IMG/VR virus record: IMGVR_UViG_3300035182_001078
Span: 1 to 44,779 of that record
Strand: one strand, 5' to 3'
Length of the DNA: 44,779 nt
Source: a virus
Part shown: piece after piece, positions 1-44,779 of the stretch
How positions within the stretch are numbered: position 1 is the stretch's first letter
Layout of the letters: each line of letters starts with the position of its first letter
Notes under the pieces: generated by a model
Databases searched by the model: none
Told to the model about the DNA's origin: nothing
Seen by the model: the letters and a program-made list of their open reading frames with translations, nothing else
Translations under genes and position numbers: made by a program

Positions 1-127
1 TTTATTGTACTCTCCATATAGTGACTTTGTATTCCCTATCAACAGTTTCCTTCTTGAATCTAAATATTTTTTGCGCCACGTATCCGCCGATTGAATCAGA
101 TAGAACTTTACGTTTTCGCCTCTTCCT
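1..127. repeat. Terminal overlap, left copy
   Basis: Bases 1-127 are repeated exactly at 44653-44779. The repeat cuts through the 3' part of a coding gene and carries no special structure. This is what a circular assembly gives when the contig ends overlap by one k-mer; 127 is a commonly used k. It shows a closed 44,652-bp unit but does not by itself prove a physical direct terminal repeat. Confidence 0.95.
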
Positions 128-325
128 ATTTCCTTCTTTCCACATGTTTTCTTTAGAGTCTATTTTCCTTAGTATATCCAATACAATATCTCCTTTTGGT
201 ATTAACTCTTCTCTGTCTGTAACAAACCCTTTCACCATACAGGATTGCCCTGTATCAAATTTATAGAATATTTTTCTTGCTATATCTTCGCAAGTATCAT
301 CAGCCGTTATTCTTACGTCGTCCAT
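2..325 (-). CDS. Hypothetical basic protein (107 aa)
   Basis: I do not recognise a family. The product is 107 aa with a strongly basic stretch near residues 63-74 (KEGNRKRRKRKV) and further Lys/Arg clusters towards the C-terminus, so nucleic-acid binding is possible but only inferred. It starts at ATG 325, downstream of a TAAATTTG promoter box (381-388). Its last 41 codons are duplicated at 44654-44779 because of the circular overlap. It is the first gene after the repeat-rich non-coding block 326-911, and the palindrome there may control it. Confidence 0.8.
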   Translation of the reverse strand: MDDVRITADDTCEDIARKIFYKFDTGQSCMVKGFVTDREELIPKGDIVLDILRKIDSKENMWKEGNRKRRKRKVLSDSIGGYVAQKIFRFKKETVDREYKVTIWRVQ

Positions 326-370
326 TTTTTATTGCAATTTACGCATAAATAAAATACTATGGGAATATAG

Positions 371-379
371 TTATCCACA
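371..379 (+). promoter_or_regulatory. DnaA-box-like site TTATCCACA
   Basis: Exact match to the classical DnaA box, at the left edge of the iteron block. Further exact copies lie at 42240-42248 (non-coding) and 20107-20115 (inside a fibre gene, likely chance). Confidence 0.4.
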
Positions 380-380
380 T

Positions 381-410
381 CAAATTTAGTGGTAAGGTGA
401 TGTTACCACT
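381..410 (-). promoter_or_regulatory. Promoter -7 box beside an operator-like palindrome
   Basis: On the minus strand, TAAATTTG (381-388) fits the Bacteroidota TAnnTTTG box about 55 nt before the ATG of the 107-aa gene. Immediately upstream is a perfect inverted repeat, AGTGGTAA (388-395), 7-nt spacer, TTACCACT (403-410). A protein bound there would cover the region between the -7 and -33 boxes. No clear TTTG -33 box is seen. Confidence 0.4.
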
Positions 411-862
411 CCAAACACGTTGATTCCCAATACGTTACGCTAATTCCCAAAAATTTGTGGTAGGTAGTGGTATGTTAATAACCCCATAACACGTTGATAA
501 TCAATATGTGGTAGGTGTGGTAACTAAAAATACCCCTAGTGCAATGGAATATATAGGGTATAAAATATGTGTTTTTAATTAGTAGACAACAATATTTATA
601 TTAGAAGATTGATGCATAGTATCTTATATAGTATGTATTATAGGTATCTACTAATATGATGTGTGTTTTTCCCACAGTACAGGTGTTTCAATTTACCTTA
701 CCACCTTACCACTTTTGATAAAAATCGTTCATAACACAATGAAAATCAATAAATTACAAAAGTGGTAGGTTTTTCATTTACCTTACCACTAACCTACCAC
801 AAATTTTACAACGCATTGGTTATCAATACGTGCATGACATTTTGTCCCTACCACTTGCCAAA

Positions 863-886
863 AAAATTAAACAAACGTTTAATTTT
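863..886 (-). terminator. AT-rich stem-loop after the 111-aa gene
   Basis: Perfect 10-bp inverted repeat AAAATTAAAC / GTTTAATTTT with a 4-nt loop, starting 25 nt beyond the stop of the gene at 912-1247 and followed on the minus strand by more T. It is AT-only in its arms, so a weak terminator or a protein site are both possible. Confidence 0.4.
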
Positions 887-911
887 GTGGGCAATCTACG
901 ACCTTTTGGCA

Positions 912-1247
912 TTAAATCTGGAACTCTTCGTTACCTGAATATAATTGTTCACCAAAAGGAGTATCGGTAGCAAAATCATATTCATCTTCATCTTTGCTTG
1001 CATTTCCTGGGCTTTTACTTTCGGTTACATGGTCTGTAATCTCAATATCTGTTGTAACTCCTGGTTTTAATGCATATTCAATTGATTCGAGTAACGACTC
1101 AACTGATTTAGCATTAAGCCATGTTTGTGTTTTTTCGATATACGCTCCAATAGTAAACCTTCCTTCGTGGTCTATTTCTGCTCTAACAGGAAGATAGTTA
1201 GACGGTGCTATTTTATTCACCTCATCTTTTAATTGTTTAAGTGTCAT
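912..1247 (-). CDS. Hypothetical acidic protein (111 aa)
   Basis: No family recognised. Residues 1-65 look like a compact mixed fold; residues 68-111 are acidic and low in hydrophobics (EITDHVTESKSPGNASKDED), a probable disordered tail. The ATG at 1247 follows an AAATATAAT leader. It is the last gene before the iteron block, followed by a stem-loop at 863-886. It belongs to a run of small genes (912-5297) typical of phage early regions. Confidence 0.7.
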   Translation of the reverse strand: MTLKQLKDEVNKIAPSNYLPVRAEIDHEGRFTIGAYIEKTQTWLNAKSVESLLESIEYALKPGVTTDIEITDHVTESKSPGNASKDEDEYDFATDTPFGEQLYSGNEEFQI

Positions 1248-1283
1248 ATTATATTTGTGCCGTAACGTGGCTAACGTTTTAAT

Positions 1284-1457
1284 TTACTTCTTTTGTGGAA
1301 CAATCCAAGCAGTAATTTCAGCTTTTACTGGTTTTATCCGGTTATGAAAATTGTGATTAATACAATAGTTTCCTGGAACACAAACAGTTGCGAACATTGC
1401 TATTGCTGCAGCCAAGGCAATCAGTTCCAATAATCGGATGCGAGTTTTGTATGTCAT
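1284..1457 (-). CDS. Small single-pass membrane protein (57 aa)
   Basis: A 57-codon reading frame, ATG at 1457 and TAA at 1284-1286. The product starts MTYKTRIRLLELIALAAAIA: a basic N-terminus then a hydrophobic helix at about residues 9-26, followed by a short polar tail with two Cys. It fits neatly between its neighbours without overlap. The last codons contain a degenerate form of the dispersed GTCCACAAAGAAA motif. The function is unknown; an inner-membrane micro-protein is inferred. Confidence 0.55.
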   Translation of the reverse strand: MTYKTRIRLLELIALAAAIAMFATVCVPGNYCINHNFHNRIKPVKAEITAWIVPQKK

Positions 1458-1482
1458 ATTGCGTTCTGCTCCCAGCTGTTTT

Positions 1483-1740
1483 TTATTTTTCTAAAAGCAT
1501 TAATGAATCAGATGGCCCTTTATAATTTTTAGGTTTAATCTTAGACTTTGGCGGATTCCACAAAGAATTATAGGATTCCACTGATTGAGTATTACCATTT
1601 ACTAATCTATAAGTTGGTACTCCATAATGATTAAACAAGCACTTTATAGCCGGTGCTGTTCTTGCAGGCATTTTAGGATTCTCTGCGTGGAACTCTATAT
1701 TAGTTTTCCCGTCACAGGTTTTGGTTATTACTTTCTTCAT
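1483..1740 (-). CDS. Hypothetical protein (85 aa)
   Basis: No family recognised. The protein is basic, begins MKKVITKTCDGKTNIEFHAE and has a Pro/Lys-rich C-terminal third (WNPPKSKIKPKNYKGPSD). The ATG at 1740 is preceded by the A-rich CAATTAAAA leader seen before many genes here. Its start overlaps the end of the 69-aa gene upstream by 29 nt, so the two are probably translated together. Confidence 0.65.
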   Translation of the reverse strand: MKKVITKTCDGKTNIEFHAENPKMPARTAPAIKCLFNHYGVPTYRLVNGNTQSVESYNSLWNPPKSKIKPKNYKGPSDSLMLLEK

Positions 1741-1921
1741 TTTTAATTGGTTTAGATGTTATGAAAAAGAATGTATTTCTATACCAGTTAGTTTTATTAA
1801 CTAATATACAGTACGAAAGTTGTGATATTGGTCTTATATCTTCTTTCATTGACTTTAATGCAGTGCCTGATTTAACATCTACATATTGTTCCATAAAATA
1901 AGTTGCTTTTCCTTTATACAT
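1712..1921 (-). CDS. Hypothetical protein (69 aa)
   Basis: No family recognised. A short protein with an aromatic patch at residues 46-55 (WYRNTFFFIT). It overlaps the 78-aa gene upstream by 8 nt and the 85-aa gene downstream by 29 nt, a compact early-gene layout. A reverse copy of the dispersed motif lies about 70 nt before its ATG. It could be partly spurious because of the double overlap. Confidence 0.5.
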   Translation of the reverse strand: MYKGKATYFMEQYVDVKSGTALKSMKEDIRPISQLSYCILVNKTNWYRNTFFFITSKPIKNEESNNQNL

Positions 1922-2150
1922 TTGTAGGTATATTTACTATGTGAACAAATTGATAGTGCATATTCAGGTAATACCTATGGCACGCAATGATTTCTTTTGT
2001 GGACAAGATTGAAGAAATTAATTCCTTATTAAATATATATTCCTGGATAATACCAACTGATAGTTCATAGTCAGATTTTGATAGACGTATCTCTACTGAT
2101 GTCATGTCTAATCCTTTTATTTTTGATTTGTCTATTAACATAATTCCCAA
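1914..2150 (-). CDS. Hypothetical protein (78 aa)
   Basis: No family recognised. The first Met may not be the true start: a second Met at residue 4 and a third at residue 16 are possible. The sequence suggests an alpha/beta fold (VEIRLSKSDYELSVGIIQEY). The reverse-orientation motif CTTGTCCACAAAAGAAAT lies inside it near 1991-2006. About 115 nt of non-coding DNA with a tRNA-like fold separates it from the gene upstream. Confidence 0.55.
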   Translation of the reverse strand: MGIMLIDKSKIKGLDMTSVEIRLSKSDYELSVGIIQEYIFNKELISSILSTKEIIACHRYYLNMHYQFVHIVNIPTNV

Positions 2151-2224
2151 GTTATTAGTAATGATTTTTGATTATATAGAAAATCGTTACCGTTATACCC
2201 TATTGAATGAGTAATAAGTTTTAG

Positions 2225-2270
2225 GTAATTCTAGCGTAATCGAACCGCTAGACTGGTCCAGCCGAATTAC
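2225..2270 (-). ncRNA. tRNA-like minihelix (acceptor plus T arm only)
   Basis: On the minus strand GTAATTC (2264-2270) pairs perfectly with GAATTAC (2225-2231). Inside it TAGCG/CGCTA closes a loop containing TTCGATT, a T-loop sequence. The 7-bp plus 5-bp stack is the geometry of a tRNA acceptor/T-arm helix, but only 13 nt (GGCTGGACCAGTC) stand where D and anticodon arms should be. It overlaps the stop codon of the gene at 2267. It may be a tRNA remnant, a tRNA mimic or a structured 3' end. Confidence 0.35.
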
Positions 2271-2626
2271 AATTTAGCAAATTCAGCCTTAAGCTTTTTA
2301 AGCTCTTTTTCGTAGCAATATACAACAGATTTCTTAATTACTTCAAAATCCATAAATGTAATATCTATAGAATGATCTTGTCCATCTGTTCTGAAATAAA
2401 TCTGAGTTATTCTGTCAGATTTTTTTGCATCAGATAGTTTTTTCTCACAACGGTAAATTTCTACAGCAATATTGTTTGCTTTTTGCAATTGAGTTAATTC
2501 CATATTATTTGTTTTTAATTGGTTACTAAATAGTTCGTTCGGATAGTTAAATGCTTTAAGTACAAGATTACTGTGATTTAGTACATTATTAATAATTATA
2601 TTTAAGTAAGGCGTTTTAAAGCTCAT
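2267..2626 (-). CDS. Hypothetical helical protein (119 aa, or 78 aa from an inner start)
   Basis: No family recognised. From residue 42 the sequence (MELTQLQKANNIAVEIYRCE) is strongly helical and charged, ending in a Lys/Glu coiled coil. Two starts compete: ATG 2626, which overlaps the stop of the SF3-like gene upstream as ATGA, and ATG 2503, which has the typical CAATTAAAAACAAATAAT leader. I think the inner start is the main one and that residues 1-41 may be spurious. The stop codon lies in the tRNA-like fold at 2225-2270. Confidence 0.6.
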   Translation of the reverse strand: MSFKTPYLNIIINNVLNHSNLVLKAFNYPNELFSNQLKTNNMELTQLQKANNIAVEIYRCEKKLSDAKKSDRITQIYFRTDGQDHSIDITFMDFEVIKKSVVYCYEKELKKLKAEFAKL

Positions 2627-3222
2627 ATTGTTTTAGGTTTAAATTTAAAAAATAATTCTCTCCATAGTTCAAGTTTATCAATAGAGTTATAGAGTTCTTT
2701 GTTTATTGACTCTACGTTTAAAACTATATTATGTCTAGTTTTTTGCGCTTTCCAAACATTTGTAGTTGCGCAATAGTTAACGAGGCGTTTATTACAACTT
2801 GGTTCGGTAAAAGTAAAGTACGGATAATCAGTAATCTTGAAACCATCATTCAGTAATTTTTTCTTTGATGACACATTTAAGTAAAACTCGTCTTCGCAGT
2901 TAATAAATAACCTATAAATATCTTCATAGCTGTCAGAGTAAAATACTTTAAGTTCATCAGGTAGTAAAGAACGAAAAAACTGTGTTTTACCAATTCCTTG
3001 TTCTCCAACCAATACAAGCCTGTAATGATTAGGTTTATAGAACAAAGATTCTATACAGCCAAGGAACCAAATATCTATCTCGTCACCACAAGAATCTATT
3101 TCTGGATAAGATTGTCCGCAAATATAATTACTTACAGTTAAAGAATTTTTTAAGTATATATAAGATAGACTAGAAACTTGATTTACATCAAGCAATTTTA
3201 TTATTCGCTCTCTTATATCCAT
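2623..3222 (-). CDS. Stand-alone degenerate VirE/SF3-type ATPase domain
   Basis: The 199-aa product is a diverged copy of the C-terminal helicase domain of the primase-helicase at 5375-7594. Walker A is GEQGIGKTQFFRSLLPDEL (about residues 73-91) against GKQLTGKTEFFRRLLPKEL. The tail NKELYNSIDKLELWREL matches QKVLYNSIDKKELFLEAF, and CATTN matches the sensor CGTSN. The Walker B of the parent (IIMDDE) is not conserved and the arginine motif NRRI has become TRHNI. It probably still binds nucleotide but is unlikely to be a full helicase. A regulator or helicase-loader role is inferred. Confidence 0.75.
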   Translation of the reverse strand: MDIRERIIKLLDVNQVSSLSYIYLKNSLTVSNYICGQSYPEIDSCGDEIDIWFLGCIESLFYKPNHYRLVLVGEQGIGKTQFFRSLLPDELKVFYSDSYEDIYRLFINCEDEFYLNVSSKKKLLNDGFKITDYPYFTFTEPSCNKRLVNYCATTNVWKAQKTRHNIVLNVESINKELYNSIDKLELWRELFFKFKPKTI

Positions 3223-3518
3223 TGTAATAGAAATTTAAGATTATTTATTCTAATATTAAAACACATAACTAGTTCTAAATGCGTTTTACAACTTAATGGT
3301 ATCTCTGCCCACCTTCCGTACATAGTTAGTTTGTTCATACTCCAGATCTTTAAATCATCGCAATATTTGTCTCCAAATTTCCTTCGTATATATTCGCAAC
3401 ATCCAAGTTGCATATTAAGCAAAATACAAGTTTGGATACCAACTCCAACAGTTTGAGTTTCTAAAGTTTTATAAATTCTTTGATACTCAGCTAATGTTTT
3501 TTCTAGTACTTCTTTCAT
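3213..3518 (-). CDS. Hypothetical protein (101 aa)
   Basis: No family recognised. The N-terminus (residues 1-22) is helical and charged; the middle is Cys-rich (C31, C40, C41, C53). It overlaps the degenerate ATPase gene by 10 nt and its start overlaps the stop of the 71-aa gene by 4 nt, so the three form one translational block. Confidence 0.65.
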   Translation of the reverse strand: MKEVLEKTLAEYQRIYKTLETQTVGVGIQTCILLNMQLGCCEYIRRKFGDKYCDDLKIWSMNKLTMYGRWAEIPLSCKTHLELVMCFNIRINNLKFLLQWI

Positions 3519-3730
3519 ATACTATTTCCTCTGTTTTTAATTATAGATTCTCCAGCCAATACAGCTCTATTTATACCATAGGCATTGTGATCGAACCTAG
3601 AATTATTTTGCTGTTCTTCAGAATAAAGTTCATTTTTCTTTGTAGACTTTACTTTTACAACCTGTGAAACATACTCAACTTCAAATAGCTGAGGCATTGG
3701 AGCCTGAACTGTTATTTTCTTCTTTGCCAT
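3515..3730 (-). CDS. Hypothetical protein (71 aa)
   Basis: No family recognised. It begins MAKKKITVQAPMPQLFEVEY, with a beta-rich N-terminal half and a polar C-terminus that looks disordered. It overlaps the gene upstream by 50 nt in another frame and the gene downstream by 4 nt. Confidence 0.6.
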   Translation of the reverse strand: MAKKKITVQAPMPQLFEVEYVSQVVKVKSTKKNELYSEEQQNNSRFDHNAYGINRAVLAGESIIKNRGNSI

Positions 3731-3899
3731 TATCTGGTAAAATTTTTACGTTATTGAATATACCTCTATAATCTGCCTCGAATATTATATCTAATGATTT
3801 ATGAAATAATTTCTCATCACTCTGAGCTGCATGACAAAGTTTTCCTATAAACTGAACTTTCTGTTGATGGCTAAGTTCTTCAAATGATTTACAGAGCAT
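3681..3899 (-). CDS. Hypothetical protein (72 aa)
   Basis: The open frame extends upstream through the GC-rich repeat as a proline/methionine run, but I place the start at ATG 3899. The product then begins MLCKSFEELSHQQKVQFIGK, a helical protein of ordinary composition. This start overlaps the stop of the Ala-rich gene by 11 nt. The final 50 nt overlap the next gene. No family is recognised. Confidence 0.55.
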   Translation of the reverse strand: MLCKSFEELSHQQKVQFIGKLCHAAQSDEKLFHKSLDIIFEADYRGIFNNVKILPDNGKEENNSSGSNASAI

Positions 3900-4602
3900 T
3901 GCAAAAGTTTTTGAGATTTTCAAATAGCAAGTCTTTATAAACTTCGGTATAGGCGGCGGCATAGGCTGCGGCGGCGGCATAGGCTGCGGCGGCGGCGGCA
4001 TAGGCGGCATCGGCGGCGGCGGCGACGGCGGCATCGGCGGCGGCGGCGACGGCGGCATAGGCGGCATCGGCGGCATAGGCGGCGGCGGCGGCATAGGCTG
4101 CGGCGGCGGCATAGGCGACATCGGCGGCGGCATAGGCGGCGGCATAGGCAGCATCGGCGGCATAGGCGGCGGCGGCGGCATAGGCTGCGGCGGCGGCATA
4201 GGCGACATCGGCGGCGGCGGCATAGGCGGAATGTTTTTTAAGTATTAATTCTTCTAAAGTTATATGTCCTATTTTAAATAGTTTTATAGCTTCAATACAT
4301 TCTCTTACTGAATTATTTTCTGGATAATATTTCTCATAAATTGGGAAAACAATTTCTACGCATTTAAGAGATATTTCCTGATTTTGTTCTTTTGTAAACA
4401 CTTTTTTACAAAAGAACCAGTATTTATCTTTAAGTGGTATATTTGAACTTAAAATATCATTATGAGATATTTCTAAATTACCATTAGAGAAAAATATTGC
4501 ATCTGTTTTTCCTATACTTTCTGAATAACATCCTTCATTAGACAGCATAAATTCTTTAGTGAAGTTCATATTAAAAAGTTTTAAAAAATGAGAAATTTTC
4601 AA
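3889..4602 (-). CDS. Protein with long Ala/Tyr repeat C-terminal domain
   Basis: The 237-aa product has an ordinary N-terminal part (about 1-125; helical, e.g. ISLKCVEIVFPIYEKYYP and ECIEAIKLFKIGHITLEEL). About 95 residues follow of repeated AYAAAAAY/AADAAYAA units and a short normal tail (VYKDLLFENLKNF). Proteins with a REAIEA...TLEEL segment leading into Ala-rich AAYAAYAA helices occur in phages and Bacteroidota and are often labelled Imm5-like putative immunity proteins; I make that link from memory. The repeat would form a long Ala-rich helix or helical solenoid. A later Met (residue 11) is an alternative start. A toxin-immunity or structural role is unproven. Confidence 0.65.
   Translation of the reverse strand: MKISHFLKLFNMNFTKEFMLSNEGCYSESIGKTDAIFFSNGNLEISHNDILSSNIPLKDKYWFFCKKVFTKEQNQEISLKCVEIVFPIYEKYYPENNSVRECIEAIKLFKIGHITLEELILKKHSAYAAAADVAYAAAAAYAAAAAYAADAAYAAAYAAADVAYAAAAAYAAAAAYAADAAYAAVAAAADAAVAAAADAAYAAAAAAYAAAAAYAAAYTEVYKDLLFENLKNFCNAL
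3947..4230. repeat. GC-rich GCC/GCY/TAT codon repeat with an 87-bp tandem duplication
   Basis: A sharp GC-rich island in an AT-rich genome made of GGCGGCATAGGC-type units. The 67 bp at 4064-4130 recur exactly at 4151-4217, an offset of 87 bp (29 codons). The period is a multiple of three, so expansion keeps the Ala/Tyr frame open. Such a tract should be prone to length change. Confidence 0.85.
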
Positions 4603-4831
4603 TACTCATAAGTCTTGTATATACTATATATCCAGTATTGTCAAACCATTCTATTTTAGATTCTGGAACAAATCTTACAAGTCCTTTTAGTTCAAGTTCT
4701 TTTGAATCTTCTAAAGATACAAATTTTCCATACTGAGGAGATCTTGACTGGTCTTTAAAATACACCCTTACCATAGTATTAGATTCTATATATCCTTTTA
4801 TTACTTTTAACAAATCTTCTTCTTTTTTCAT
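4571..4831 (-). CDS. Hypothetical small beta-rich protein (86 aa)
   Basis: No family recognised. After a helical N-terminus (MKKEEDLLKVIKGYIES) the sequence alternates hydrophobic and polar residues (MVRVYFKD, YGKFVSLED, LELKGLVRFV), as in small barrels. Its end overlaps the start of the Ala-rich gene by 32 nt. An A-rich leader precedes ATG 4831. Confidence 0.7.
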   Translation of the reverse strand: MKKEEDLLKVIKGYIESNTMVRVYFKDQSRSPQYGKFVSLEDSKELELKGLVRFVPESKIEWFDNTGYIVYTRLMSIENFSFFKTF

Positions 4832-4837
4832 GTTTGG

Positions 4838-5140
4838 TTATTTTTTATTAGTTAGTGAATAGTATTCAAGCAAATCTTCTGTAATATATGACATACCGGA
4901 CTCCCAGTATTCATCTATATTCATAGTACCAGTTTTTTGTTCATGCTCTCCTGCTTCTGAATAATTTAATTCCCAGTTGAGTTTATCGTTTGTTTTAAGA
5001 AACATCTCGAACAATGGCTTATAAATAAGGCGCTCTTCTTCTACAAATGAACTATCTTTTGCATGGTTTATAAAGATTTTTATAAACTGGTTTCTGAAAC
5101 CGCAAATTTCAAAATCTGTAACAACTAAATCAGTTTGCAT
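4838..5140 (-). CDS. Hypothetical acidic protein (100 aa)
   Basis: No family recognised. Begins MQTDLVVTDFEICGFRNQFI and ends in an acidic helical stretch (ESGMSYITEDLLEYYSLTNK). It lies 6 nt upstream of the next gene in the same block. Confidence 0.7.
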   Translation of the reverse strand: MQTDLVVTDFEICGFRNQFIKIFINHAKDSSFVEEERLIYKPLFEMFLKTNDKLNWELNYSEAGEHEQKTGTMNIDEYWESGMSYITEDLLEYYSLTNKK

Positions 5141-5153
5141 AATGTTTGATTTT

Positions 5154-5297
5154 TTAGTTTAAAAATATTTGTTTAAGATCAGTAAGTGTATATGTTTCGT
5201 CTAATTCAAAACAAGTAAAAACAGTCTCTTTTATTCCACCTGCAATAAACCACTGAACACAAGCAAGCAAATTTATTTTTTCTTCTATAGTAAACAT
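5154..5297 (-). CDS. Small hypothetical protein (47 aa)
   Basis: A 47-codon frame from ATG 5297 to TAA 5154-5156, beginning MFTIEEKINLLACVQWFIAG. It is not an obvious membrane protein. It fits exactly between the 100-aa gene and a well-formed promoter (-7 box at 5324-5331), which would give a leader of about 20 nt. That placement is the main support. Confidence 0.5.
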   Translation of the reverse strand: MFTIEEKINLLACVQWFIAGGIKETVFTCFELDETYTLTDLKQIFLN

Positions 5298-5323
5298 AAA
5301 AAACCGTTTTATTTTTCGATATA

Positions 5324-5331
5324 CAAATATA
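5324..5331 (-). promoter_or_regulatory. Promoter -7 box TATATTTG
   Basis: On the minus strand TATATTTG fits the Bacteroidota TAnnTTTG box. Upstream lie GTTAACG and TTTTG, the latter 16 nt away, which is shorter than the 20 nt seen at the two best promoters. It sits between the primase-helicase stop and the run of small genes, so it probably drives the block 5297-912. Confidence 0.5.
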
Positions 5332-5374
5332 ATACATAAAACGTTAACAAAATGTTAAAATATATAAAATTATG

Positions 5375-7594
5375 TTAAAACGGCAAATCTTCGTCTTTTT
5401 GTCTATTTATAACTTCTGAACGATTTATCCTTTCCATGCACCATAATTTAGGAGTTGAAAAAGCATTAAGTCTTGTTGTTTTTCTTTTATATCCAAGTCT
5501 ATCTAGTTCACCACCTATTGTTTTTACATTAAGCTTTTGATGAGTTAAGTTATAGAGTTCAACTAAAACATCTGTTGTACTCATTCTTATCTCGTTCTTG
5601 CATCCTTCATCAGCTGGTATAAAATATCTTTCTATTAATTCCTTTTCCTTTATTACAGCTTCGTATTTACTTACATCCTTGTTTAAATAAGACATATCTT
5701 TGGAATTAACCCTCCAGTCAAATCCTTCTTTATATAATCTAAACGCCTCTAGAAATAATTCCTTTTTATCAATAGAGTTATATAATACCTTTTGAATGTT
5801 TTTAACTTCTATAGGTATTATACGTCTGTTACCTGTAGGGTCAGACATAATTTCATTTGAGTTACTTGTTCCACAAAGAACAGCAAGGCGCAAAATTTTC
5901 TCGTTATGATCTCCATAAGGTCGCCTTAAACTAAAATATTGCTTTGATGTTATATTCTTTAACTTCTGTGCATCCTGTTTACTCTTACCACCAAGTTCGT
6001 CGTCCATTATAATAAGATTCTCGCACATCAATAGCTCATCATCTTTTTCCTTATCTAATTTAGATTCTGCATAATAACCCATCAATTCCTTAGGAAGCAA
6101 ACGTCTAAAAAATTCAGTTTTACCTGTAAGTTGTTTACCTAGTAAACATAATAGTAATGGAGAGTGAACTTTATGAGCAGATGATACTATACTTACTATC
6201 CACTTTCGTAAGAAATACTTGGTAAATCCAGGGTCATCATTTTCTATAGATTTTGCCAAAGCGTCTATAATAGGAGATTCGTATTTAGGAGGAAATTCAT
6301 CTGGCATTGGAGGAAGTTCTACAGCTATTCCATCGCTTCCAAAAAATTCAAAGAAAGGATTATATATCTTTACAAAATCAGATTTAAGTAATCTAATCAT
6401 TAAGGCATAATCAAGTTTAGGGCATATCTTTTTTGCAGCAATAAACATTGTATTAAGATATGACTGAGATAATATATCTCCATATTGCTCTAAATATCCA
6501 GTAACCTCATTCATCTTAAGGTGAGGATAATTAGCTGATATAAACATTTCAAGCTGATGTATAATAGATTCTTCATTTTCCTCAAAAGAAGAGGAGTCGT
6601 TATTTTCGTACAGAGATTCTATTAGTTTTTCAGCACCTTCTATATCAGCGTTATTTTTCAGCGTTTCAGCTATTGCTTTTTTATCAAGTCCGGCACGTTT
6701 GCCATTTTTAGTAGTACGAACAATTATCCTTGTTTGTTCTGAGGATATATTTACATTGTTTATTTTTGCAAGATAATAAAATGTAGATATATTAGCTTTC
6801 TCTATACCACGAGCACGAACGCAGTAAGTATATTGTTTGTTTGCGGACTCGTATTTATACTTTGATGACTGCCTAGAAACTTCATGGAAATAATTTCTTC
6901 CATCTTCACCAAACTGAGAAGATATAGCAAAACCAACTTTAAGCCAATCTTGATAATCTTCACATATATTTATACCTCTTCCTACTATTTGTTTTATTAT
7001 ACTATCAAAATCTCCAGAAGTATGAACAAAATCATTCATCTTCTTTATTTGAGTTTCTTTAATATATCTTTTAAATACTGGTACACTATCAGGATTAAGA
7101 TATAATGTAGCATCATCTGATACTACATAAGGTTTACTTAATGCTATACCATTGTGATCTGATACCTGAGAATATATATTCCATAGATATGAAGATATAG
7201 CCTTAAAAGCATCAGCATGTCTATTTGGTTCTATTTTAAATATAACACGTAATCCAGTTCCAGATGTACTCCTGAATACAGAGTAAACATACTTGTCTTT
7301 TTCCAAGGCTTTTTTTACCTGTATAATATTCTCAACATCATCTAAATCTATATTAAGATATTCGCTGTGAATAACAAGTCCATCGTTACTACGTGTTGTA
7401 AATTCTCCAGACAATGTTGTAGTTGGCATAGTCCTCTTAAAGGCATCTCTTTCGTCCTTGTCAACAATTGCCCTGCACTCTGCAACTATTTTAGCCCATT
7501 CGCCATCTCTTGTCTTTTCTAAATAGTCTTCGAGTTCTAAATTTCTTGGATTTGTTACATCTGAAACGCTGTTAAAAATACTTACTTTAGGCAT
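5375..7594 (-). CDS. VirE/BT4734-type primase with SF3 helicase domain
   Basis: The 739-aa replication protein has three parts. Residues 1-180 form a VirE_N/BT4734-like primase-type domain with the acidic motif NIDLDDV (81-87) and the SGTGLRVIFK loop. Residues about 195-285 form a PriCT-2-like domain (DWLKVGFAISSQF). Residues about 450-680 form a VirE-type SF3 ATPase with Walker A GKQLTGKT (about 486-493), Walker B IIMDDELGGKSK, sensor CGTSNSNE and arginine motif NRRIIPIEV. It should prime and unwind phage DNA at the fork, with the polymerase supplied by the host. The C-terminus ends DEDLPF, like an SSB tail tip. It lies 4 nt after the SF2 helicase gene. Confidence 0.92.
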   Translation of the reverse strand: MPKVSIFNSVSDVTNPRNLELEDYLEKTRDGEWAKIVAECRAIVDKDERDAFKRTMPTTTLSGEFTTRSNDGLVIHSEYLNIDLDDVENIIQVKKALEKDKYVYSVFRSTSGTGLRVIFKIEPNRHADAFKAISSYLWNIYSQVSDHNGIALSKPYVVSDDATLYLNPDSVPVFKRYIKETQIKKMNDFVHTSGDFDSIIKQIVGRGINICEDYQDWLKVGFAISSQFGEDGRNYFHEVSRQSSKYKYESANKQYTYCVRARGIEKANISTFYYLAKINNVNISSEQTRIIVRTTKNGKRAGLDKKAIAETLKNNADIEGAEKLIESLYENNDSSSFEENEESIIHQLEMFISANYPHLKMNEVTGYLEQYGDILSQSYLNTMFIAAKKICPKLDYALMIRLLKSDFVKIYNPFFEFFGSDGIAVELPPMPDEFPPKYESPIIDALAKSIENDDPGFTKYFLRKWIVSIVSSAHKVHSPLLLCLLGKQLTGKTEFFRRLLPKELMGYYAESKLDKEKDDELLMCENLIIMDDELGGKSKQDAQKLKNITSKQYFSLRRPYGDHNEKILRLAVLCGTSNSNEIMSDPTGNRRIIPIEVKNIQKVLYNSIDKKELFLEAFRLYKEGFDWRVNSKDMSYLNKDVSKYEAVIKEKELIERYFIPADEGCKNEIRMSTTDVLVELYNLTHQKLNVKTIGGELDRLGYKRKTTRLNAFSTPKLWCMERINRSEVINRQKDEDLPF

Positions 7595-7598
7595 TAAT

Positions 7599-9245
7599 CT
7601 AGTCTTGATTATGGTGTTGGTAAAATTCTATTGGAGTAAATTCTTTGATATTGAAGTCGTACTTTTCATTGTATTTTTTAATCAGTGAGTTAAAATTAGT
7701 TAGTGCTCTTTTTATGTGCCATGCACTGTCTGATATGTCGTCCATATTACCATCTTTTCCAGACATCTCTTTTGCATACCAGTCTATACACAATTTATAG
7801 TAAGCTTTAAAGTTATCATTAACTATATTTTGAGAAGGAAGATTTCCGTATTTTTTAAACATATTCTTAACAACCTCGTCTCCTAATTCTAGGAATGTAT
7901 AGTATTGATACTTCTTTTTATTTTTACCAATAAGAGAATCTACATCAATTCCCTTTGTTATCAAAATAAGTTTTTCTAAATCTTGTTCTTCGGAAGTTTT
8001 TTTACGTTCAAATTCGTGAAGACAAAATTCGCCATCGGAAAGTTTAAGTTGACAAACTCTTACAGCTGCATGAACAAGTCCTTCACAACTTGGACATGTT
8101 TTAACTGGAGCGACTCCATTTCCAGGCTGGTCTGGATGATTAAATATATATTCCCAGTCTCTGTCATCGTTCCAGTCTCCAAACTTTTCCCAGTTTCTTC
8201 CAAGGTCAATTATATTAAAAGAATGCTTTGTTGATAACTGGTAAGGATAATAAGGCTGTAACGATGCCATTATTTCTTCAGAAATAGCTCTACTTCCTCT
8301 ACCACAAGCCTGTATAAATTTAACTATACTTAGTGTACTGAAATTTATTATTACATTTTCTATTGTAGGTTCGTCAAATCCAACAGTGGCAATCATTACA
8401 TTACAGAGTATAGCATTCTCTGTTTCTTTAAACCATTGAAGTATTTCTTTCCTGTCAGTGGAATTAGAGTCAAGGTGCCTTACATTATGTCCACAAAGAG
8501 AAAGGCACTCGGTTACTTCTTTTGAGTGTTCTATTGATACGTTAAATATAATAGTCTTTTTGCCAAAGCAGTAACGATGATATGTTTTAGCTACATTTGC
8601 TACATAACGTGGAGCCATATACGCAGTACTCATCTGACCTTCGTTATAGTCGCCTTTTAATTTGTCAACAGCAAACTGAGAAGGATCTATAGAATCAGAT
8701 GGGCACCTAGTTATATTTTGCGCCAAAAATCCTAATGCTATTAAATCTTTTATTTCAGGGCCAGTAACAATACAGCTATAATACTTATTTAAAGGTTCTT
8801 TTTTACTAGTTGCTTTTGGTGTTGCAGAGAATCCAATTACAAGCTCTTCTAAAAATACGAAGTGAACTTTGTTGAAGTTTGCTACGTGACACTCGTCTAT
8901 TATAACAAGCCCTACATTATGAATCATGTGAAGACGAGATAGCGTACTATCTACCATTCCTATGTACACTTTATTTATACTAAACTTTTTTGTAGTACTG
9001 GTTATTAAATATGGCTTAAAACCAGTTATTTTTTCAATAGTCTTTGCAGCCTGATACATAAGCTCTTCCCTATGAACAAGTATCAATACAGACTTTTCAG
9101 ATGTTGTAACAAAGCGTCTAGTTATCATGCTAAACTCTACTGTCTTTCCTCCGCCTGTAGGTAATTGGGCAAGTACCTTTCTTCTTGTGGACAATGCAGC
9201 TATTATTAATTCTATATGCTCTGATTGATAATCTCTCTTGTTCAT
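7599..9245 (-). CDS. SF2 DEAD/DEAH-box (RecG/UvsW-like) helicase
   Basis: 548 aa. RDYQ (4-7) resembles a Q motif; Walker A is QLPTGGGKT (27-35), motif II DECH (about 115), motif III GFSATP (about 140) and motif VI QACGRGSR (about 313-320). A CPSC...C...C cluster near residues 380-405 is a probable zinc ribbon. Helicases of this type remodel forks and recombination intermediates or open origins. It sits between the HD gene and the primase-helicase in a replication block. Two sites of the dispersed motif lie inside it (8487-8503 and 9178-9195). Confidence 0.92.
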   Translation of the reverse strand: MNKRDYQSEHIELIIAALSTRRKVLAQLPTGGGKTVEFSMITRRFVTTSEKSVLILVHREELMYQAAKTIEKITGFKPYLITSTTKKFSINKVYIGMVDSTLSRLHMIHNVGLVIIDECHVANFNKVHFVFLEELVIGFSATPKATSKKEPLNKYYSCIVTGPEIKDLIALGFLAQNITRCPSDSIDPSQFAVDKLKGDYNEGQMSTAYMAPRYVANVAKTYHRYCFGKKTIIFNVSIEHSKEVTECLSLCGHNVRHLDSNSTDRKEILQWFKETENAILCNVMIATVGFDEPTIENVIINFSTLSIVKFIQACGRGSRAISEEIMASLQPYYPYQLSTKHSFNIIDLGRNWEKFGDWNDDRDWEYIFNHPDQPGNGVAPVKTCPSCEGLVHAAVRVCQLKLSDGEFCLHEFERKKTSEEQDLEKLILITKGIDVDSLIGKNKKKYQYYTFLELGDEVVKNMFKKYGNLPSQNIVNDNFKAYYKLCIDWYAKEMSGKDGNMDDISDSAWHIKRALTNFNSLIKKYNEKYDFNIKEFTPIEFYQHHNQD

Positions 9246-9296
9246 GGTAGATGTTTGGTATTATGAGTAAAAAATCAAAAAATTTGTGTTAACATG

Positions 9297-9338
9297 CGTT
9301 TAAAAATTGCGTGGAACGGCATTTTTATGCGATTCCAC
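9297..9338 (-). repeat. 42-bp hairpin element, copy 1
   Basis: Identical over 42 bp to 25172-25213. It contains GTGGAA (9311-9316) pairing with TTCCAC (9333-9338), an inner GCAT/ATGC stem and a TTTT tetraloop; in this copy one more C-G pair extends the base. On the minus strand the stem is followed by GCAATTTTTAAACG, which resembles a terminator tail. It is 50 nt upstream of the SF2 helicase ATG. Confidence 0.85.
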
Positions 9339-9414
9339 GATACATATATATAATGCAATGCAATTGCCCATAATGCCATTAAAACGGCGCAAATGGGCGC
9401 AAAATTAACATAAA

Positions 9415-9906
9415 CTACTTTAATGAATTAAATGTATTAAGAAAAACATCTTCAATATATCCCGCATTTACATAAGTTACATTTTTTCCAAGCATTAAAT
9501 TTTCCCATTCCCATATTAGTACTGTTGCATCAATATCTCTTACCTCCTGAACAAGTGGATAAAGAAAACCAAACTTTTTTGCAATAAGCTTCATTATATT
9601 ATTTTCTATTTCCTTATAATTATTTATATGTGGCTTTATTGGACTTGGTATATCTAAAAGATACGCTTCGCTTGCATCATGAAGTAGTGCAGCAAGTTTA
9701 TTTTGTTCTGAAACAGCATTTACGCACATTAAAGAATGTTTCGCAACAGAGTAGAATACTGGCAAATGTCCAGCAAATCTACATTGCATAGATAGTGAAT
9801 GTGCTATATCTTCTATACAAATCATATCTTCTGTAGGTTCAAGTATATTGAAATACAGTCCAGTATATGTTCGTATACAGTTTGGAGTAAAAAGATTTTC
9901 TATCAT
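9415..9906 (-). CDS. HD-domain phosphohydrolase (YfbR-like 5'-nucleotidase)
   Basis: The 163-aa product from ATG 9906 has the phage HD signature: AHSLSMQCRFAGH, VAKHSL (H57), LLHDASEAY (H76-D77) and a later Asp (DIDATV, about 124-126). These ligands bind the metal in deoxynucleoside monophosphatases, so a role in shaping the nucleotide pool is likely. The open frame extends upstream to 9969, but those 21 codons are the tRNA-like sequence read in frame, so ATG 9906 is preferred. That ATG overlaps the encoded CCA end of the tRNA-like gene. Confidence 0.85.
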   Translation of the reverse strand: MIENLFTPNCIRTYTGLYFNILEPTEDMICIEDIAHSLSMQCRFAGHLPVFYSVAKHSLMCVNAVSEQNKLAALLHDASEAYLLDIPSPIKPHINNYKEIENNIMKLIAKKFGFLYPLVQEVRDIDATVLIWEWENLMLGKNVTYVNAGYIEDVFLNTFNSLK

Positions 9907-9983
9907 GGCTCCCACGCAAGATTCGAACTTGCAACAGGCCGTCCGTATTTTATTAAGGGTACCTGCCATCCGACATTGGGAGC
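9906..9983 (-). tRNA. tRNA-like gene, probably degenerate; anticodon unresolved
   Basis: On the minus strand the 78-nt unit starts GCTCCCA and ends TGGGAGC-CA, a perfect 7-bp acceptor stem with encoded CCA. The T arm GCAAG-TTCGAAT-CTTGC is perfect. One extra G separates T stem and acceptor. The D loop looks canonical (ATGGCAGGTA) but its stem has only two pairs. The best anticodon stem, CCTTA/TACGG, has a mismatch and a 6-nt loop. I cannot assign an anticodon by eye. It is either an unusual tRNA or one decaying in the middle. The last A of CCA is also the first base of the HD gene's ATG. Confidence 0.6.
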
Positions 9984-10014
9984 AACCAGGCTTTACAACA
10001 TATCCAACTGGTTT

Positions 10015-10596
10015 TTAAAACGGAAGATCGTTTGCAACTTTATTATCTGCATTTGCAGCTAATGTTCCGCCACCACCAACTCCGCTTTCAGAACTTCCTT
10101 CCCATTGCAATTCTTTACCATTACCAAGGATAGGCCCTTGAGCTTTCTTGTCCTTTTTGTAAACTTCCTGAGGTACATCCTGAACAACCATACCCAGGTT
10201 TTCAAACTTGTCAACTTCTCCGTCAGGACTAAGCATTAATGTTATATCAAGATAAGTTCCTTTTTCTCCAACAAAGAGCCAATCTTTGTTGATTTCAAGT
10301 ACATTAATACGCATCTTGATAAAGCGTTTTTTGTCACTGGATTTGTTAATACCTTTTGGTGCTGTCATCTGATTAGTGTTTTTTTGTTTAAAATTTGGTT
10401 TAATATAAGTTAAATAAAACTTACCGAGAGATTGAGAGGCATTAAAAGCAAGTACCATATCTGAATTAACTAAAAGATATGTTAATTTATCAGTATAGTA
10501 CTTATGAAAACGTACTTCAAGTTCTTCTGTTTCAAAATAGTAAGTGATTCCTGATATTAGAGAAGACTGCTCTTTTGAAAAGTTGTTTATAAGCAT
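10015..10596 (-). CDS. KTSC domain fused to a single-strand DNA-binding-like domain
   Basis: 193 aa in two parts. Residues 1-75 match the KTSC pattern (ITYYFETEELEVRFHK ... ASQSLGKFYLTYIKPNF). From about residue 77 (MTAPKGINKSSDKKRFIKMR) a basic beta-rich domain follows, then a Gly-rich linker (GVGGGGTLAANADN) and the tip NDLPF. OB-fold body, flexible linker and acidic tip is SSB architecture. The position among replication and recombination genes agrees. The inner Met at residue 77 could give a separate SSB-only product. The SSB assignment rests mainly on the tail. Confidence 0.7.
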   Translation of the reverse strand: MLINNFSKEQSSLISGITYYFETEELEVRFHKYYTDKLTYLLVNSDMVLAFNASQSLGKFYLTYIKPNFKQKNTNQMTAPKGINKSSDKKRFIKMRINVLEINKDWLFVGEKGTYLDITLMLSPDGEVDKFENLGMVVQDVPQEVYKKDKKAQGPILGNGKELQWEGSSESGVGGGGTLAANADNKVANDLPF

Positions 10597-10772
10597 ATCT
10601 GTTCTGCTATTTTAATTACAGTTGCATTTTCCTGACGAAACCACCAGCGACAATCTTCAAGTTTTTTAAGTCTACATATACCATCAGGAAACTTATTATC
10701 TATTTTACCATCACGAGACGAGAATCCGAATGATGGAAGATTTGGTCTCATTACTTGCCACCAGATAATCAT
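10587..10772 (-). CDS. Hypothetical protein (61 aa)
   Basis: No family recognised. Rich in Trp and basic residues (DGICRLKKLEDCRWWFRQEN), with a plausible alternative start at Met 8. It overlaps the KTSC-SSB gene by 10 nt. Confidence 0.6.
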   Translation of the reverse strand: MIIWWQVMRPNLPSFGFSSRDGKIDNKFPDGICRLKKLEDCRWWFRQENATVIKIAEQICL

Positions 10773-10777
10773 ATTAT

Positions 10778-10957
10778 TTATTTTAAAAAAAAAGAAATTT
10801 TTATTTTCTTTTTATTCCTTGTAATATTTAAACTTCCTGTTTTTAAAAGCTTAATAGCTTGTTTTTTAGTAATACTTAAATATTTAATACTACTGTATTG
10901 TTTTCCACAACTAACTCCACCTAGATTAACTGTATTAATACTACAACTTGTATTCAT
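10778..10957 (-). CDS. Small basic hypothetical protein (59 aa)
   Basis: ATG 10957 to TAA 10778-10780, 59 codons. The product begins MNTSCSINTVNLGGVSCGKQ and ends in a Lys/Ile/Phe-rich basic tail (RNKKKIKISFFLK). Its start overlaps the stop of the 74-aa gene upstream by 3 nt, and its stop is 5 nt before the next ATG, consistent with coupled translation. No family is recognised. Confidence 0.5.
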   Translation of the reverse strand: MNTSCSINTVNLGGVSCGKQYSSIKYLSITKKQAIKLLKTGSLNITRNKKKIKISFFLK

Positions 10958-11178
10958 AATATCTTAATTTTATGTAAGTAATAAACTCCAACGTAAACCT
11001 GCCTAAATTCTTCTGTTAAGCAGTCTAAAAGAACTCCATCATAGTGAAAAGAGTTAAAGGTATAATTCTTTCCTTCGTATTTAAGAGGTTTAAATTCCTC
11101 TAATTGTTCGAGTATATCTTGAGCATGTTCATAATTCTCATAATACTCCGCTACTATATGTTCAAATGTTAAGCCCAT
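10954..11178 (-). CDS. Hypothetical protein (74 aa)
   Basis: No family recognised. Acidic and aromatic (FEHIVAEYYENYEHAQDILE), helical at the N-terminus, beta-rich after (YEGKNYTFNSFHYDGVLLD). It overlaps the broken gene upstream by 10 nt. Confidence 0.65.
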   Translation of the reverse strand: MGLTFEHIVAEYYENYEHAQDILEQLEEFKPLKYEGKNYTFNSFHYDGVLLDCLTEEFRQVYVGVYYLHKIKIL

Positions 11179-11360
11179 AGTGATATAATATCTGACTCAT
11201 GAAATATTATTCCATCGTATATCTTATATATTAACTCAGGCTCTTGTATTATTGGAGAATATACATAAACTATTTTTCCAGCGCCCTTCATCCAACCAGC
11301 TTCTGTGTTTGCACTTCTTCCTCATGGTAAAACCATTACGCATACGTAAGCCCATTTCAT
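11169..11360 (-). pseudogene. Remnant of a nucleoside 2-deoxyribosyltransferase-like gene with in-frame TGA
   Basis: Read from ATG 11360 the frame gives MKWAYVCVMVLP, then TGA (11322-11324), then GRSANTEAGWMKGAGKIVYV and on to TAA at 11169-11171. This is the C-terminal half of the nucleoside 2-deoxyribosyltransferase/DUF4406-like family, whose usual motif as I recall it is LPCGRSAH-EAG. The TGA replaces the usual Cys codon. The family's N-terminal half is absent: only 10 nt lie between this ATG and the methyltransferase stop. The simplest reading is a truncated, decaying gene. The 50 codons after TGA are still open, so a shorter product from an inner Met is possible. Confidence 0.65.
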
Positions 11361-11370
11361 AATATTATTT

Positions 11371-12120
11371 TTAAAAAAGCCTTCCTGGCTTATTCATTGT
11401 TTCGTAATTTAAGAGTCCAGATTCAAAGTAAGATTTTTGTTTGTCCATTATAGTTAAATGAACACTTTCTTTGTATGCTGCAACAGCATGACTAAACGAA
11501 CCTCCATGAGTATCTAATACCCTCTTGCCTTTTAACTCATGCTGAAGATGCAGGTATTCGTACAGATAAGAAGGTTTATGAGTTGGATGCCTTTTCTCAC
11601 CATCGCCATCGCTTGTTAAAGCACGACTCTTTGGTATAATACGAGCGTTCTTGTCAAAAGTAGTCAATGCAAGTTCGCAGTCTGCAAAACTCATTCCATT
11701 GTTTTTCTTATCCCAAACATAAAAACATCTTCCACTAAAGTTAAATTCTTTAGTAAAATAGTTACCACCCCAAACAATTAAGTCACGACAAACATACTGT
11801 AGTAAATCCCAGTATTCTTGAGTTGGAACTGCATTATCCCACTCTCCCATTTCGTAGTCACGAGGCTTAGAATTGGCAGTTGCACCAAGATTCATTTTAC
11901 CTACTTCAATAGCGTATGGAGGATCTACTATACCAACATGAAAGTATCCTTTCTTCATATTATCCTTCATCCACCTTAGATACTGCATATTGTCCGCAAG
12001 AAGAAAAGTGACGGTGCCACGTTTTTCTATCTTAATTATTTCAGGAACATCTAAAAGTTCCCAATCTTCATAGTCTTGTCTGTCTCCGTAACCTGTGTTA
12101 GTTAATTTTGGCTCGTACAT
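11371..12120 (-). CDS. DNA methyltransferase (N4/N6 type)
   Basis: 249 aa with catalytic motif IV DPPY at residues 66-69 (HVGIVDPPYAIEVG). A C-terminal AdoMet-binding motif I variant, LDTHGGSFSHAVAAY, lies near 200 where DPFxGSG is usual. HPTHKP precedes it. Motif IV before motif I is the beta-type order. It should methylate A or C in phage DNA, probably against host restriction; no partner nuclease is next to it. The Asp-Thr-His variant of motif I occurs in other phage enzymes. Confidence 0.88.
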   Translation of the reverse strand: MYEPKLTNTGYGDRQDYEDWELLDVPEIIKIEKRGTVTFLLADNMQYLRWMKDNMKKGYFHVGIVDPPYAIEVGKMNLGATANSKPRDYEMGEWDNAVPTQEYWDLLQYVCRDLIVWGGNYFTKEFNFSGRCFYVWDKKNNGMSFADCELALTTFDKNARIIPKSRALTSDGDGEKRHPTHKPSYLYEYLHLQHELKGKRVLDTHGGSFSHAVAAYKESVHLTIMDKQKSYFESGLLNYETMNKPGRLF

Positions 12121-12142
12121 TACCTGTTGGTTTTAAGTTTTT

Positions 12143-12361
12143 TTACTGATATTTTTCTAAAATTGCTTTAAAAGTTTTCATTACTGATTTAGGAGTAAAT
12201 TTACCATGCTCAACTGTTTCTACAAACTTCTTTACAGCAACAGTAGCTTCTGAACCAAGTTCAATTAGTTTCTCGTCTTCTTTTGTGGACATATCAGTCA
12301 TAATACAGACCATTCTACCAGTCTCGTCATAAACTATTCCATTAATAATCTTTAGTACCAT
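12143..12361 (-). CDS. Hypothetical protein (72 aa)
   Basis: No family recognised. Begins MVLKIINGIVYDETGRMVCI and continues with an acidic helical region (TKEDEKLIELGSEATVAVKK). It lies between the methyltransferase and the exonuclease, 14 nt after the latter. A reverse copy of the dispersed motif lies inside it at 12277-12292. Confidence 0.7.
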   Translation of the reverse strand: MVLKIINGIVYDETGRMVCIMTDMSTKEDEKLIELGSEATVAVKKFVETVEHGKFTPKSVMKTFKAILEKYQ

Positions 12362-12375
12362 AGTGTTGTTTTTGT

Positions 12376-13302
12376 TTACTCTGTTTCTGAATATGTATCA
12401 ACTGATTTTCCAAAATTATTTAAGTAATTACGCCAGTGTGGTATAGCTGATTTTAATTGCTCTATTCTTTCTTCACTCCTTATAGTTTCATATACACGAA
12501 TCTTTCTTTGAAGTGGCAAATCATCGTAAAGGTGATTTTTATTAATCTGAATTAAAGCTTCGTTATAAAGTCCTTTTAACTCTTCGCTTGAATCTTGATA
12601 ATTAGACTCACTGCCAAAAAACTCATACATAAGTTTTAATTCTTCTCTCTTGACTAAATATGCAGGAGTATTCAAAAGAGAATATATAAGCCTGAAATTT
12701 TTTCTGTTTCTTAACCACATATAAGTATCTCCTTGCCATTCATAAACTGGGTCAAATCTTTTAGATACCTTGGCGTCAAAGGTGAATATATCCCAACAAA
12801 CTTTAGTATCGAGTATTGTATCTGTATCTTCATCTTCAATATCAAACTCTCCTTCAACCATTCCATTATTGAGCCTTACAGTATTTTTACGATACATTTT
12901 TCCGGTTAGCAAAGAGTACTGGGTAATTGCATCTTCTTCTAAAAGTAATCCCTTCTCCATAAACTTGCTTTTAACATCTTTCTTTCTTTCAGTTGTTGCA
13001 GCTGTGTATATTTCAGCAAGTTTAGTTTTACAACTTTCACTTAGATGCGGAACATGCTTATATGATTCTATTTTATCTCTTTCCTGACCCATGTCATAAA
13101 TATTATCCAAAAAATTTTGAGATGATTTTAACTCAGGTTTCATACCAGCATACTTTTTATTACCTTCAGTAATTTTTTCGTTAAGTTCATTCCATTTTTC
13201 AAGATTAGATTTACCTTTTGCTTTTGACATAAGGTATCCAATATAATGAGCTCTGAATGTGAACTTGTCAAATCCTTCTTCTGACCAGTTTGTAGTTTGC
13301 AT
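12376..13302 (-). CDS. YqaJ/lambda-exonuclease-like recombination nuclease
   Basis: 308 aa. The nuclease core reads LLLEEDAITQYS, then EGEFDIEDEDTDTILDTKVC (about 148-167). This gives the D...D-x-K arrangement of PD-(D/E)XK recombination exonucleases, and YEWQGDTYMWL fits the following conserved Gln-Y helix. Such enzymes degrade one strand of duplex ends to load an annealing protein. The partner is the Rad52/Erf-like gene at 13530-14204, one small gene upstream, forming a two-component recombination unit. Confidence 0.8.
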   Translation of the reverse strand: MQTTNWSEEGFDKFTFRAHYIGYLMSKAKGKSNLEKWNELNEKITEGNKKYAGMKPELKSSQNFLDNIYDMGQERDKIESYKHVPHLSESCKTKLAEIYTAATTERKKDVKSKFMEKGLLLEEDAITQYSLLTGKMYRKNTVRLNNGMVEGEFDIEDEDTDTILDTKVCWDIFTFDAKVSKRFDPVYEWQGDTYMWLRNRKNFRLIYSLLNTPAYLVKREELKLMYEFFGSESNYQDSSEELKGLYNEALIQINKNHLYDDLPLQRKIRVYETIRSEERIEQLKSAIPHWRNYLNNFGKSVDTYSETE

Positions 13303-13308
13303 GTTTAG

Positions 13309-13530
13309 TTATTTTAGTTGATTAAGTAGTTTTTGTATTCCACGTCCATCTATTATAGACTTTCCAGAGTGCCATCCAGTAAAAGGAAAAAACTGTATAC
13401 GCTCATTTTTCCAGATAAAAAATATAGTAACGCCACGAACTTCTATTTCTATGCCAATTTTTTTAAATTGACTTATTGCGTAGGTTATTCTTTTATCTTC
13501 TATTTCTGCTTTATATCCCTGTTGAGGCAT
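13309..13530 (-). CDS. Hypothetical conserved small phage protein (73 aa)
   Basis: The C-terminal half, RIQFFPFTGWHSGKSIIDGR followed by GIQKLLNQL, resembles a motif I remember from small Bacteroidota phage proteins of unknown function. It is beta-rich throughout. It lies between the recombination exonuclease and the annealing protein, sharing one base with the stop of the latter, so a link to recombination is plausible but unproven. Confidence 0.7.
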   Translation of the reverse strand: MPQQGYKAEIEDKRITYAISQFKKIGIEIEVRGVTIFFIWKNERIQFFPFTGWHSGKSIIDGRGIQKLLNQLK

Positions 13531-14204
13531 TATTTAAAAGTTTTAAGTTTATTGTCATAAGCTTCCATAGCTTCAGGAGTATCGCAATCCTTTAAAAGTG
13601 ACTCAAGCGAAAGTTTTGTTTTAGCTGAATTTATGAGAAGTAATATTCTTTCACTACTTTTATCATCAGGTTTTTCATTTTCAGGTTTGTATGCAGACTG
13701 ATAATCTATTGCATCTTTTCTGTTTACATCTCTTCCAAATATTTTTCCGATGTGGTCAGCAGCGTCCTTTATTGCAAAAGATTTAGCTGAAGGCAAAGCC
13801 ATTTGAACAGCTTCTGCTTTTATTTCATTCATATCAGAAGGAGCGCATTTTGCATTTACTTGGCATCCCTTTGCACCTACGCCATCATGAAATAACCACT
13901 CTCCTGTAAGTGGAGAAAGATAATGAAGTCGTATAGTTACAGCTATTGAATTAAATATTTGGTTAACTGATAAAACTTCAACTTTCCATTCTTGGAATAT
14001 AGCATCAAGTAAAAATTCAACCTTGTCAATTGGAAGATACTTTCCATTACCTTGAAATTGTTTCTTTAACCAAGACTCTGTAGGGTTTTGGTTAACAAGT
14101 AATTTATACTCGTCATTTTCAAAAGCCTTTTCTACATCGTAATGTAGCTCCTGAAAAGTTTTTAACTTTCTTTTTGGTTTTGTTTTTTCTATTTCGTTAC
14201 TCAT
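13530..14204 (-). CDS. Rad52/Erf-type single-strand annealing protein
   Basis: 224 aa. The core (about 40-160) includes KYLPIDKVEFLLDAIF, WKVEVLSVNQI, VTIRLHYLSPLTGEWLFHDG with GVGA, then KAEAVQMALPSAKSFAIKDA and a DHIGKIFG helix. This matches the Rad52-fold annealing proteins of phages (Sak/Erf-like): a beta sheet with a tge...dGvGa turn, then AxxxA-type helices around the fold. The Lys-rich N-terminus and the C-terminal tail after 165 look flexible. It should anneal strands resected by the nuclease at 12376-13302. Confidence 0.72.
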   Translation of the reverse strand: MSNEIEKTKPKRKLKTFQELHYDVEKAFENDEYKLLVNQNPTESWLKKQFQGNGKYLPIDKVEFLLDAIFQEWKVEVLSVNQIFNSIAVTIRLHYLSPLTGEWLFHDGVGAKGCQVNAKCAPSDMNEIKAEAVQMALPSAKSFAIKDAADHIGKIFGRDVNRKDAIDYQSAYKPENEKPDDKSSERILLLINSAKTKLSLESLLKDCDTPEAMEAYDNKLKTFK

Positions 14205-14222
14205 TTTATATCTGTTTGTAGC

Positions 14223-14257
14223 CCAAAACCCGCTCCTATTAAGGTAGCGGGCTGGGT
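14223..14257 (-). terminator. Rho-independent terminator
   Basis: On the minus strand CCCGCT (14246-14251) pairs with AGCGGG (14229-14234), with a nested CCT/AGG pairing in the loop, followed by TTTTGGG. It ends the one-gene unit 14274-14495 and lies just before the annealing-protein gene. Confidence 0.75.
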
Positions 14258-14273
14258 TACATCCCCATCAAAA

Positions 14274-14495
14274 CTATCTTGCCAAATGCTCGTTCCATGC
14301 TCGTTTATCAGAAACAATATTACACTTTGCGAGATAGACTTTTAATTTTTTTATCTTGTTTGTAATGCTGAAAAATCTTGGATTGTATATCTTTCCACCA
14401 TCAGGCTTTACACCTACGACTTCGGGAGTTTTTTCTAATATACCTTCCAAAACAAAAATTTGAGATTCAAGTTCTTTCCGAGTTTGTGCCATCAC
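14274..14495 (-). CDS. Hypothetical coiled-coil protein (73 aa)
   Basis: No family recognised. Helical at both ends (RKELESQIFVLEGILEK and ITNKIKKLKVYLAK) around a short Gly/Pro loop. The gene has its own promoter box 20 nt upstream and a strong terminator 20 nt downstream, so it can be expressed as a separate unit at the head of the DNA-metabolism arm. That layout would suit an early or regulatory product; this is inference. Confidence 0.7.
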   Translation of the reverse strand: MMAQTRKELESQIFVLEGILEKTPEVVGVKPDGGKIYNPRFFSITNKIKKLKVYLAKCNIVSDKRAWNEHLAR

Positions 14496-14515
14496 ATAAG
14501 TTTTTAATTACAATG

Positions 14516-14523
14516 CAAACATA
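14516..14523 (-). promoter_or_regulatory. Promoter -7 box TATGTTTG
   Basis: Minus-strand TATGTTTG fits TAnnTTTG, preceded by GTTG and followed by CATTGT as at the other promoters. The -33 position has T-runs rather than a clean TTTG, with GTTAAC further upstream. It lies in the 151-nt gap between the endolysin stop and ATG 14495 and probably starts the DNA-metabolism transcript. Confidence 0.5.
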
Positions 14524-14646
14524 CAACACAATTCGTTAAAAAAATGTTAACATGGTGCAAAATTTGTTAAAAAAATTATAATGCGTAAAACCGTTGCTAT
14601 ACTATATATATGCCCGTAAAAAGTCGCAAAATACGTGTAAAATGCG

Positions 14647-15075
14647 TTATATAGACGATAACTGGAAGTGCATTCCATCGAGCCTTTTCCAAGTTCCACC
14701 CCAGTCAAATCCAGCATCTGTAAAACACTTTACAAAACCTTCTGATAAAGTAGGTATTTTTCCTATCTGGTTCCATGACGCATTTAAGTCTACAGCTATA
14801 CCCCAAGAGTGTAAACTTTGGGATGTTGCTCCACGCTGTGTTCTTATATTAAAGCAACCGTCAAAAGTTTTAAGTTCTTTTATAAACCCTCTGTCTATAA
14901 GATTTTGGAAAGCCTTTGACAGTGGCCCTACCATATCTTTATTACAATACAATTTTTTGGGTATAACACCTATTTCCATATTAGGCGGAATATCCCAAAC
15001 AGTCATACACTTGTTTTTAACATCAGGAGTTCCGTACTTTGCCAGACACATTGCTGGAGTTACTTTTGCGCTCAT
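14647..15075 (-). CDS. Endolysin, M15-family peptidase
   Basis: 142 aa. The zinc-binding pattern of M15 peptidases is clear: SLHSWGIAVDLN with H89 and D96, and the later GMHFQL with H136. Such enzymes cut peptide bridges of peptidoglycan (L-alanyl-D-glutamate or D-Ala-D-Ala type). There is no signal peptide, so it needs a holin. Its ATG overlaps the stop of the spanin gene by 4 nt. An exact copy of the dispersed 15-mer lies 39-53 nt upstream of its start, within the spanin gene. Confidence 0.9.
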   Translation of the reverse strand: MSAKVTPAMCLAKYGTPDVKNKCMTVWDIPPNMEIGVIPKKLYCNKDMVGPLSKAFQNLIDRGFIKELKTFDGCFNIRTQRGATSQSLHSWGIAVDLNASWNQIGKIPTLSEGFVKCFTDAGFDWGGTWKRLDGMHFQLSSI

Positions 15076-15617
15076 TTTCTTACTATTTTAAATGGTAAAT
15101 AATTTTTTGCTTTGTCCACAAAGAAAATGGTTGCCAGTGCGATTAGTCCGTACAGTTTCCAGTCAGTTTCTGATTTTTTACTTGAAGTATCCTCATGTTT
15201 TACTTTTGATAACGAGTCAATTCTCTCGTCACGTAAAGCTAAAGCATTTTTAAACCAAGATGAATCAAATGAAGTAGCATCTGTTTGCTTACTTCCTTTT
15301 CCACCTTCATAAATAACAGTTGAAGGATATACATTAGTAACTGGTGACAATGTATCTTTTCTTTGTGGACTATTAATAACAGTTGTTTTAAACCAGTCAA
15401 AATCTTCCTTTGTAAGTATTTTACCAGTTGAAAGTTTTCCACCACGCCCTGAATCCTGCGTAGATAAATTGCTCTTTGATAAATTTGTAAAATCATCTTT
15501 TTTAGAAGATGATTTTTTCAAAACGCTACAAGATAAAAGTAGAAAGCATAATACTATAAATACGGCAATCCAGAATATAATATTACTCCAGAATACCTGT
15601 TTATCATTTAGTTTCAT
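15072..15617 (-). CDS. Putative unimolecular spanin
   Basis: 181 aa. A hydrophobic N-terminus (about 9-28) ends in a lipobox-like LLSC with C30. A long polar Ser/Lys/Asp-rich region follows, and a C-terminal membrane helix (LYGLIALATIFFV, about 154-166) with a basic end. An outer-membrane lipid anchor at one end and an inner-membrane helix at the other is the layout of unimolecular spanins. The position between holin and endolysin agrees. It overlaps the endolysin start by 4 nt. Motif copies lie at 15114-15128 and, reversed, 15357-15370. Confidence 0.65.
   Translation of the reverse strand: MKLNDKQVFWSNIIFWIAVFIVLCFLLLSCSVLKKSSSKKDDFTNLSKSNLSTQDSGRGGKLSTGKILTKEDFDWFKTTVINSPQRKDTLSPVTNVYPSTVIYEGGKGSKQTDATSFDSSWFKNALALRDERIDSLSKVKHEDTSSKKSETDWKLYGLIALATIFFVDKAKNYLPFKIVRK
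15114..15128 (+). repeat. Dispersed motif GTCCACAAAGAAAAT
   Basis: Exact 15-mer copy, in the last codons of the spanin gene, 39-53 nt before the endolysin ATG in the direction of transcription. Confidence 0.8.
15357..15370 (-). repeat. Dispersed motif GTCCACAAAGAAAA, reverse orientation
   Basis: The first 14 bases of the 15-mer, here on the opposite strand to the other four exact copies, inside the spanin gene. Confidence 0.75.
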
Positions 15618-15882
15618 TTTCAGGAGTTTTAGGTTCTTCTACTTCGATTTTATCGCCACGTAAAAGAGTTATAATTTGAGGTAATGTAGCTACACCTACA
15701 ATAACTCCTATAAAACACATTGTAGCTATTATTATAGATAGTCTTTCAGGAGCAGCATTTGCTTTCATTGTAGAGTAAATAATTACCCAAACAAGAGTTG
15801 CTGATAATGTAACACCTATCCATCTCTTATGGCTTATTTTTCCGCCTTCGGAGAACATTGAATTAAAAAAATTGTCTTTCAT
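15604..15882 (-). CDS. Putative holin, two membrane helices
   Basis: 92 aa from ATG 15882. The frame is open upstream to 15942, but those residues overlap the neighbouring gene and ATG 15882 has the usual AT-rich leader. Two hydrophobic segments (about 21-39 and 48-74), a short loop and an acidic charged C-terminus (KIEVEEPKTPENETK) are typical of class II holins. It overlaps the spanin gene by 14 nt and precedes the endolysin. The assignment rests on topology and position. Confidence 0.65.
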   Translation of the reverse strand: MKDNFFNSMFSEGGKISHKRWIGVTLSATLVWVIIYSTMKANAAPERLSIIIATMCFIGVIVGVATLPQIITLLRGDKIEVEEPKTPENETK

Positions 15883-15887
15883 TTTAT

Positions 15888-16163
15888 TTATTTTATATAG
15901 TGAGAAATAATTACTGTTATTAAACTTCCAAGAACTGTACACAAAAGCCCTATAAAAAGTCTTGCATTTTTTAAACTTGTATCACGAATTAGTTTATCAT
16001 TTTCAAGTTTTTCAAGTTGAAATTCAACAGCTTTCATTCTGAATATAATAGAAGCCTCTTTATAATTGTCTCCTCCTACAATTATATTATACATTTCTTC
16101 TACCATTCTGTGTGTTTCTTCTTGGGTTTTTTCCATTTCTATTTGCCATTGGGTTGTGTCCAT
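15888..16163 (-). CDS. Coiled-coil protein with C-terminal membrane helix (91 aa)
   Basis: Residues 1-65 are charged and helical (MEKTQEETHRMVEEMYNIIV; KAVEFQLEKLENDKL). Residues 68-89 form one membrane helix (ARLFIGLLCTVLGSLITVII). Small tail-anchored coiled-coil proteins next to holins are often a second holin or antiholin. It lies 5 nt before the two-TM holin gene and 3 nt after the beta-helix gene. Confidence 0.7.
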   Translation of the reverse strand: MDTTQWQIEMEKTQEETHRMVEEMYNIIVGGDNYKEASIIFRMKAVEFQLEKLENDKLIRDTSLKNARLFIGLLCTVLGSLITVIISHYIK

Positions 16164-16166
16164 AAC

Positions 16167-18353
16167 TTAATATTTGTATATTTTAGCAGAACGTATTATT
16201 TGAAAAGAGTAAGTTGAAAGTACTGAATTATCTGTTGCTTTTATTCCAGTAAAAGTAATTTTATAAGGAACATCAAGAGATAAAGTAGTTAAAGGAGTAA
16301 TATATATCCTATTATTAACTATTCTATATGATGAAGATACTGTTCCTGATGTTTTTGTTATCTTTACACTTGTTACAGAAGAAATTTGCTTACTCATTTC
16401 TATATATATATCAGATATAGTTAATCCGCACGATACAGATGTTGGGCTAACTGATAATACCGATAATGATAATACAGGAGCAGCGTTAACTGTAATTTGT
16501 ATATTATCTACAGAAGTTGCACCTAAGTTATCAGTAACAGTAACCTTTAGCAAATACACTCCTTCAACTAATCCTGCAGCAGTTGCATTTTGAGATGTTG
16601 GATTTTGTATAGTTAATGAAGGACCTGAAACTTTTTCCCAAAGATAAGATGCTATTGTACCATCAGGGTCTGAAGCTGTTGCTGATAAAGAATAAGAGTT
16701 AACCGGAAGCGTTATAGAAGCATCTGTTCCAGCATTTACAGAAGGAGATATATTGCCACCAGAAGAAAATTCTACAGCTCCAATATCTATCGATAATCCA
16801 GAAAAAGAAATGCCTACATCTGTTCCGGCATCTATTAATGTAGAAGAAGATTGCAGGCTGTATGTATTACCTGTATTAAATAAAGGATTTTCGTTTTTGT
16901 TTCCACTGTTAGTTAAGTTAGATGGAGAGTTATCAAAGACGGGAGCATTAACTCCTGTAAAAAAAGCATTTTGCCAAAAGTCGTTATTTTGAACTACGAA
17001 TTTTCCGAATGTAACACCAGATCCCTGAACTCTCATTCCGTAAGAGTCGAATTTCTGTATAATGTTATTTCTAATACTTACATTATTTACAGTGCCAGGA
17101 ATGTTGTTTAAAACTAAGCCTATTCCATTTCCTGTAAAAAATCCAGTAGTAGCTCCAACTATTGTATTATTATCAATAATTAAAGTATCTAAATCAACTG
17201 TTGAATTTGGTTGAGTATCGAATCCTATACCTCCACCACCGTTAGCTCCGTATTTACCTATATTATAAAAAATATTTTTTCTTATTTTTATATTATGGTA
17301 ATAGTTAAGAGGGTCCATTGGAGCTCCAAACCATTCTACATAGATATCGATTCCGGAGCTTAAATTATAAAATTTATTATTTTCTACTATTAATCCGTCT
17401 ATCCCACGTTCAAGAATAATACCCTGTTCATCGCTCGAGCTTAAACTATCTTTATGAATAAAGTTATCGTGAATATAGTAACTATATGCAAGTCCAGGAG
17501 ATCTTAAATTATACGCCAAGTCAATGGCTCCGTTAATGTTATTATTATAAATTTCATTACCGCCCAGACTGTTCCATAACTCAATCGAAAAGTTCCATCC
17601 GCTGTTAGCTCCATTATTAAAAAATGTTTTTGTTATCGTGTTATTATATATTTTTACATTTTTATTAAAACCCTCGTTGTTATACTTAATAGGCCAGCCA
17701 ACTAAAGAACCTGTTCTGTTTGGCTGGTTTATTGTGTTATCGTAAATAAGCAATCCATCTTGACCGCCAAAAGAAAGGCATCCTGTACCAAATCCTATAT
17801 ACTGACTACAATTAAGAACAGTATTATTGTAAAAAGAGTTTCCTGTAGCAAATACGGATGGAGGGTTTGCACTGTATCCATTTGTTCCCGAAAATGTGCA
17901 ACCGCCTTCTTTAAAATCAATTATTGTGCAATCGTGAACGCTTACATTAGACCTACCGTCGATTTGTATACCCAAAGCAACAGATAAATTATTTCCATCG
18001 AACTTTAAATTGCTTATCGACTGATTTCCATTTGTACCTTCTGCACTTACAAGACTTAATGCACCCTGAAAACTTACATTAAAGGTTGACTTTATAATAG
18101 ACGTGACACCTTCTCCGTCTAAGCTTACACCAGGCGCTAAAGAGCATTTTACTGTTTCTAAATAAGTTCCTGCATTTACATGAATATTATCTCCAGATGT
18201 AGTAACTGTCGATATAGCTTTTGCTAATGTTTTCCAAGGATTACCTAGTGTACCATTACCTGTGTTATCGTTACCAGAAGAACTGATATAAAAAGTTGTG
18301 GCATTTGTCCACAAAGAAAATAGCATTGATGCTATTAGTAGGAATTTTTTCAT
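16167..18353 (-). CDS. Secreted-type beta-helix protein with PKD-like and Ig-like domains
   Basis: 728 aa. A Sec signal peptide (MKKFLLIASMLFSLWTNA, 1-18) precedes FYISSSGNDNTGNGTLGNPW, the usual opening of pectate-lyase-like right-handed beta-helices. Repeated N-rich rungs (IIDNNTIVG, IYNNTI) run to about 530. A PKD/REJ-like domain (about 540-630; SATASDPDGTIASYLWEKV) and a Big_5-like Ig domain follow. It resembles tail spikes and polysaccharide lyases. In the tail-fibre cluster it may be a depolymerase or adhesin, but the signal peptide is unusual for a virion part. No catalytic residues can be assigned. Confidence 0.82.
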   Translation of the reverse strand: MKKFLLIASMLFSLWTNATTFYISSSGNDNTGNGTLGNPWKTLAKAISTVTTSGDNIHVNAGTYLETVKCSLAPGVSLDGEGVTSIIKSTFNVSFQGALSLVSAEGTNGNQSISNLKFDGNNLSVALGIQIDGRSNVSVHDCTIIDFKEGGCTFSGTNGYSANPPSVFATGNSFYNNTVLNCSQYIGFGTGCLSFGGQDGLLIYDNTINQPNRTGSLVGWPIKYNNEGFNKNVKIYNNTITKTFFNNGANSGWNFSIELWNSLGGNEIYNNNINGAIDLAYNLRSPGLAYSYYIHDNFIHKDSLSSSDEQGIILERGIDGLIVENNKFYNLSSGIDIYVEWFGAPMDPLNYYHNIKIRKNIFYNIGKYGANGGGGIGFDTQPNSTVDLDTLIIDNNTIVGATTGFFTGNGIGLVLNNIPGTVNNVSIRNNIIQKFDSYGMRVQGSGVTFGKFVVQNNDFWQNAFFTGVNAPVFDNSPSNLTNSGNKNENPLFNTGNTYSLQSSSTLIDAGTDVGISFSGLSIDIGAVEFSSGGNISPSVNAGTDASITLPVNSYSLSATASDPDGTIASYLWEKVSGPSLTIQNPTSQNATAAGLVEGVYLLKVTVTDNLGATSVDNIQITVNAAPVLSLSVLSVSPTSVSCGLTISDIYIEMSKQISSVTSVKITKTSGTVSSSYRIVNNRIYITPLTTLSLDVPYKITFTGIKATDNSVLSTYSFQIIRSAKIYKY
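18307..18321 (+). repeat. Dispersed motif GTCCACAAAGAAAAT
   Basis: Exact 15-mer within the signal-peptide codons of the beta-helix gene, 32-46 nt after its ATG. Here it encodes part of LFSLWT; in the spanin gene the same bases encode IFFVD in another frame, so protein constraint does not explain it. Confidence 0.8.
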
Positions 18354-18374
18354 TTTTTTAAGTTTATTTTATAA

Positions 18375-19034
18375 TTATTGATACCATCCAGAATTAAAAC
18401 CAGTAGGAACTGTGTAAATAAATGGTCTTGTACCAGAATTTAATACACATCCTCCAGTTGCATTAAAATTAGAGAATGCCAAGAAAAATGTTCCAGATAA
18501 ACCAGTATAAATTGCTCCTGTTCCAGCACTTGGATTACCTGCATCCCAAGAACCATTTCTTCCCCACCATATCCTACCATTAGTTAAGTCTATAGCAATC
18601 ATCATAATATCTCCATTAACACATTCTGTACTTACAAAATCATTTATTCCATTATGTTGATGTCCACTAACTCCATTTCCTTTTCCATAACCTATTCCAG
18701 CACCAACTTGGCCTGTATTAGATTCTGATGCAGGAGATATACCTATTGATGAAGATGGTGTTGCTCCAATTACTTTTAATTCAACATACCATAATCCAGA
18801 AGATTTTCCAAAATGACTTCTTACCATTCCCATAAACGTTCCGCCTGTTGCAGCTCCTGTTGCAGTAGAATCAGAAGTACTTAATGTAACCTGTGAAAGA
18901 TCAGACGAGTTCCATGAATCATAAGTTATTGCAGGACTTAGGGTTATATTTCCATAATGAGCATTAAATTTTCTTATTTGCGCATTTAAAGATATAGAAA
19001 ATAAAACAAGTAATAATAATAATATCCTTTTCAT
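18375..19034 (-). CDS. Secreted-type SPRY-like protein
   Basis: 219 aa with signal peptide MKRILLLLLVLFSISLNA followed by Gln (Q19). The mature part looks like a SPRY/B30.2 domain as found in phage fibres: GLWYVELKVIG, GIGYGKGNGVSGHQHNGIN, GDIMMIAIDLTNGRIWWGRN followed by GSWDAGNPSAGTGAIY. Such domains are binding modules. It lies between the beta-helix gene and the giant fibre, 6 nt after the latter, so it is probably an adhesin or fibre accessory. Confidence 0.75.
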   Translation of the reverse strand: MKRILLLLLVLFSISLNAQIRKFNAHYGNITLSPAITYDSWNSSDLSQVTLSTSDSTATGAATGGTFMGMVRSHFGKSSGLWYVELKVIGATPSSSIGISPASESNTGQVGAGIGYGKGNGVSGHQHNGINDFVSTECVNGDIMMIAIDLTNGRIWWGRNGSWDAGNPSAGTGAIYTGLSGTFFLAFSNFNATGGCVLNSGTRPFIYTVPTGFNSGWYQ

Positions 19035-19040
19035 ATATAA

Positions 19041-22000
19041 TTAGTTTACAGATCCCTCTGTTGAAAATGTATTTACACCAAGTTTAGTGAATTTAATATA
19101 ACTTCCAGCTTTCATCAAGTTAGTTCCACCTGGATTAGCAGAGAAATTTATTTGAGGAGTAACTGTTCCTCCTGCGTTCATTGATATAACTCCTTTAAAA
19201 AAGAACTGAACGCCTGCTGTTGTAGATGTTGCGGTAATTACTGTTGAAGCAACTTGTGTCATCGCTGTAGTACCTTGAGCAGTAGTAACTGTATTTGGAA
19301 CAGAATTATATCCTATAACCTGAAGGTTAATAAAATTTATAGAAGCTCCTCCTGCTAGTGCAAAAGCTAGTGCGGTTGTTTTAGTTGTTGTAGTTCCGGT
19401 TGTTAAAGTATAACTACCTTCAACTTGGTATAGAGTAGAACCAGCTAATGTCCAAACATCTCCGGTTGTAGGAAAAGCTGGCTGAACTCCTAATGCAGCA
19501 GATAATGTAAAATCTGTAGCAACTACAGAATATTGAGTAGCTCCAATAACTCCTCTTTCTGTTGATGTTTGCCCCATGTGTAAAACATTGCTTGCATCAG
19601 ACTCTATTTTACCTGTTGTTATAGTTCCTGGACTTGCTCCTGCTAATGTAATAGTTTTTCCTGTTGCATTACCTATAGGCAAATCTGTAGAATATTCAAA
19701 GACCCATCCACCTGCTGCAGTTGTTGTATCTGTTACTGTAGCCATTGCTGATGTACTTCCAATCATTGTTGCAAGTAATGTTCCGCCGTTTTTATTTACA
19801 GTAATATTTCCAGTAGATAAATCTTTTAATAAATAACTCGTTCCTTTTCTTAATGTAGTCGCATCAGGCAAAACTGCTGTCTGTGTTGATGTTCCTGTAA
19901 AGTCTGTTTCGTTAGGGCTATTTACTGTAAGAGTTGTTGTACCTGCGGCAGTAACAACAGATTGAAAATTATTTCCTACTATATTATTAATCTGAATATT
20001 TGTTAAAGCTGGAGCGTTTGCAAATACTAAAGGCCCAGCACCTGTTTCGTCGCTAATTACACCAGACAACTGATTGCTTGTAGTAGATGCAAATTGCGAA
20101 AGAGGATTATCCACAATAGCATCTCCTGTTCCGGATACTGTAGCCCAAGACGGATTTGCTGCTGCTCCATTTGTCTTTAATAACTGGCCGCTTGTGCCCG
20201 GTGCTAAGGAAACTATTTTTGTTCCGTCCCCATAATAAATATTTCCATGTGTCACAGATAAAGATCCGTTATTTGTTCCACCGTTTGCAATAGGCAAAAC
20301 AGGCAGGTCTGCTGACGCAATAACCCTTAACCCAACAGCTCCCGTAGAACCGTTAGGTGTTGCTAAAAATAAATTCGCTGCCTGTCCTGTAGCTTCTGTA
20401 ACTGCTAACGTTCCATTGGATGTTAACGGGGAACCCGAAACGCTTAACCACGAAGGAACTGTTAAGCCTATACTTGTTATACCAGTTCCGGCTGATGGTA
20501 CTGGTCTTTTTCCAAAAAATCCGGTTGTTGGATTCCAAACAAGTAAACTGTCATCTACATTATTAGAAGAAGGTATAACAGGAACCTTTATTTTATCAGC
20601 TTTAATAATATTAATATTACTATCCATGTAGTTATAAAATATAACTGCACCACTTGTAGAGTATACTACAGTTCCAGCTCCTAAAGATTTTGTTGATATT
20701 CCTCCCTGACCTGCATTTGTTGCTGAAAAGTATGCACCTGCTGAAGAACTTGTATTTATTCCGCCAAGAAATCCTGTCGAGTTACCAGTCACGCTCATAT
20801 ATCCTGCTGGAGTAGAAGATGAATTACCTCCCCAAAAAGAAACGCCTGCTGTTCCAGTGTTGTCGATTGTGAAAGAATTAGTAAGACCATTTATATTTCT
20901 TGGTGATGTTAAGCTGCCATTAGAGTTGAAAATATTAAATTTTAGGTAAGGACTTAACATTGCCGCAGTATCTTGTTTTCTTAAATACTTTAAAAGCATG
21001 TTTGCAGTATCTGATATATTAACCTTTAAACCTAAATTAGAAATCGTTGCATAGGTATCTGCGGATATATTAGAACGAAAATACGACGAAAGCATAGCAG
21101 ACGTGTCTGCGATACCTAAATAATTCCCTGCCGGCTGCTTATTATTAAAAGTTGTCCAATCTGTTGTTGACAATAAACCTCTGTTACTTGCTGAAGCTGT
21201 TGGTATATTAAACGTATGCGCTGTTCCTGTAGAAGAGATATTGAAATTTGTTCCGCTTGTTCCGGTTGCAAACGTTTGTGTACTTCCAGTAAGTCCGTTT
21301 AAAGATGTCAGCCCGCCGCTGAATGAAGGCACAGCAGCTTTATGAAAATATCCATCCGTTCCTTCGTATATCATATTTATAGGCGAGCCTGTACTATCCC
21401 TTGCTTGTGTAGCAATGTTATAATCTCCCGTTACAATGTCCCTTAAATGCCACCTTATTGTGTGACTGCCTGTTATATTATCTTGCAGCAAAATTGCATC
21501 TCCTAAAGGTTTAGGCCACGAAACACCGCTAGCTAACTGCACATCTCCCGATGCTAATAAAGCAGCTACCTCGTTATGAGAAGCGTCGAAAACACTTACC
21601 CTTCCCTCTCCGCCATCGTTAATCATTTGCGCCAAAGGGTCTGTTCCATCATTTATTATAATATTATTTGTTGTTGTATTGCCTGCGGTAGTAACCTGAT
21701 TTAATGTAGGTACTATTTCAGACACGCTGTCTGCATAACGCCTTGTCGCAAATAGCGTGCTATCTGTTCCAACATTTACAGAGTCCTTTCTTAAATTAAA
21801 AATTTCCGGCAACTTCGAAATTAAGTAGTTTGCAATCCTTGTATTGCCTCCGTCGTTAAGATGAACGCCCCCAAGATAATCGTCCGGATACACCATTAAA
21901 TTATTCACGTGAACAACGCTATCCTGCGGAAGTCTTATTGTGTCAAGCCTTAAATTTAAGCTATCTAACTGGAGCCATCCACCTGCGCCAAGAGTGCTAT

Positions 22001-23750
22001 ATCTTTTTGTATTGTCGACAAATACTATTCTATTCCCCTGCGACCTGAATCTTTTTATAATAGAGTCCTGATAAATTCTTGATTGAGCGTTACTTATTCC
22101 CCAAACAGGATTGTTCCCATCTACTCCAAACAATATAATAATTTTATTTTTAAGTGCATCGAGTTCTTTGCTTCTGTATAAATATTCAGGAGAAGCAAGA
22201 CCAGCAGAAGCCATTATATTAATAGGTAAGGCAGTATGTAATTGAGCTTGCTTAAACATAGAGCTATCCCTTTTTGTTGTAAGAAATGCAGCAGGAATAC
22301 TATTTCCTAATACAGCAATTTTAAATTCCTTTGGCTTTGAAATAGAAAAATCGATAATCCGAGTATTTCCTTTGTCGCTAAATATTGCCGGCCATCCGGT
22401 AATACTTGTATATTCTCCGGGCCCAACTGTAAAATAAGATCTTCTTCCTAAATCTTTAGACTCTCCACTTGTTAAGTTTTTATAGTGAAGAGCTACACTA
22501 TCTAATTCCCTATCCATTGTAACCTGAACATAATCCCATTTATTAACAAGTAAGCCTGAAGAAGTTTTTGTCATGTTGCTGCACTTGTTGTTCATTGTAG
22601 AACCAGTAGTGTCGCCTAATATAGGTATATTTATCCAGTTGACAGCATTAAGATTTGCAGACAGTGTCGAATTATATGCGTTTGCTTTTATACCTGTTCC
22701 AATTCTTAAAGAACTGGAGCTGTCCAAAACTTGGAATATTAATCTTATAGAAAAATTTTCGTTAAAGACGTTTCCGTAATCAAATGCTTTAAAATAACTA
22801 TTTTCAATTCCTCCCGAGTAACTTGTATTTATAATTAACCCGTTATTCCAGTAAGCAGAACCGCTCGGAAAAACAGGTACTAAAGTTGAGTCCTGAAATG
22901 TTAAAGGCCCTGAAATTAGATTAGTATAGTTTGTATAATCGATTCCAATAAATCCCTTTGTGTATCTTTTTAATGTATCGTTAATATGATACGGAGTTGT
23001 GTATTTAGAACTATCTCTTTTAGATAGCTTAGTATTTAAAGAATCTTGTAAGTCTGTAATCTTAGATTGACCTATTGCAAAAACACTTATATCAGTCGAA
23101 TTATTTCCAGTATTATCGTCTGCATTAAATTCGCTTCCAAAGTTTATTTTTTTTCTCTGCGGTTGCGTTACGCCTGCTTTTTGAAGTGTATCGTAATGAA
23201 GGTCGGCAGTAACAAGCGTTCCTACATTAAACACTCTGTTTGTAGATAAGTCATATGTAACAGAGTTTATTGTAATAGTTGTTACCTTGTCCGCTTTTAA
23301 ATTTATCCTATCTGATAAATGAGTTGTATCGGTACTTCCACCACTTCCTCCAATACCTTTTATTTTCACTGTATCATTTCTAAGATTTGGACGATAAAGC
23401 ACAAAAATAGAATCGTTTATCGCTTTAGCAGAATCATAAGAATTATCTATACGTGTAGATAAATGAGATGTATCTAAAAAAGCATTATGCCCGCCTGCTT
23501 TAAAAAATCCAGTTGGTTTATAGTATACCCATAAAGAACTATCTTTTTTATTTATAAACATCTGAGCAGTACTGTCATTTGTATTAAGTAAAGTACTATC
23601 TTTTTGTGGAATATGCTGAACAAAAACAGCCTTTAATCTATTTACTTTTTCTCCATAAAATGTAGGAGTTTCCGGTAAATACTTTTGCGCTTTTGCTAGT
23701 CCACAAAAGAAACCGATTGATGTAAAAATTAAAACTAAAATCTTCTTCAT
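19041..23750 (-). CDS. Giant tail fibre with SGNH esterase domain and signal peptide
   Basis: 1569 aa. Signal peptide about 1-21 (LAKA) followed by Gln (Q22). Residues 22-300 are fibre-like. About 478-650 is an SGNH/GDSL hydrolase: block I AVLGNS (about 482), later MASAG, GVDGNN and YLGGVHLND (His about 629). The usual Asp three residues before that His is Gly. The rest (about 700-1569) is low-complexity fibre repeats rich in Thr/Ser/Asn/Gly (NGGTNNGSLS, LNGLTGSTQTF). It should bind host glycan, with the esterase acting on acetyl or other ester groups. Its end is followed by the SPRY gene. Confidence 0.85.
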   Translation of the reverse strand: MKKILVLIFTSIGFFCGLAKAQKYLPETPTFYGEKVNRLKAVFVQHIPQKDSTLLNTNDSTAQMFINKKDSSLWVYYKPTGFFKAGGHNAFLDTSHLSTRIDNSYDSAKAINDSIFVLYRPNLRNDTVKIKGIGGSGGSTDTTHLSDRINLKADKVTTITINSVTYDLSTNRVFNVGTLVTADLHYDTLQKAGVTQPQRKKINFGSEFNADDNTGNNSTDISVFAIGQSKITDLQDSLNTKLSKRDSSKYTTPYHINDTLKRYTKGFIGIDYTNYTNLISGPLTFQDSTLVPVFPSGSAYWNNGLIINTSYSGGIENSYFKAFDYGNVFNENFSIRLIFQVLDSSSSLRIGTGIKANAYNSTLSANLNAVNWINIPILGDTTGSTMNNKCSNMTKTSSGLLVNKWDYVQVTMDRELDSVALHYKNLTSGESKDLGRRSYFTVGPGEYTSITGWPAIFSDKGNTRIIDFSISKPKEFKIAVLGNSIPAAFLTTKRDSSMFKQAQLHTALPINIMASAGLASPEYLYRSKELDALKNKIIILFGVDGNNPVWGISNAQSRIYQDSIIKRFRSQGNRIVFVDNTKRYSTLGAGGWLQLDSLNLRLDTIRLPQDSVVHVNNLMVYPDDYLGGVHLNDGGNTRIANYLISKLPEIFNLRKDSVNVGTDSTLFATRRYADSVSEIVPTLNQVTTAGNTTTNNIIINDGTDPLAQMINDGGEGRVSVFDASHNEVAALLASGDVQLASGVSWPKPLGDAILLQDNITGSHTIRWHLRDIVTGDYNIATQARDSTGSPINMIYEGTDGYFHKAAVPSFSGGLTSLNGLTGSTQTFATGTSGTNFNISSTGTAHTFNIPTASASNRGLLSTTDWTTFNNKQPAGNYLGIADTSAMLSSYFRSNISADTYATISNLGLKVNISDTANMLLKYLRKQDTAAMLSPYLKFNIFNSNGSLTSPRNINGLTNSFTIDNTGTAGVSFWGGNSSSTPAGYMSVTGNSTGFLGGINTSSSAGAYFSATNAGQGGISTKSLGAGTVVYSTSGAVIFYNYMDSNINIIKADKIKVPVIPSSNNVDDSLLVWNPTTGFFGKRPVPSAGTGITSIGLTVPSWLSVSGSPLTSNGTLAVTEATGQAANLFLATPNGSTGAVGLRVIASADLPVLPIANGGTNNGSLSVTHGNIYYGDGTKIVSLAPGTSGQLLKTNGAAANPSWATVSGTGDAIVDNPLSQFASTTSNQLSGVISDETGAGPLVFANAPALTNIQINNIVGNNFQSVVTAAGTTTLTVNSPNETDFTGTSTQTAVLPDATTLRKGTSYLLKDLSTGNITVNKNGGTLLATMIGSTSAMATVTDTTTAAGGWVFEYSTDLPIGNATGKTITLAGASPGTITTGKIESDASNVLHMGQTSTERGVIGATQYSVVATDFTLSAALGVQPAFPTTGDVWTLAGSTLYQVEGSYTLTTGTTTTKTTALAFALAGGASINFINLQVIGYNSVPNTVTTAQGTTAMTQVASTVITATSTTAGVQFFFKGVISMNAGGTVTPQINFSANPGGTNLMKAGSYIKFTKLGVNTFSTEGSVN
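23699..23712 (+). repeat. Variant of the dispersed motif (GTCCACAAAAGAAA)
   Basis: One extra A relative to the main form, within the signal-peptide codons of the giant fibre, 38-51 nt after the ATG. This mirrors the copy in the beta-helix gene. Confidence 0.6.
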
Positions 23751-25105
23751 ATTAGAACGTATTTGTTTGTTAAGTAATTTTCAGGACGATTTTTTACTCC
23801 TGTATTTATTATAAAATCTTTATGGTCTGGTGCTCCAAGAGGACCATCAGTAACACCAAAATTTGCAGCACTTCCTGTATGTTGAACAAGTGGTAATATT
23901 AATGTAAATTGGCCAATACCTCCTGAGTCATAATCTCCTGCTTTGCCAGCTTTATTGTTTTGCTCAAATAAACCTCTTCTGTCAGGTATATGAAACTCGT
24001 CTGCATGTCCTGGATCTGAAGAGTTTGCAAATGAATACAAGTATTTATTATTTCCAGTAGACCAAACATCGTAGTCGCAAACCTGTACAAGAGGTAATTG
24101 AGAAACAACTTCTTCAAATAATCTTGAGTATTTAAACTTGTTTAAACTGTCTCCATTTAAAAGTTTCATATCCTGTCTTTCACTTTCATTATGGTCTGCA
24201 GATACAATAAGTCCAACCTTTTTAAAGTTTCCTTCTGTATCGCATACCCTCCACTCTATAGGAGATGCTGGTCTTGCATAAGCATAAATTGAAAAACTTT
24301 CTCCTGAGTTTGCTATCAATATCCCGTCAAGGAAATTAATAGTATCTGCTCCATTTGGTAAAAATTTTGCACATCTTATTCCAGTTCCACCTATTTCAAC
24401 CATCATCTTTCTTCCTTGTGGAATTGTACTAATATCAGGAAGTGTAATTTTAACATAGTTTCCTGATGGTTCAACTATCAACTTTTTTGCAAAATAACTA
24501 TCATCTAATACAGTATCTGCTGTTATTAAGTTTATACCAAAATCTGTTATAGTAGGATAACTGTTTCCTATAGGATTTTGAACTGGGTCAAAATGTATAT
24601 TATAGTAAATATTAGCAGGAAATGTATCGTCTGTAATAAGTAATGAAAATACACCAGTTATTTTATCCCAAGAATAATCTAATTCACGAACAAGTATCCC
24701 TCTGCCAGTTAACTCTGATGGAACTATTTCCCATCCTATATAGTTTGGCTTTCCGGAAGTTCCATCAAATATAGCAGATGTTGCACCTGTTACAAAACCT
24801 GGAGTTGTTCCAACTCTTATCTGTTCATCATCCCTACACAGTAATCCATCGACTTGTCCTGGAACAACAGAGAATAATGCAAGATTATTTACAACAGAAC
24901 CACCTCCATCTATTTCGTCAAGAGAAAACTGATAGTTATTACGAGGTAGTCCTGAAAATGACCAAACTCTCTGAGGATGTCCAGATGTTGTATCTATTAT
25001 AGATGCAATTATAGCTCCACCTGTTTCTTGTCTTACAGATGCCTTTATCCTATTTGTTATAAAAGGATAAGCCTTGGATATTGCGTTTAGTGCTACTGTT
25101 GGCAT
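23747..25105 (-). CDS. Tail protein with C-terminal phage tail-collar domain
   Basis: 452 aa. The C-terminal part (about 310-452) is a tail-collar domain: LLNGDSLNKFKYSRLFEEVV, then FHIPDRRGLFEQN, DYDSGGIG and the ending RPENYLTNKYVLI. Residues about 85-190 form a beta-rich module (DDEQIRVGTTPGF, LVRELDYSWDKITGVFSLLI, YYNIHFDPV) that also occurs at the N-terminus of the neck-region protein at 34893-35741. It likely connects tail tip and fibres. It overlaps the giant fibre start by 4 nt and has its own promoter box at 25121-25128. Confidence 0.82.
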   Translation of the reverse strand: MPTVALNAISKAYPFITNRIKASVRQETGGAIIASIIDTTSGHPQRVWSFSGLPRNNYQFSLDEIDGGGSVVNNLALFSVVPGQVDGLLCRDDEQIRVGTTPGFVTGATSAIFDGTSGKPNYIGWEIVPSELTGRGILVRELDYSWDKITGVFSLLITDDTFPANIYYNIHFDPVQNPIGNSYPTITDFGINLITADTVLDDSYFAKKLIVEPSGNYVKITLPDISTIPQGRKMMVEIGGTGIRCAKFLPNGADTINFLDGILIANSGESFSIYAYARPASPIEWRVCDTEGNFKKVGLIVSADHNESERQDMKLLNGDSLNKFKYSRLFEEVVSQLPLVQVCDYDVWSTGNNKYLYSFANSSDPGHADEFHIPDRRGLFEQNNKAGKAGDYDSGGIGQFTLILPLVQHTGSAANFGVTDGPLGAPDHKDFIINTGVKNRPENYLTNKYVLI

Positions 25106-25120
25106 TTTTTAAATATTATA

Positions 25121-25128
25121 CAAATATA
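25121..25128 (-). promoter_or_regulatory. Promoter -7 box TATATTTG
   Basis: Minus-strand TATATTTG (TAnnTTTG type) ends 15 nt before the ATG of the tail-collar gene. A TTTTG lies 15 nt upstream, shorter spacing than the best promoters. It is downstream of the second 42-bp hairpin copy, so the gap may combine termination and re-initiation before the fibre genes. Confidence 0.45.
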
Positions 25129-25171
25129 CAAAATAGATTAATACAAAAGTCATTTGTTGATAATTAATAAC

Positions 25172-25213
25172 CGTTTAAAAATTGCGTGGAACGGCATTTT
25201 TATGCGATTCCAC
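25172..25213 (-). repeat. 42-bp hairpin element, copy 2
   Basis: Identical over 42 bp to 9297-9338 and in the same orientation to transcription. It lies in the 188-nt gap between the 1305-aa tail gene and the tail-collar gene, about 65 nt before the downstream ATG. The hairpin arms are GTGGAA/TTCCAC and GCAT/ATGC with a TTTT loop, followed on the minus strand by a T-run. Confidence 0.85.
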
Positions 25214-25293
25214 AGGTTTTTAATATCATTGTGTGTGTTTATATATATTATTAACATCGTTCAAATTTGGGCATGTAATAACATCGAATCTAC

Positions 25294-28200
25294 TTACAAC
25301 GAGATGTTTATTAACTGCCCTGCTGGTAATCCAACTGCTTCTGCATCCACAACAAGAACCACTCCCTCATTTGTCTCGCCATCTGAATTAGGAAATTCTT
25401 TTCCACCTTGATTTTCTTGCAGATGCATTTCAACTACATAATAGTATAATGGATGACCATCAGTTTCTTCAGCAGGGTCTATTGAACCTCCTTCTGGAAG
25501 TGAATATAAAATATCTTCACAAGAAAAACCATCAAGAGCTATTGCATCAGCACATTTAAGATACAGGTAATCTGGAAGTCCATAAGCATTTCCAAAACGT
25601 ATATTTCGTTTCCTTGCTACGTTTCCAAATAATGTTATAGTGTTTCCAATATCGTCTGTAGATATACTAGTGTCAACACTTGGTTGTAATTTTTCTATAT
25701 GTCCTTCTACACGTAATACAGTTTGAAAACCTGTAGAAAAAAACGAGCCAACTTTATTAGTAGAGTTTTTAGATTTTATTAAAATAGTCTTTTCCCACCT
25801 GTCTCTTGTTTCAATCCTTTCAGATATTGCTATTGGAGTGTCACCAGCCCAAAGTACAAAAAAGTACTGGTTTTCTGGTTGCAACGAAAAATCTATTTCG
25901 CATTCAAGGCAAACATGAGGTACTGGTATTGGAGCTGGATTTACTGGATTGTAATTATAGGTTGCAACTTCCCTTCCGTCAAAACATAGATATTGCTTAA
26001 GAACTAAACTACCAACTCCATTTGATATTACTTGGTCTCTTATAACTTCTCCTGTTTGATACTTTTGTATATAATCTGGATTGTAAAGCCATGCAGTATT
26101 CCTGTTTGAAAACCAGTCATCATAAATGGTCTTAAAATTAAGATTTGGATTATCTGGAAAGTTATAAGTTACAAAATGCAGTGAATTATAGTTAGAGTGA
26201 AACATAGAGAATTTTTTTAAGTTTATTGATAGGCCACTCTTTGATAAATTAAGTAACGAGTTATAAGTTGTTAATGGAGATAATAATAGACTCCATTCTT
26301 GAACCTGATTCCTTAATCCAGATATTTTCATATTTCCTATTGGTAATGCAAATATATCTGTTCCTTTAAAAGTAAATTTAACTATACCTCCATTAGAAAA
26401 ATCATAAAGAGTCTTTGCAAAAGATTTATATGATTTAACTTTAATATTAGCTTTTTCCATTAAAAACAACGGAGTCCCCAAAGAAGAAACGGGTACGTCT
26501 GAATTTTCGGAAACTACAATACCATTTAAAACAGTTCTTAAGTTACCATTTTTATCTGGCTTTTGAAAAACTATTTTATCAAGTGGCTGCTGATTTACAA
26601 TAGGTTTTATTCTTGGATACTGGTTTTCAAGTATTCTTTTTGGAGAAAATCTTGTATTAAATACAGTATTATCTGGTACACCAGTTATAGAAGAATATAA
26701 TGGGCGATTAAGCTTATATCCTGTAACTACTATACCTACACTATGATTAACAAGAGATGTTGATATTACATTAACTCCATTTTGTATAGGAGCAAGTACA
26801 ACAGCAGAACCTGTAACAGGATCTGGATATGATACAGGTGTAACTTGTAAACTCCAATTTCCATTAGAATCAGCAACAACAGTTCCTAATTTTGCATAAG
26901 TTATATAATTTAACCATACTTCAACAACAGTTCCTGGAATAGCAACACCTTCAATTAAAGGCATGTTATTAACTAATACAAATCCATCTAATTCAGAACC
27001 TATGTAAGTTATTAACGGAAAACTTACATTTGTATCTACATTAAAATTAGCTGTATCTGCTCCTGCATTTATTGAAAGTAAATGCGCTCCATTGGATATT
27101 ACAGGAATTTTATACTCCCACTTATTAGAATTATCTGTAACAACAGTTGCTACAAATACACCATCAAGAGAAATATCTATATTTGTTCCGGCCTGTGAAC
27201 TACCTTTTAATAAAGGTTTATTATTATAAAGATTAGAGTTTGGTTCTGGATAAGATATTACAGTAGACATTACAGATACTGTGTCTATAAAAAGATTTAT
27301 TAAACTATTAGGGCCAGATAAATCAGTATAAGTAGCTTGTATTATGTGTCTTCCTGTTGTTGTTGGAGGGTTAAATGGTGTTAATGCAATTGCTATATTA
27401 TAAGACCAGTTGCCATTAGCATCAGCAACAGTTCCTCCATCAATAACAGTATCTATATATATATTAACTACACTTAATGGAATAGCGATACCTTTTAAAA
27501 ACGGTTTATTATTAGTTAAAGCGTCGTTATCAAAAGGCGACTTTATTACAGGTTCAAGTAAAGCAATATCTATATTTACATTTTCAAATGTTTCTATATT
27601 ATCAATAGCTGTACCTTGCTCATCTGTTATATCAAGAACATAAACAGATTTATCTCCATTATTATCTTGTGTATTTTGTCCTTGATAATCAAGTACAAGA
27701 AATATAATATCATAGCATCCAAGTCTATACTTAGGAATAAACTCTATTTTTTTATTAACTGATAACCTTGGTAAAGAAAATGTATTTTCAGAATTAAATT
27801 CAAGTCTTCCACTTGGATGTCTGTAGTCTTGTTTAGGAGAACCTACTACTATTTCATTCCCATCATACTCTTCCGCAAAAGCAATATCAACATCTATCGC
27901 TTCTCCCAAATCTATTATTGTATAACCTTGTTTATATACATCAATAGCTTTCTCGATAAAAATATCTCCATTAACGTCTTTTAATGCCATAAAAAACATT
28001 GCATTAAAAGAATCAAAATAATCTTTAAATGAAGTATATATTTTTGAATTAGGTATTCCTCTTATAGCATCACCACTTGTAAGTACTGATTTATTATTAG
28101 TAGTAAAATATCCACTATTTATACTAAACCTTTTATTTGTAGCCTGTTCAACTATATCCTTTCCTGCATCAAGTGGTCTAAGTGCATAAACAACTTGTGG

Positions 28201-29211
28201 TGCTGTTTTTGTTTTAGTTGATATATAAATATTAGTTACGAATGGAGTTATGGCAAAATTAATTTCTGAAGTATCTCTTGAATGTACCTCTGAAACTAAA
28301 AATATACTTTCTGATTGAGCTAGATTAAAAGTAAAATCGAAGTTAATATCGTATATCTTATCACCTACTAAATTCCTATCATTAAATATTACAAACTTCT
28401 GTGCATTGCTAGTATATAAAGATATAGTAACGTGTCCATTATTCTCAAAACCAAATTTTACATTACCATTAGCCTTTACTCCATTTATAGTATACGCTGT
28501 TGACATAGCCCAACTCTTAGAATTCTTTAATTGAAAAAGAGTTGTAAAGTATTCAAGAGTTTGATTCTTTGTTATTATGCCAAAACTATCACCACTTTGA
28601 TTTATTAAAACAAACGGCATAGTATTACAGTCATTAAGAATATCTACCGGTATTCTTTGAGGAACTGTTTGATATGTATAGTTATTTTCAAGATTCATTT
28701 CATCTATAAGAACTCTTATAGCTTTTGGATTTCTTGAATTACACTCTATTGCATACTCAACACTATCATTTTGAGATAAAACACCCCATGCTGAATCATC
28801 TATACAATTAACAGTAAATACTCCACTTTTTGATTTATCAACTTTTGTATTAAAATCAACTTTTCCATAATAAGCAAGTTCGTATATACCTCTATCTCCA
28901 TTCCATATTATTATTGTTATATACGTTTTTTCCTGAGAACCTTTCCCTTTGTAATAACAATTTTTTAGTATAGCAGCTCCGTCTTTAATAAAATCCAAAG
29001 AGTCTGTAACTGTTCTTGCAAGTGAAAAATAAGATGAATTTGTTCCAAACTCGAAATTGCAAGTTTGTATTTTTGATGGAGTATATTTTATAGGATAAGG
29101 TAAAGAATTCTTGGATATAGAATAGTCACCATTAGGCTGTTGAATAGCCTTATAGAATTTTCTGTTTTCGTCAGATATAAGAACGTATATTTCTTTTTGA
29201 TTTCTATTCAT
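25294..29211 (-). CDS. Large tail-tip protein with three Ig-like repeats
   Basis: 1305 aa, directly after the tape measure with a one-base overlap, the position of distal-tail/baseplate-hub proteins. Residues 1-480 have a tail-hub-like character. About 560-830 hold three bacterial Ig-like repeats, each with a NNKP(F/L)LKG or NNMPLIEG opening and a (V)AD(A/S)NGNWSY/SL strand. The C-terminal 450 residues are beta-rich with several Trp. Ig-like modules on tail tips are thought to help bind surface glycans. Exact function is inferred from position and architecture. Confidence 0.75.
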   Translation of the reverse strand: MNRNQKEIYVLISDENRKFYKAIQQPNGDYSISKNSLPYPIKYTPSKIQTCNFEFGTNSSYFSLARTVTDSLDFIKDGAAILKNCYYKGKGSQEKTYITIIIWNGDRGIYELAYYGKVDFNTKVDKSKSGVFTVNCIDDSAWGVLSQNDSVEYAIECNSRNPKAIRVLIDEMNLENNYTYQTVPQRIPVDILNDCNTMPFVLINQSGDSFGIITKNQTLEYFTTLFQLKNSKSWAMSTAYTINGVKANGNVKFGFENNGHVTISLYTSNAQKFVIFNDRNLVGDKIYDINFDFTFNLAQSESIFLVSEVHSRDTSEINFAITPFVTNIYISTKTKTAPQVVYALRPLDAGKDIVEQATNKRFSINSGYFTTNNKSVLTSGDAIRGIPNSKIYTSFKDYFDSFNAMFFMALKDVNGDIFIEKAIDVYKQGYTIIDLGEAIDVDIAFAEEYDGNEIVVGSPKQDYRHPSGRLEFNSENTFSLPRLSVNKKIEFIPKYRLGCYDIIFLVLDYQGQNTQDNNGDKSVYVLDITDEQGTAIDNIETFENVNIDIALLEPVIKSPFDNDALTNNKPFLKGIAIPLSVVNIYIDTVIDGGTVADANGNWSYNIAIALTPFNPPTTTGRHIIQATYTDLSGPNSLINLFIDTVSVMSTVISYPEPNSNLYNNKPLLKGSSQAGTNIDISLDGVFVATVVTDNSNKWEYKIPVISNGAHLLSINAGADTANFNVDTNVSFPLITYIGSELDGFVLVNNMPLIEGVAIPGTVVEVWLNYITYAKLGTVVADSNGNWSLQVTPVSYPDPVTGSAVVLAPIQNGVNVISTSLVNHSVGIVVTGYKLNRPLYSSITGVPDNTVFNTRFSPKRILENQYPRIKPIVNQQPLDKIVFQKPDKNGNLRTVLNGIVVSENSDVPVSSLGTPLFLMEKANIKVKSYKSFAKTLYDFSNGGIVKFTFKGTDIFALPIGNMKISGLRNQVQEWSLLLSPLTTYNSLLNLSKSGLSINLKKFSMFHSNYNSLHFVTYNFPDNPNLNFKTIYDDWFSNRNTAWLYNPDYIQKYQTGEVIRDQVISNGVGSLVLKQYLCFDGREVATYNYNPVNPAPIPVPHVCLECEIDFSLQPENQYFFVLWAGDTPIAISERIETRDRWEKTILIKSKNSTNKVGSFFSTGFQTVLRVEGHIEKLQPSVDTSISTDDIGNTITLFGNVARKRNIRFGNAYGLPDYLYLKCADAIALDGFSCEDILYSLPEGGSIDPAEETDGHPLYYYVVEMHLQENQGGKEFPNSDGETNEGVVLVVDAEAVGLPAGQLINISL

Positions 29212-32096
29212 TATCTTCCAAGAATTCTTCTTTTATAATTTTCGTTACCAAGATTAATATTTATTATATTATTATTAACTGATTGCTTTGATGATTTTTT
29301 AAACTGCTTTGCTAACCATCTTGTTTGTTCCCAACCATTACTGTTTCCGAATACTATTGTTTCTTTTACTTCAGGAATGTCCGCAAAAGGAATTACATCT
29401 GTTCCAGGTGGTAAATATGATATATTATCTTTTGTTACAAAGTATGGAGATTTATAAGGCTCTAGTATAAGTTCTGGCACATCACCTTCACCAGTTCTAG
29501 CAAAACCTCCCTTGTGTTTATTACCCTTTGTTCCGTACTTGTATTCAGGTATCTTTGATGATGCTACAGCTGCTAGTCCAACAACACCTTCTGCTGCTTC
29601 AGAAAATTTGCCTTCAACAGACGCAATTGCTATTCCTGCAATAAGTTTTGCTATTGCTATTGCTTTATCAAAAACTGCTTGGTCGTATTTAATTTTTCTT
29701 TGTTCTTTATCAAACGCCTTATCAGCCTCTAGTTTTTGTTGATTAAGTTGTATATCTAATGCAGTTTTATCTTTTTGAGACAAAGAAGACTTTTCAATAG
29801 CATTTATCTCGGAAGTATACTGTTCGTCTGTAAGTTTTTTAAGCCTTTCGATATGAGCTACCCTGTAAGCATACTCTTCATCAAGTATCTTTTTTGTTGC
29901 CTCTAATACAGAAAGTTCAAATTTTATAGCAGATTCAAATCCTTTATTATTGCCTTTAGAAGGCCCTTCCTTTTCTAATTTAAGTTTATCTGAATTTAAC
30001 TTATCCTGGGCAACTTTTATATCCTTATTAACATCTACTTGGACTTGCTTAGCAGCCTCTAATTCTCCTTGTGCACTATCAATAGCAAGTTTATTTCCTC
30101 CAGCCTTTGCAATGTCAAGACGTTTTTCTGCAGCATCAACAAGAAAATCTATTCTTTTACTTTTAAATCTTTTTAACTGATCTAACTGTATTTCATCATA
30201 AACTATAGATGCTTGTAACTCTTCTTTACGATACTTTTCGTCAATTTTTCTTCTCTCTTTTTGATACTTATCATAAGATAGATTTTTGGCATTTAAAGCT
30301 TCAAGAGCTTTTGTATAACTTTCTTTACTTAAATCATCCTCTGTTTTAGCTTCATCCTCTACAGCTTTTAATTGTTTCCGTAAAGAAGAGTACACAATGT
30401 CATATACTTTCTTTTCAGCATCTGCTTGCAAGTTTGATTTTTGTAAATTTGTAGTTAATACTAAAGCTTGTTCTTCTTCTAGTGTTAATGCTGTTTTACC
30501 ACCTTGTTTTGATGCTCCTTTTTGTAAGTCTTTATTAAGTTCAAGTTCTTGTAATTTTTGTTTATCAAGAACATAATTTTTATAAGCATCGAGTCTTTCT
30601 GATAAAGAATTATTTTCGTTATTAAAAGCCTTTTCATTCTCTATTGCATCTTTTTCAAAATATGCTTTATTAAGTTCTGTTTTTGCTTTTAGATTTCTTT
30701 GGTAGAATTCTGTTTGTATTTTAAGTATTTCTTCTTCTCTTTTTTGTTCTGATATTATATCTTCATCAGAAGCTTTTTTAATAGCTACTTTTACATCAGA
30801 AGGAGTACTTGAATTATTTGCTGTTATATTATATTTGTTAATACTGTCAAGTCTTTTTGTAGCTTTTTCTATTTCTTTTGCAGCATTAATACGTTCTTTT
30901 GAAGTAGAAAGTTCGCTAGATAAAATCTGTTTGTTTTTATCTAATATTACAGATATTTCAGATTTTGTAGTTTCAACTAAAAGTTTTCTAGCTTCGTCAG
31001 CGTTAAATTTAGCTATTTCAGCTTCTTTTTTAGCTATATCATTTTTTGCTGATTCAAACAGGTTTATTATCTTTAATGTTTCATCATACTCGTTTTGAGC
31101 TAATGATAATCTAGATTTTTGCTCTTCTATCCTTGGCTTGGTTTTATCATCAGCTTTTACTCCATTAAATATACCCTTGCTTGCAGTTATTCTTTCTAAT
31201 GCATTTACAGAATTTGTTGCATCTCTTATTGTTTCTAATAATGAAGCAGACTTATCTTTAAGTTTATCTATGTATAGTTCATCAAGAGGTTTTGATATCG
31301 CTTGACTAGAATTTATAGCTCCACTTAAATCTCTTTCACTAACTATTATACCTTTTCTTAATTCTGCAAGATTATTTTGAGCTATAGCTAGTTGGTTTTG
31401 TAATAAAATACCTTTATTGTCGCCTGTTGCAGAAATTATATCTTCTCCTCTTTTTAAATTAAGAGTTGAACCTATTACAGCTGTTTGCTGATACGCTTTT
31501 GCAGATTTTTCTAGTTTTTCATATAGTGTTATACTATCATTTAAACTTTTATTTAATTCAGTATTCCTGTCAATTATAAAAGTTTCGGAATCTCCAAAAG
31601 AAACAAGTGCGTGTGCTGCACCACTTATTGCTTCAAATGCTAGATTAAAAATACCTGCAATGCCAATACCTGGAAGTATATAAGCTAGTTGCCTTATTTT
31701 ACTATACATTCCAGTTAAATTTTTTCCAGTATTTTCTATTGAATTACCAGCGTTTTTTACTGCAGTTGTTGTATTATTTAATGCTGTAGTAGCACCATTT
31801 GCTGCAACTGTAACATTTTTAATAGCAGATACTGCAGGGGTAGATTGTATTATAGGAGTAACTTGTTTTGCATTAAGAGAATTTATCTGTGTATTTATTT
31901 GAGAAAGTAAATCAGATGTTTCTTTAATAGATTTATTAAACGCAGCAAGTCCACCTCCTATTACAGGAGAGTAGACTTTTCCATCGTACTTAGAAAGTTT
32001 ATCAAATAAAGCAATAAACTCATTAAGTCTTTTTTTCTTGGCATCGTCGAAGCCAGAAACATCTAAACCTAATTGTAAAAAGCTTTGACCTGGCAT
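29211..32096 (-). CDS. Tail tape measure protein
   Basis: 961 aa. Long helical, Lys/Glu/Ala/Gln-rich stretches dominate (about 175-780). Hydrophobic segments lie near 137-165 (YILPGIGIAGIFNLAFEAIS) and near 820-855 (AIAIAKLIAGIAIASVEGKF). A Gly-rich C-terminus (GTKGNKHKGGFARTGEGDVP) is seen in many tape measures. Length and order, after the tail chaperone-like gene and before the tail tip, fit. By the usual rule of about 1.5 Angstrom per residue the tail would be near 140-150 nm, supporting a siphovirus form. Confidence 0.9.
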   Translation of the reverse strand: MPGQSFLQLGLDVSGFDDAKKKRLNEFIALFDKLSKYDGKVYSPVIGGGLAAFNKSIKETSDLLSQINTQINSLNAKQVTPIIQSTPAVSAIKNVTVAANGATTALNNTTTAVKNAGNSIENTGKNLTGMYSKIRQLAYILPGIGIAGIFNLAFEAISGAAHALVSFGDSETFIIDRNTELNKSLNDSITLYEKLEKSAKAYQQTAVIGSTLNLKRGEDIISATGDNKGILLQNQLAIAQNNLAELRKGIIVSERDLSGAINSSQAISKPLDELYIDKLKDKSASLLETIRDATNSVNALERITASKGIFNGVKADDKTKPRIEEQKSRLSLAQNEYDETLKIINLFESAKNDIAKKEAEIAKFNADEARKLLVETTKSEISVILDKNKQILSSELSTSKERINAAKEIEKATKRLDSINKYNITANNSSTPSDVKVAIKKASDEDIISEQKREEEILKIQTEFYQRNLKAKTELNKAYFEKDAIENEKAFNNENNSLSERLDAYKNYVLDKQKLQELELNKDLQKGASKQGGKTALTLEEEQALVLTTNLQKSNLQADAEKKVYDIVYSSLRKQLKAVEDEAKTEDDLSKESYTKALEALNAKNLSYDKYQKERRKIDEKYRKEELQASIVYDEIQLDQLKRFKSKRIDFLVDAAEKRLDIAKAGGNKLAIDSAQGELEAAKQVQVDVNKDIKVAQDKLNSDKLKLEKEGPSKGNNKGFESAIKFELSVLEATKKILDEEYAYRVAHIERLKKLTDEQYTSEINAIEKSSLSQKDKTALDIQLNQQKLEADKAFDKEQRKIKYDQAVFDKAIAIAKLIAGIAIASVEGKFSEAAEGVVGLAAVASSKIPEYKYGTKGNKHKGGFARTGEGDVPELILEPYKSPYFVTKDNISYLPPGTDVIPFADIPEVKETIVFGNSNGWEQTRWLAKQFKKSSKQSVNNNIININLGNENYKRRILGR

Positions 32097-32678
32097 TTAT
32101 TTTGATTTACTTTCTTCTATTTGATATTTTATCATATAAGCAAGCTCTTCAACAGTTGTCTCGTCTTTTCTTATTTGATAACCAATTTTTCCAAGTGTAT
32201 TTATTGTCTTAACCCACCTTTCTCTACTAGTTTGCTTTGGTTGTTGAAAAGAAGATTCTTTCTTTTTCTTTTCTTTTTCACGTAAATCTTCAAGTTCTTT
32301 TAATTTTCCTTCGAGTTGAGATTCATACTTAAATTCACCTGTCTCTATTCTATCAAGTTGTAAATTAAAGCTTTCTAAATCTCCTTCCCATTTTAACTTA
32401 TATCCAAATTTTTCAAAAAATGAAATTTCTGGTAAATAAGGTATTCCAAACTCATTTATAAAATCTTTTTGAGCTTTAACACCAACTCTTGTTTGATTAA
32501 GCCTATGCTTTAATCTGTTTATGTAGACAACTTTATTGAATTCGTTTGTATTATAAGCACCAGTTACATCTGTCCATTCTGTATATACTATTTCAAACTC
32601 CTCGTTTGACATAACAGATCTGTCATTTTTAAATAGAGCTTTTTCAAATTGCCTAACAGTATAATCTTCAAATGCCAT
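32097..32678 (-). CDS. Putative tail assembly chaperone-position protein (193 aa)
   Basis: No clear family. Immediately upstream of the tape measure, where tail assembly chaperones are encoded. The product is charged and helical, with a Lys/Glu/Gln linker (about 125-148) and a C-terminal helical part (ERWVKTINTLGKIGYQIRKD). I found no obvious slippery sequence joining it to another frame. It overlaps the 154-aa gene by 11 nt. Confidence 0.65.
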   Translation of the reverse strand: MAFEDYTVRQFEKALFKNDRSVMSNEEFEIVYTEWTDVTGAYNTNEFNKVVYINRLKHRLNQTRVGVKAQKDFINEFGIPYLPEISFFEKFGYKLKWEGDLESFNLQLDRIETGEFKYESQLEGKLKELEDLREKEKKKKESSFQQPKQTSRERWVKTINTLGKIGYQIRKDETTVEELAYMIKYQIEESKSK

Positions 32679-33132
32679 TTACTCTACTTTTAAATCGTTT
32701 TTCAAGTTCTGGAAAAAGTATTTCTTCTGAAAATTCTTTAAGATGTTTTTCATTTAGTTCCATTATAACAGTTCCACTTCTTGATATTATTTGATTAAAG
32801 TAATCTACATCACTATACATTTCAAATATTATTCCAGAAACACGAGTTTTTATTCCTGAATAAAAAGCTCCGTGCATATAGTTTGTTATAAATTCAGTTT
32901 GTTTTCCAAGACCAGAGCCATTATATCTTTTATCCTGAATTGTAGAATCTGAATAATAATCTCTTCCAAATACTGTAACATTTTTACCTTGTCCATCTTT
33001 TCCTTCCTGTAACTGAAGTCTTAATAATGCAGCTAAATAAAAAGAGTTTTGCTGTATTATTTCAGTTGTTTCTTTTACAATATCAAATTCTTGCAAAGCA
33101 ACTATTTTATGATAAAAGTCATCTAAAGGCAT
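32668..33132 (-). CDS. Putative head-tail/tail completion protein (154 aa)
   Basis: No certain family. Features such as LAALLRLQLQEGKDGQGK, TNYMHGAFYSGIKTRVSG and YFNQIISRSG suggest a small virion-morphogenesis protein, but the match is by feel only. The ATG at 33132 lies just after a strong terminator (33149-33179) and before the tape-measure block. It may be a tail completion factor or minor tail protein. Confidence 0.6.
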   Translation of the reverse strand: MPLDDFYHKIVALQEFDIVKETTEIIQQNSFYLAALLRLQLQEGKDGQGKNVTVFGRDYYSDSTIQDKRYNGSGLGKQTEFITNYMHGAFYSGIKTRVSGIIFEMYSDVDYFNQIISRSGTVIMELNEKHLKEFSEEILFPELEKRFKSRVNGI

Positions 33133-33148
33133 AAAATAATTTTACCTC

Positions 33149-33180
33149 AAAAGCCCGCCCTAATAAGGTACGGGCTTTTT
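33149..33180. terminator. Bidirectional-type rho-independent terminator
   Basis: AAAAGCCCG (33149-33157) pairs with CGGGCTTTT (33171-33179), loop CCCTAATAAGGTA. It lies 3 nt beyond the stop of the 59-aa acidic gene and before the 154-aa gene. Confidence 0.85.
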
Positions 33181-33182
33181 AA

Positions 33183-33362
33183 TTAATCTTCTTTTTCAGA
33201 ATCTTTAACAAAATCCCAAAGTTCGGAATTTGCTTCGTCCTGATCTTTTTTTGAAAGATGTGAAAAAATTTCAAGTTTTTCTACATCTTCAATCGATTTA
33301 CAATTTTGCAAATCCCTTGAATCTGTTTCAACTCCTACACCTTTGATTACTTTTCTTGGCAT
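33183..33362 (-). CDS. Small acidic protein between two terminators (59 aa)
   Basis: ATG 33362 to TAA 33183-33185. The product begins MPRKVIKGVGVETDSRDLQN and is acidic, ending ELWDFVKDSEKED. No family is recognised. A terminator lies on each side (33388-33412 upstream, 33149-33179 downstream), so the gene is punctuated away from both tail blocks. Its place between tail-tube and tail-assembly genes would suit a small tail assembly factor, but that is inference. Confidence 0.65.
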   Translation of the reverse strand: MPRKVIKGVGVETDSRDLQNCKSIEDVEKLEIFSHLSKKDQDEANSELWDFVKDSEKED

Positions 33363-33382
33363 AATATAAACTTTTAGTACCT

Positions 33383-33418
33383 AAAAGGCCCGCCTCATTT
33401 ACGAGAGCGGGCTTTTTA
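33383..33418 (-). terminator. Rho-independent terminator after the tail-tube gene
   Basis: GCCCGC (33388-33393) pairs with GCGGGC (33407-33412), extended by CTC/GAG with one bulged base and flanked by AAAAG/CTTTTT. It sits 19-50 nt beyond the stop of the 312-aa gene. Confidence 0.8.
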
Positions 33419-33436
33419 ACCAAACAAACAGTGATA

Positions 33437-34375
33437 TTAAGGAATAAGAATATCAATGTAAGAATCTTCTGCATCATATCCAGAAATTCCATTTGCTAAC
33501 CATGCAGATGGCAATGCGCCACGAACACGGTAAGTATTCCCAGTGGTGAAAGTGCCTGTAAGTTCAATCCACCCTGTAACAATTGCTGCTGCTGATAATG
33601 CTACAGGAGTTCCTAATGTTGCTACATCTTGTACATCAAAGTTGTTTGCATGAGTACCAAGATTTGCTCCCAAACGTGCAACTAAATCTGCACCGGCGCA
33701 ATCAGTAGAAACTGCAATTTTTAACTTAGTTGTTGTTGCAGCAGATGCCTTTGTAATTTTTGCATCCAAAAGTCCCATAAGACCAAGTAGTGCACCTGCT
33801 CCAGTAAACACTTCTCCATTCTGAACAAGCTCGACTGGAGTATGGCTTAATTGAAACCTGTTTTTATATGGGTTATCAAAATCGGCCTCCAAAGGAGATG
33901 GAGAATACATAAAACTGGTTATCAAGCCTTTCCATGTATCATCCCCATTTGCATGAAGTAGCATCTGTCCAGTTTGGTCAATCTGAATTATATTGTATCC
34001 AGATTTATTAAGGCTCTGTAAAGCTGCTGCATAACATAATCCGCCGGCAATAGTTTCATATACCTTATTGTACACTCCGTACCTTAAAAATACCTGAGTC
34101 CCATCACCAAGAGTGATAAGTTTATCAGCTTCATTGTTAGATCTTATATCATTAATAGGTGCCACTTCTCCAAAGAAGGGGTATACCCTTGAACCCTTGG
34201 AAGCGTGCATAAGTGGAGTAATCCACGCTATAGGGTCAAGTAAGTTTGCCGCTGTTATTACAAGCGAAGGCGGAACTGCTATAAGCATTGCAGTAGGGCC
34301 CATAGATGCGTCACATTCTTTTCCGGTATTCTTTATAGAATTACCTAAGATGCAAGCTTTTATTATTGCTCCCAT
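33437..34375 (-). CDS. Putative major tail tube protein
   Basis: 312 aa. Not firmly recognised, but position (after the neck proteins, before tail assembly and tape measure), size, a Gly/Ala/Thr-rich beta character and a strong terminator directly behind it fit a high-copy tail-tube subunit. The C-terminal part (about 225-300) looks like an extra beta domain (TGWIELTGTFTTGNTYRVRG). It follows the 172-aa gene with a 2-nt gap. Confidence 0.6.
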   Translation of the reverse strand: MGAIIKACILGNSIKNTGKECDASMGPTAMLIAVPPSLVITAANLLDPIAWITPLMHASKGSRVYPFFGEVAPINDIRSNNEADKLITLGDGTQVFLRYGVYNKVYETIAGGLCYAAALQSLNKSGYNIIQIDQTGQMLLHANGDDTWKGLITSFMYSPSPLEADFDNPYKNRFQLSHTPVELVQNGEVFTGAGALLGLMGLLDAKITKASAATTTKLKIAVSTDCAGADLVARLGANLGTHANNFDVQDVATLGTPVALSAAAIVTGWIELTGTFTTGNTYRVRGALPSAWLANGISGYDAEDSYIDILIP

Positions 34376-34377
34376 TT

Positions 34378-34896
34378 TTAACAGGTTTTAATTTGATTTA
34401 AAATAATTTCCAAGTTCAAAATTTCTACTGAATCAATATAGTCACTAGAACCTTCTCCAATAGGTTGCTGTCCTGGATTGTCCATTTTTATATGAACAAA
34501 TCTATCAGGGTCAGAAAAAATTGTGTATTGGCTTTGAGCTAATTGATTCATAAACTCATTATAACAAGGGTATAGTATAGATTTAAAATTTCCATCTTCA
34601 TCATACCTTGGAAGAACATTTTCAGAACCTGTTCCACTTTTAGTAAGTGTAGCTATAACTATTCTTGGTACAATACATTTAACGTAACCAGATGAACCAC
34701 GCTGTTCACGTATAGGAAGTAAAATAGCGATTAAAGGATATTTCAAATCTTTTAAAGATGTAGAATTATCTAAATCGTTTATGCTTTTAAGTATCTGCAA
34801 ACTTCTTCCAGGCTGATAGTTAATAGTAATGTTAGGAACTTCCATAGAATTAATTACGGACTCAAACATTTTAACTATAACTATATCTTCAATCAT
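34378..34896 (-). CDS. Putative tail terminator/neck protein (172 aa)
   Basis: No firm family. The pattern NITINYQPGRSLQILKSIND, YPLIAILLPIREQRG, IVIATLTKSG and the end SVEILNLEIILNQIK fits the small proteins that cap the tail and join it to the head, encoded just before the tail tube. It overlaps the 282-aa gene by 4 nt. Confidence 0.55.
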   Translation of the reverse strand: MIEDIVIVKMFESVINSMEVPNITINYQPGRSLQILKSINDLDNSTSLKDLKYPLIAILLPIREQRGSSGYVKCIVPRIVIATLTKSGTGSENVLPRYDEDGNFKSILYPCYNEFMNQLAQSQYTIFSDPDRFVHIKMDNPGQQPIGEGSSDYIDSVEILNLEIILNQIKTC

Positions 34897-35741
34897 ATAC
34901 CAAACTGATTTATTTTCCTTGTGGAATTTAATGATTTGCAGTATTGTGTGTAATCAAATTCTGGATACATTCTTGTTCCGTCATCTTTTTTCATTGTCCA
35001 CAAAAAGAAAAGAAGGTAACGTGTCTCGTTGCTGAAAAAATTCCATGCATCAATCATCTTGAATGAAGGAGTAGCTGTTATTCCAGCTTCTGCTTTATTT
35101 TTAACCTCTGCAACTCCTGTTGTTTGTGTAACAGATGAGCGCTGAAAATAAAAGTAAATAAAACTGGCTATTAAGCTAATATTCTCGTCACGAATAAGAC
35201 CTTGCCATACATATAATTTCTCGTTGTAGGTAAACTCTGTACCAAAAAGAATATTATCCATTCTTGGACTGTCCTCTGTAACAAATGCTTTAAATAATCC
35301 ATACCCAAAAGCTAATTTTAAACATTCCTGTTCATATTTAGCTATAAAAGTATCCAACCTGTCAAGTATAGGATTGATTCCTCTAACCTTAGGAATTATG
35401 TTAGGAATAGTTATATCTCCAACAAAAAATGAATAGTTAATTAAATTAGAGTGTATTCCTACTACAGATTGATTTACTTCTTGAAAATGAACATTGTATG
35501 TAGCATCAGTTATAAAAACTGTAGCTATATTTTTAAATACAAATATTCCAGTTTGGTAATCCCATGTATAATCAATACCTCTTATAAGTACATCGCCTCC
35601 AGCTTCTGAAAATGTTGGAACGTATCCACGATAATCTGGACTTCCACCATTGCCATCAAAAGTAAAAGATGACGAGCCTGAAATTAATCCGACTGTTAAG
35701 TCAACTTTTATCTGCTCGTCATTTTTTACTTGGGTTGGCAT
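34893..35741 (-). CDS. Neck-region protein sharing a module with the tail-collar protein
   Basis: 282 aa. Residues about 8-95 (NDEQIKVDLTVGLISGSSSF, DYRGYVPTF, VLIRGIDYTWDYQTGIFVF, YNVHFQEVNQSVVGIHS) are homologous to part of the protein at 23747-25105. The remaining part (about 100-282) is helical and aromatic-rich (YEQECLKLAFGYGLFKAF) as in connector proteins. Order after capsid genes suggests a head-tail connector component. A motif variant lies inside the gene at 34996-35011. Confidence 0.65.
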   Translation of the reverse strand: MPTQVKNDEQIKVDLTVGLISGSSSFTFDGNGGSPDYRGYVPTFSEAGGDVLIRGIDYTWDYQTGIFVFKNIATVFITDATYNVHFQEVNQSVVGIHSNLINYSFFVGDITIPNIIPKVRGINPILDRLDTFIAKYEQECLKLAFGYGLFKAFVTEDSPRMDNILFGTEFTYNEKLYVWQGLIRDENISLIASFIYFYFQRSSVTQTTGVAEVKNKAEAGITATPSFKMIDAWNFFSNETRYLLFFLWTMKKDDGTRMYPEFDYTQYCKSLNSTRKINQFGI

Positions 35742-35755
35742 TACTCAGGTATTAT

Positions 35756-36151
35756 TTAGTTTTGTAATTTTGCAACAACAGTTGCTGTAACAGTAGTAGC
35801 ACCACCTACACGTATTCTCCAGTACCTTGCAGTATTGGTTTTATTCCAGTAGTACGTTCTTGTTGCAACGTTTGTTATTGTTAACGTGTCTCCGGCATCT
35901 GAAACGTAGTTATCTGTAGGGCTAATTCTGTATTCCAAAATAGCTGTACCTGCGCCTGTTCCTGTTACCTTTGTGTATGTCATACCAATAAGGGTTCTTT
36001 GATAACCCTGAGACGTTGAGTATGACATAGTATCTACAGATGCATTTAGTATAGCTCCTGTTGGGCTACTTGTTGTTTGGCTAAACTTGGATTGTGAATT
36101 TGCTGAAACAGCAAATCCAGCAATCGAAAGTAATAATATTACTTTTTTCAC
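35756..36151 (-). CDS. Secreted-type small protein next to the capsid gene (131 aa)
   Basis: Signal peptide MKKVILLLSIAGFAVSANS followed by Gln (Q20). The mature part is a Thr/Ser-rich beta domain (TGAGTAILEYRISP, TYYWNKTNTARYWRIRVGGA). It lies between the major capsid gene and the neck protein, where a decoration or head-completion protein would be expected, yet it is marked for export. It may be a capsid decoration protein or an unrelated cell-surface protein. No family is recognised. Confidence 0.7.
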   Translation of the reverse strand: MKKVILLLSIAGFAVSANSQSKFSQTTSSPTGAILNASVDTMSYSTSQGYQRTLIGMTYTKVTGTGAGTAILEYRISPTDNYVSDAGDTLTITNVATRTYYWNKTNTARYWRIRVGGATTVTATVVAKLQN

Positions 36152-36214
36152 TTTTTAAGTTTTAAGTGTTTTTAAATTTTGTTTAATACTTAATTACGCA
36201 TGGGTGATACTTAA

Positions 36215-37618
36215 TTATGCCTGGGTAATTGCATCCTTAATATTCTGTATAGTATCGTAAATTGCAAAACCGTCATAGATTTCTGCATGATACTGATGAA
36301 ACCTCATTTCGCCGATAACTGTTACCAAGTTTTTAGTAAAGTCATCGTTTTCCCATCCCCATGCCATTCTGAATGCTTTATAAATAAGTATTTTGTAGTA
36401 ATCCATTGCTGCAACCTGAACATATCCAAGTGGAATATTTAAATCTTCAACAATAACAGCTCCTGTAACAGGCGGTACAAATAATTGACCTTGGCTAACA
36501 GCTTTTGTTAAAACACCATTTGCAAGATCTACTGGATTAACAAATGCAACAATCTGGCCACGGAAACGCTTAACCCTTAACTGTGTAACAGCAGCTTTAA
36601 TAGCATCCCAGAATGTAGGGGTTGTTGTTTTAACACCTGTAAGTGCATCGTAAACAGTAGAAAGTGTCTGTATACCGGCAGGAACAGTAGATGAAGCTAC
36701 ACCTGACATAAGTGTATCATTAACTTTTTGCATTAACTGATACCTTAACTCTGTTTCAACCCATGTTACAAATCCGTCAATATCTTCCAAAAGCTCCGTT
36801 GCCATTTTTTCGCTAACTGCAATCTTTTTTGCATTGGAATTTTCGGCTTCAACAGAAAAACTTATAGCTGGCTTAAACACACCTGGGCCAATAAATGCAG
36901 CTGCTCCATTTGTAGGTTTTTTATTCAGCCATACATATGTTTCTGCATTAGTATTTCCCTTTTTTATAAAATCCCAGAAAGTTGGTTCTGGCCTTAAAAG
37001 TTCATTAATATCAGGAGCAATTTCTGTTCTGCTGATATATGTCTTTCCACCTGGCATAACTGTAGATGGAGTCATTGGGCTATCTGCAGCAGCACGAATA
37101 TCAATTTCAAAAGGTGGCAAATCAGCTTTTTCCTGATTGCGGATTTTTTTAATTGCATCTGCATTTTTGGTAATAAAGGCCTGGCATTGAGAACGAATGC
37201 TCGTATCTTTTGGAAGAGCATCCATTGTTTGTTTAAGTTTTTGCAATTCAACGCCTTGGTTAGTAAGCATAACCATTACGCCATTCTTTTCATCAGCCAT
37301 TGTCCTTAATGCTTCGATATCAAGACCAGGAGTCTTTCCATCTGCACTTGGTTTTAAAAAGGCTAATTGTGCTAAAACTTCTTTTACTTCTTCTTTTGTA
37401 GCCCTTGTTGCCAATTCCCTGCTTACAGTTTTTTTAATTTTACGAATAAGCAACGTCTGCTCTGTACCATCATCGGTGTCATCATCATCATAAGTATCCC
37501 CATCGCTTTTATAAGCTGCTCCAGAAAATTCAGGGGCTGTACCGAATATTCTTCGGCTAATTAACTTCGGCATCCTGTTTTTGTTTAGAGACGCCGGATT
37601 GAAAAATTGTCTTTTCAT
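36215..37618 (-). CDS. Major capsid protein, HK97 fold
   Basis: 467 aa. An N-terminal charged, coiled-coil-like scaffold region (about 40-165; RKIKKTVSRELATRATKEEV) precedes the mature domain, which begins near AADSPMTPSTVMPGGKTYIS. The mature part follows the HK97 pattern (TEIAPDINELLRPEPTFWDF; ISFSVEAENSNAKKIAVSEK; DIDGFVTWVETELRYQLMQK). The protease gene directly upstream would cleave the scaffold region. It forms the icosahedral shell. Confidence 0.9.
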   Translation of the reverse strand: MKRQFFNPASLNKNRMPKLISRRIFGTAPEFSGAAYKSDGDTYDDDDTDDGTEQTLLIRKIKKTVSRELATRATKEEVKEVLAQLAFLKPSADGKTPGLDIEALRTMADEKNGVMVMLTNQGVELQKLKQTMDALPKDTSIRSQCQAFITKNADAIKKIRNQEKADLPPFEIDIRAAADSPMTPSTVMPGGKTYISRTEIAPDINELLRPEPTFWDFIKKGNTNAETYVWLNKKPTNGAAAFIGPGVFKPAISFSVEAENSNAKKIAVSEKMATELLEDIDGFVTWVETELRYQLMQKVNDTLMSGVASSTVPAGIQTLSTVYDALTGVKTTTPTFWDAIKAAVTQLRVKRFRGQIVAFVNPVDLANGVLTKAVSQGQLFVPPVTGAVIVEDLNIPLGYVQVAAMDYYKILIYKAFRMAWGWENDDFTKNLVTVIGEMRFHQYHAEIYDGFAIYDTIQNIKDAITQA

Positions 37619-37619
37619 T

Positions 37620-38366
37620 TTAAAGTTGTTTAATAAGTGATTTGTAATCTATACCAGTCTTTTTCGGCTTTCTTTCTTTGAGTGCATTTCGTTTTTGCTC
37701 CGGCGGCTCTTTTTTGGAAAGTGATATACAACGGGTAAATATTTTTCGAGCTTCAAGTTGTTTAGACTTTGGCAATATTGAAATAAATTCTTCTACTTCT
37801 TCCAAAAGTTCATCTTCGCTTTCAATACTTCTTACTGCGTATGTTTCCATATCTGAAGGTATGTCAACAGCAGAAATTTCATAAAGTTGAATTTCAAGGC
37901 AAACTAAACAATCATTTTCTTCATCCCATTCTACCTTATCCCAGCAGTGTTTAAATCCTATAGAAAAGTTATTTATTGTTCCACTTTGCAGTTGTGTTAG
38001 TAAATCGTCTGCCCATTGAACTTTATCTAATGGCATAGACTCAAAATAAAGTCCTGTATCATCTTCTTTTAATTTTGCAAATAAAGAAACTGACTTTCCG
38101 TGTCTGTCACGAAGCTTTATTTTATATGCAGAATCAGAAGATGGTCCATTTTCAGATATGCTTTTTGCGCAGCATCCTTTTACAAATGTTTCTCCATAGT
38201 CATTACAACTTCCCCATATTACGCCATATCCGCACACTATTCTTTCTTTAAGTTTAGCTGAACGTTCTTCTAATTTTACCTTGTTAATAGGTAAATTAGC
38301 GTAATTAATAGGAGTCTCTCTTTTTTGAAACTCTTTAATTTTTGGATTTATCCGCTTTGTTGCCAT
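37620..38366 (-). CDS. Prohead protease, HK97 family
   Basis: 248 aa. It shows the family core: GYGVIWGSCNDYGETFVKGC, then LRDRHGKSV with catalytic His 89, GLYFESMPL, and NNFSIGFKH with catalytic Ser 135, then LYEISAVDIPSDM. It should remove the capsid scaffold domain. The C-terminal 50 residues are Lys-rich (KEPPEQKRNALKERKPKKTG) and may target it into the prohead. It overlaps the portal gene by 32 nt and ends 1 nt before the capsid gene. Confidence 0.9.
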   Translation of the reverse strand: MATKRINPKIKEFQKRETPINYANLPINKVKLEERSAKLKERIVCGYGVIWGSCNDYGETFVKGCCAKSISENGPSSDSAYKIKLRDRHGKSVSLFAKLKEDDTGLYFESMPLDKVQWADDLLTQLQSGTINNFSIGFKHCWDKVEWDEENDCLVCLEIQLYEISAVDIPSDMETYAVRSIESEDELLEEVEEFISILPKSKQLEARKIFTRCISLSKKEPPEQKRNALKERKPKKTGIDYKSLIKQL

Positions 38367-39819
38367 CTTGTTTAACAGTTTTTTGTTTATCCATATTAGG
38401 AAACATCTTTATATATTCTGGATAATATATATCCATTCCTGCAACACTATCCCTTCCTCTTGCAACCTGCCACTGATTCCATGTTAACTGACCTGCTGTC
38501 CATTCTATTAAAAGTCCTGCAGATTCAGCTTGGTGCGCTTGTCCAGCTTTTAATATATCTTCCTGTAATATTGGTAAATGATTATAGTCGATATATATCT
38601 TTACATCATCAAGTCCAAAAAATTTATTATATCTAGCAGTTGTCCTTATTGAAAATGGAATTATATTGTTTTGATACAAGAATTTTTCTGAAGAACTTCT
38701 GTTTTCGTAAGTTGCGTTTTTGCCACTCATTAATTCTGCAGGATAACCAAGTCTATCACAAATACAGTCTATTCCCATCCTTGCCGTTTCCTTTGTCATT
38801 AAATCCCTTGCGTTGAAACTAATGGGATTCCATTTTATAGGCCACCTAGATATAATATACTGTAATTTATCTATTGTTAAATTATATTTAGATAGTTGCA
38901 ACTGTAAATCATCCTGTTCATCAGGAGGCATTGGAGTCATTCCAGCTATATCTGGTTTCGAATCTCCGCTGAATACACCAAGAGGGCCTTTCTTTTTTAA
39001 TAAAACATTATCAGCTTCCATTGCGGCATTGATATTAGATATATTAAAATCAAGTCCTGCAACTTTACTTATAGGCAATCCTATATTAGGATTTGTTTGT
39101 TCTATTAAGCCGTCTTTTATTAAAAGTATTTCTGATGAAGGTATTGTATAGTTAACACCTTGTATAGAAAACATCCATTCCTTTATCTTATTTGTTCTAT
39201 CTATTCCATCCCAAACATAAGTTCCTTTTCCATCAATAACTTCAAATTTATTAGTATTTCCATATAAACTATAATTTTCATTTTCAACAGGAGTAAGAAA
39301 ATATGGATTAAGATTAAACATTGCTATTGCATTAGACTTATCCATTCCTGATGGACAAACTACAAATACTGGACAATATCCAAATATTTTAGCTAATACA
39401 ATTTGCTCTGTTTTAAACTCCTCTCTTGTTTGTAATGGATTAGGATTATTTAAAAGCTTTTTTATTTTAGATAATCTTGGAGATTTGTTTATATTCTTAA
39501 CTGTATTTCCATTTTCGTCAACAAACTCTATTCTTCCATTTGTATCAGCTTCTGCTAATCTTTCTATAACTCCTGCTAATGGAGCGCAATACTTATACGC
39601 AAAGAACTGCATTGTTTTACTTTCAAGTCCCATCCAACTTGGCCCTTGATCTAATCCATCACCTTTTAGATCTATTATATTACCATCTCCATCTTTAGGT
39701 ATAAAATCTTTTGTAACTGGAACAGGAACCATTGTTTTTCCTAAAGTACCAAATAAATTATATTCACGTCTAGTTAGACCTGAAACAATTGCATTTGCTA
39801 CTTTTTGAAGTGTATTCAT
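38335..39819 (-). CDS. Portal protein, HK97/SPP1-like
   Basis: 494 aa. Portal-type features: SPRLSKIKKLLNNPNPLQTR, then EEFKTEQIVLAKIFGYCPVF, EILLIKDGL, a central crown/stem section and the acidic-basic C-terminus. It forms the dodecameric DNA gate for the large terminase. The gene lies between terminase and protease. An exact 15-mer motif copy lies 17-31 nt upstream of its ATG. Confidence 0.9.
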   Translation of the reverse strand: MNTLQKVANAIVSGLTRREYNLFGTLGKTMVPVPVTKDFIPKDGDGNIIDLKGDGLDQGPSWMGLESKTMQFFAYKYCAPLAGVIERLAEADTNGRIEFVDENGNTVKNINKSPRLSKIKKLLNNPNPLQTREEFKTEQIVLAKIFGYCPVFVVCPSGMDKSNAIAMFNLNPYFLTPVENENYSLYGNTNKFEVIDGKGTYVWDGIDRTNKIKEWMFSIQGVNYTIPSSEILLIKDGLIEQTNPNIGLPISKVAGLDFNISNINAAMEADNVLLKKKGPLGVFSGDSKPDIAGMTPMPPDEQDDLQLQLSKYNLTIDKLQYIISRWPIKWNPISFNARDLMTKETARMGIDCICDRLGYPAELMSGKNATYENRSSSEKFLYQNNIIPFSIRTTARYNKFFGLDDVKIYIDYNHLPILQEDILKAGQAHQAESAGLLIEWTAGQLTWNQWQVARGRDSVAGMDIYYPEYIKMFPNMDKQKTVKQDGNKADKSKN

Positions 39820-39835
39820 TTTATTTTTTTACCTT

Positions 39836-39850
39836 GTCCACAAAGAAAAT
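39836..39850 (+). repeat. Dispersed motif GTCCACAAAGAAAAT
   Basis: Exact 15-mer in the 37-nt gap between the large terminase stop and the portal ATG. This copy is non-coding, so no protein constraint applies. Confidence 0.85.
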
Positions 39851-39856
39851 GGGAAT

Positions 39857-41092
39857 TTATGTCGTCTTTAGAAAATGTGAATAAGCTCCATATCTTATAG
39901 CGTCCATAGCGTGATTGTTTAAATCTACTGGTATATTTATCCACTTACCAGTTGCTTTATCTTTAGTCCAAATATACTTACCAAGTTCTGTTTTTATATT
40001 TCTACTTGATGAAGTATATTTAACTTTTAGTTTCCTTAATTGCTCTATACCTGCATTTACGCTCCCTTGTCCCTTTCTAGCAACTTGTGCATAAGTACAA
40101 CCTGCTTTTCTTATTTGCCTAATCATATCTGCATCGTGCTCACAGTATAAAGGCGTTCTATCGTTATATCCATTAGACCTTAATACAGCAACAATATCCC
40201 TTGCCGGCATCCCTGTTTCATAACCAAGCTCATGTACAAATAAAGTATCTCCTATTTTACACTGCTTTATTATTACAGTAGGATCTATTGTATAACCAAA
40301 ATCAATACTAAACACTGGGTCTTCAGAAGGAAAATCCTCGTCATTTATAACTTCCCAGTTATTAAATATAAGTCCTTCTACGTTTCCAGTTAATCCCCTT
40401 GCATAAACTTTCCATAACTCATAGTCACCTTTTAGTATAATAGGATTTCCAGTCTTTTCATTAACAAGTCTTGCTCCTATTCCATTTCCAGCCTCATCGT
40501 ATTTTGCGTATGCAAATGTACAAAGATTTTCTATTTCTCTATGCTTGGACTCTGTTAAAAAAGGATTGTGCCTATGGTCAGATATTATTAAAGCGTTCCC
40601 TTGTTCCCCTATTAGTTTTTCATGAGCAAAAAAGCGGATGCTAGGATTGTAATCTATTATTGTCTGATCTGAACGAGAATCCAATTGAAAGAATAGCATT
40701 TCGTCCATGCTGTTAGCCTCGTTACAAAAAAGCCTTTTTCTTTTAGGCCCACGAGCAGTCATTTCATTTTCAAAGGTCTTAAACTCTATTATTGAACCAG
40801 AGTTAAAAGTAAATATATGATCAGTTTTATGATATTTACTTATAGCTCCTTTAAAACTAGGGTATACATACTGTTCAAAATCTCTTAATGCTCCTCCACG
40901 AAGATGTGGAAAACTCATAGATGTAACAGTAGTTGTTCCCGCATTACTTCCTTCTTCTTCACTTGACATTGTAGCAAGTACACCAAGAATATTTACAGTC
41001 TTTCCACTATTTTGTCCACCCTGATTTACTATCCTTCTTTGACCATATCTTAGTAGTCGCAAGTTTTCGGTGAATAGATTCGATACCTGCAT
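39857..41092 (-). CDS. Terminase large subunit
   Basis: 411 aa from ATG 41092 (MQVSNLFTENLRLLRYGQ). The frame is open to 41128, but the extra 12 codons run towards a terminator stem. Walker A is GGQNSGKT (about 25-32) and Walker B-like RLFCNEAN (about 133-140). The nuclease domain has SIDFGYTIDPTV, YCEHDADMIRQI and NHAMDAIRYGA with the expected Asp residues. It packages DNA into the prohead and cuts it. The small subunit is 2.5 kb upstream, separated by accessory genes. Confidence 0.92.
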   Translation of the reverse strand: MQVSNLFTENLRLLRYGQRRIVNQGGQNSGKTVNILGVLATMSSEEEGSNAGTTTVTSMSFPHLRGGALRDFEQYVYPSFKGAISKYHKTDHIFTFNSGSIIEFKTFENEMTARGPKRKRLFCNEANSMDEMLFFQLDSRSDQTIIDYNPSIRFFAHEKLIGEQGNALIISDHRHNPFLTESKHREIENLCTFAYAKYDEAGNGIGARLVNEKTGNPIILKGDYELWKVYARGLTGNVEGLIFNNWEVINDEDFPSEDPVFSIDFGYTIDPTVIIKQCKIGDTLFVHELGYETGMPARDIVAVLRSNGYNDRTPLYCEHDADMIRQIRKAGCTYAQVARKGQGSVNAGIEQLRKLKVKYTSSSRNIKTELGKYIWTKDKATGKWINIPVDLNNHAMDAIRYGAYSHFLKTT

Positions 41093-41129
41093 TATTACAC
41101 AATTTACGTTATATATATGTATGTACAAA

Positions 41130-41163
41130 AAAAAGTTATTAACATTAGCGTTAATAACTTTTT
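41130..41163. terminator. Strong bidirectional terminator before the large terminase
   Basis: Perfect 14-bp inverted repeat, AAAAAGTTATTAAC (41130-41143) and GTTAATAACTTTTT (41150-41163), loop ATTAGC. It has a T-run on the minus strand and lies between the small accessory genes and the terminase ATG, so the late structural genes must have a promoter or read-through here. Confidence 0.8.
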
Positions 41164-41180
41164 AGTAATTACTTGGAGTA

Positions 41181-41312
41181 TTATTCATCCTTTACTTCTG
41201 TCGGCGTAATTAATCCCTGTAATTCGTTTGTAAAGAATTCAATACCAGATTTGTCAATAGTGCATTTGTGCTTTTTTACAAAGTCCAAAAGCTCCTGGAG
41301 TTTTTATTCCAT
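41181..41312 (-). pseudogene. Small gene with in-frame TAA at codon 3
   Basis: From ATG 41312 the frame reads M-E-TAA, then KLQELLDFVKKHKCTIDKSG and on to VKDE and TAA at 41181-41183, 44 codons in all. The stop (41304-41306) would be CAA (Gln) after one C-to-T change. The rest is open and looks like a normal small helical protein. Translation from TTG at codon 9, preceded by CAGGAG, is possible but weak. No family is recognised. Confidence 0.45.
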
Positions 41313-41316
41313 ATAT

Positions 41317-41619
41317 TTAAGTTTTAAGTGACTCTACTAATGCATCTATTCCTTCAATACATTTTTTATCAGTCATGCCATTAGTGCTAATTGTAGCTTC
41401 CATATCACGAAATAGTATGCAGGCAGATTCCCTGTCTATAAGTCTATTACGATTAATGTATATACGATTAGTTTTAATTCCAGATCGAAGTATGGTACAA
41501 AGCTGAATTATTATTTCATCAGTATGAACTTCTTGCCTGTTAACTATTTTTAACGACCCGTCAAAATTAAGATATACCTTAGTTTCAAGTACTGGAGTGT
41601 AAGTGTATATTTGAGTCAT
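41317..41619 (-). CDS. Hypothetical protein (100 aa)
   Basis: No family recognised. Beta-rich N-terminus (YTYTPVLETKVYLNFDGSLK), then basic (GIKTNRIYINRNRLIDRES) and acidic helical C-terminus. It lies 4 nt upstream of the interrupted small gene. A variant of the dispersed motif (41669-41684) lies 50-65 nt before its ATG. Confidence 0.65.
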   Translation of the reverse strand: MTQIYTYTPVLETKVYLNFDGSLKIVNRQEVHTDEIIIQLCTILRSGIKTNRIYINRNRLIDRESACILFRDMEATISTNGMTDKKCIEGIDALVESLKT

Positions 41620-41668
41620 TTTATTTTAAAATTTTAGTAAATCAGTTTTTGCTCCAACTTTCTACAGA

Positions 41669-41684
41669 GTCCACAAAAAGAAAG
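41669..41684 (+). repeat. Variant of the dispersed motif (GTCCACAAAAAGAAAG)
   Basis: Two extra A relative to the main form. It is non-coding, between the 33-aa membrane-protein gene and the 100-aa gene. Confidence 0.6.
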
Positions 41685-41705
41685 CGGGCATATTCCTAGT
41701 AATGA

Positions 41706-41807
41706 TTACATTCCAAGCAAAATCCACACAATAGCCACAATTAAAGCACCGAAGAAAAAACCCAATGCAAAAATTATAGCTGCTATTTGGCTAGGATGTC
41801 TGTTCAT
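41706..41807 (-). CDS. Tiny single-pass membrane protein (33 aa)
   Basis: ATG 41807 to TAA 41706-41708. The product begins MNRHPSQIAAIIFALGFFFG and continues ALIVAIVWILLGM: almost entirely one hydrophobic helix after a short polar N-terminus. It is the nearest to the terminase of three tiny membrane frames in this gap and lies beyond a terminator (41868-41896). Its function is unknown. Confidence 0.5.
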   Translation of the reverse strand: MNRHPSQIAAIIFALGFFFGALIVAIVWILLGM

Positions 41808-41867
41808 CTTAGATGGTTTTATTTTAAAATTTTGTAAAAATACATAGGGGGAGGTAACTGCCGAAAA

Positions 41868-41896
41868 CGAATCTCAAATTTTTTGTTTGAGATTCG
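41868..41896. terminator. Stem-loop terminator
   Basis: Perfect 11-bp inverted repeat CGAATCTCAAA (41868-41878) / TTTGAGATTCG (41886-41896) with a 7-nt loop, followed on the minus strand by TTTTC. It ends the unit started by the promoter at 42193-42224. Confidence 0.75.
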
Positions 41897-41908
41897 ATTG
41901 CTATTTTG

Positions 41909-41995
41909 TCATCTAGATGCTAATATGGCAATTAGTATTGCAGCACCATATATCAAAATAGTTAGATCTATCGGAACGTTGCAGTATTTTCGCAC
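41909..41995 (-). CDS. Possible tiny membrane protein with GTG start (28 aa)
   Basis: A 28-codon frame from GTG 41995 to TGA 41909-41911: MRKYCNVPIDLTILIYGAAI then LIAILASR. Basic start plus one hydrophobic helix. The GTG lies 1 nt after the stop of the 41-aa membrane gene and the stop is 12 nt before a terminator. Its length makes chance a real possibility. Confidence 0.3.
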   Translation of the reverse strand: MRKYCNVPIDLTILIYGAAILIAILASR

Positions 41996-41996
41996 A

Positions 41997-42122
41997 CTAG
42001 TTATTGATAGATATGTGTGCGATATATTGCCCATTGCCACATATCAGACAAACTACTAATGTAATTACGATTCCGATTAATACAGCAGTTCCTACCGTGT
42101 TGATGTTGATTGCTTTTTTCAT
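41997..42122 (-). CDS. Tiny single-pass membrane protein (41 aa)
   Basis: ATG 42122 to TAG 41997-41999. Begins MKKAININTVGTAVLIGIVI and continues TLVVCLICGNGQYIAHISIN. A Lys-rich start, one membrane helix (about 9-29) and a short polar tail. It is preceded by a textbook promoter (TTTG-N20-TATATTTG, 42193-42224) about 64 nt upstream, which supports real expression. Confidence 0.6.
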   Translation of the reverse strand: MKKAININTVGTAVLIGIVITLVVCLICGNGQYIAHISINN

Positions 42123-42192
42123 TTTTTGGTATTTTATTTGGTTATGAAATAATTAAAGATTCTGTCTGGTTTTTGTTTCCCCGTTAACAATA

Positions 42193-42224
42193 CAAATATA
42201 CAACGTAGTAGTGGATAATGCAAA
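42193..42224 (-). promoter_or_regulatory. Bacteroidota-type promoter TTTG-N20-TATATTTG
   Basis: On the minus strand TTTG (42221-42224), 20-nt spacer, TATATTTG (42193-42200), followed by TATTGTTAACG. Spacing and boxes are identical in form to the promoter at 43111-43142. It reads into the tiny membrane-protein genes. A DnaA-box sequence lies 15 nt further upstream (42240-42248). Confidence 0.7.
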
Positions 42225-42271
42225 TATATTATTACTTAGTTATCCACACGTTACTAACATTGTTCTAGCCC

Positions 42272-42300
42272 AAAACCCCAAGCCATTACTGACTTGGGGT
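42272..42300 (-). terminator. Rho-independent terminator after the 219-aa gene
   Basis: CCCCAAG (42276-42282) pairs with CTTGGGG (42293-42299), loop of 10 nt, followed on the minus strand by TTTTGGG. It begins 19 nt beyond the stop at 42319. Confidence 0.8.
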
Positions 42301-42318
42301 ATGTGTTGGGATTAATGA

Positions 42319-42978
42319 TTAACCATTAACTTCCCCTGCTTCCTTCATTGCTGTGCGAATACTTCCAACCGTTCCACGTGCATAACCTTCTGCAACCAAT
42401 GTTTTACATGCCTCGGTAGGTGTTACACCACCGTTAATTAATGCAAGTAGTTTGTCGTGAATTTCTGTTCCAGTGCTTCCCTTTGTACCTGCTGGTTTGG
42501 CAGTTCCGTCTGCTGCAATTGTGACAGGTTTAACCGTTCCAAATTTACTTAACAATGCGTTAACTATTGGCTCATTCAATATATCAAATGCACCTTGAGC
42601 CTCTGCTAATTTTTCCGGTGTTGCCTTTTTATCAGCCTTAACTGCATCCAAATTTCTCATTGCGTTGTCACGTTCAGCTAATTTGGCAACTTGTTCGTTA
42701 CGTAAATCGGCCAATTTAGCAGCAGATTCTTGTGCCTTGATGGCTGCAATCTCAGCCCTGATGTCACCATCAATTTTGAACACCGATGTTAAAGCATCAT
42801 TTTGCTCCTTCGTTCCATATTCCAATGACATTGCCTCAGTAAATTTAACCTTGCGTTGTTCCCTCAATGCGGTTAACTTGTCAGATGTAGGCTCAACGAT
42901 TGCGGCAACAACTGCGGTTTGCATGGCAGCACCTGCTTCAGCAGCACCTGCGGTTAAAAACATAATTACTTTTTTCAT
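42319..42978 (-). CDS. Ala-rich helical protein with HTH-like C-terminus (219 aa)
   Basis: No family firmly recognised. Residues 1-28 are hydrophobic and Ala-rich (MKKVIMFLTAGAAEAGAAMQ) but lack a clear cleavage site. Residues about 32-150 form a charged coiled coil (EIAAIKAQESAAKLADLRNE; QVAKLAERDNAMRNLDAV). The C-terminal 50 residues (LLALINGGVTPTEACKTLVA, YARGTVGSIRTAMK) look like a helix-turn-helix. The gene is a monocistron with its own promoter (43111-43142) and terminator (42272-42300). Higher GC than neighbours is visible. A regulator or structural protein is possible. Confidence 0.7.
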   Translation of the reverse strand: MKKVIMFLTAGAAEAGAAMQTAVVAAIVEPTSDKLTALREQRKVKFTEAMSLEYGTKEQNDALTSVFKIDGDIRAEIAAIKAQESAAKLADLRNEQVAKLAERDNAMRNLDAVKADKKATPEKLAEAQGAFDILNEPIVNALLSKFGTVKPVTIAADGTAKPAGTKGSTGTEIHDKLLALINGGVTPTEACKTLVAEGYARGTVGSIRTAMKEAGEVNG

Positions 42979-43569
42979 AATTTGTGCGTATAAAGCTCGC
43001 CAGCGTTATTTGGTTAAAAATTAATTACGTTGTTATATTTCAATTAACTTGGTTGTGGGGTAATCAGTCCGCAGATTCTCTTTGTATTGGCACTATTCCC
43101 TTCAACAATACAAATGTACAACACATATACATATAATGCAAATAATTATTGTTAAAATTTTGTTAACGTCTTGATATTATAAAAAAATATAATTTTGCCC
43201 ATAAATCTACTATCTGGCATCAACTATACATATATATATCCAAAACGTACTAGATTCCCGTAAAACGCCTTAGAATAGCCCAGGTAAAACTTATTACATA
43301 ACAAAATTTTAGATGTTAAAATTTTGTTAATTATGTTTGCATTGTGATTACATACCAGTACCTTTGTTGCATCAACAAATATACTTATATGGTATAACTA
43401 CTACTATGCAATACACAATACCTAAATTGATGCAATACCAGCATATAGCCAGCACTATGCAGTACCAGGTACTTGGTGCGCCAATGTACTACGCAATGCG
43501 CAGAAGTGTATATTACATAGTACATTGCCATGCACAATACACTTCGCAGATATATTTTCCTCTTTGAAA
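42979..43569. other. Non-coding block between small terminase and the 219-aa gene
   Basis: 591 bp with no credible gene on either strand. It holds the promoter at 43111-43142, T-rich and GTTAAC-rich stretches (43140-43335), and a 3' part (43395-43560) packed with variants of CTATGCAATAC/CTATGCAGTACC. That part also has short palindromes (AGTACC-A-GGTACT near 43461) and an inverted repeat GAAGTGTAT/ATACACTTC around 43503-43545. Lying next to the small terminase, it is a candidate packaging or regulatory site. Confidence 0.55.
43111..43142 (-). promoter_or_regulatory. Bacteroidota-type promoter TTTG-N20-TACATTTG
   Basis: On the minus strand TTTG (43139-43142), 20-nt spacer, TACATTTG (43111-43118), followed by TATTGTT. 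It shares ATTTGCATTAT and GTTGTA flanks with the promoter at 42193-42224. It drives the 219-aa gene with a leader of about 125 nt. Confidence 0.7.
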
Positions 43570-44085
43570 CTATTCCTCTTTGGTAATTTTTAAAATTTGA
43601 TTTTCTGATTCTAACTTTTCCAAAATCTCGTTTTCGGAATTTGACAATTCTGGAATACCCTGAACTACAGTAACAGTTACAGCATTTGATTTTACTTCTT
43701 CCTTTTCCATGTTCAATACCTTGGCTGTGAATATAGGATTAAATACATCTACCATTGCACCCTCGAGATTTTGAGAGTATATTATATAGAGTATTTTACT
43801 TATAACGTGGAAGTATAAACTATGTTTGTCCTTTGACTGTCGTATATCTCTTATATACTCTTCGGGTATACCACAATGTAAGCATAATGCCTTGATATTA
43901 TAAGCCCTCTTGTATTTTACATTAAATTCTTTTCCAACTTCTCGTCCAGTCATAGCCGTCTTTGGTACACTTATAGGGTTAGTATCGCACCATTGGAAGT
44001 AGTTACATGCGTTTTGCCATAGTGTTTCTGGCGTATTGGATACAATCTTTGTAAGGTTCTTATTTACCATCTCCCAGTGTTCCAT
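43570..44085 (-). CDS. Terminase small subunit (gp3-like DNA-packaging protein)
   Basis: 171 aa. The pattern PETLWQNACNYFQWCDTNPI, then a KYKRAYNIKALCLHCGIPEE helical segment, YFHVISKILYIIYSQNLEGA, MVDVFNPIFTAKVLNM matches the gp3-like packaging proteins of Bacteroidota phages and prophages. In that family a LW...YF.W...NP start is followed by a helix-turn-helix and a LNP..ia..L end. It recognises phage DNA for the large subunit. The C-terminal 40 residues are acidic. It overlaps the VRR-NUC gene by 26 nt. Confidence 0.85.
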   Translation of the reverse strand: MEHWEMVNKNLTKIVSNTPETLWQNACNYFQWCDTNPISVPKTAMTGREVGKEFNVKYKRAYNIKALCLHCGIPEEYIRDIRQSKDKHSLYFHVISKILYIIYSQNLEGAMVDVFNPIFTAKVLNMEKEEVKSNAVTVTVVQGIPELSNSENEILEKLESENQILKITKEE

Positions 44086-44407
44086 AAGTACTCAGTATTA
44101 GTTGTTGAAATTCAGATATGTTTCTTACTACAATATATATGTGCCCTTTAGATATAACTTTGTTCCTGAAATCTTCCTGCTCAGCACTTAGTCTTCCTAT
44201 ATCGGTTTTCATCTCGATAAATATAACAGCTCCTGTTACAACAAGTTCAAAGTCGCTCACGCCTTTAACAACTCCAAGAGCCTTAACTCTATTTCCTGTA
44301 ATTCGGTTAACAGAGTTATTGTTATTATGATGCAGCATACCTCGTTCTTTAGGATATGTATTCCAGTGCCACTGGAAACATTGAGCTTGCATTTGTTCTT
44401 CAGTCAT
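44060..44407 (-). CDS. VRR-NUC domain nuclease
   Basis: 115 aa, the full length of phage VRR-NUC proteins. The fold's signature is complete: GVVKGVSDFELV (D52), VIFIEMKTD (E65, K67), GRLSAEQEDF (Q77), then GHIYIVVRNISEFQQLI. The family belongs to the PD-(D/E)XK nucleases and is linked to branched-DNA cleavage. Directly upstream of the small terminase, it may resolve or trim DNA for packaging. Confidence 0.9.
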   Translation of the reverse strand: MTEEQMQAQCFQWHWNTYPKERGMLHHNNNNSVNRITGNRVKALGVVKGVSDFELVVTGAVIFIEMKTDIGRLSAEQEDFRNKVISKGHIYIVVRNISEFQQLILSTYGTLGDGK

Positions 44408-44618
44408 ATACTTTAATGTTTTTCATTAGTTGTCTAATTATCTCTGCTTTCCTAAGGTTAACATCGCACCTTAACTCGACGAATCCATCCATAGGATGTT
44501 GTCTCAACCGAGTATATACTATGTTATTCTCATGTAGCATGTTCATAACTTTTTCCCTGTCACTTTTTTTAAGAGTTATTACCAATGTAAATCTCGAGGT
44601 TAATTTTAGTACTTGCAT
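44400..44618 (-). CDS. Hypothetical small protein (72 aa)
   Basis: No family recognised. Begins MQVLKLTSRFTLVITLKKSD and looks like a small alpha/beta fold with a basic C-terminus (NLRKAEIIRQLMKNIKV). It overlaps the VRR-NUC gene by 8 nt. An exact 15-mer motif copy lies 15-29 nt before its ATG. Confidence 0.65.
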   Translation of the reverse strand: MQVLKLTSRFTLVITLKKSDREKVMNMLHENNIVYTRLRQHPMDGFVELRCDVNLRKAEIIRQLMKNIKVYD

Positions 44619-44632
44619 ATATTAGTTTTATT

Positions 44633-44647
44633 GTCCACAAAGAAAAT
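44633..44647 (+). repeat. Dispersed motif GTCCACAAAGAAAAT
   Basis: Exact 15-mer in the short gap between the gene ending at the circle junction and the 72-aa gene. It is non-coding. Confidence 0.85.
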
Positions 44648-44652
44648 ATAAT

Positions 44653-44779
44653 TTTATTGTACTCTCCATATAGTGACTTTGTATTCCCTATCAACAGTTT
44701 CCTTCTTGAATCTAAATATTTTTTGCGCCACGTATCCGCCGATTGAATCAGATAGAACTTTACGTTTTCGCCTCTTCCT
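44653..44779. repeat. Terminal overlap, right copy
   Basis: Exact second copy of bases 1-127. Joining the two copies restores the gene that ends at base 2 and puts it directly downstream of the gene starting at 44618. Confidence 0.95.
44654..44779 (-). CDS. Second copy of the 3' end of the gene at 2-325 (partial)
   Basis: The same 41 C-terminal codons plus stop as bases 2-127, present again only because the contig ends overlap. On the circle this is one gene, lying just downstream of the gene at 44400-44618. It should not be counted twice. Confidence 0.9.
   Translation of the reverse strand, partial: RKRRKRKVLSDSIGGYVAQKIFRFKKETVDREYKVTIWRVQ

Follow-up and report, generated by a model that had tools for sequence, protein, structure and literature searches.

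Four genes in the capsid and tail block of the window, which is the whole 44,779-nucleotide stretch of viral DNA (IMG/VR virus record IMGVR_UViG_3300035182_001078), encode proteins whose Sec/SPase-I signal peptides look genuine and retained at the sequence level. This pattern is not peculiar to the window but appears to be common to many related phages. The general view is that tailed phages complete their virions in the cytoplasm. Because the secretion signals look genuine, the fibre and capsid-side proteins should leave the compartment in which the virus is built. We favour, with a probability of roughly 45%, a scheme in which the Sec/SPase-I machinery of the host, most likely a Bacteroidota bacterium, exports the fibres and a decoration- or cement-like protein, which bind to the virion late. 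The relevant features are as follows.

36215 to 37618, minus strand: major capsid protein (phrog_10 match and capsid alignment)
35756 to 36151, minus strand: capsid-side protein of 131 amino acids, encoded between the major capsid and adaptor genes (the "slot"; family HMM and AlphaFold2 fold)
36095 to 36151, minus strand: its signal peptide, 19 amino acids, GTG start; predicted cleavage MKKVILLLSIAGFAVSANS|Q20 (ANS|Q)
34893 to 35741, minus strand: adaptor-position protein, encoded next after the capsid-side gene, no signal peptide (position, signal peptide scan)
29211 to 32096, minus strand: tape-measure-like protein, no signal peptide (size and position; no PHROG match)
25294 to 29211, minus strand: distal tail protein, no signal peptide (conserved in relatives with and without signal peptides)
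23747 to 25105, minus strand: protein encoded immediately upstream of the fibre gene (homologues in G001, G002, G003 and G005 are 46-50% identical)
19041 to 23750, minus strand: large tail fibre of 1569 amino acids with signal peptide (N-terminal domain match and position)
23688 to 23750, minus strand: its signal peptide, 21 amino acids; predicted cleavage MKKILVLIFTSIGFFCGLAKA|Q22 (AKA|Q)
23511 to 23687, minus strand: fibre N-terminal domain (Y-P-P-YG-K-NR-K), immediately after the cleavage site (alignment)
18375 to 19034, minus strand: fibre-block protein of 219 amino acids with signal peptide; the mature protein matches phrog_37978, phrog_10080 and a virion structural PHROG (19943)
18981 to 19034, minus strand: its signal peptide, 18 amino acids; predicted cleavage MKRILLLLLVLFSISLNA|Q19 (LNA|Q)
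16167 to 18353, minus strand: fibre-block protein of 728 amino acids with signal peptide; right-handed beta-helix, PKD and Ig-like domains, weak tail PHROG match
18300 to 18353, minus strand: its signal peptide, 18 amino acids; predicted cleavage MKKFLLIASMLFSLWTNA|T19 (TNA|T; no Gln)

All 90 ORFs of the window were scanned with a rule that evaluates a positive n-region, a hydrophobic h-region and the -3/-1 rule. Exactly the four ORFs named in the preliminary description (35756-36151, 19041-23750, 18375-19034 and 16167-18353) scored above 12, and the next-scoring real gene encodes a lipoprotein (15072-15617). All four proteins have the n-region, the hydrophobic core and the small residues at -3 and -1 of Sec/SPase-I substrates, and the rule scan detected in none of them a lipobox before a Cys as in SPase II lipoproteins. 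The Gln at +1, which had been attributed to the Q-rule of the Bacteroidota, is present in the first three, and a Thr takes its place in the 728-residue protein. Applied to 4744 internal Met pseudo-starts, the same rule passed only 3 (0.06%), and of 4320 shuffled N-termini it passed 8 (0.19%); thus, four such genes among about 50 are far beyond chance. The capsid-side gene starts with GTG rather than ATG, which is credible because a GTG-AAA start is kept at the equivalent place in the orthologues L016 and L007. For its product, the scan ranked A17|N18 first. However, S19|Q20 is the likelier site, as judged from the closest homologue: in L022 (65% identical), S|Q occupies the aligned position.

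Related phages had been suggested as a place to look for the same signal peptides, and many of them indeed carry such signals on genes in the corresponding positions. Single-sequence IMG/VR scans with the capsid, slot and distal tail proteins of the window retrieved no relatives; these were recovered by an alignment including distant capsid proteins, and the sample comprised 80 IMG/VR loci whose capsid genes are related. Of 1440 ORFs, 72 were signal peptide-positive by the rule scan, compared with the background of 0.06-0.19%, and an [AGSP]|Q site was found in 45 of 58 unique SPI-like N-termini versus 16% of the negative ORFs. The capsid slot contributed 19 positives among 84 ORFs, all 19 with an [AGSP]|Q site, and the genes from adaptor to distal tail 2 among 272; judged in this way, core head and tail proteins almost never carry a signal peptide. 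Most relatives encode one to five proteins with a signal peptide and Gln at +1 per fibre block, up to five of them consecutively, and proteins without a signal peptide are also present in some of these blocks. Slot and fibre-block signal peptides co-occur (table 12/3/2/10, Fisher p=0.0018, phylogeny ignored; scored by eye, with G008 entered twice for its two capsid genes). The discordant records are G007, G020 and G030, which have only the slot signal, and G014 and G018, which have only that of the fibre block. SPI-type signals were absent from the head and tail blocks of Muminvirus, Leeuwenhoekiella phage Arctus_1, Polaribacter phage P12002L and three gut contigs.

The capsid-side protein belongs to a family without a curated name that frequently lies between the capsid and adaptor genes in the 80 loci. 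According to the family HMM, 70 of 82 members have a signal peptide that ends before Gln. No curated PHROG or Pfam profile scored above the cut-off for the window protein or for four of five relatives, the fifth (L018) having one weak PHROG match; moreover, sequence searches of the PDB gave no reliable match and tblastn against named phages no match. AlphaFold2 models the mature protein as a beta-sandwich (pLDDT 71), and the nearest PDB folds are CBM-like or jelly-roll beta-sandwiches. As its gene adjoins the capsid gene and the predicted domain is small and beta-rich, the protein resembles decoration or cement proteins at the level of sequence and model. In relatives, slot orthologues lacking the signal peptide also adjoin head genes. 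For instance, the Met of the L202 protein aligns with the mature N-terminus of the signal peptide-bearing L210, and the L164 gene is separated from a preceding major head gene by 4 nt.

The fibre block provides a parallel case. The product of 19041-23750 has the fibre N-terminal domain and is encoded after the distal tail genes. This domain matches G005 (E 2.6e-15) and G001 (E 3.8e-6), and the alignment revealed that it follows a signal peptide in the window and in G005 but starts directly at the Met in G001-G003, whose fibre ORFs leave no room for a signal peptide because the upstream gene overlaps them by 4 nt. Since the fibres of G001-G003 and the slot protein of L202 begin at the mature N-terminus, the signal is a module that can be removed and that sits exactly in front of virion-type domains. 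Judging from the tree, the pattern within the clade of the window could reflect just one loss, in the lineage of G001-G003. The 23747-25105 protein lacks a signal peptide in the window and in G001, G002, G003 and G005 alike and is a possible attachment partner of the fibre. By eye, residues 470-660 or so of the window fibre resemble an SGNH hydrolase; Pfam gives no significant match for this segment, and the assignment was dropped. Several of the exported fibres of the relatives match tail, tail-fibre or tailspike PHROGs. Together with the orthologues at the same fibre and capsid-side loci that lack the signal, these matches bear out the earlier view of the exported proteins as virion-type.

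Very probably, the signal peptide-bearing proteins are truly exported to the periplasm. In the favoured scheme, the fibres and the capsid-side protein would enter the Sec/SPase-I pathway of the host, SPase-I would cut at A|Q, the new N-terminal Gln would be cyclised and the proteins would fold or oligomerise in the periplasm, as expected from the known pathway. With less confidence, we propose that they leave the periplasm only once the lysis proteins have opened the cell, since they have no signal for the type IX secretion system (T9SS): Pfam detected C-terminal sorting domains of the Por_Secre_tail or CHU_C type neither in the four window proteins nor in ten related exported fibres. After lysis, the fibres might bind the distal tail proteins of virions assembled in the cytoplasm, which are also present in relatives whose fibres have no signal peptide, and the beta-sandwich protein might bind the capsid surface. 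Attachment at or after lysis is a tentative proposal; gene position and orthology suggest that the proteins are part of the virion. Late attachment could keep glycan-binding or enzymatic fibres out of the cytoplasm, offer them a periplasmic folding environment and prevent them from tethering virions before release. The preliminary description had left three outcomes side by side, namely display or release by the infected cell, attachment after export or lysis, and a role in assembly at the membrane. Its real signal peptides, Q-rule and virion-type proteins stand, and as to the choice among the three we infer that the best fit is attachment at or after lysis: the missing T9SS signals argue against active surface display, and a membrane anchor that stays uncleaved is hard to reconcile with the near-universal A|Q site. 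Counting against a simple export-then-bind scheme, which does not predict them, are five loci at which a fused slot protein retains the signal peptide behind a small domain. An internal start is plausible only for L035, which has an internal GTG and a basic n-region; the internal ATGs of L037 lack a basic n-region, and L026, L039 and L061 have no usable internal start.

The main rival, in our view unlikely but the most serious, is that the proteins are secreted non-virion effectors such as depolymerases, esterases or adhesins that derive from fibres and decoration proteins. They would act in the periplasm, at the outer membrane or in the medium, for instance by freeing virions from the capsule, blocking superinfection or conditioning neighbouring cells. 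GDSL/SGNH-like hydrolase domains in several exported fibres of the relatives, the heparin-lyase-like annotation of gp19 of phage Pan5 and the modelled resemblance of the slot protein to carbohydrate-binding modules are consistent with such roles, and the fibre-block proteins without a signal peptide in the same phages could be the real receptor binders. A study of Porphyromonas phages interprets Q-rule proteins in this way (PMC10367356). However, the orthologues at the same positions that lack the signal would require one domain to serve both as virion part and as free effector, no T9SS signal would carry the proteins beyond the outer membrane, and the genes are located within the head and tail blocks.

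It is improbable that the hydrophobic N-termini are membrane tethers that recruit partners while capsids and tails mature at the inner membrane. Such a role would suit the TM-like N-termini of 15 of 66 distinct related major capsid proteins, the Chitinophagaceae Mu-like prophages L117 and L118, in which a hydrophobic capsid N-terminus adjoins a signal peptide-bearing slot gene, and the five fused proteins. However, the slot and fibre signals almost always end with Gln at +1, which is rare in the capsid N-termini, so only the former resemble substrates of SPase-I and glutaminyl cyclase, and the two were not treated as the same phenomenon. Moreover, the major capsid protein of the window lacks a hydrophobic N-terminus.

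Less probable still is export for modification, by which the general O-glycan of the Bacteroidota, received in the periplasm at D-[S/T]-[A/I/L/V/M/T] (PMC8550257), would yield glycosylated virion parts. The motif occurs in 66 of 70 signal peptide-bearing slot proteins versus 1 of 12 without the signal; however, the latter come mostly from distant phages and control patterns are likewise skewed in the slot family. O-glycosylation was rejected as a general reason for export, as the motif is not enriched in exported fibres (observed/expected 1.05) and is absent from L203 and L210, which keep the signal. That hydrophobic N-termini arising by chance or misassigned start codons explain the signals can be dismissed as highly improbable: one of the four genes begins with GTG and AT-rich genomes would readily encode hydrophobic residues, but the false-positive rate is low, the signals recur at fixed gene positions with Gln at +1 and the GTG is conserved in L007 and L016.

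More broadly, many tailed phages of the Bacteroidota may, as we tentatively suggest, build a two-compartment virion with a cytoplasmic head and tail tube and periplasmic, pyroglutamate-capped fibres and decoration added at or after lysis. If so, fibres could be swapped between co-released particles, the content of the lysate could influence host range, and any study of fibres from Bacteroidota phages would need to consider signal peptides. Should the proteins instead be missing from the virion, many "fibres" annotated by position would be secreted phage effectors. The orthologues with and without signal peptides offer a ready natural control.

A slot relative, L043, led to an isolate, the Pseudanabaena phage Pan5, whose recorded host is a cyanobacterium, in contrast to the Bacteroidota host most likely for the window phage. 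Pan5 gp07 (ON968456), annotated as "cement protein", has the signal peptide MKKLFLLVALVIGMASITQA|Q with an A|Q site as in the slot family, bears the family signature TKISGTVAG..DGTNW and is encoded between the capsid gene, which its own gene follows directly, and the adaptor gene. The available part of the Pan5 paper gives the cement label without a basis and does not discuss the signal peptide (PMC9837993). The paper also reports mass spectrometry of Pan5 virions (Fig. 2). In the fibre block, gp18 and the heparin-lyase-like gp19 likewise have a signal peptide followed by Gln. The closest precedent found is provided by the Nixviridae prophages of Porphyromonas gingivalis, which are also Bacteroidota phages encoding signal peptide-bearing proteins with Gln at +1. 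The accessible part of that study describes five functionally uncharacterised Q-rule genes whose products may modify the outer membrane of the host and reports major capsid proteins with signal peptides too, but links the Q-rule genes neither to fibres or the capsid-side family nor to orthologues without the signal (PMC10367356). Q-rule proteins of the Bacteroidota have n-, h- and c-regions, A-x-A or A-x-S and Gln at +1 (PMC5837995, PMC10653852). In contrast to these host proteins, those described here are encoded within a phage capsid and tail block. We found no published case of tailed-phage fibres or decoration proteins being added outside the cytoplasm in this way. The coat proteins pIII and pVIII of filamentous phages are virion proteins with cleavable Sec signals, and filamentous virions assemble in the membrane and extrude through it; by contrast, the window belongs to a dsDNA phage with a tail, whose packaging genes are of the cytoplasmic kind. 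The decoration proteins Hoc and Soc of T4, gpD of lambda and Dec of phage L are, like the slot protein, small and encoded near the capsid gene, but they are not exported, and the likeness drawn here is one of size and gene position, not of sequence. Since they are able to bind finished capsids, a late addition of the slot protein is conceivable.

The window, 44,779 bases long with a G+C content of 33%, comprises an entire IMG/VR virus record. According to ORF reading and family matches, a siphophage gene set is encoded on its minus strand, in the following order:

39857-41128, minus strand, terminase
between the terminase and major capsid genes, minus strand, portal, then protease
36215-37618, minus strand, major capsid protein
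35756-36151, minus strand, 131-aa protein in the slot between the major capsid and adaptor genes
after the slot gene, minus strand, gene in the adaptor position, then tail genes
29211-32096, minus strand, tape-measure-like protein
25294-29211, minus strand, distal tail protein
23747-25105, minus strand, 452-aa pre-fibre protein
19041-23750 (fibre), 18375-19034 and 16167-18353, minus strand, signal peptide genes of the fibre block
after the fibre block, minus strand, lysis block with M15 peptidase and lipoprotein

In the lysis block, a lipoprotein-like gene (15072-15617, FLLLSC) shares 4 nt with the M15 peptidase gene and is a spanin candidate. Residues 87-202 of the pre-fibre protein match the protein encoded after the slot gene of the related locus L024 (45% identity), and the N-terminus of 34893-35741 is similar to the domain common to both; a neck and a tail protein may share one domain.

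Signal peptides (SPs) were called with a rule-based score for the charged n-region, the uncharged hydrophobic core and the residues at -3 and -1. As a measure of its error rate, 3 of 4744 pseudo-starts at internal Met and 8 of 4320 shuffled N-termini were called positive. A score above 12 is reached in the window by the slot gene and the three fibre-block genes only, exactly the four that the preliminary description had named. Gln occupies +1 in three of the proteins (positions 20, 22 and 19) and Thr in the fourth, also as proposed. The slot gene starts with GTG, and its orthologues in the related loci L007 and L016 have the same start.

The search of related phages suggested in that description indeed uncovered SPs of this kind in the slots and fibre blocks of many of them. 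Among 80 IMG/VR loci gathered with the capsid-protein alignment A1, many have an SP gene right after the capsid gene, frequently with one small ORF between. By position, an SP-like N-terminus occurs in 19 of 84 slot ORFs, always together with an [AGSPC]Q pair in the site region. In the stretch that runs from the adaptor to the distal tail the count is 2 of 272, and upstream it is 14 of 459, most of these being the capsid protein and seldom carrying Gln. The phenomenon is a property of the group and not confined to one genome. A profile of the mature domain, run on the loci collected, yielded 82 distinct family members; in 70 of them an SP-like segment leads up to a Q site, in 12 it does not. 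Comparison with PHROG and Pfam gave no named family for the slot protein. AlphaFold2 predicts a beta-sandwich (pLDDT 71), whose PDB neighbours are, with modest scores, carbohydrate-binding modules and similar jelly rolls, and whose BFVD neighbours are small phage proteins without names. Genome matches are chiefly Chitinophagaceae and Flammeovirgaceae MAGs, which is consistent with Bacteroidota hosts. The 68-kb record 3300020045_003522 (L029 and L043) carries a pair of related capsid genes and a pair of head-tail blocks, which points to either a chimeric contig or two phages joined together.

Fibre blocks, taken from distal tail to lysis genes, were surveyed in relatives with a retrievable downstream region, most of which encode 1-5 consecutive SP proteins with Gln at +1 (five in L095, three in L096; also L093, L097-L103 and L105). 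Several have matches among tail, tail-fibre or tailspike families: phrog_8780 and phrog_18179 in L097, a phage tail repeat with a GDSL lipase in L098, phrog_4636 in L100, and phrog_2631 and a long-tail-fibre distal-subunit family in L103. SPs in the slot and in the fibre block tend to occur jointly: across 27 capsid loci including the window, 12 have SPs in both slot and fibre block, 3 in the slot only, 2 in the fibre block only and 10 in neither (Fisher p=0.0018, in a test that ignores phylogeny).

Moreover, homologous pairs with and without the SP exist. The first ~50 residues of the window fibre past the cleavage site align with the SP-bearing fibre of the related phage G005. In the alignment, the same domain of G001, G002 and G003 begins with Met exactly at the mature start and has no SP; none can be hidden there because the last 4 nt of the preceding gene overlap the fibre start. 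This preceding gene shares 46-50% identity with the pre-fibre gene of the window, and the distal tail protein is likewise common to the window and these phages. Judging from the tree, the pattern of SP presence in the window's clade could be accounted for by a single loss on the branch of G001-G003. The SP-less slot protein of L202 aligns throughout with the SP-bearing ones of L210 and L203, its Met lying at the mature N-terminus. L164 carries a copy without SP, located 4 nt past a major head gene.

By sequence, the Q-rule SPs thus look genuine, are retained, precede virion-type domains and are absent from the core. In most Bacteroidota Sec/SPI substrates, Gln is exposed and then cyclised (PMC5837995, PMC10653852), and we infer with high confidence that the SP proteins would be exported, cleaved and capped with pyroglutamate. 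A T9SS C-terminal domain was found in 0 of 10 related fibres scanned and in none of the window's four SP proteins, so with moderate confidence the proteins would be held in the periplasm and encounter the virions when the cell lyses. The leading alternative is that the SP proteins act as secreted effectors absent from virions. The preliminary description is thus upheld in its observation and borne out in part in its interpretation; the attachment at or after lysis that it lists is a tentative reading and still competes with the effector explanation.

In part of the phage group, assembly could include a step at the membrane, as suggested by TM-like capsid N-termini and by five loci in which the slot gene and the small ORF between it and the capsid gene form one reading frame, keeping the hydrophobic core and Ala-Gln site inside the protein:

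L026 6526-7200, fused slot protein
L035 9314-9970, fused slot protein
L037 11168-11806, fused slot protein
L039 5014-5673, fused slot protein
L061 6847-7461, fused slot protein

The Q site lies ~78-94 residues from the start, and a credible internal start exists in L035 alone. Of 66 distinct major capsid proteins in the related loci, 15 have an N-terminus that resembles a TM segment or a signal, mostly without Gln at a cleavage site (L014, L026, L027, L028, L035, L036, L038, L056, L061, L063, L067-L070 and L074; for instance, MKKLKEKRLKKLMILSVILIGIIAGISFVTAPAKA in L067). However, the window's own capsid protein gives no hint of a membrane-linked step. In the Chitinophagaceae Mu-like prophages L117 (1172-2714) and L118 (8904-10402), a phrog_267 capsid protein, of a family other than that of the related capsid loci, has a hydrophobic N-terminus and is followed by an SP slot protein. 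Periplasmic O-glycosylation would be at most a partial reason for export because its motif, although present in 66 of 70 SP-bearing versus 1 of 12 SP-less slot proteins, is not enriched in exported fibres and is absent from the SP-bearing L203 and L210.

The phenomenon recurs across phages and has natural controls that carry or lack the SP. No description of exported phage fibres as a class was found in the literature searched, mostly outside subscription journals. For Porphyromonas phages, SP-bearing capsid proteins and five functionally uncharacterised Q-rule genes have been reported (PMC10367356). Among named phages, gp07 of Pseudanabaena phage Pan5 (L251 5001-5402; L252; ON968456), annotated as cement protein, is related to the slot protein and begins with the SP MKKLFLLVALVIGMASITQA followed by Q; gp18 and gp19 of its fibre block also carry SPs with Gln at +1. 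According to the Pan5 paper, mass spectrometry was used to identify the proteins of the virion, which are displayed in a figure (PMC9837993). The three Q-rule SPs, together with nearest named capsid relatives that include Polaribacter phages, raise the question of whether the recorded cyanobacterial host of Pan5 is correct or a Bacteroidota companion was infected instead.
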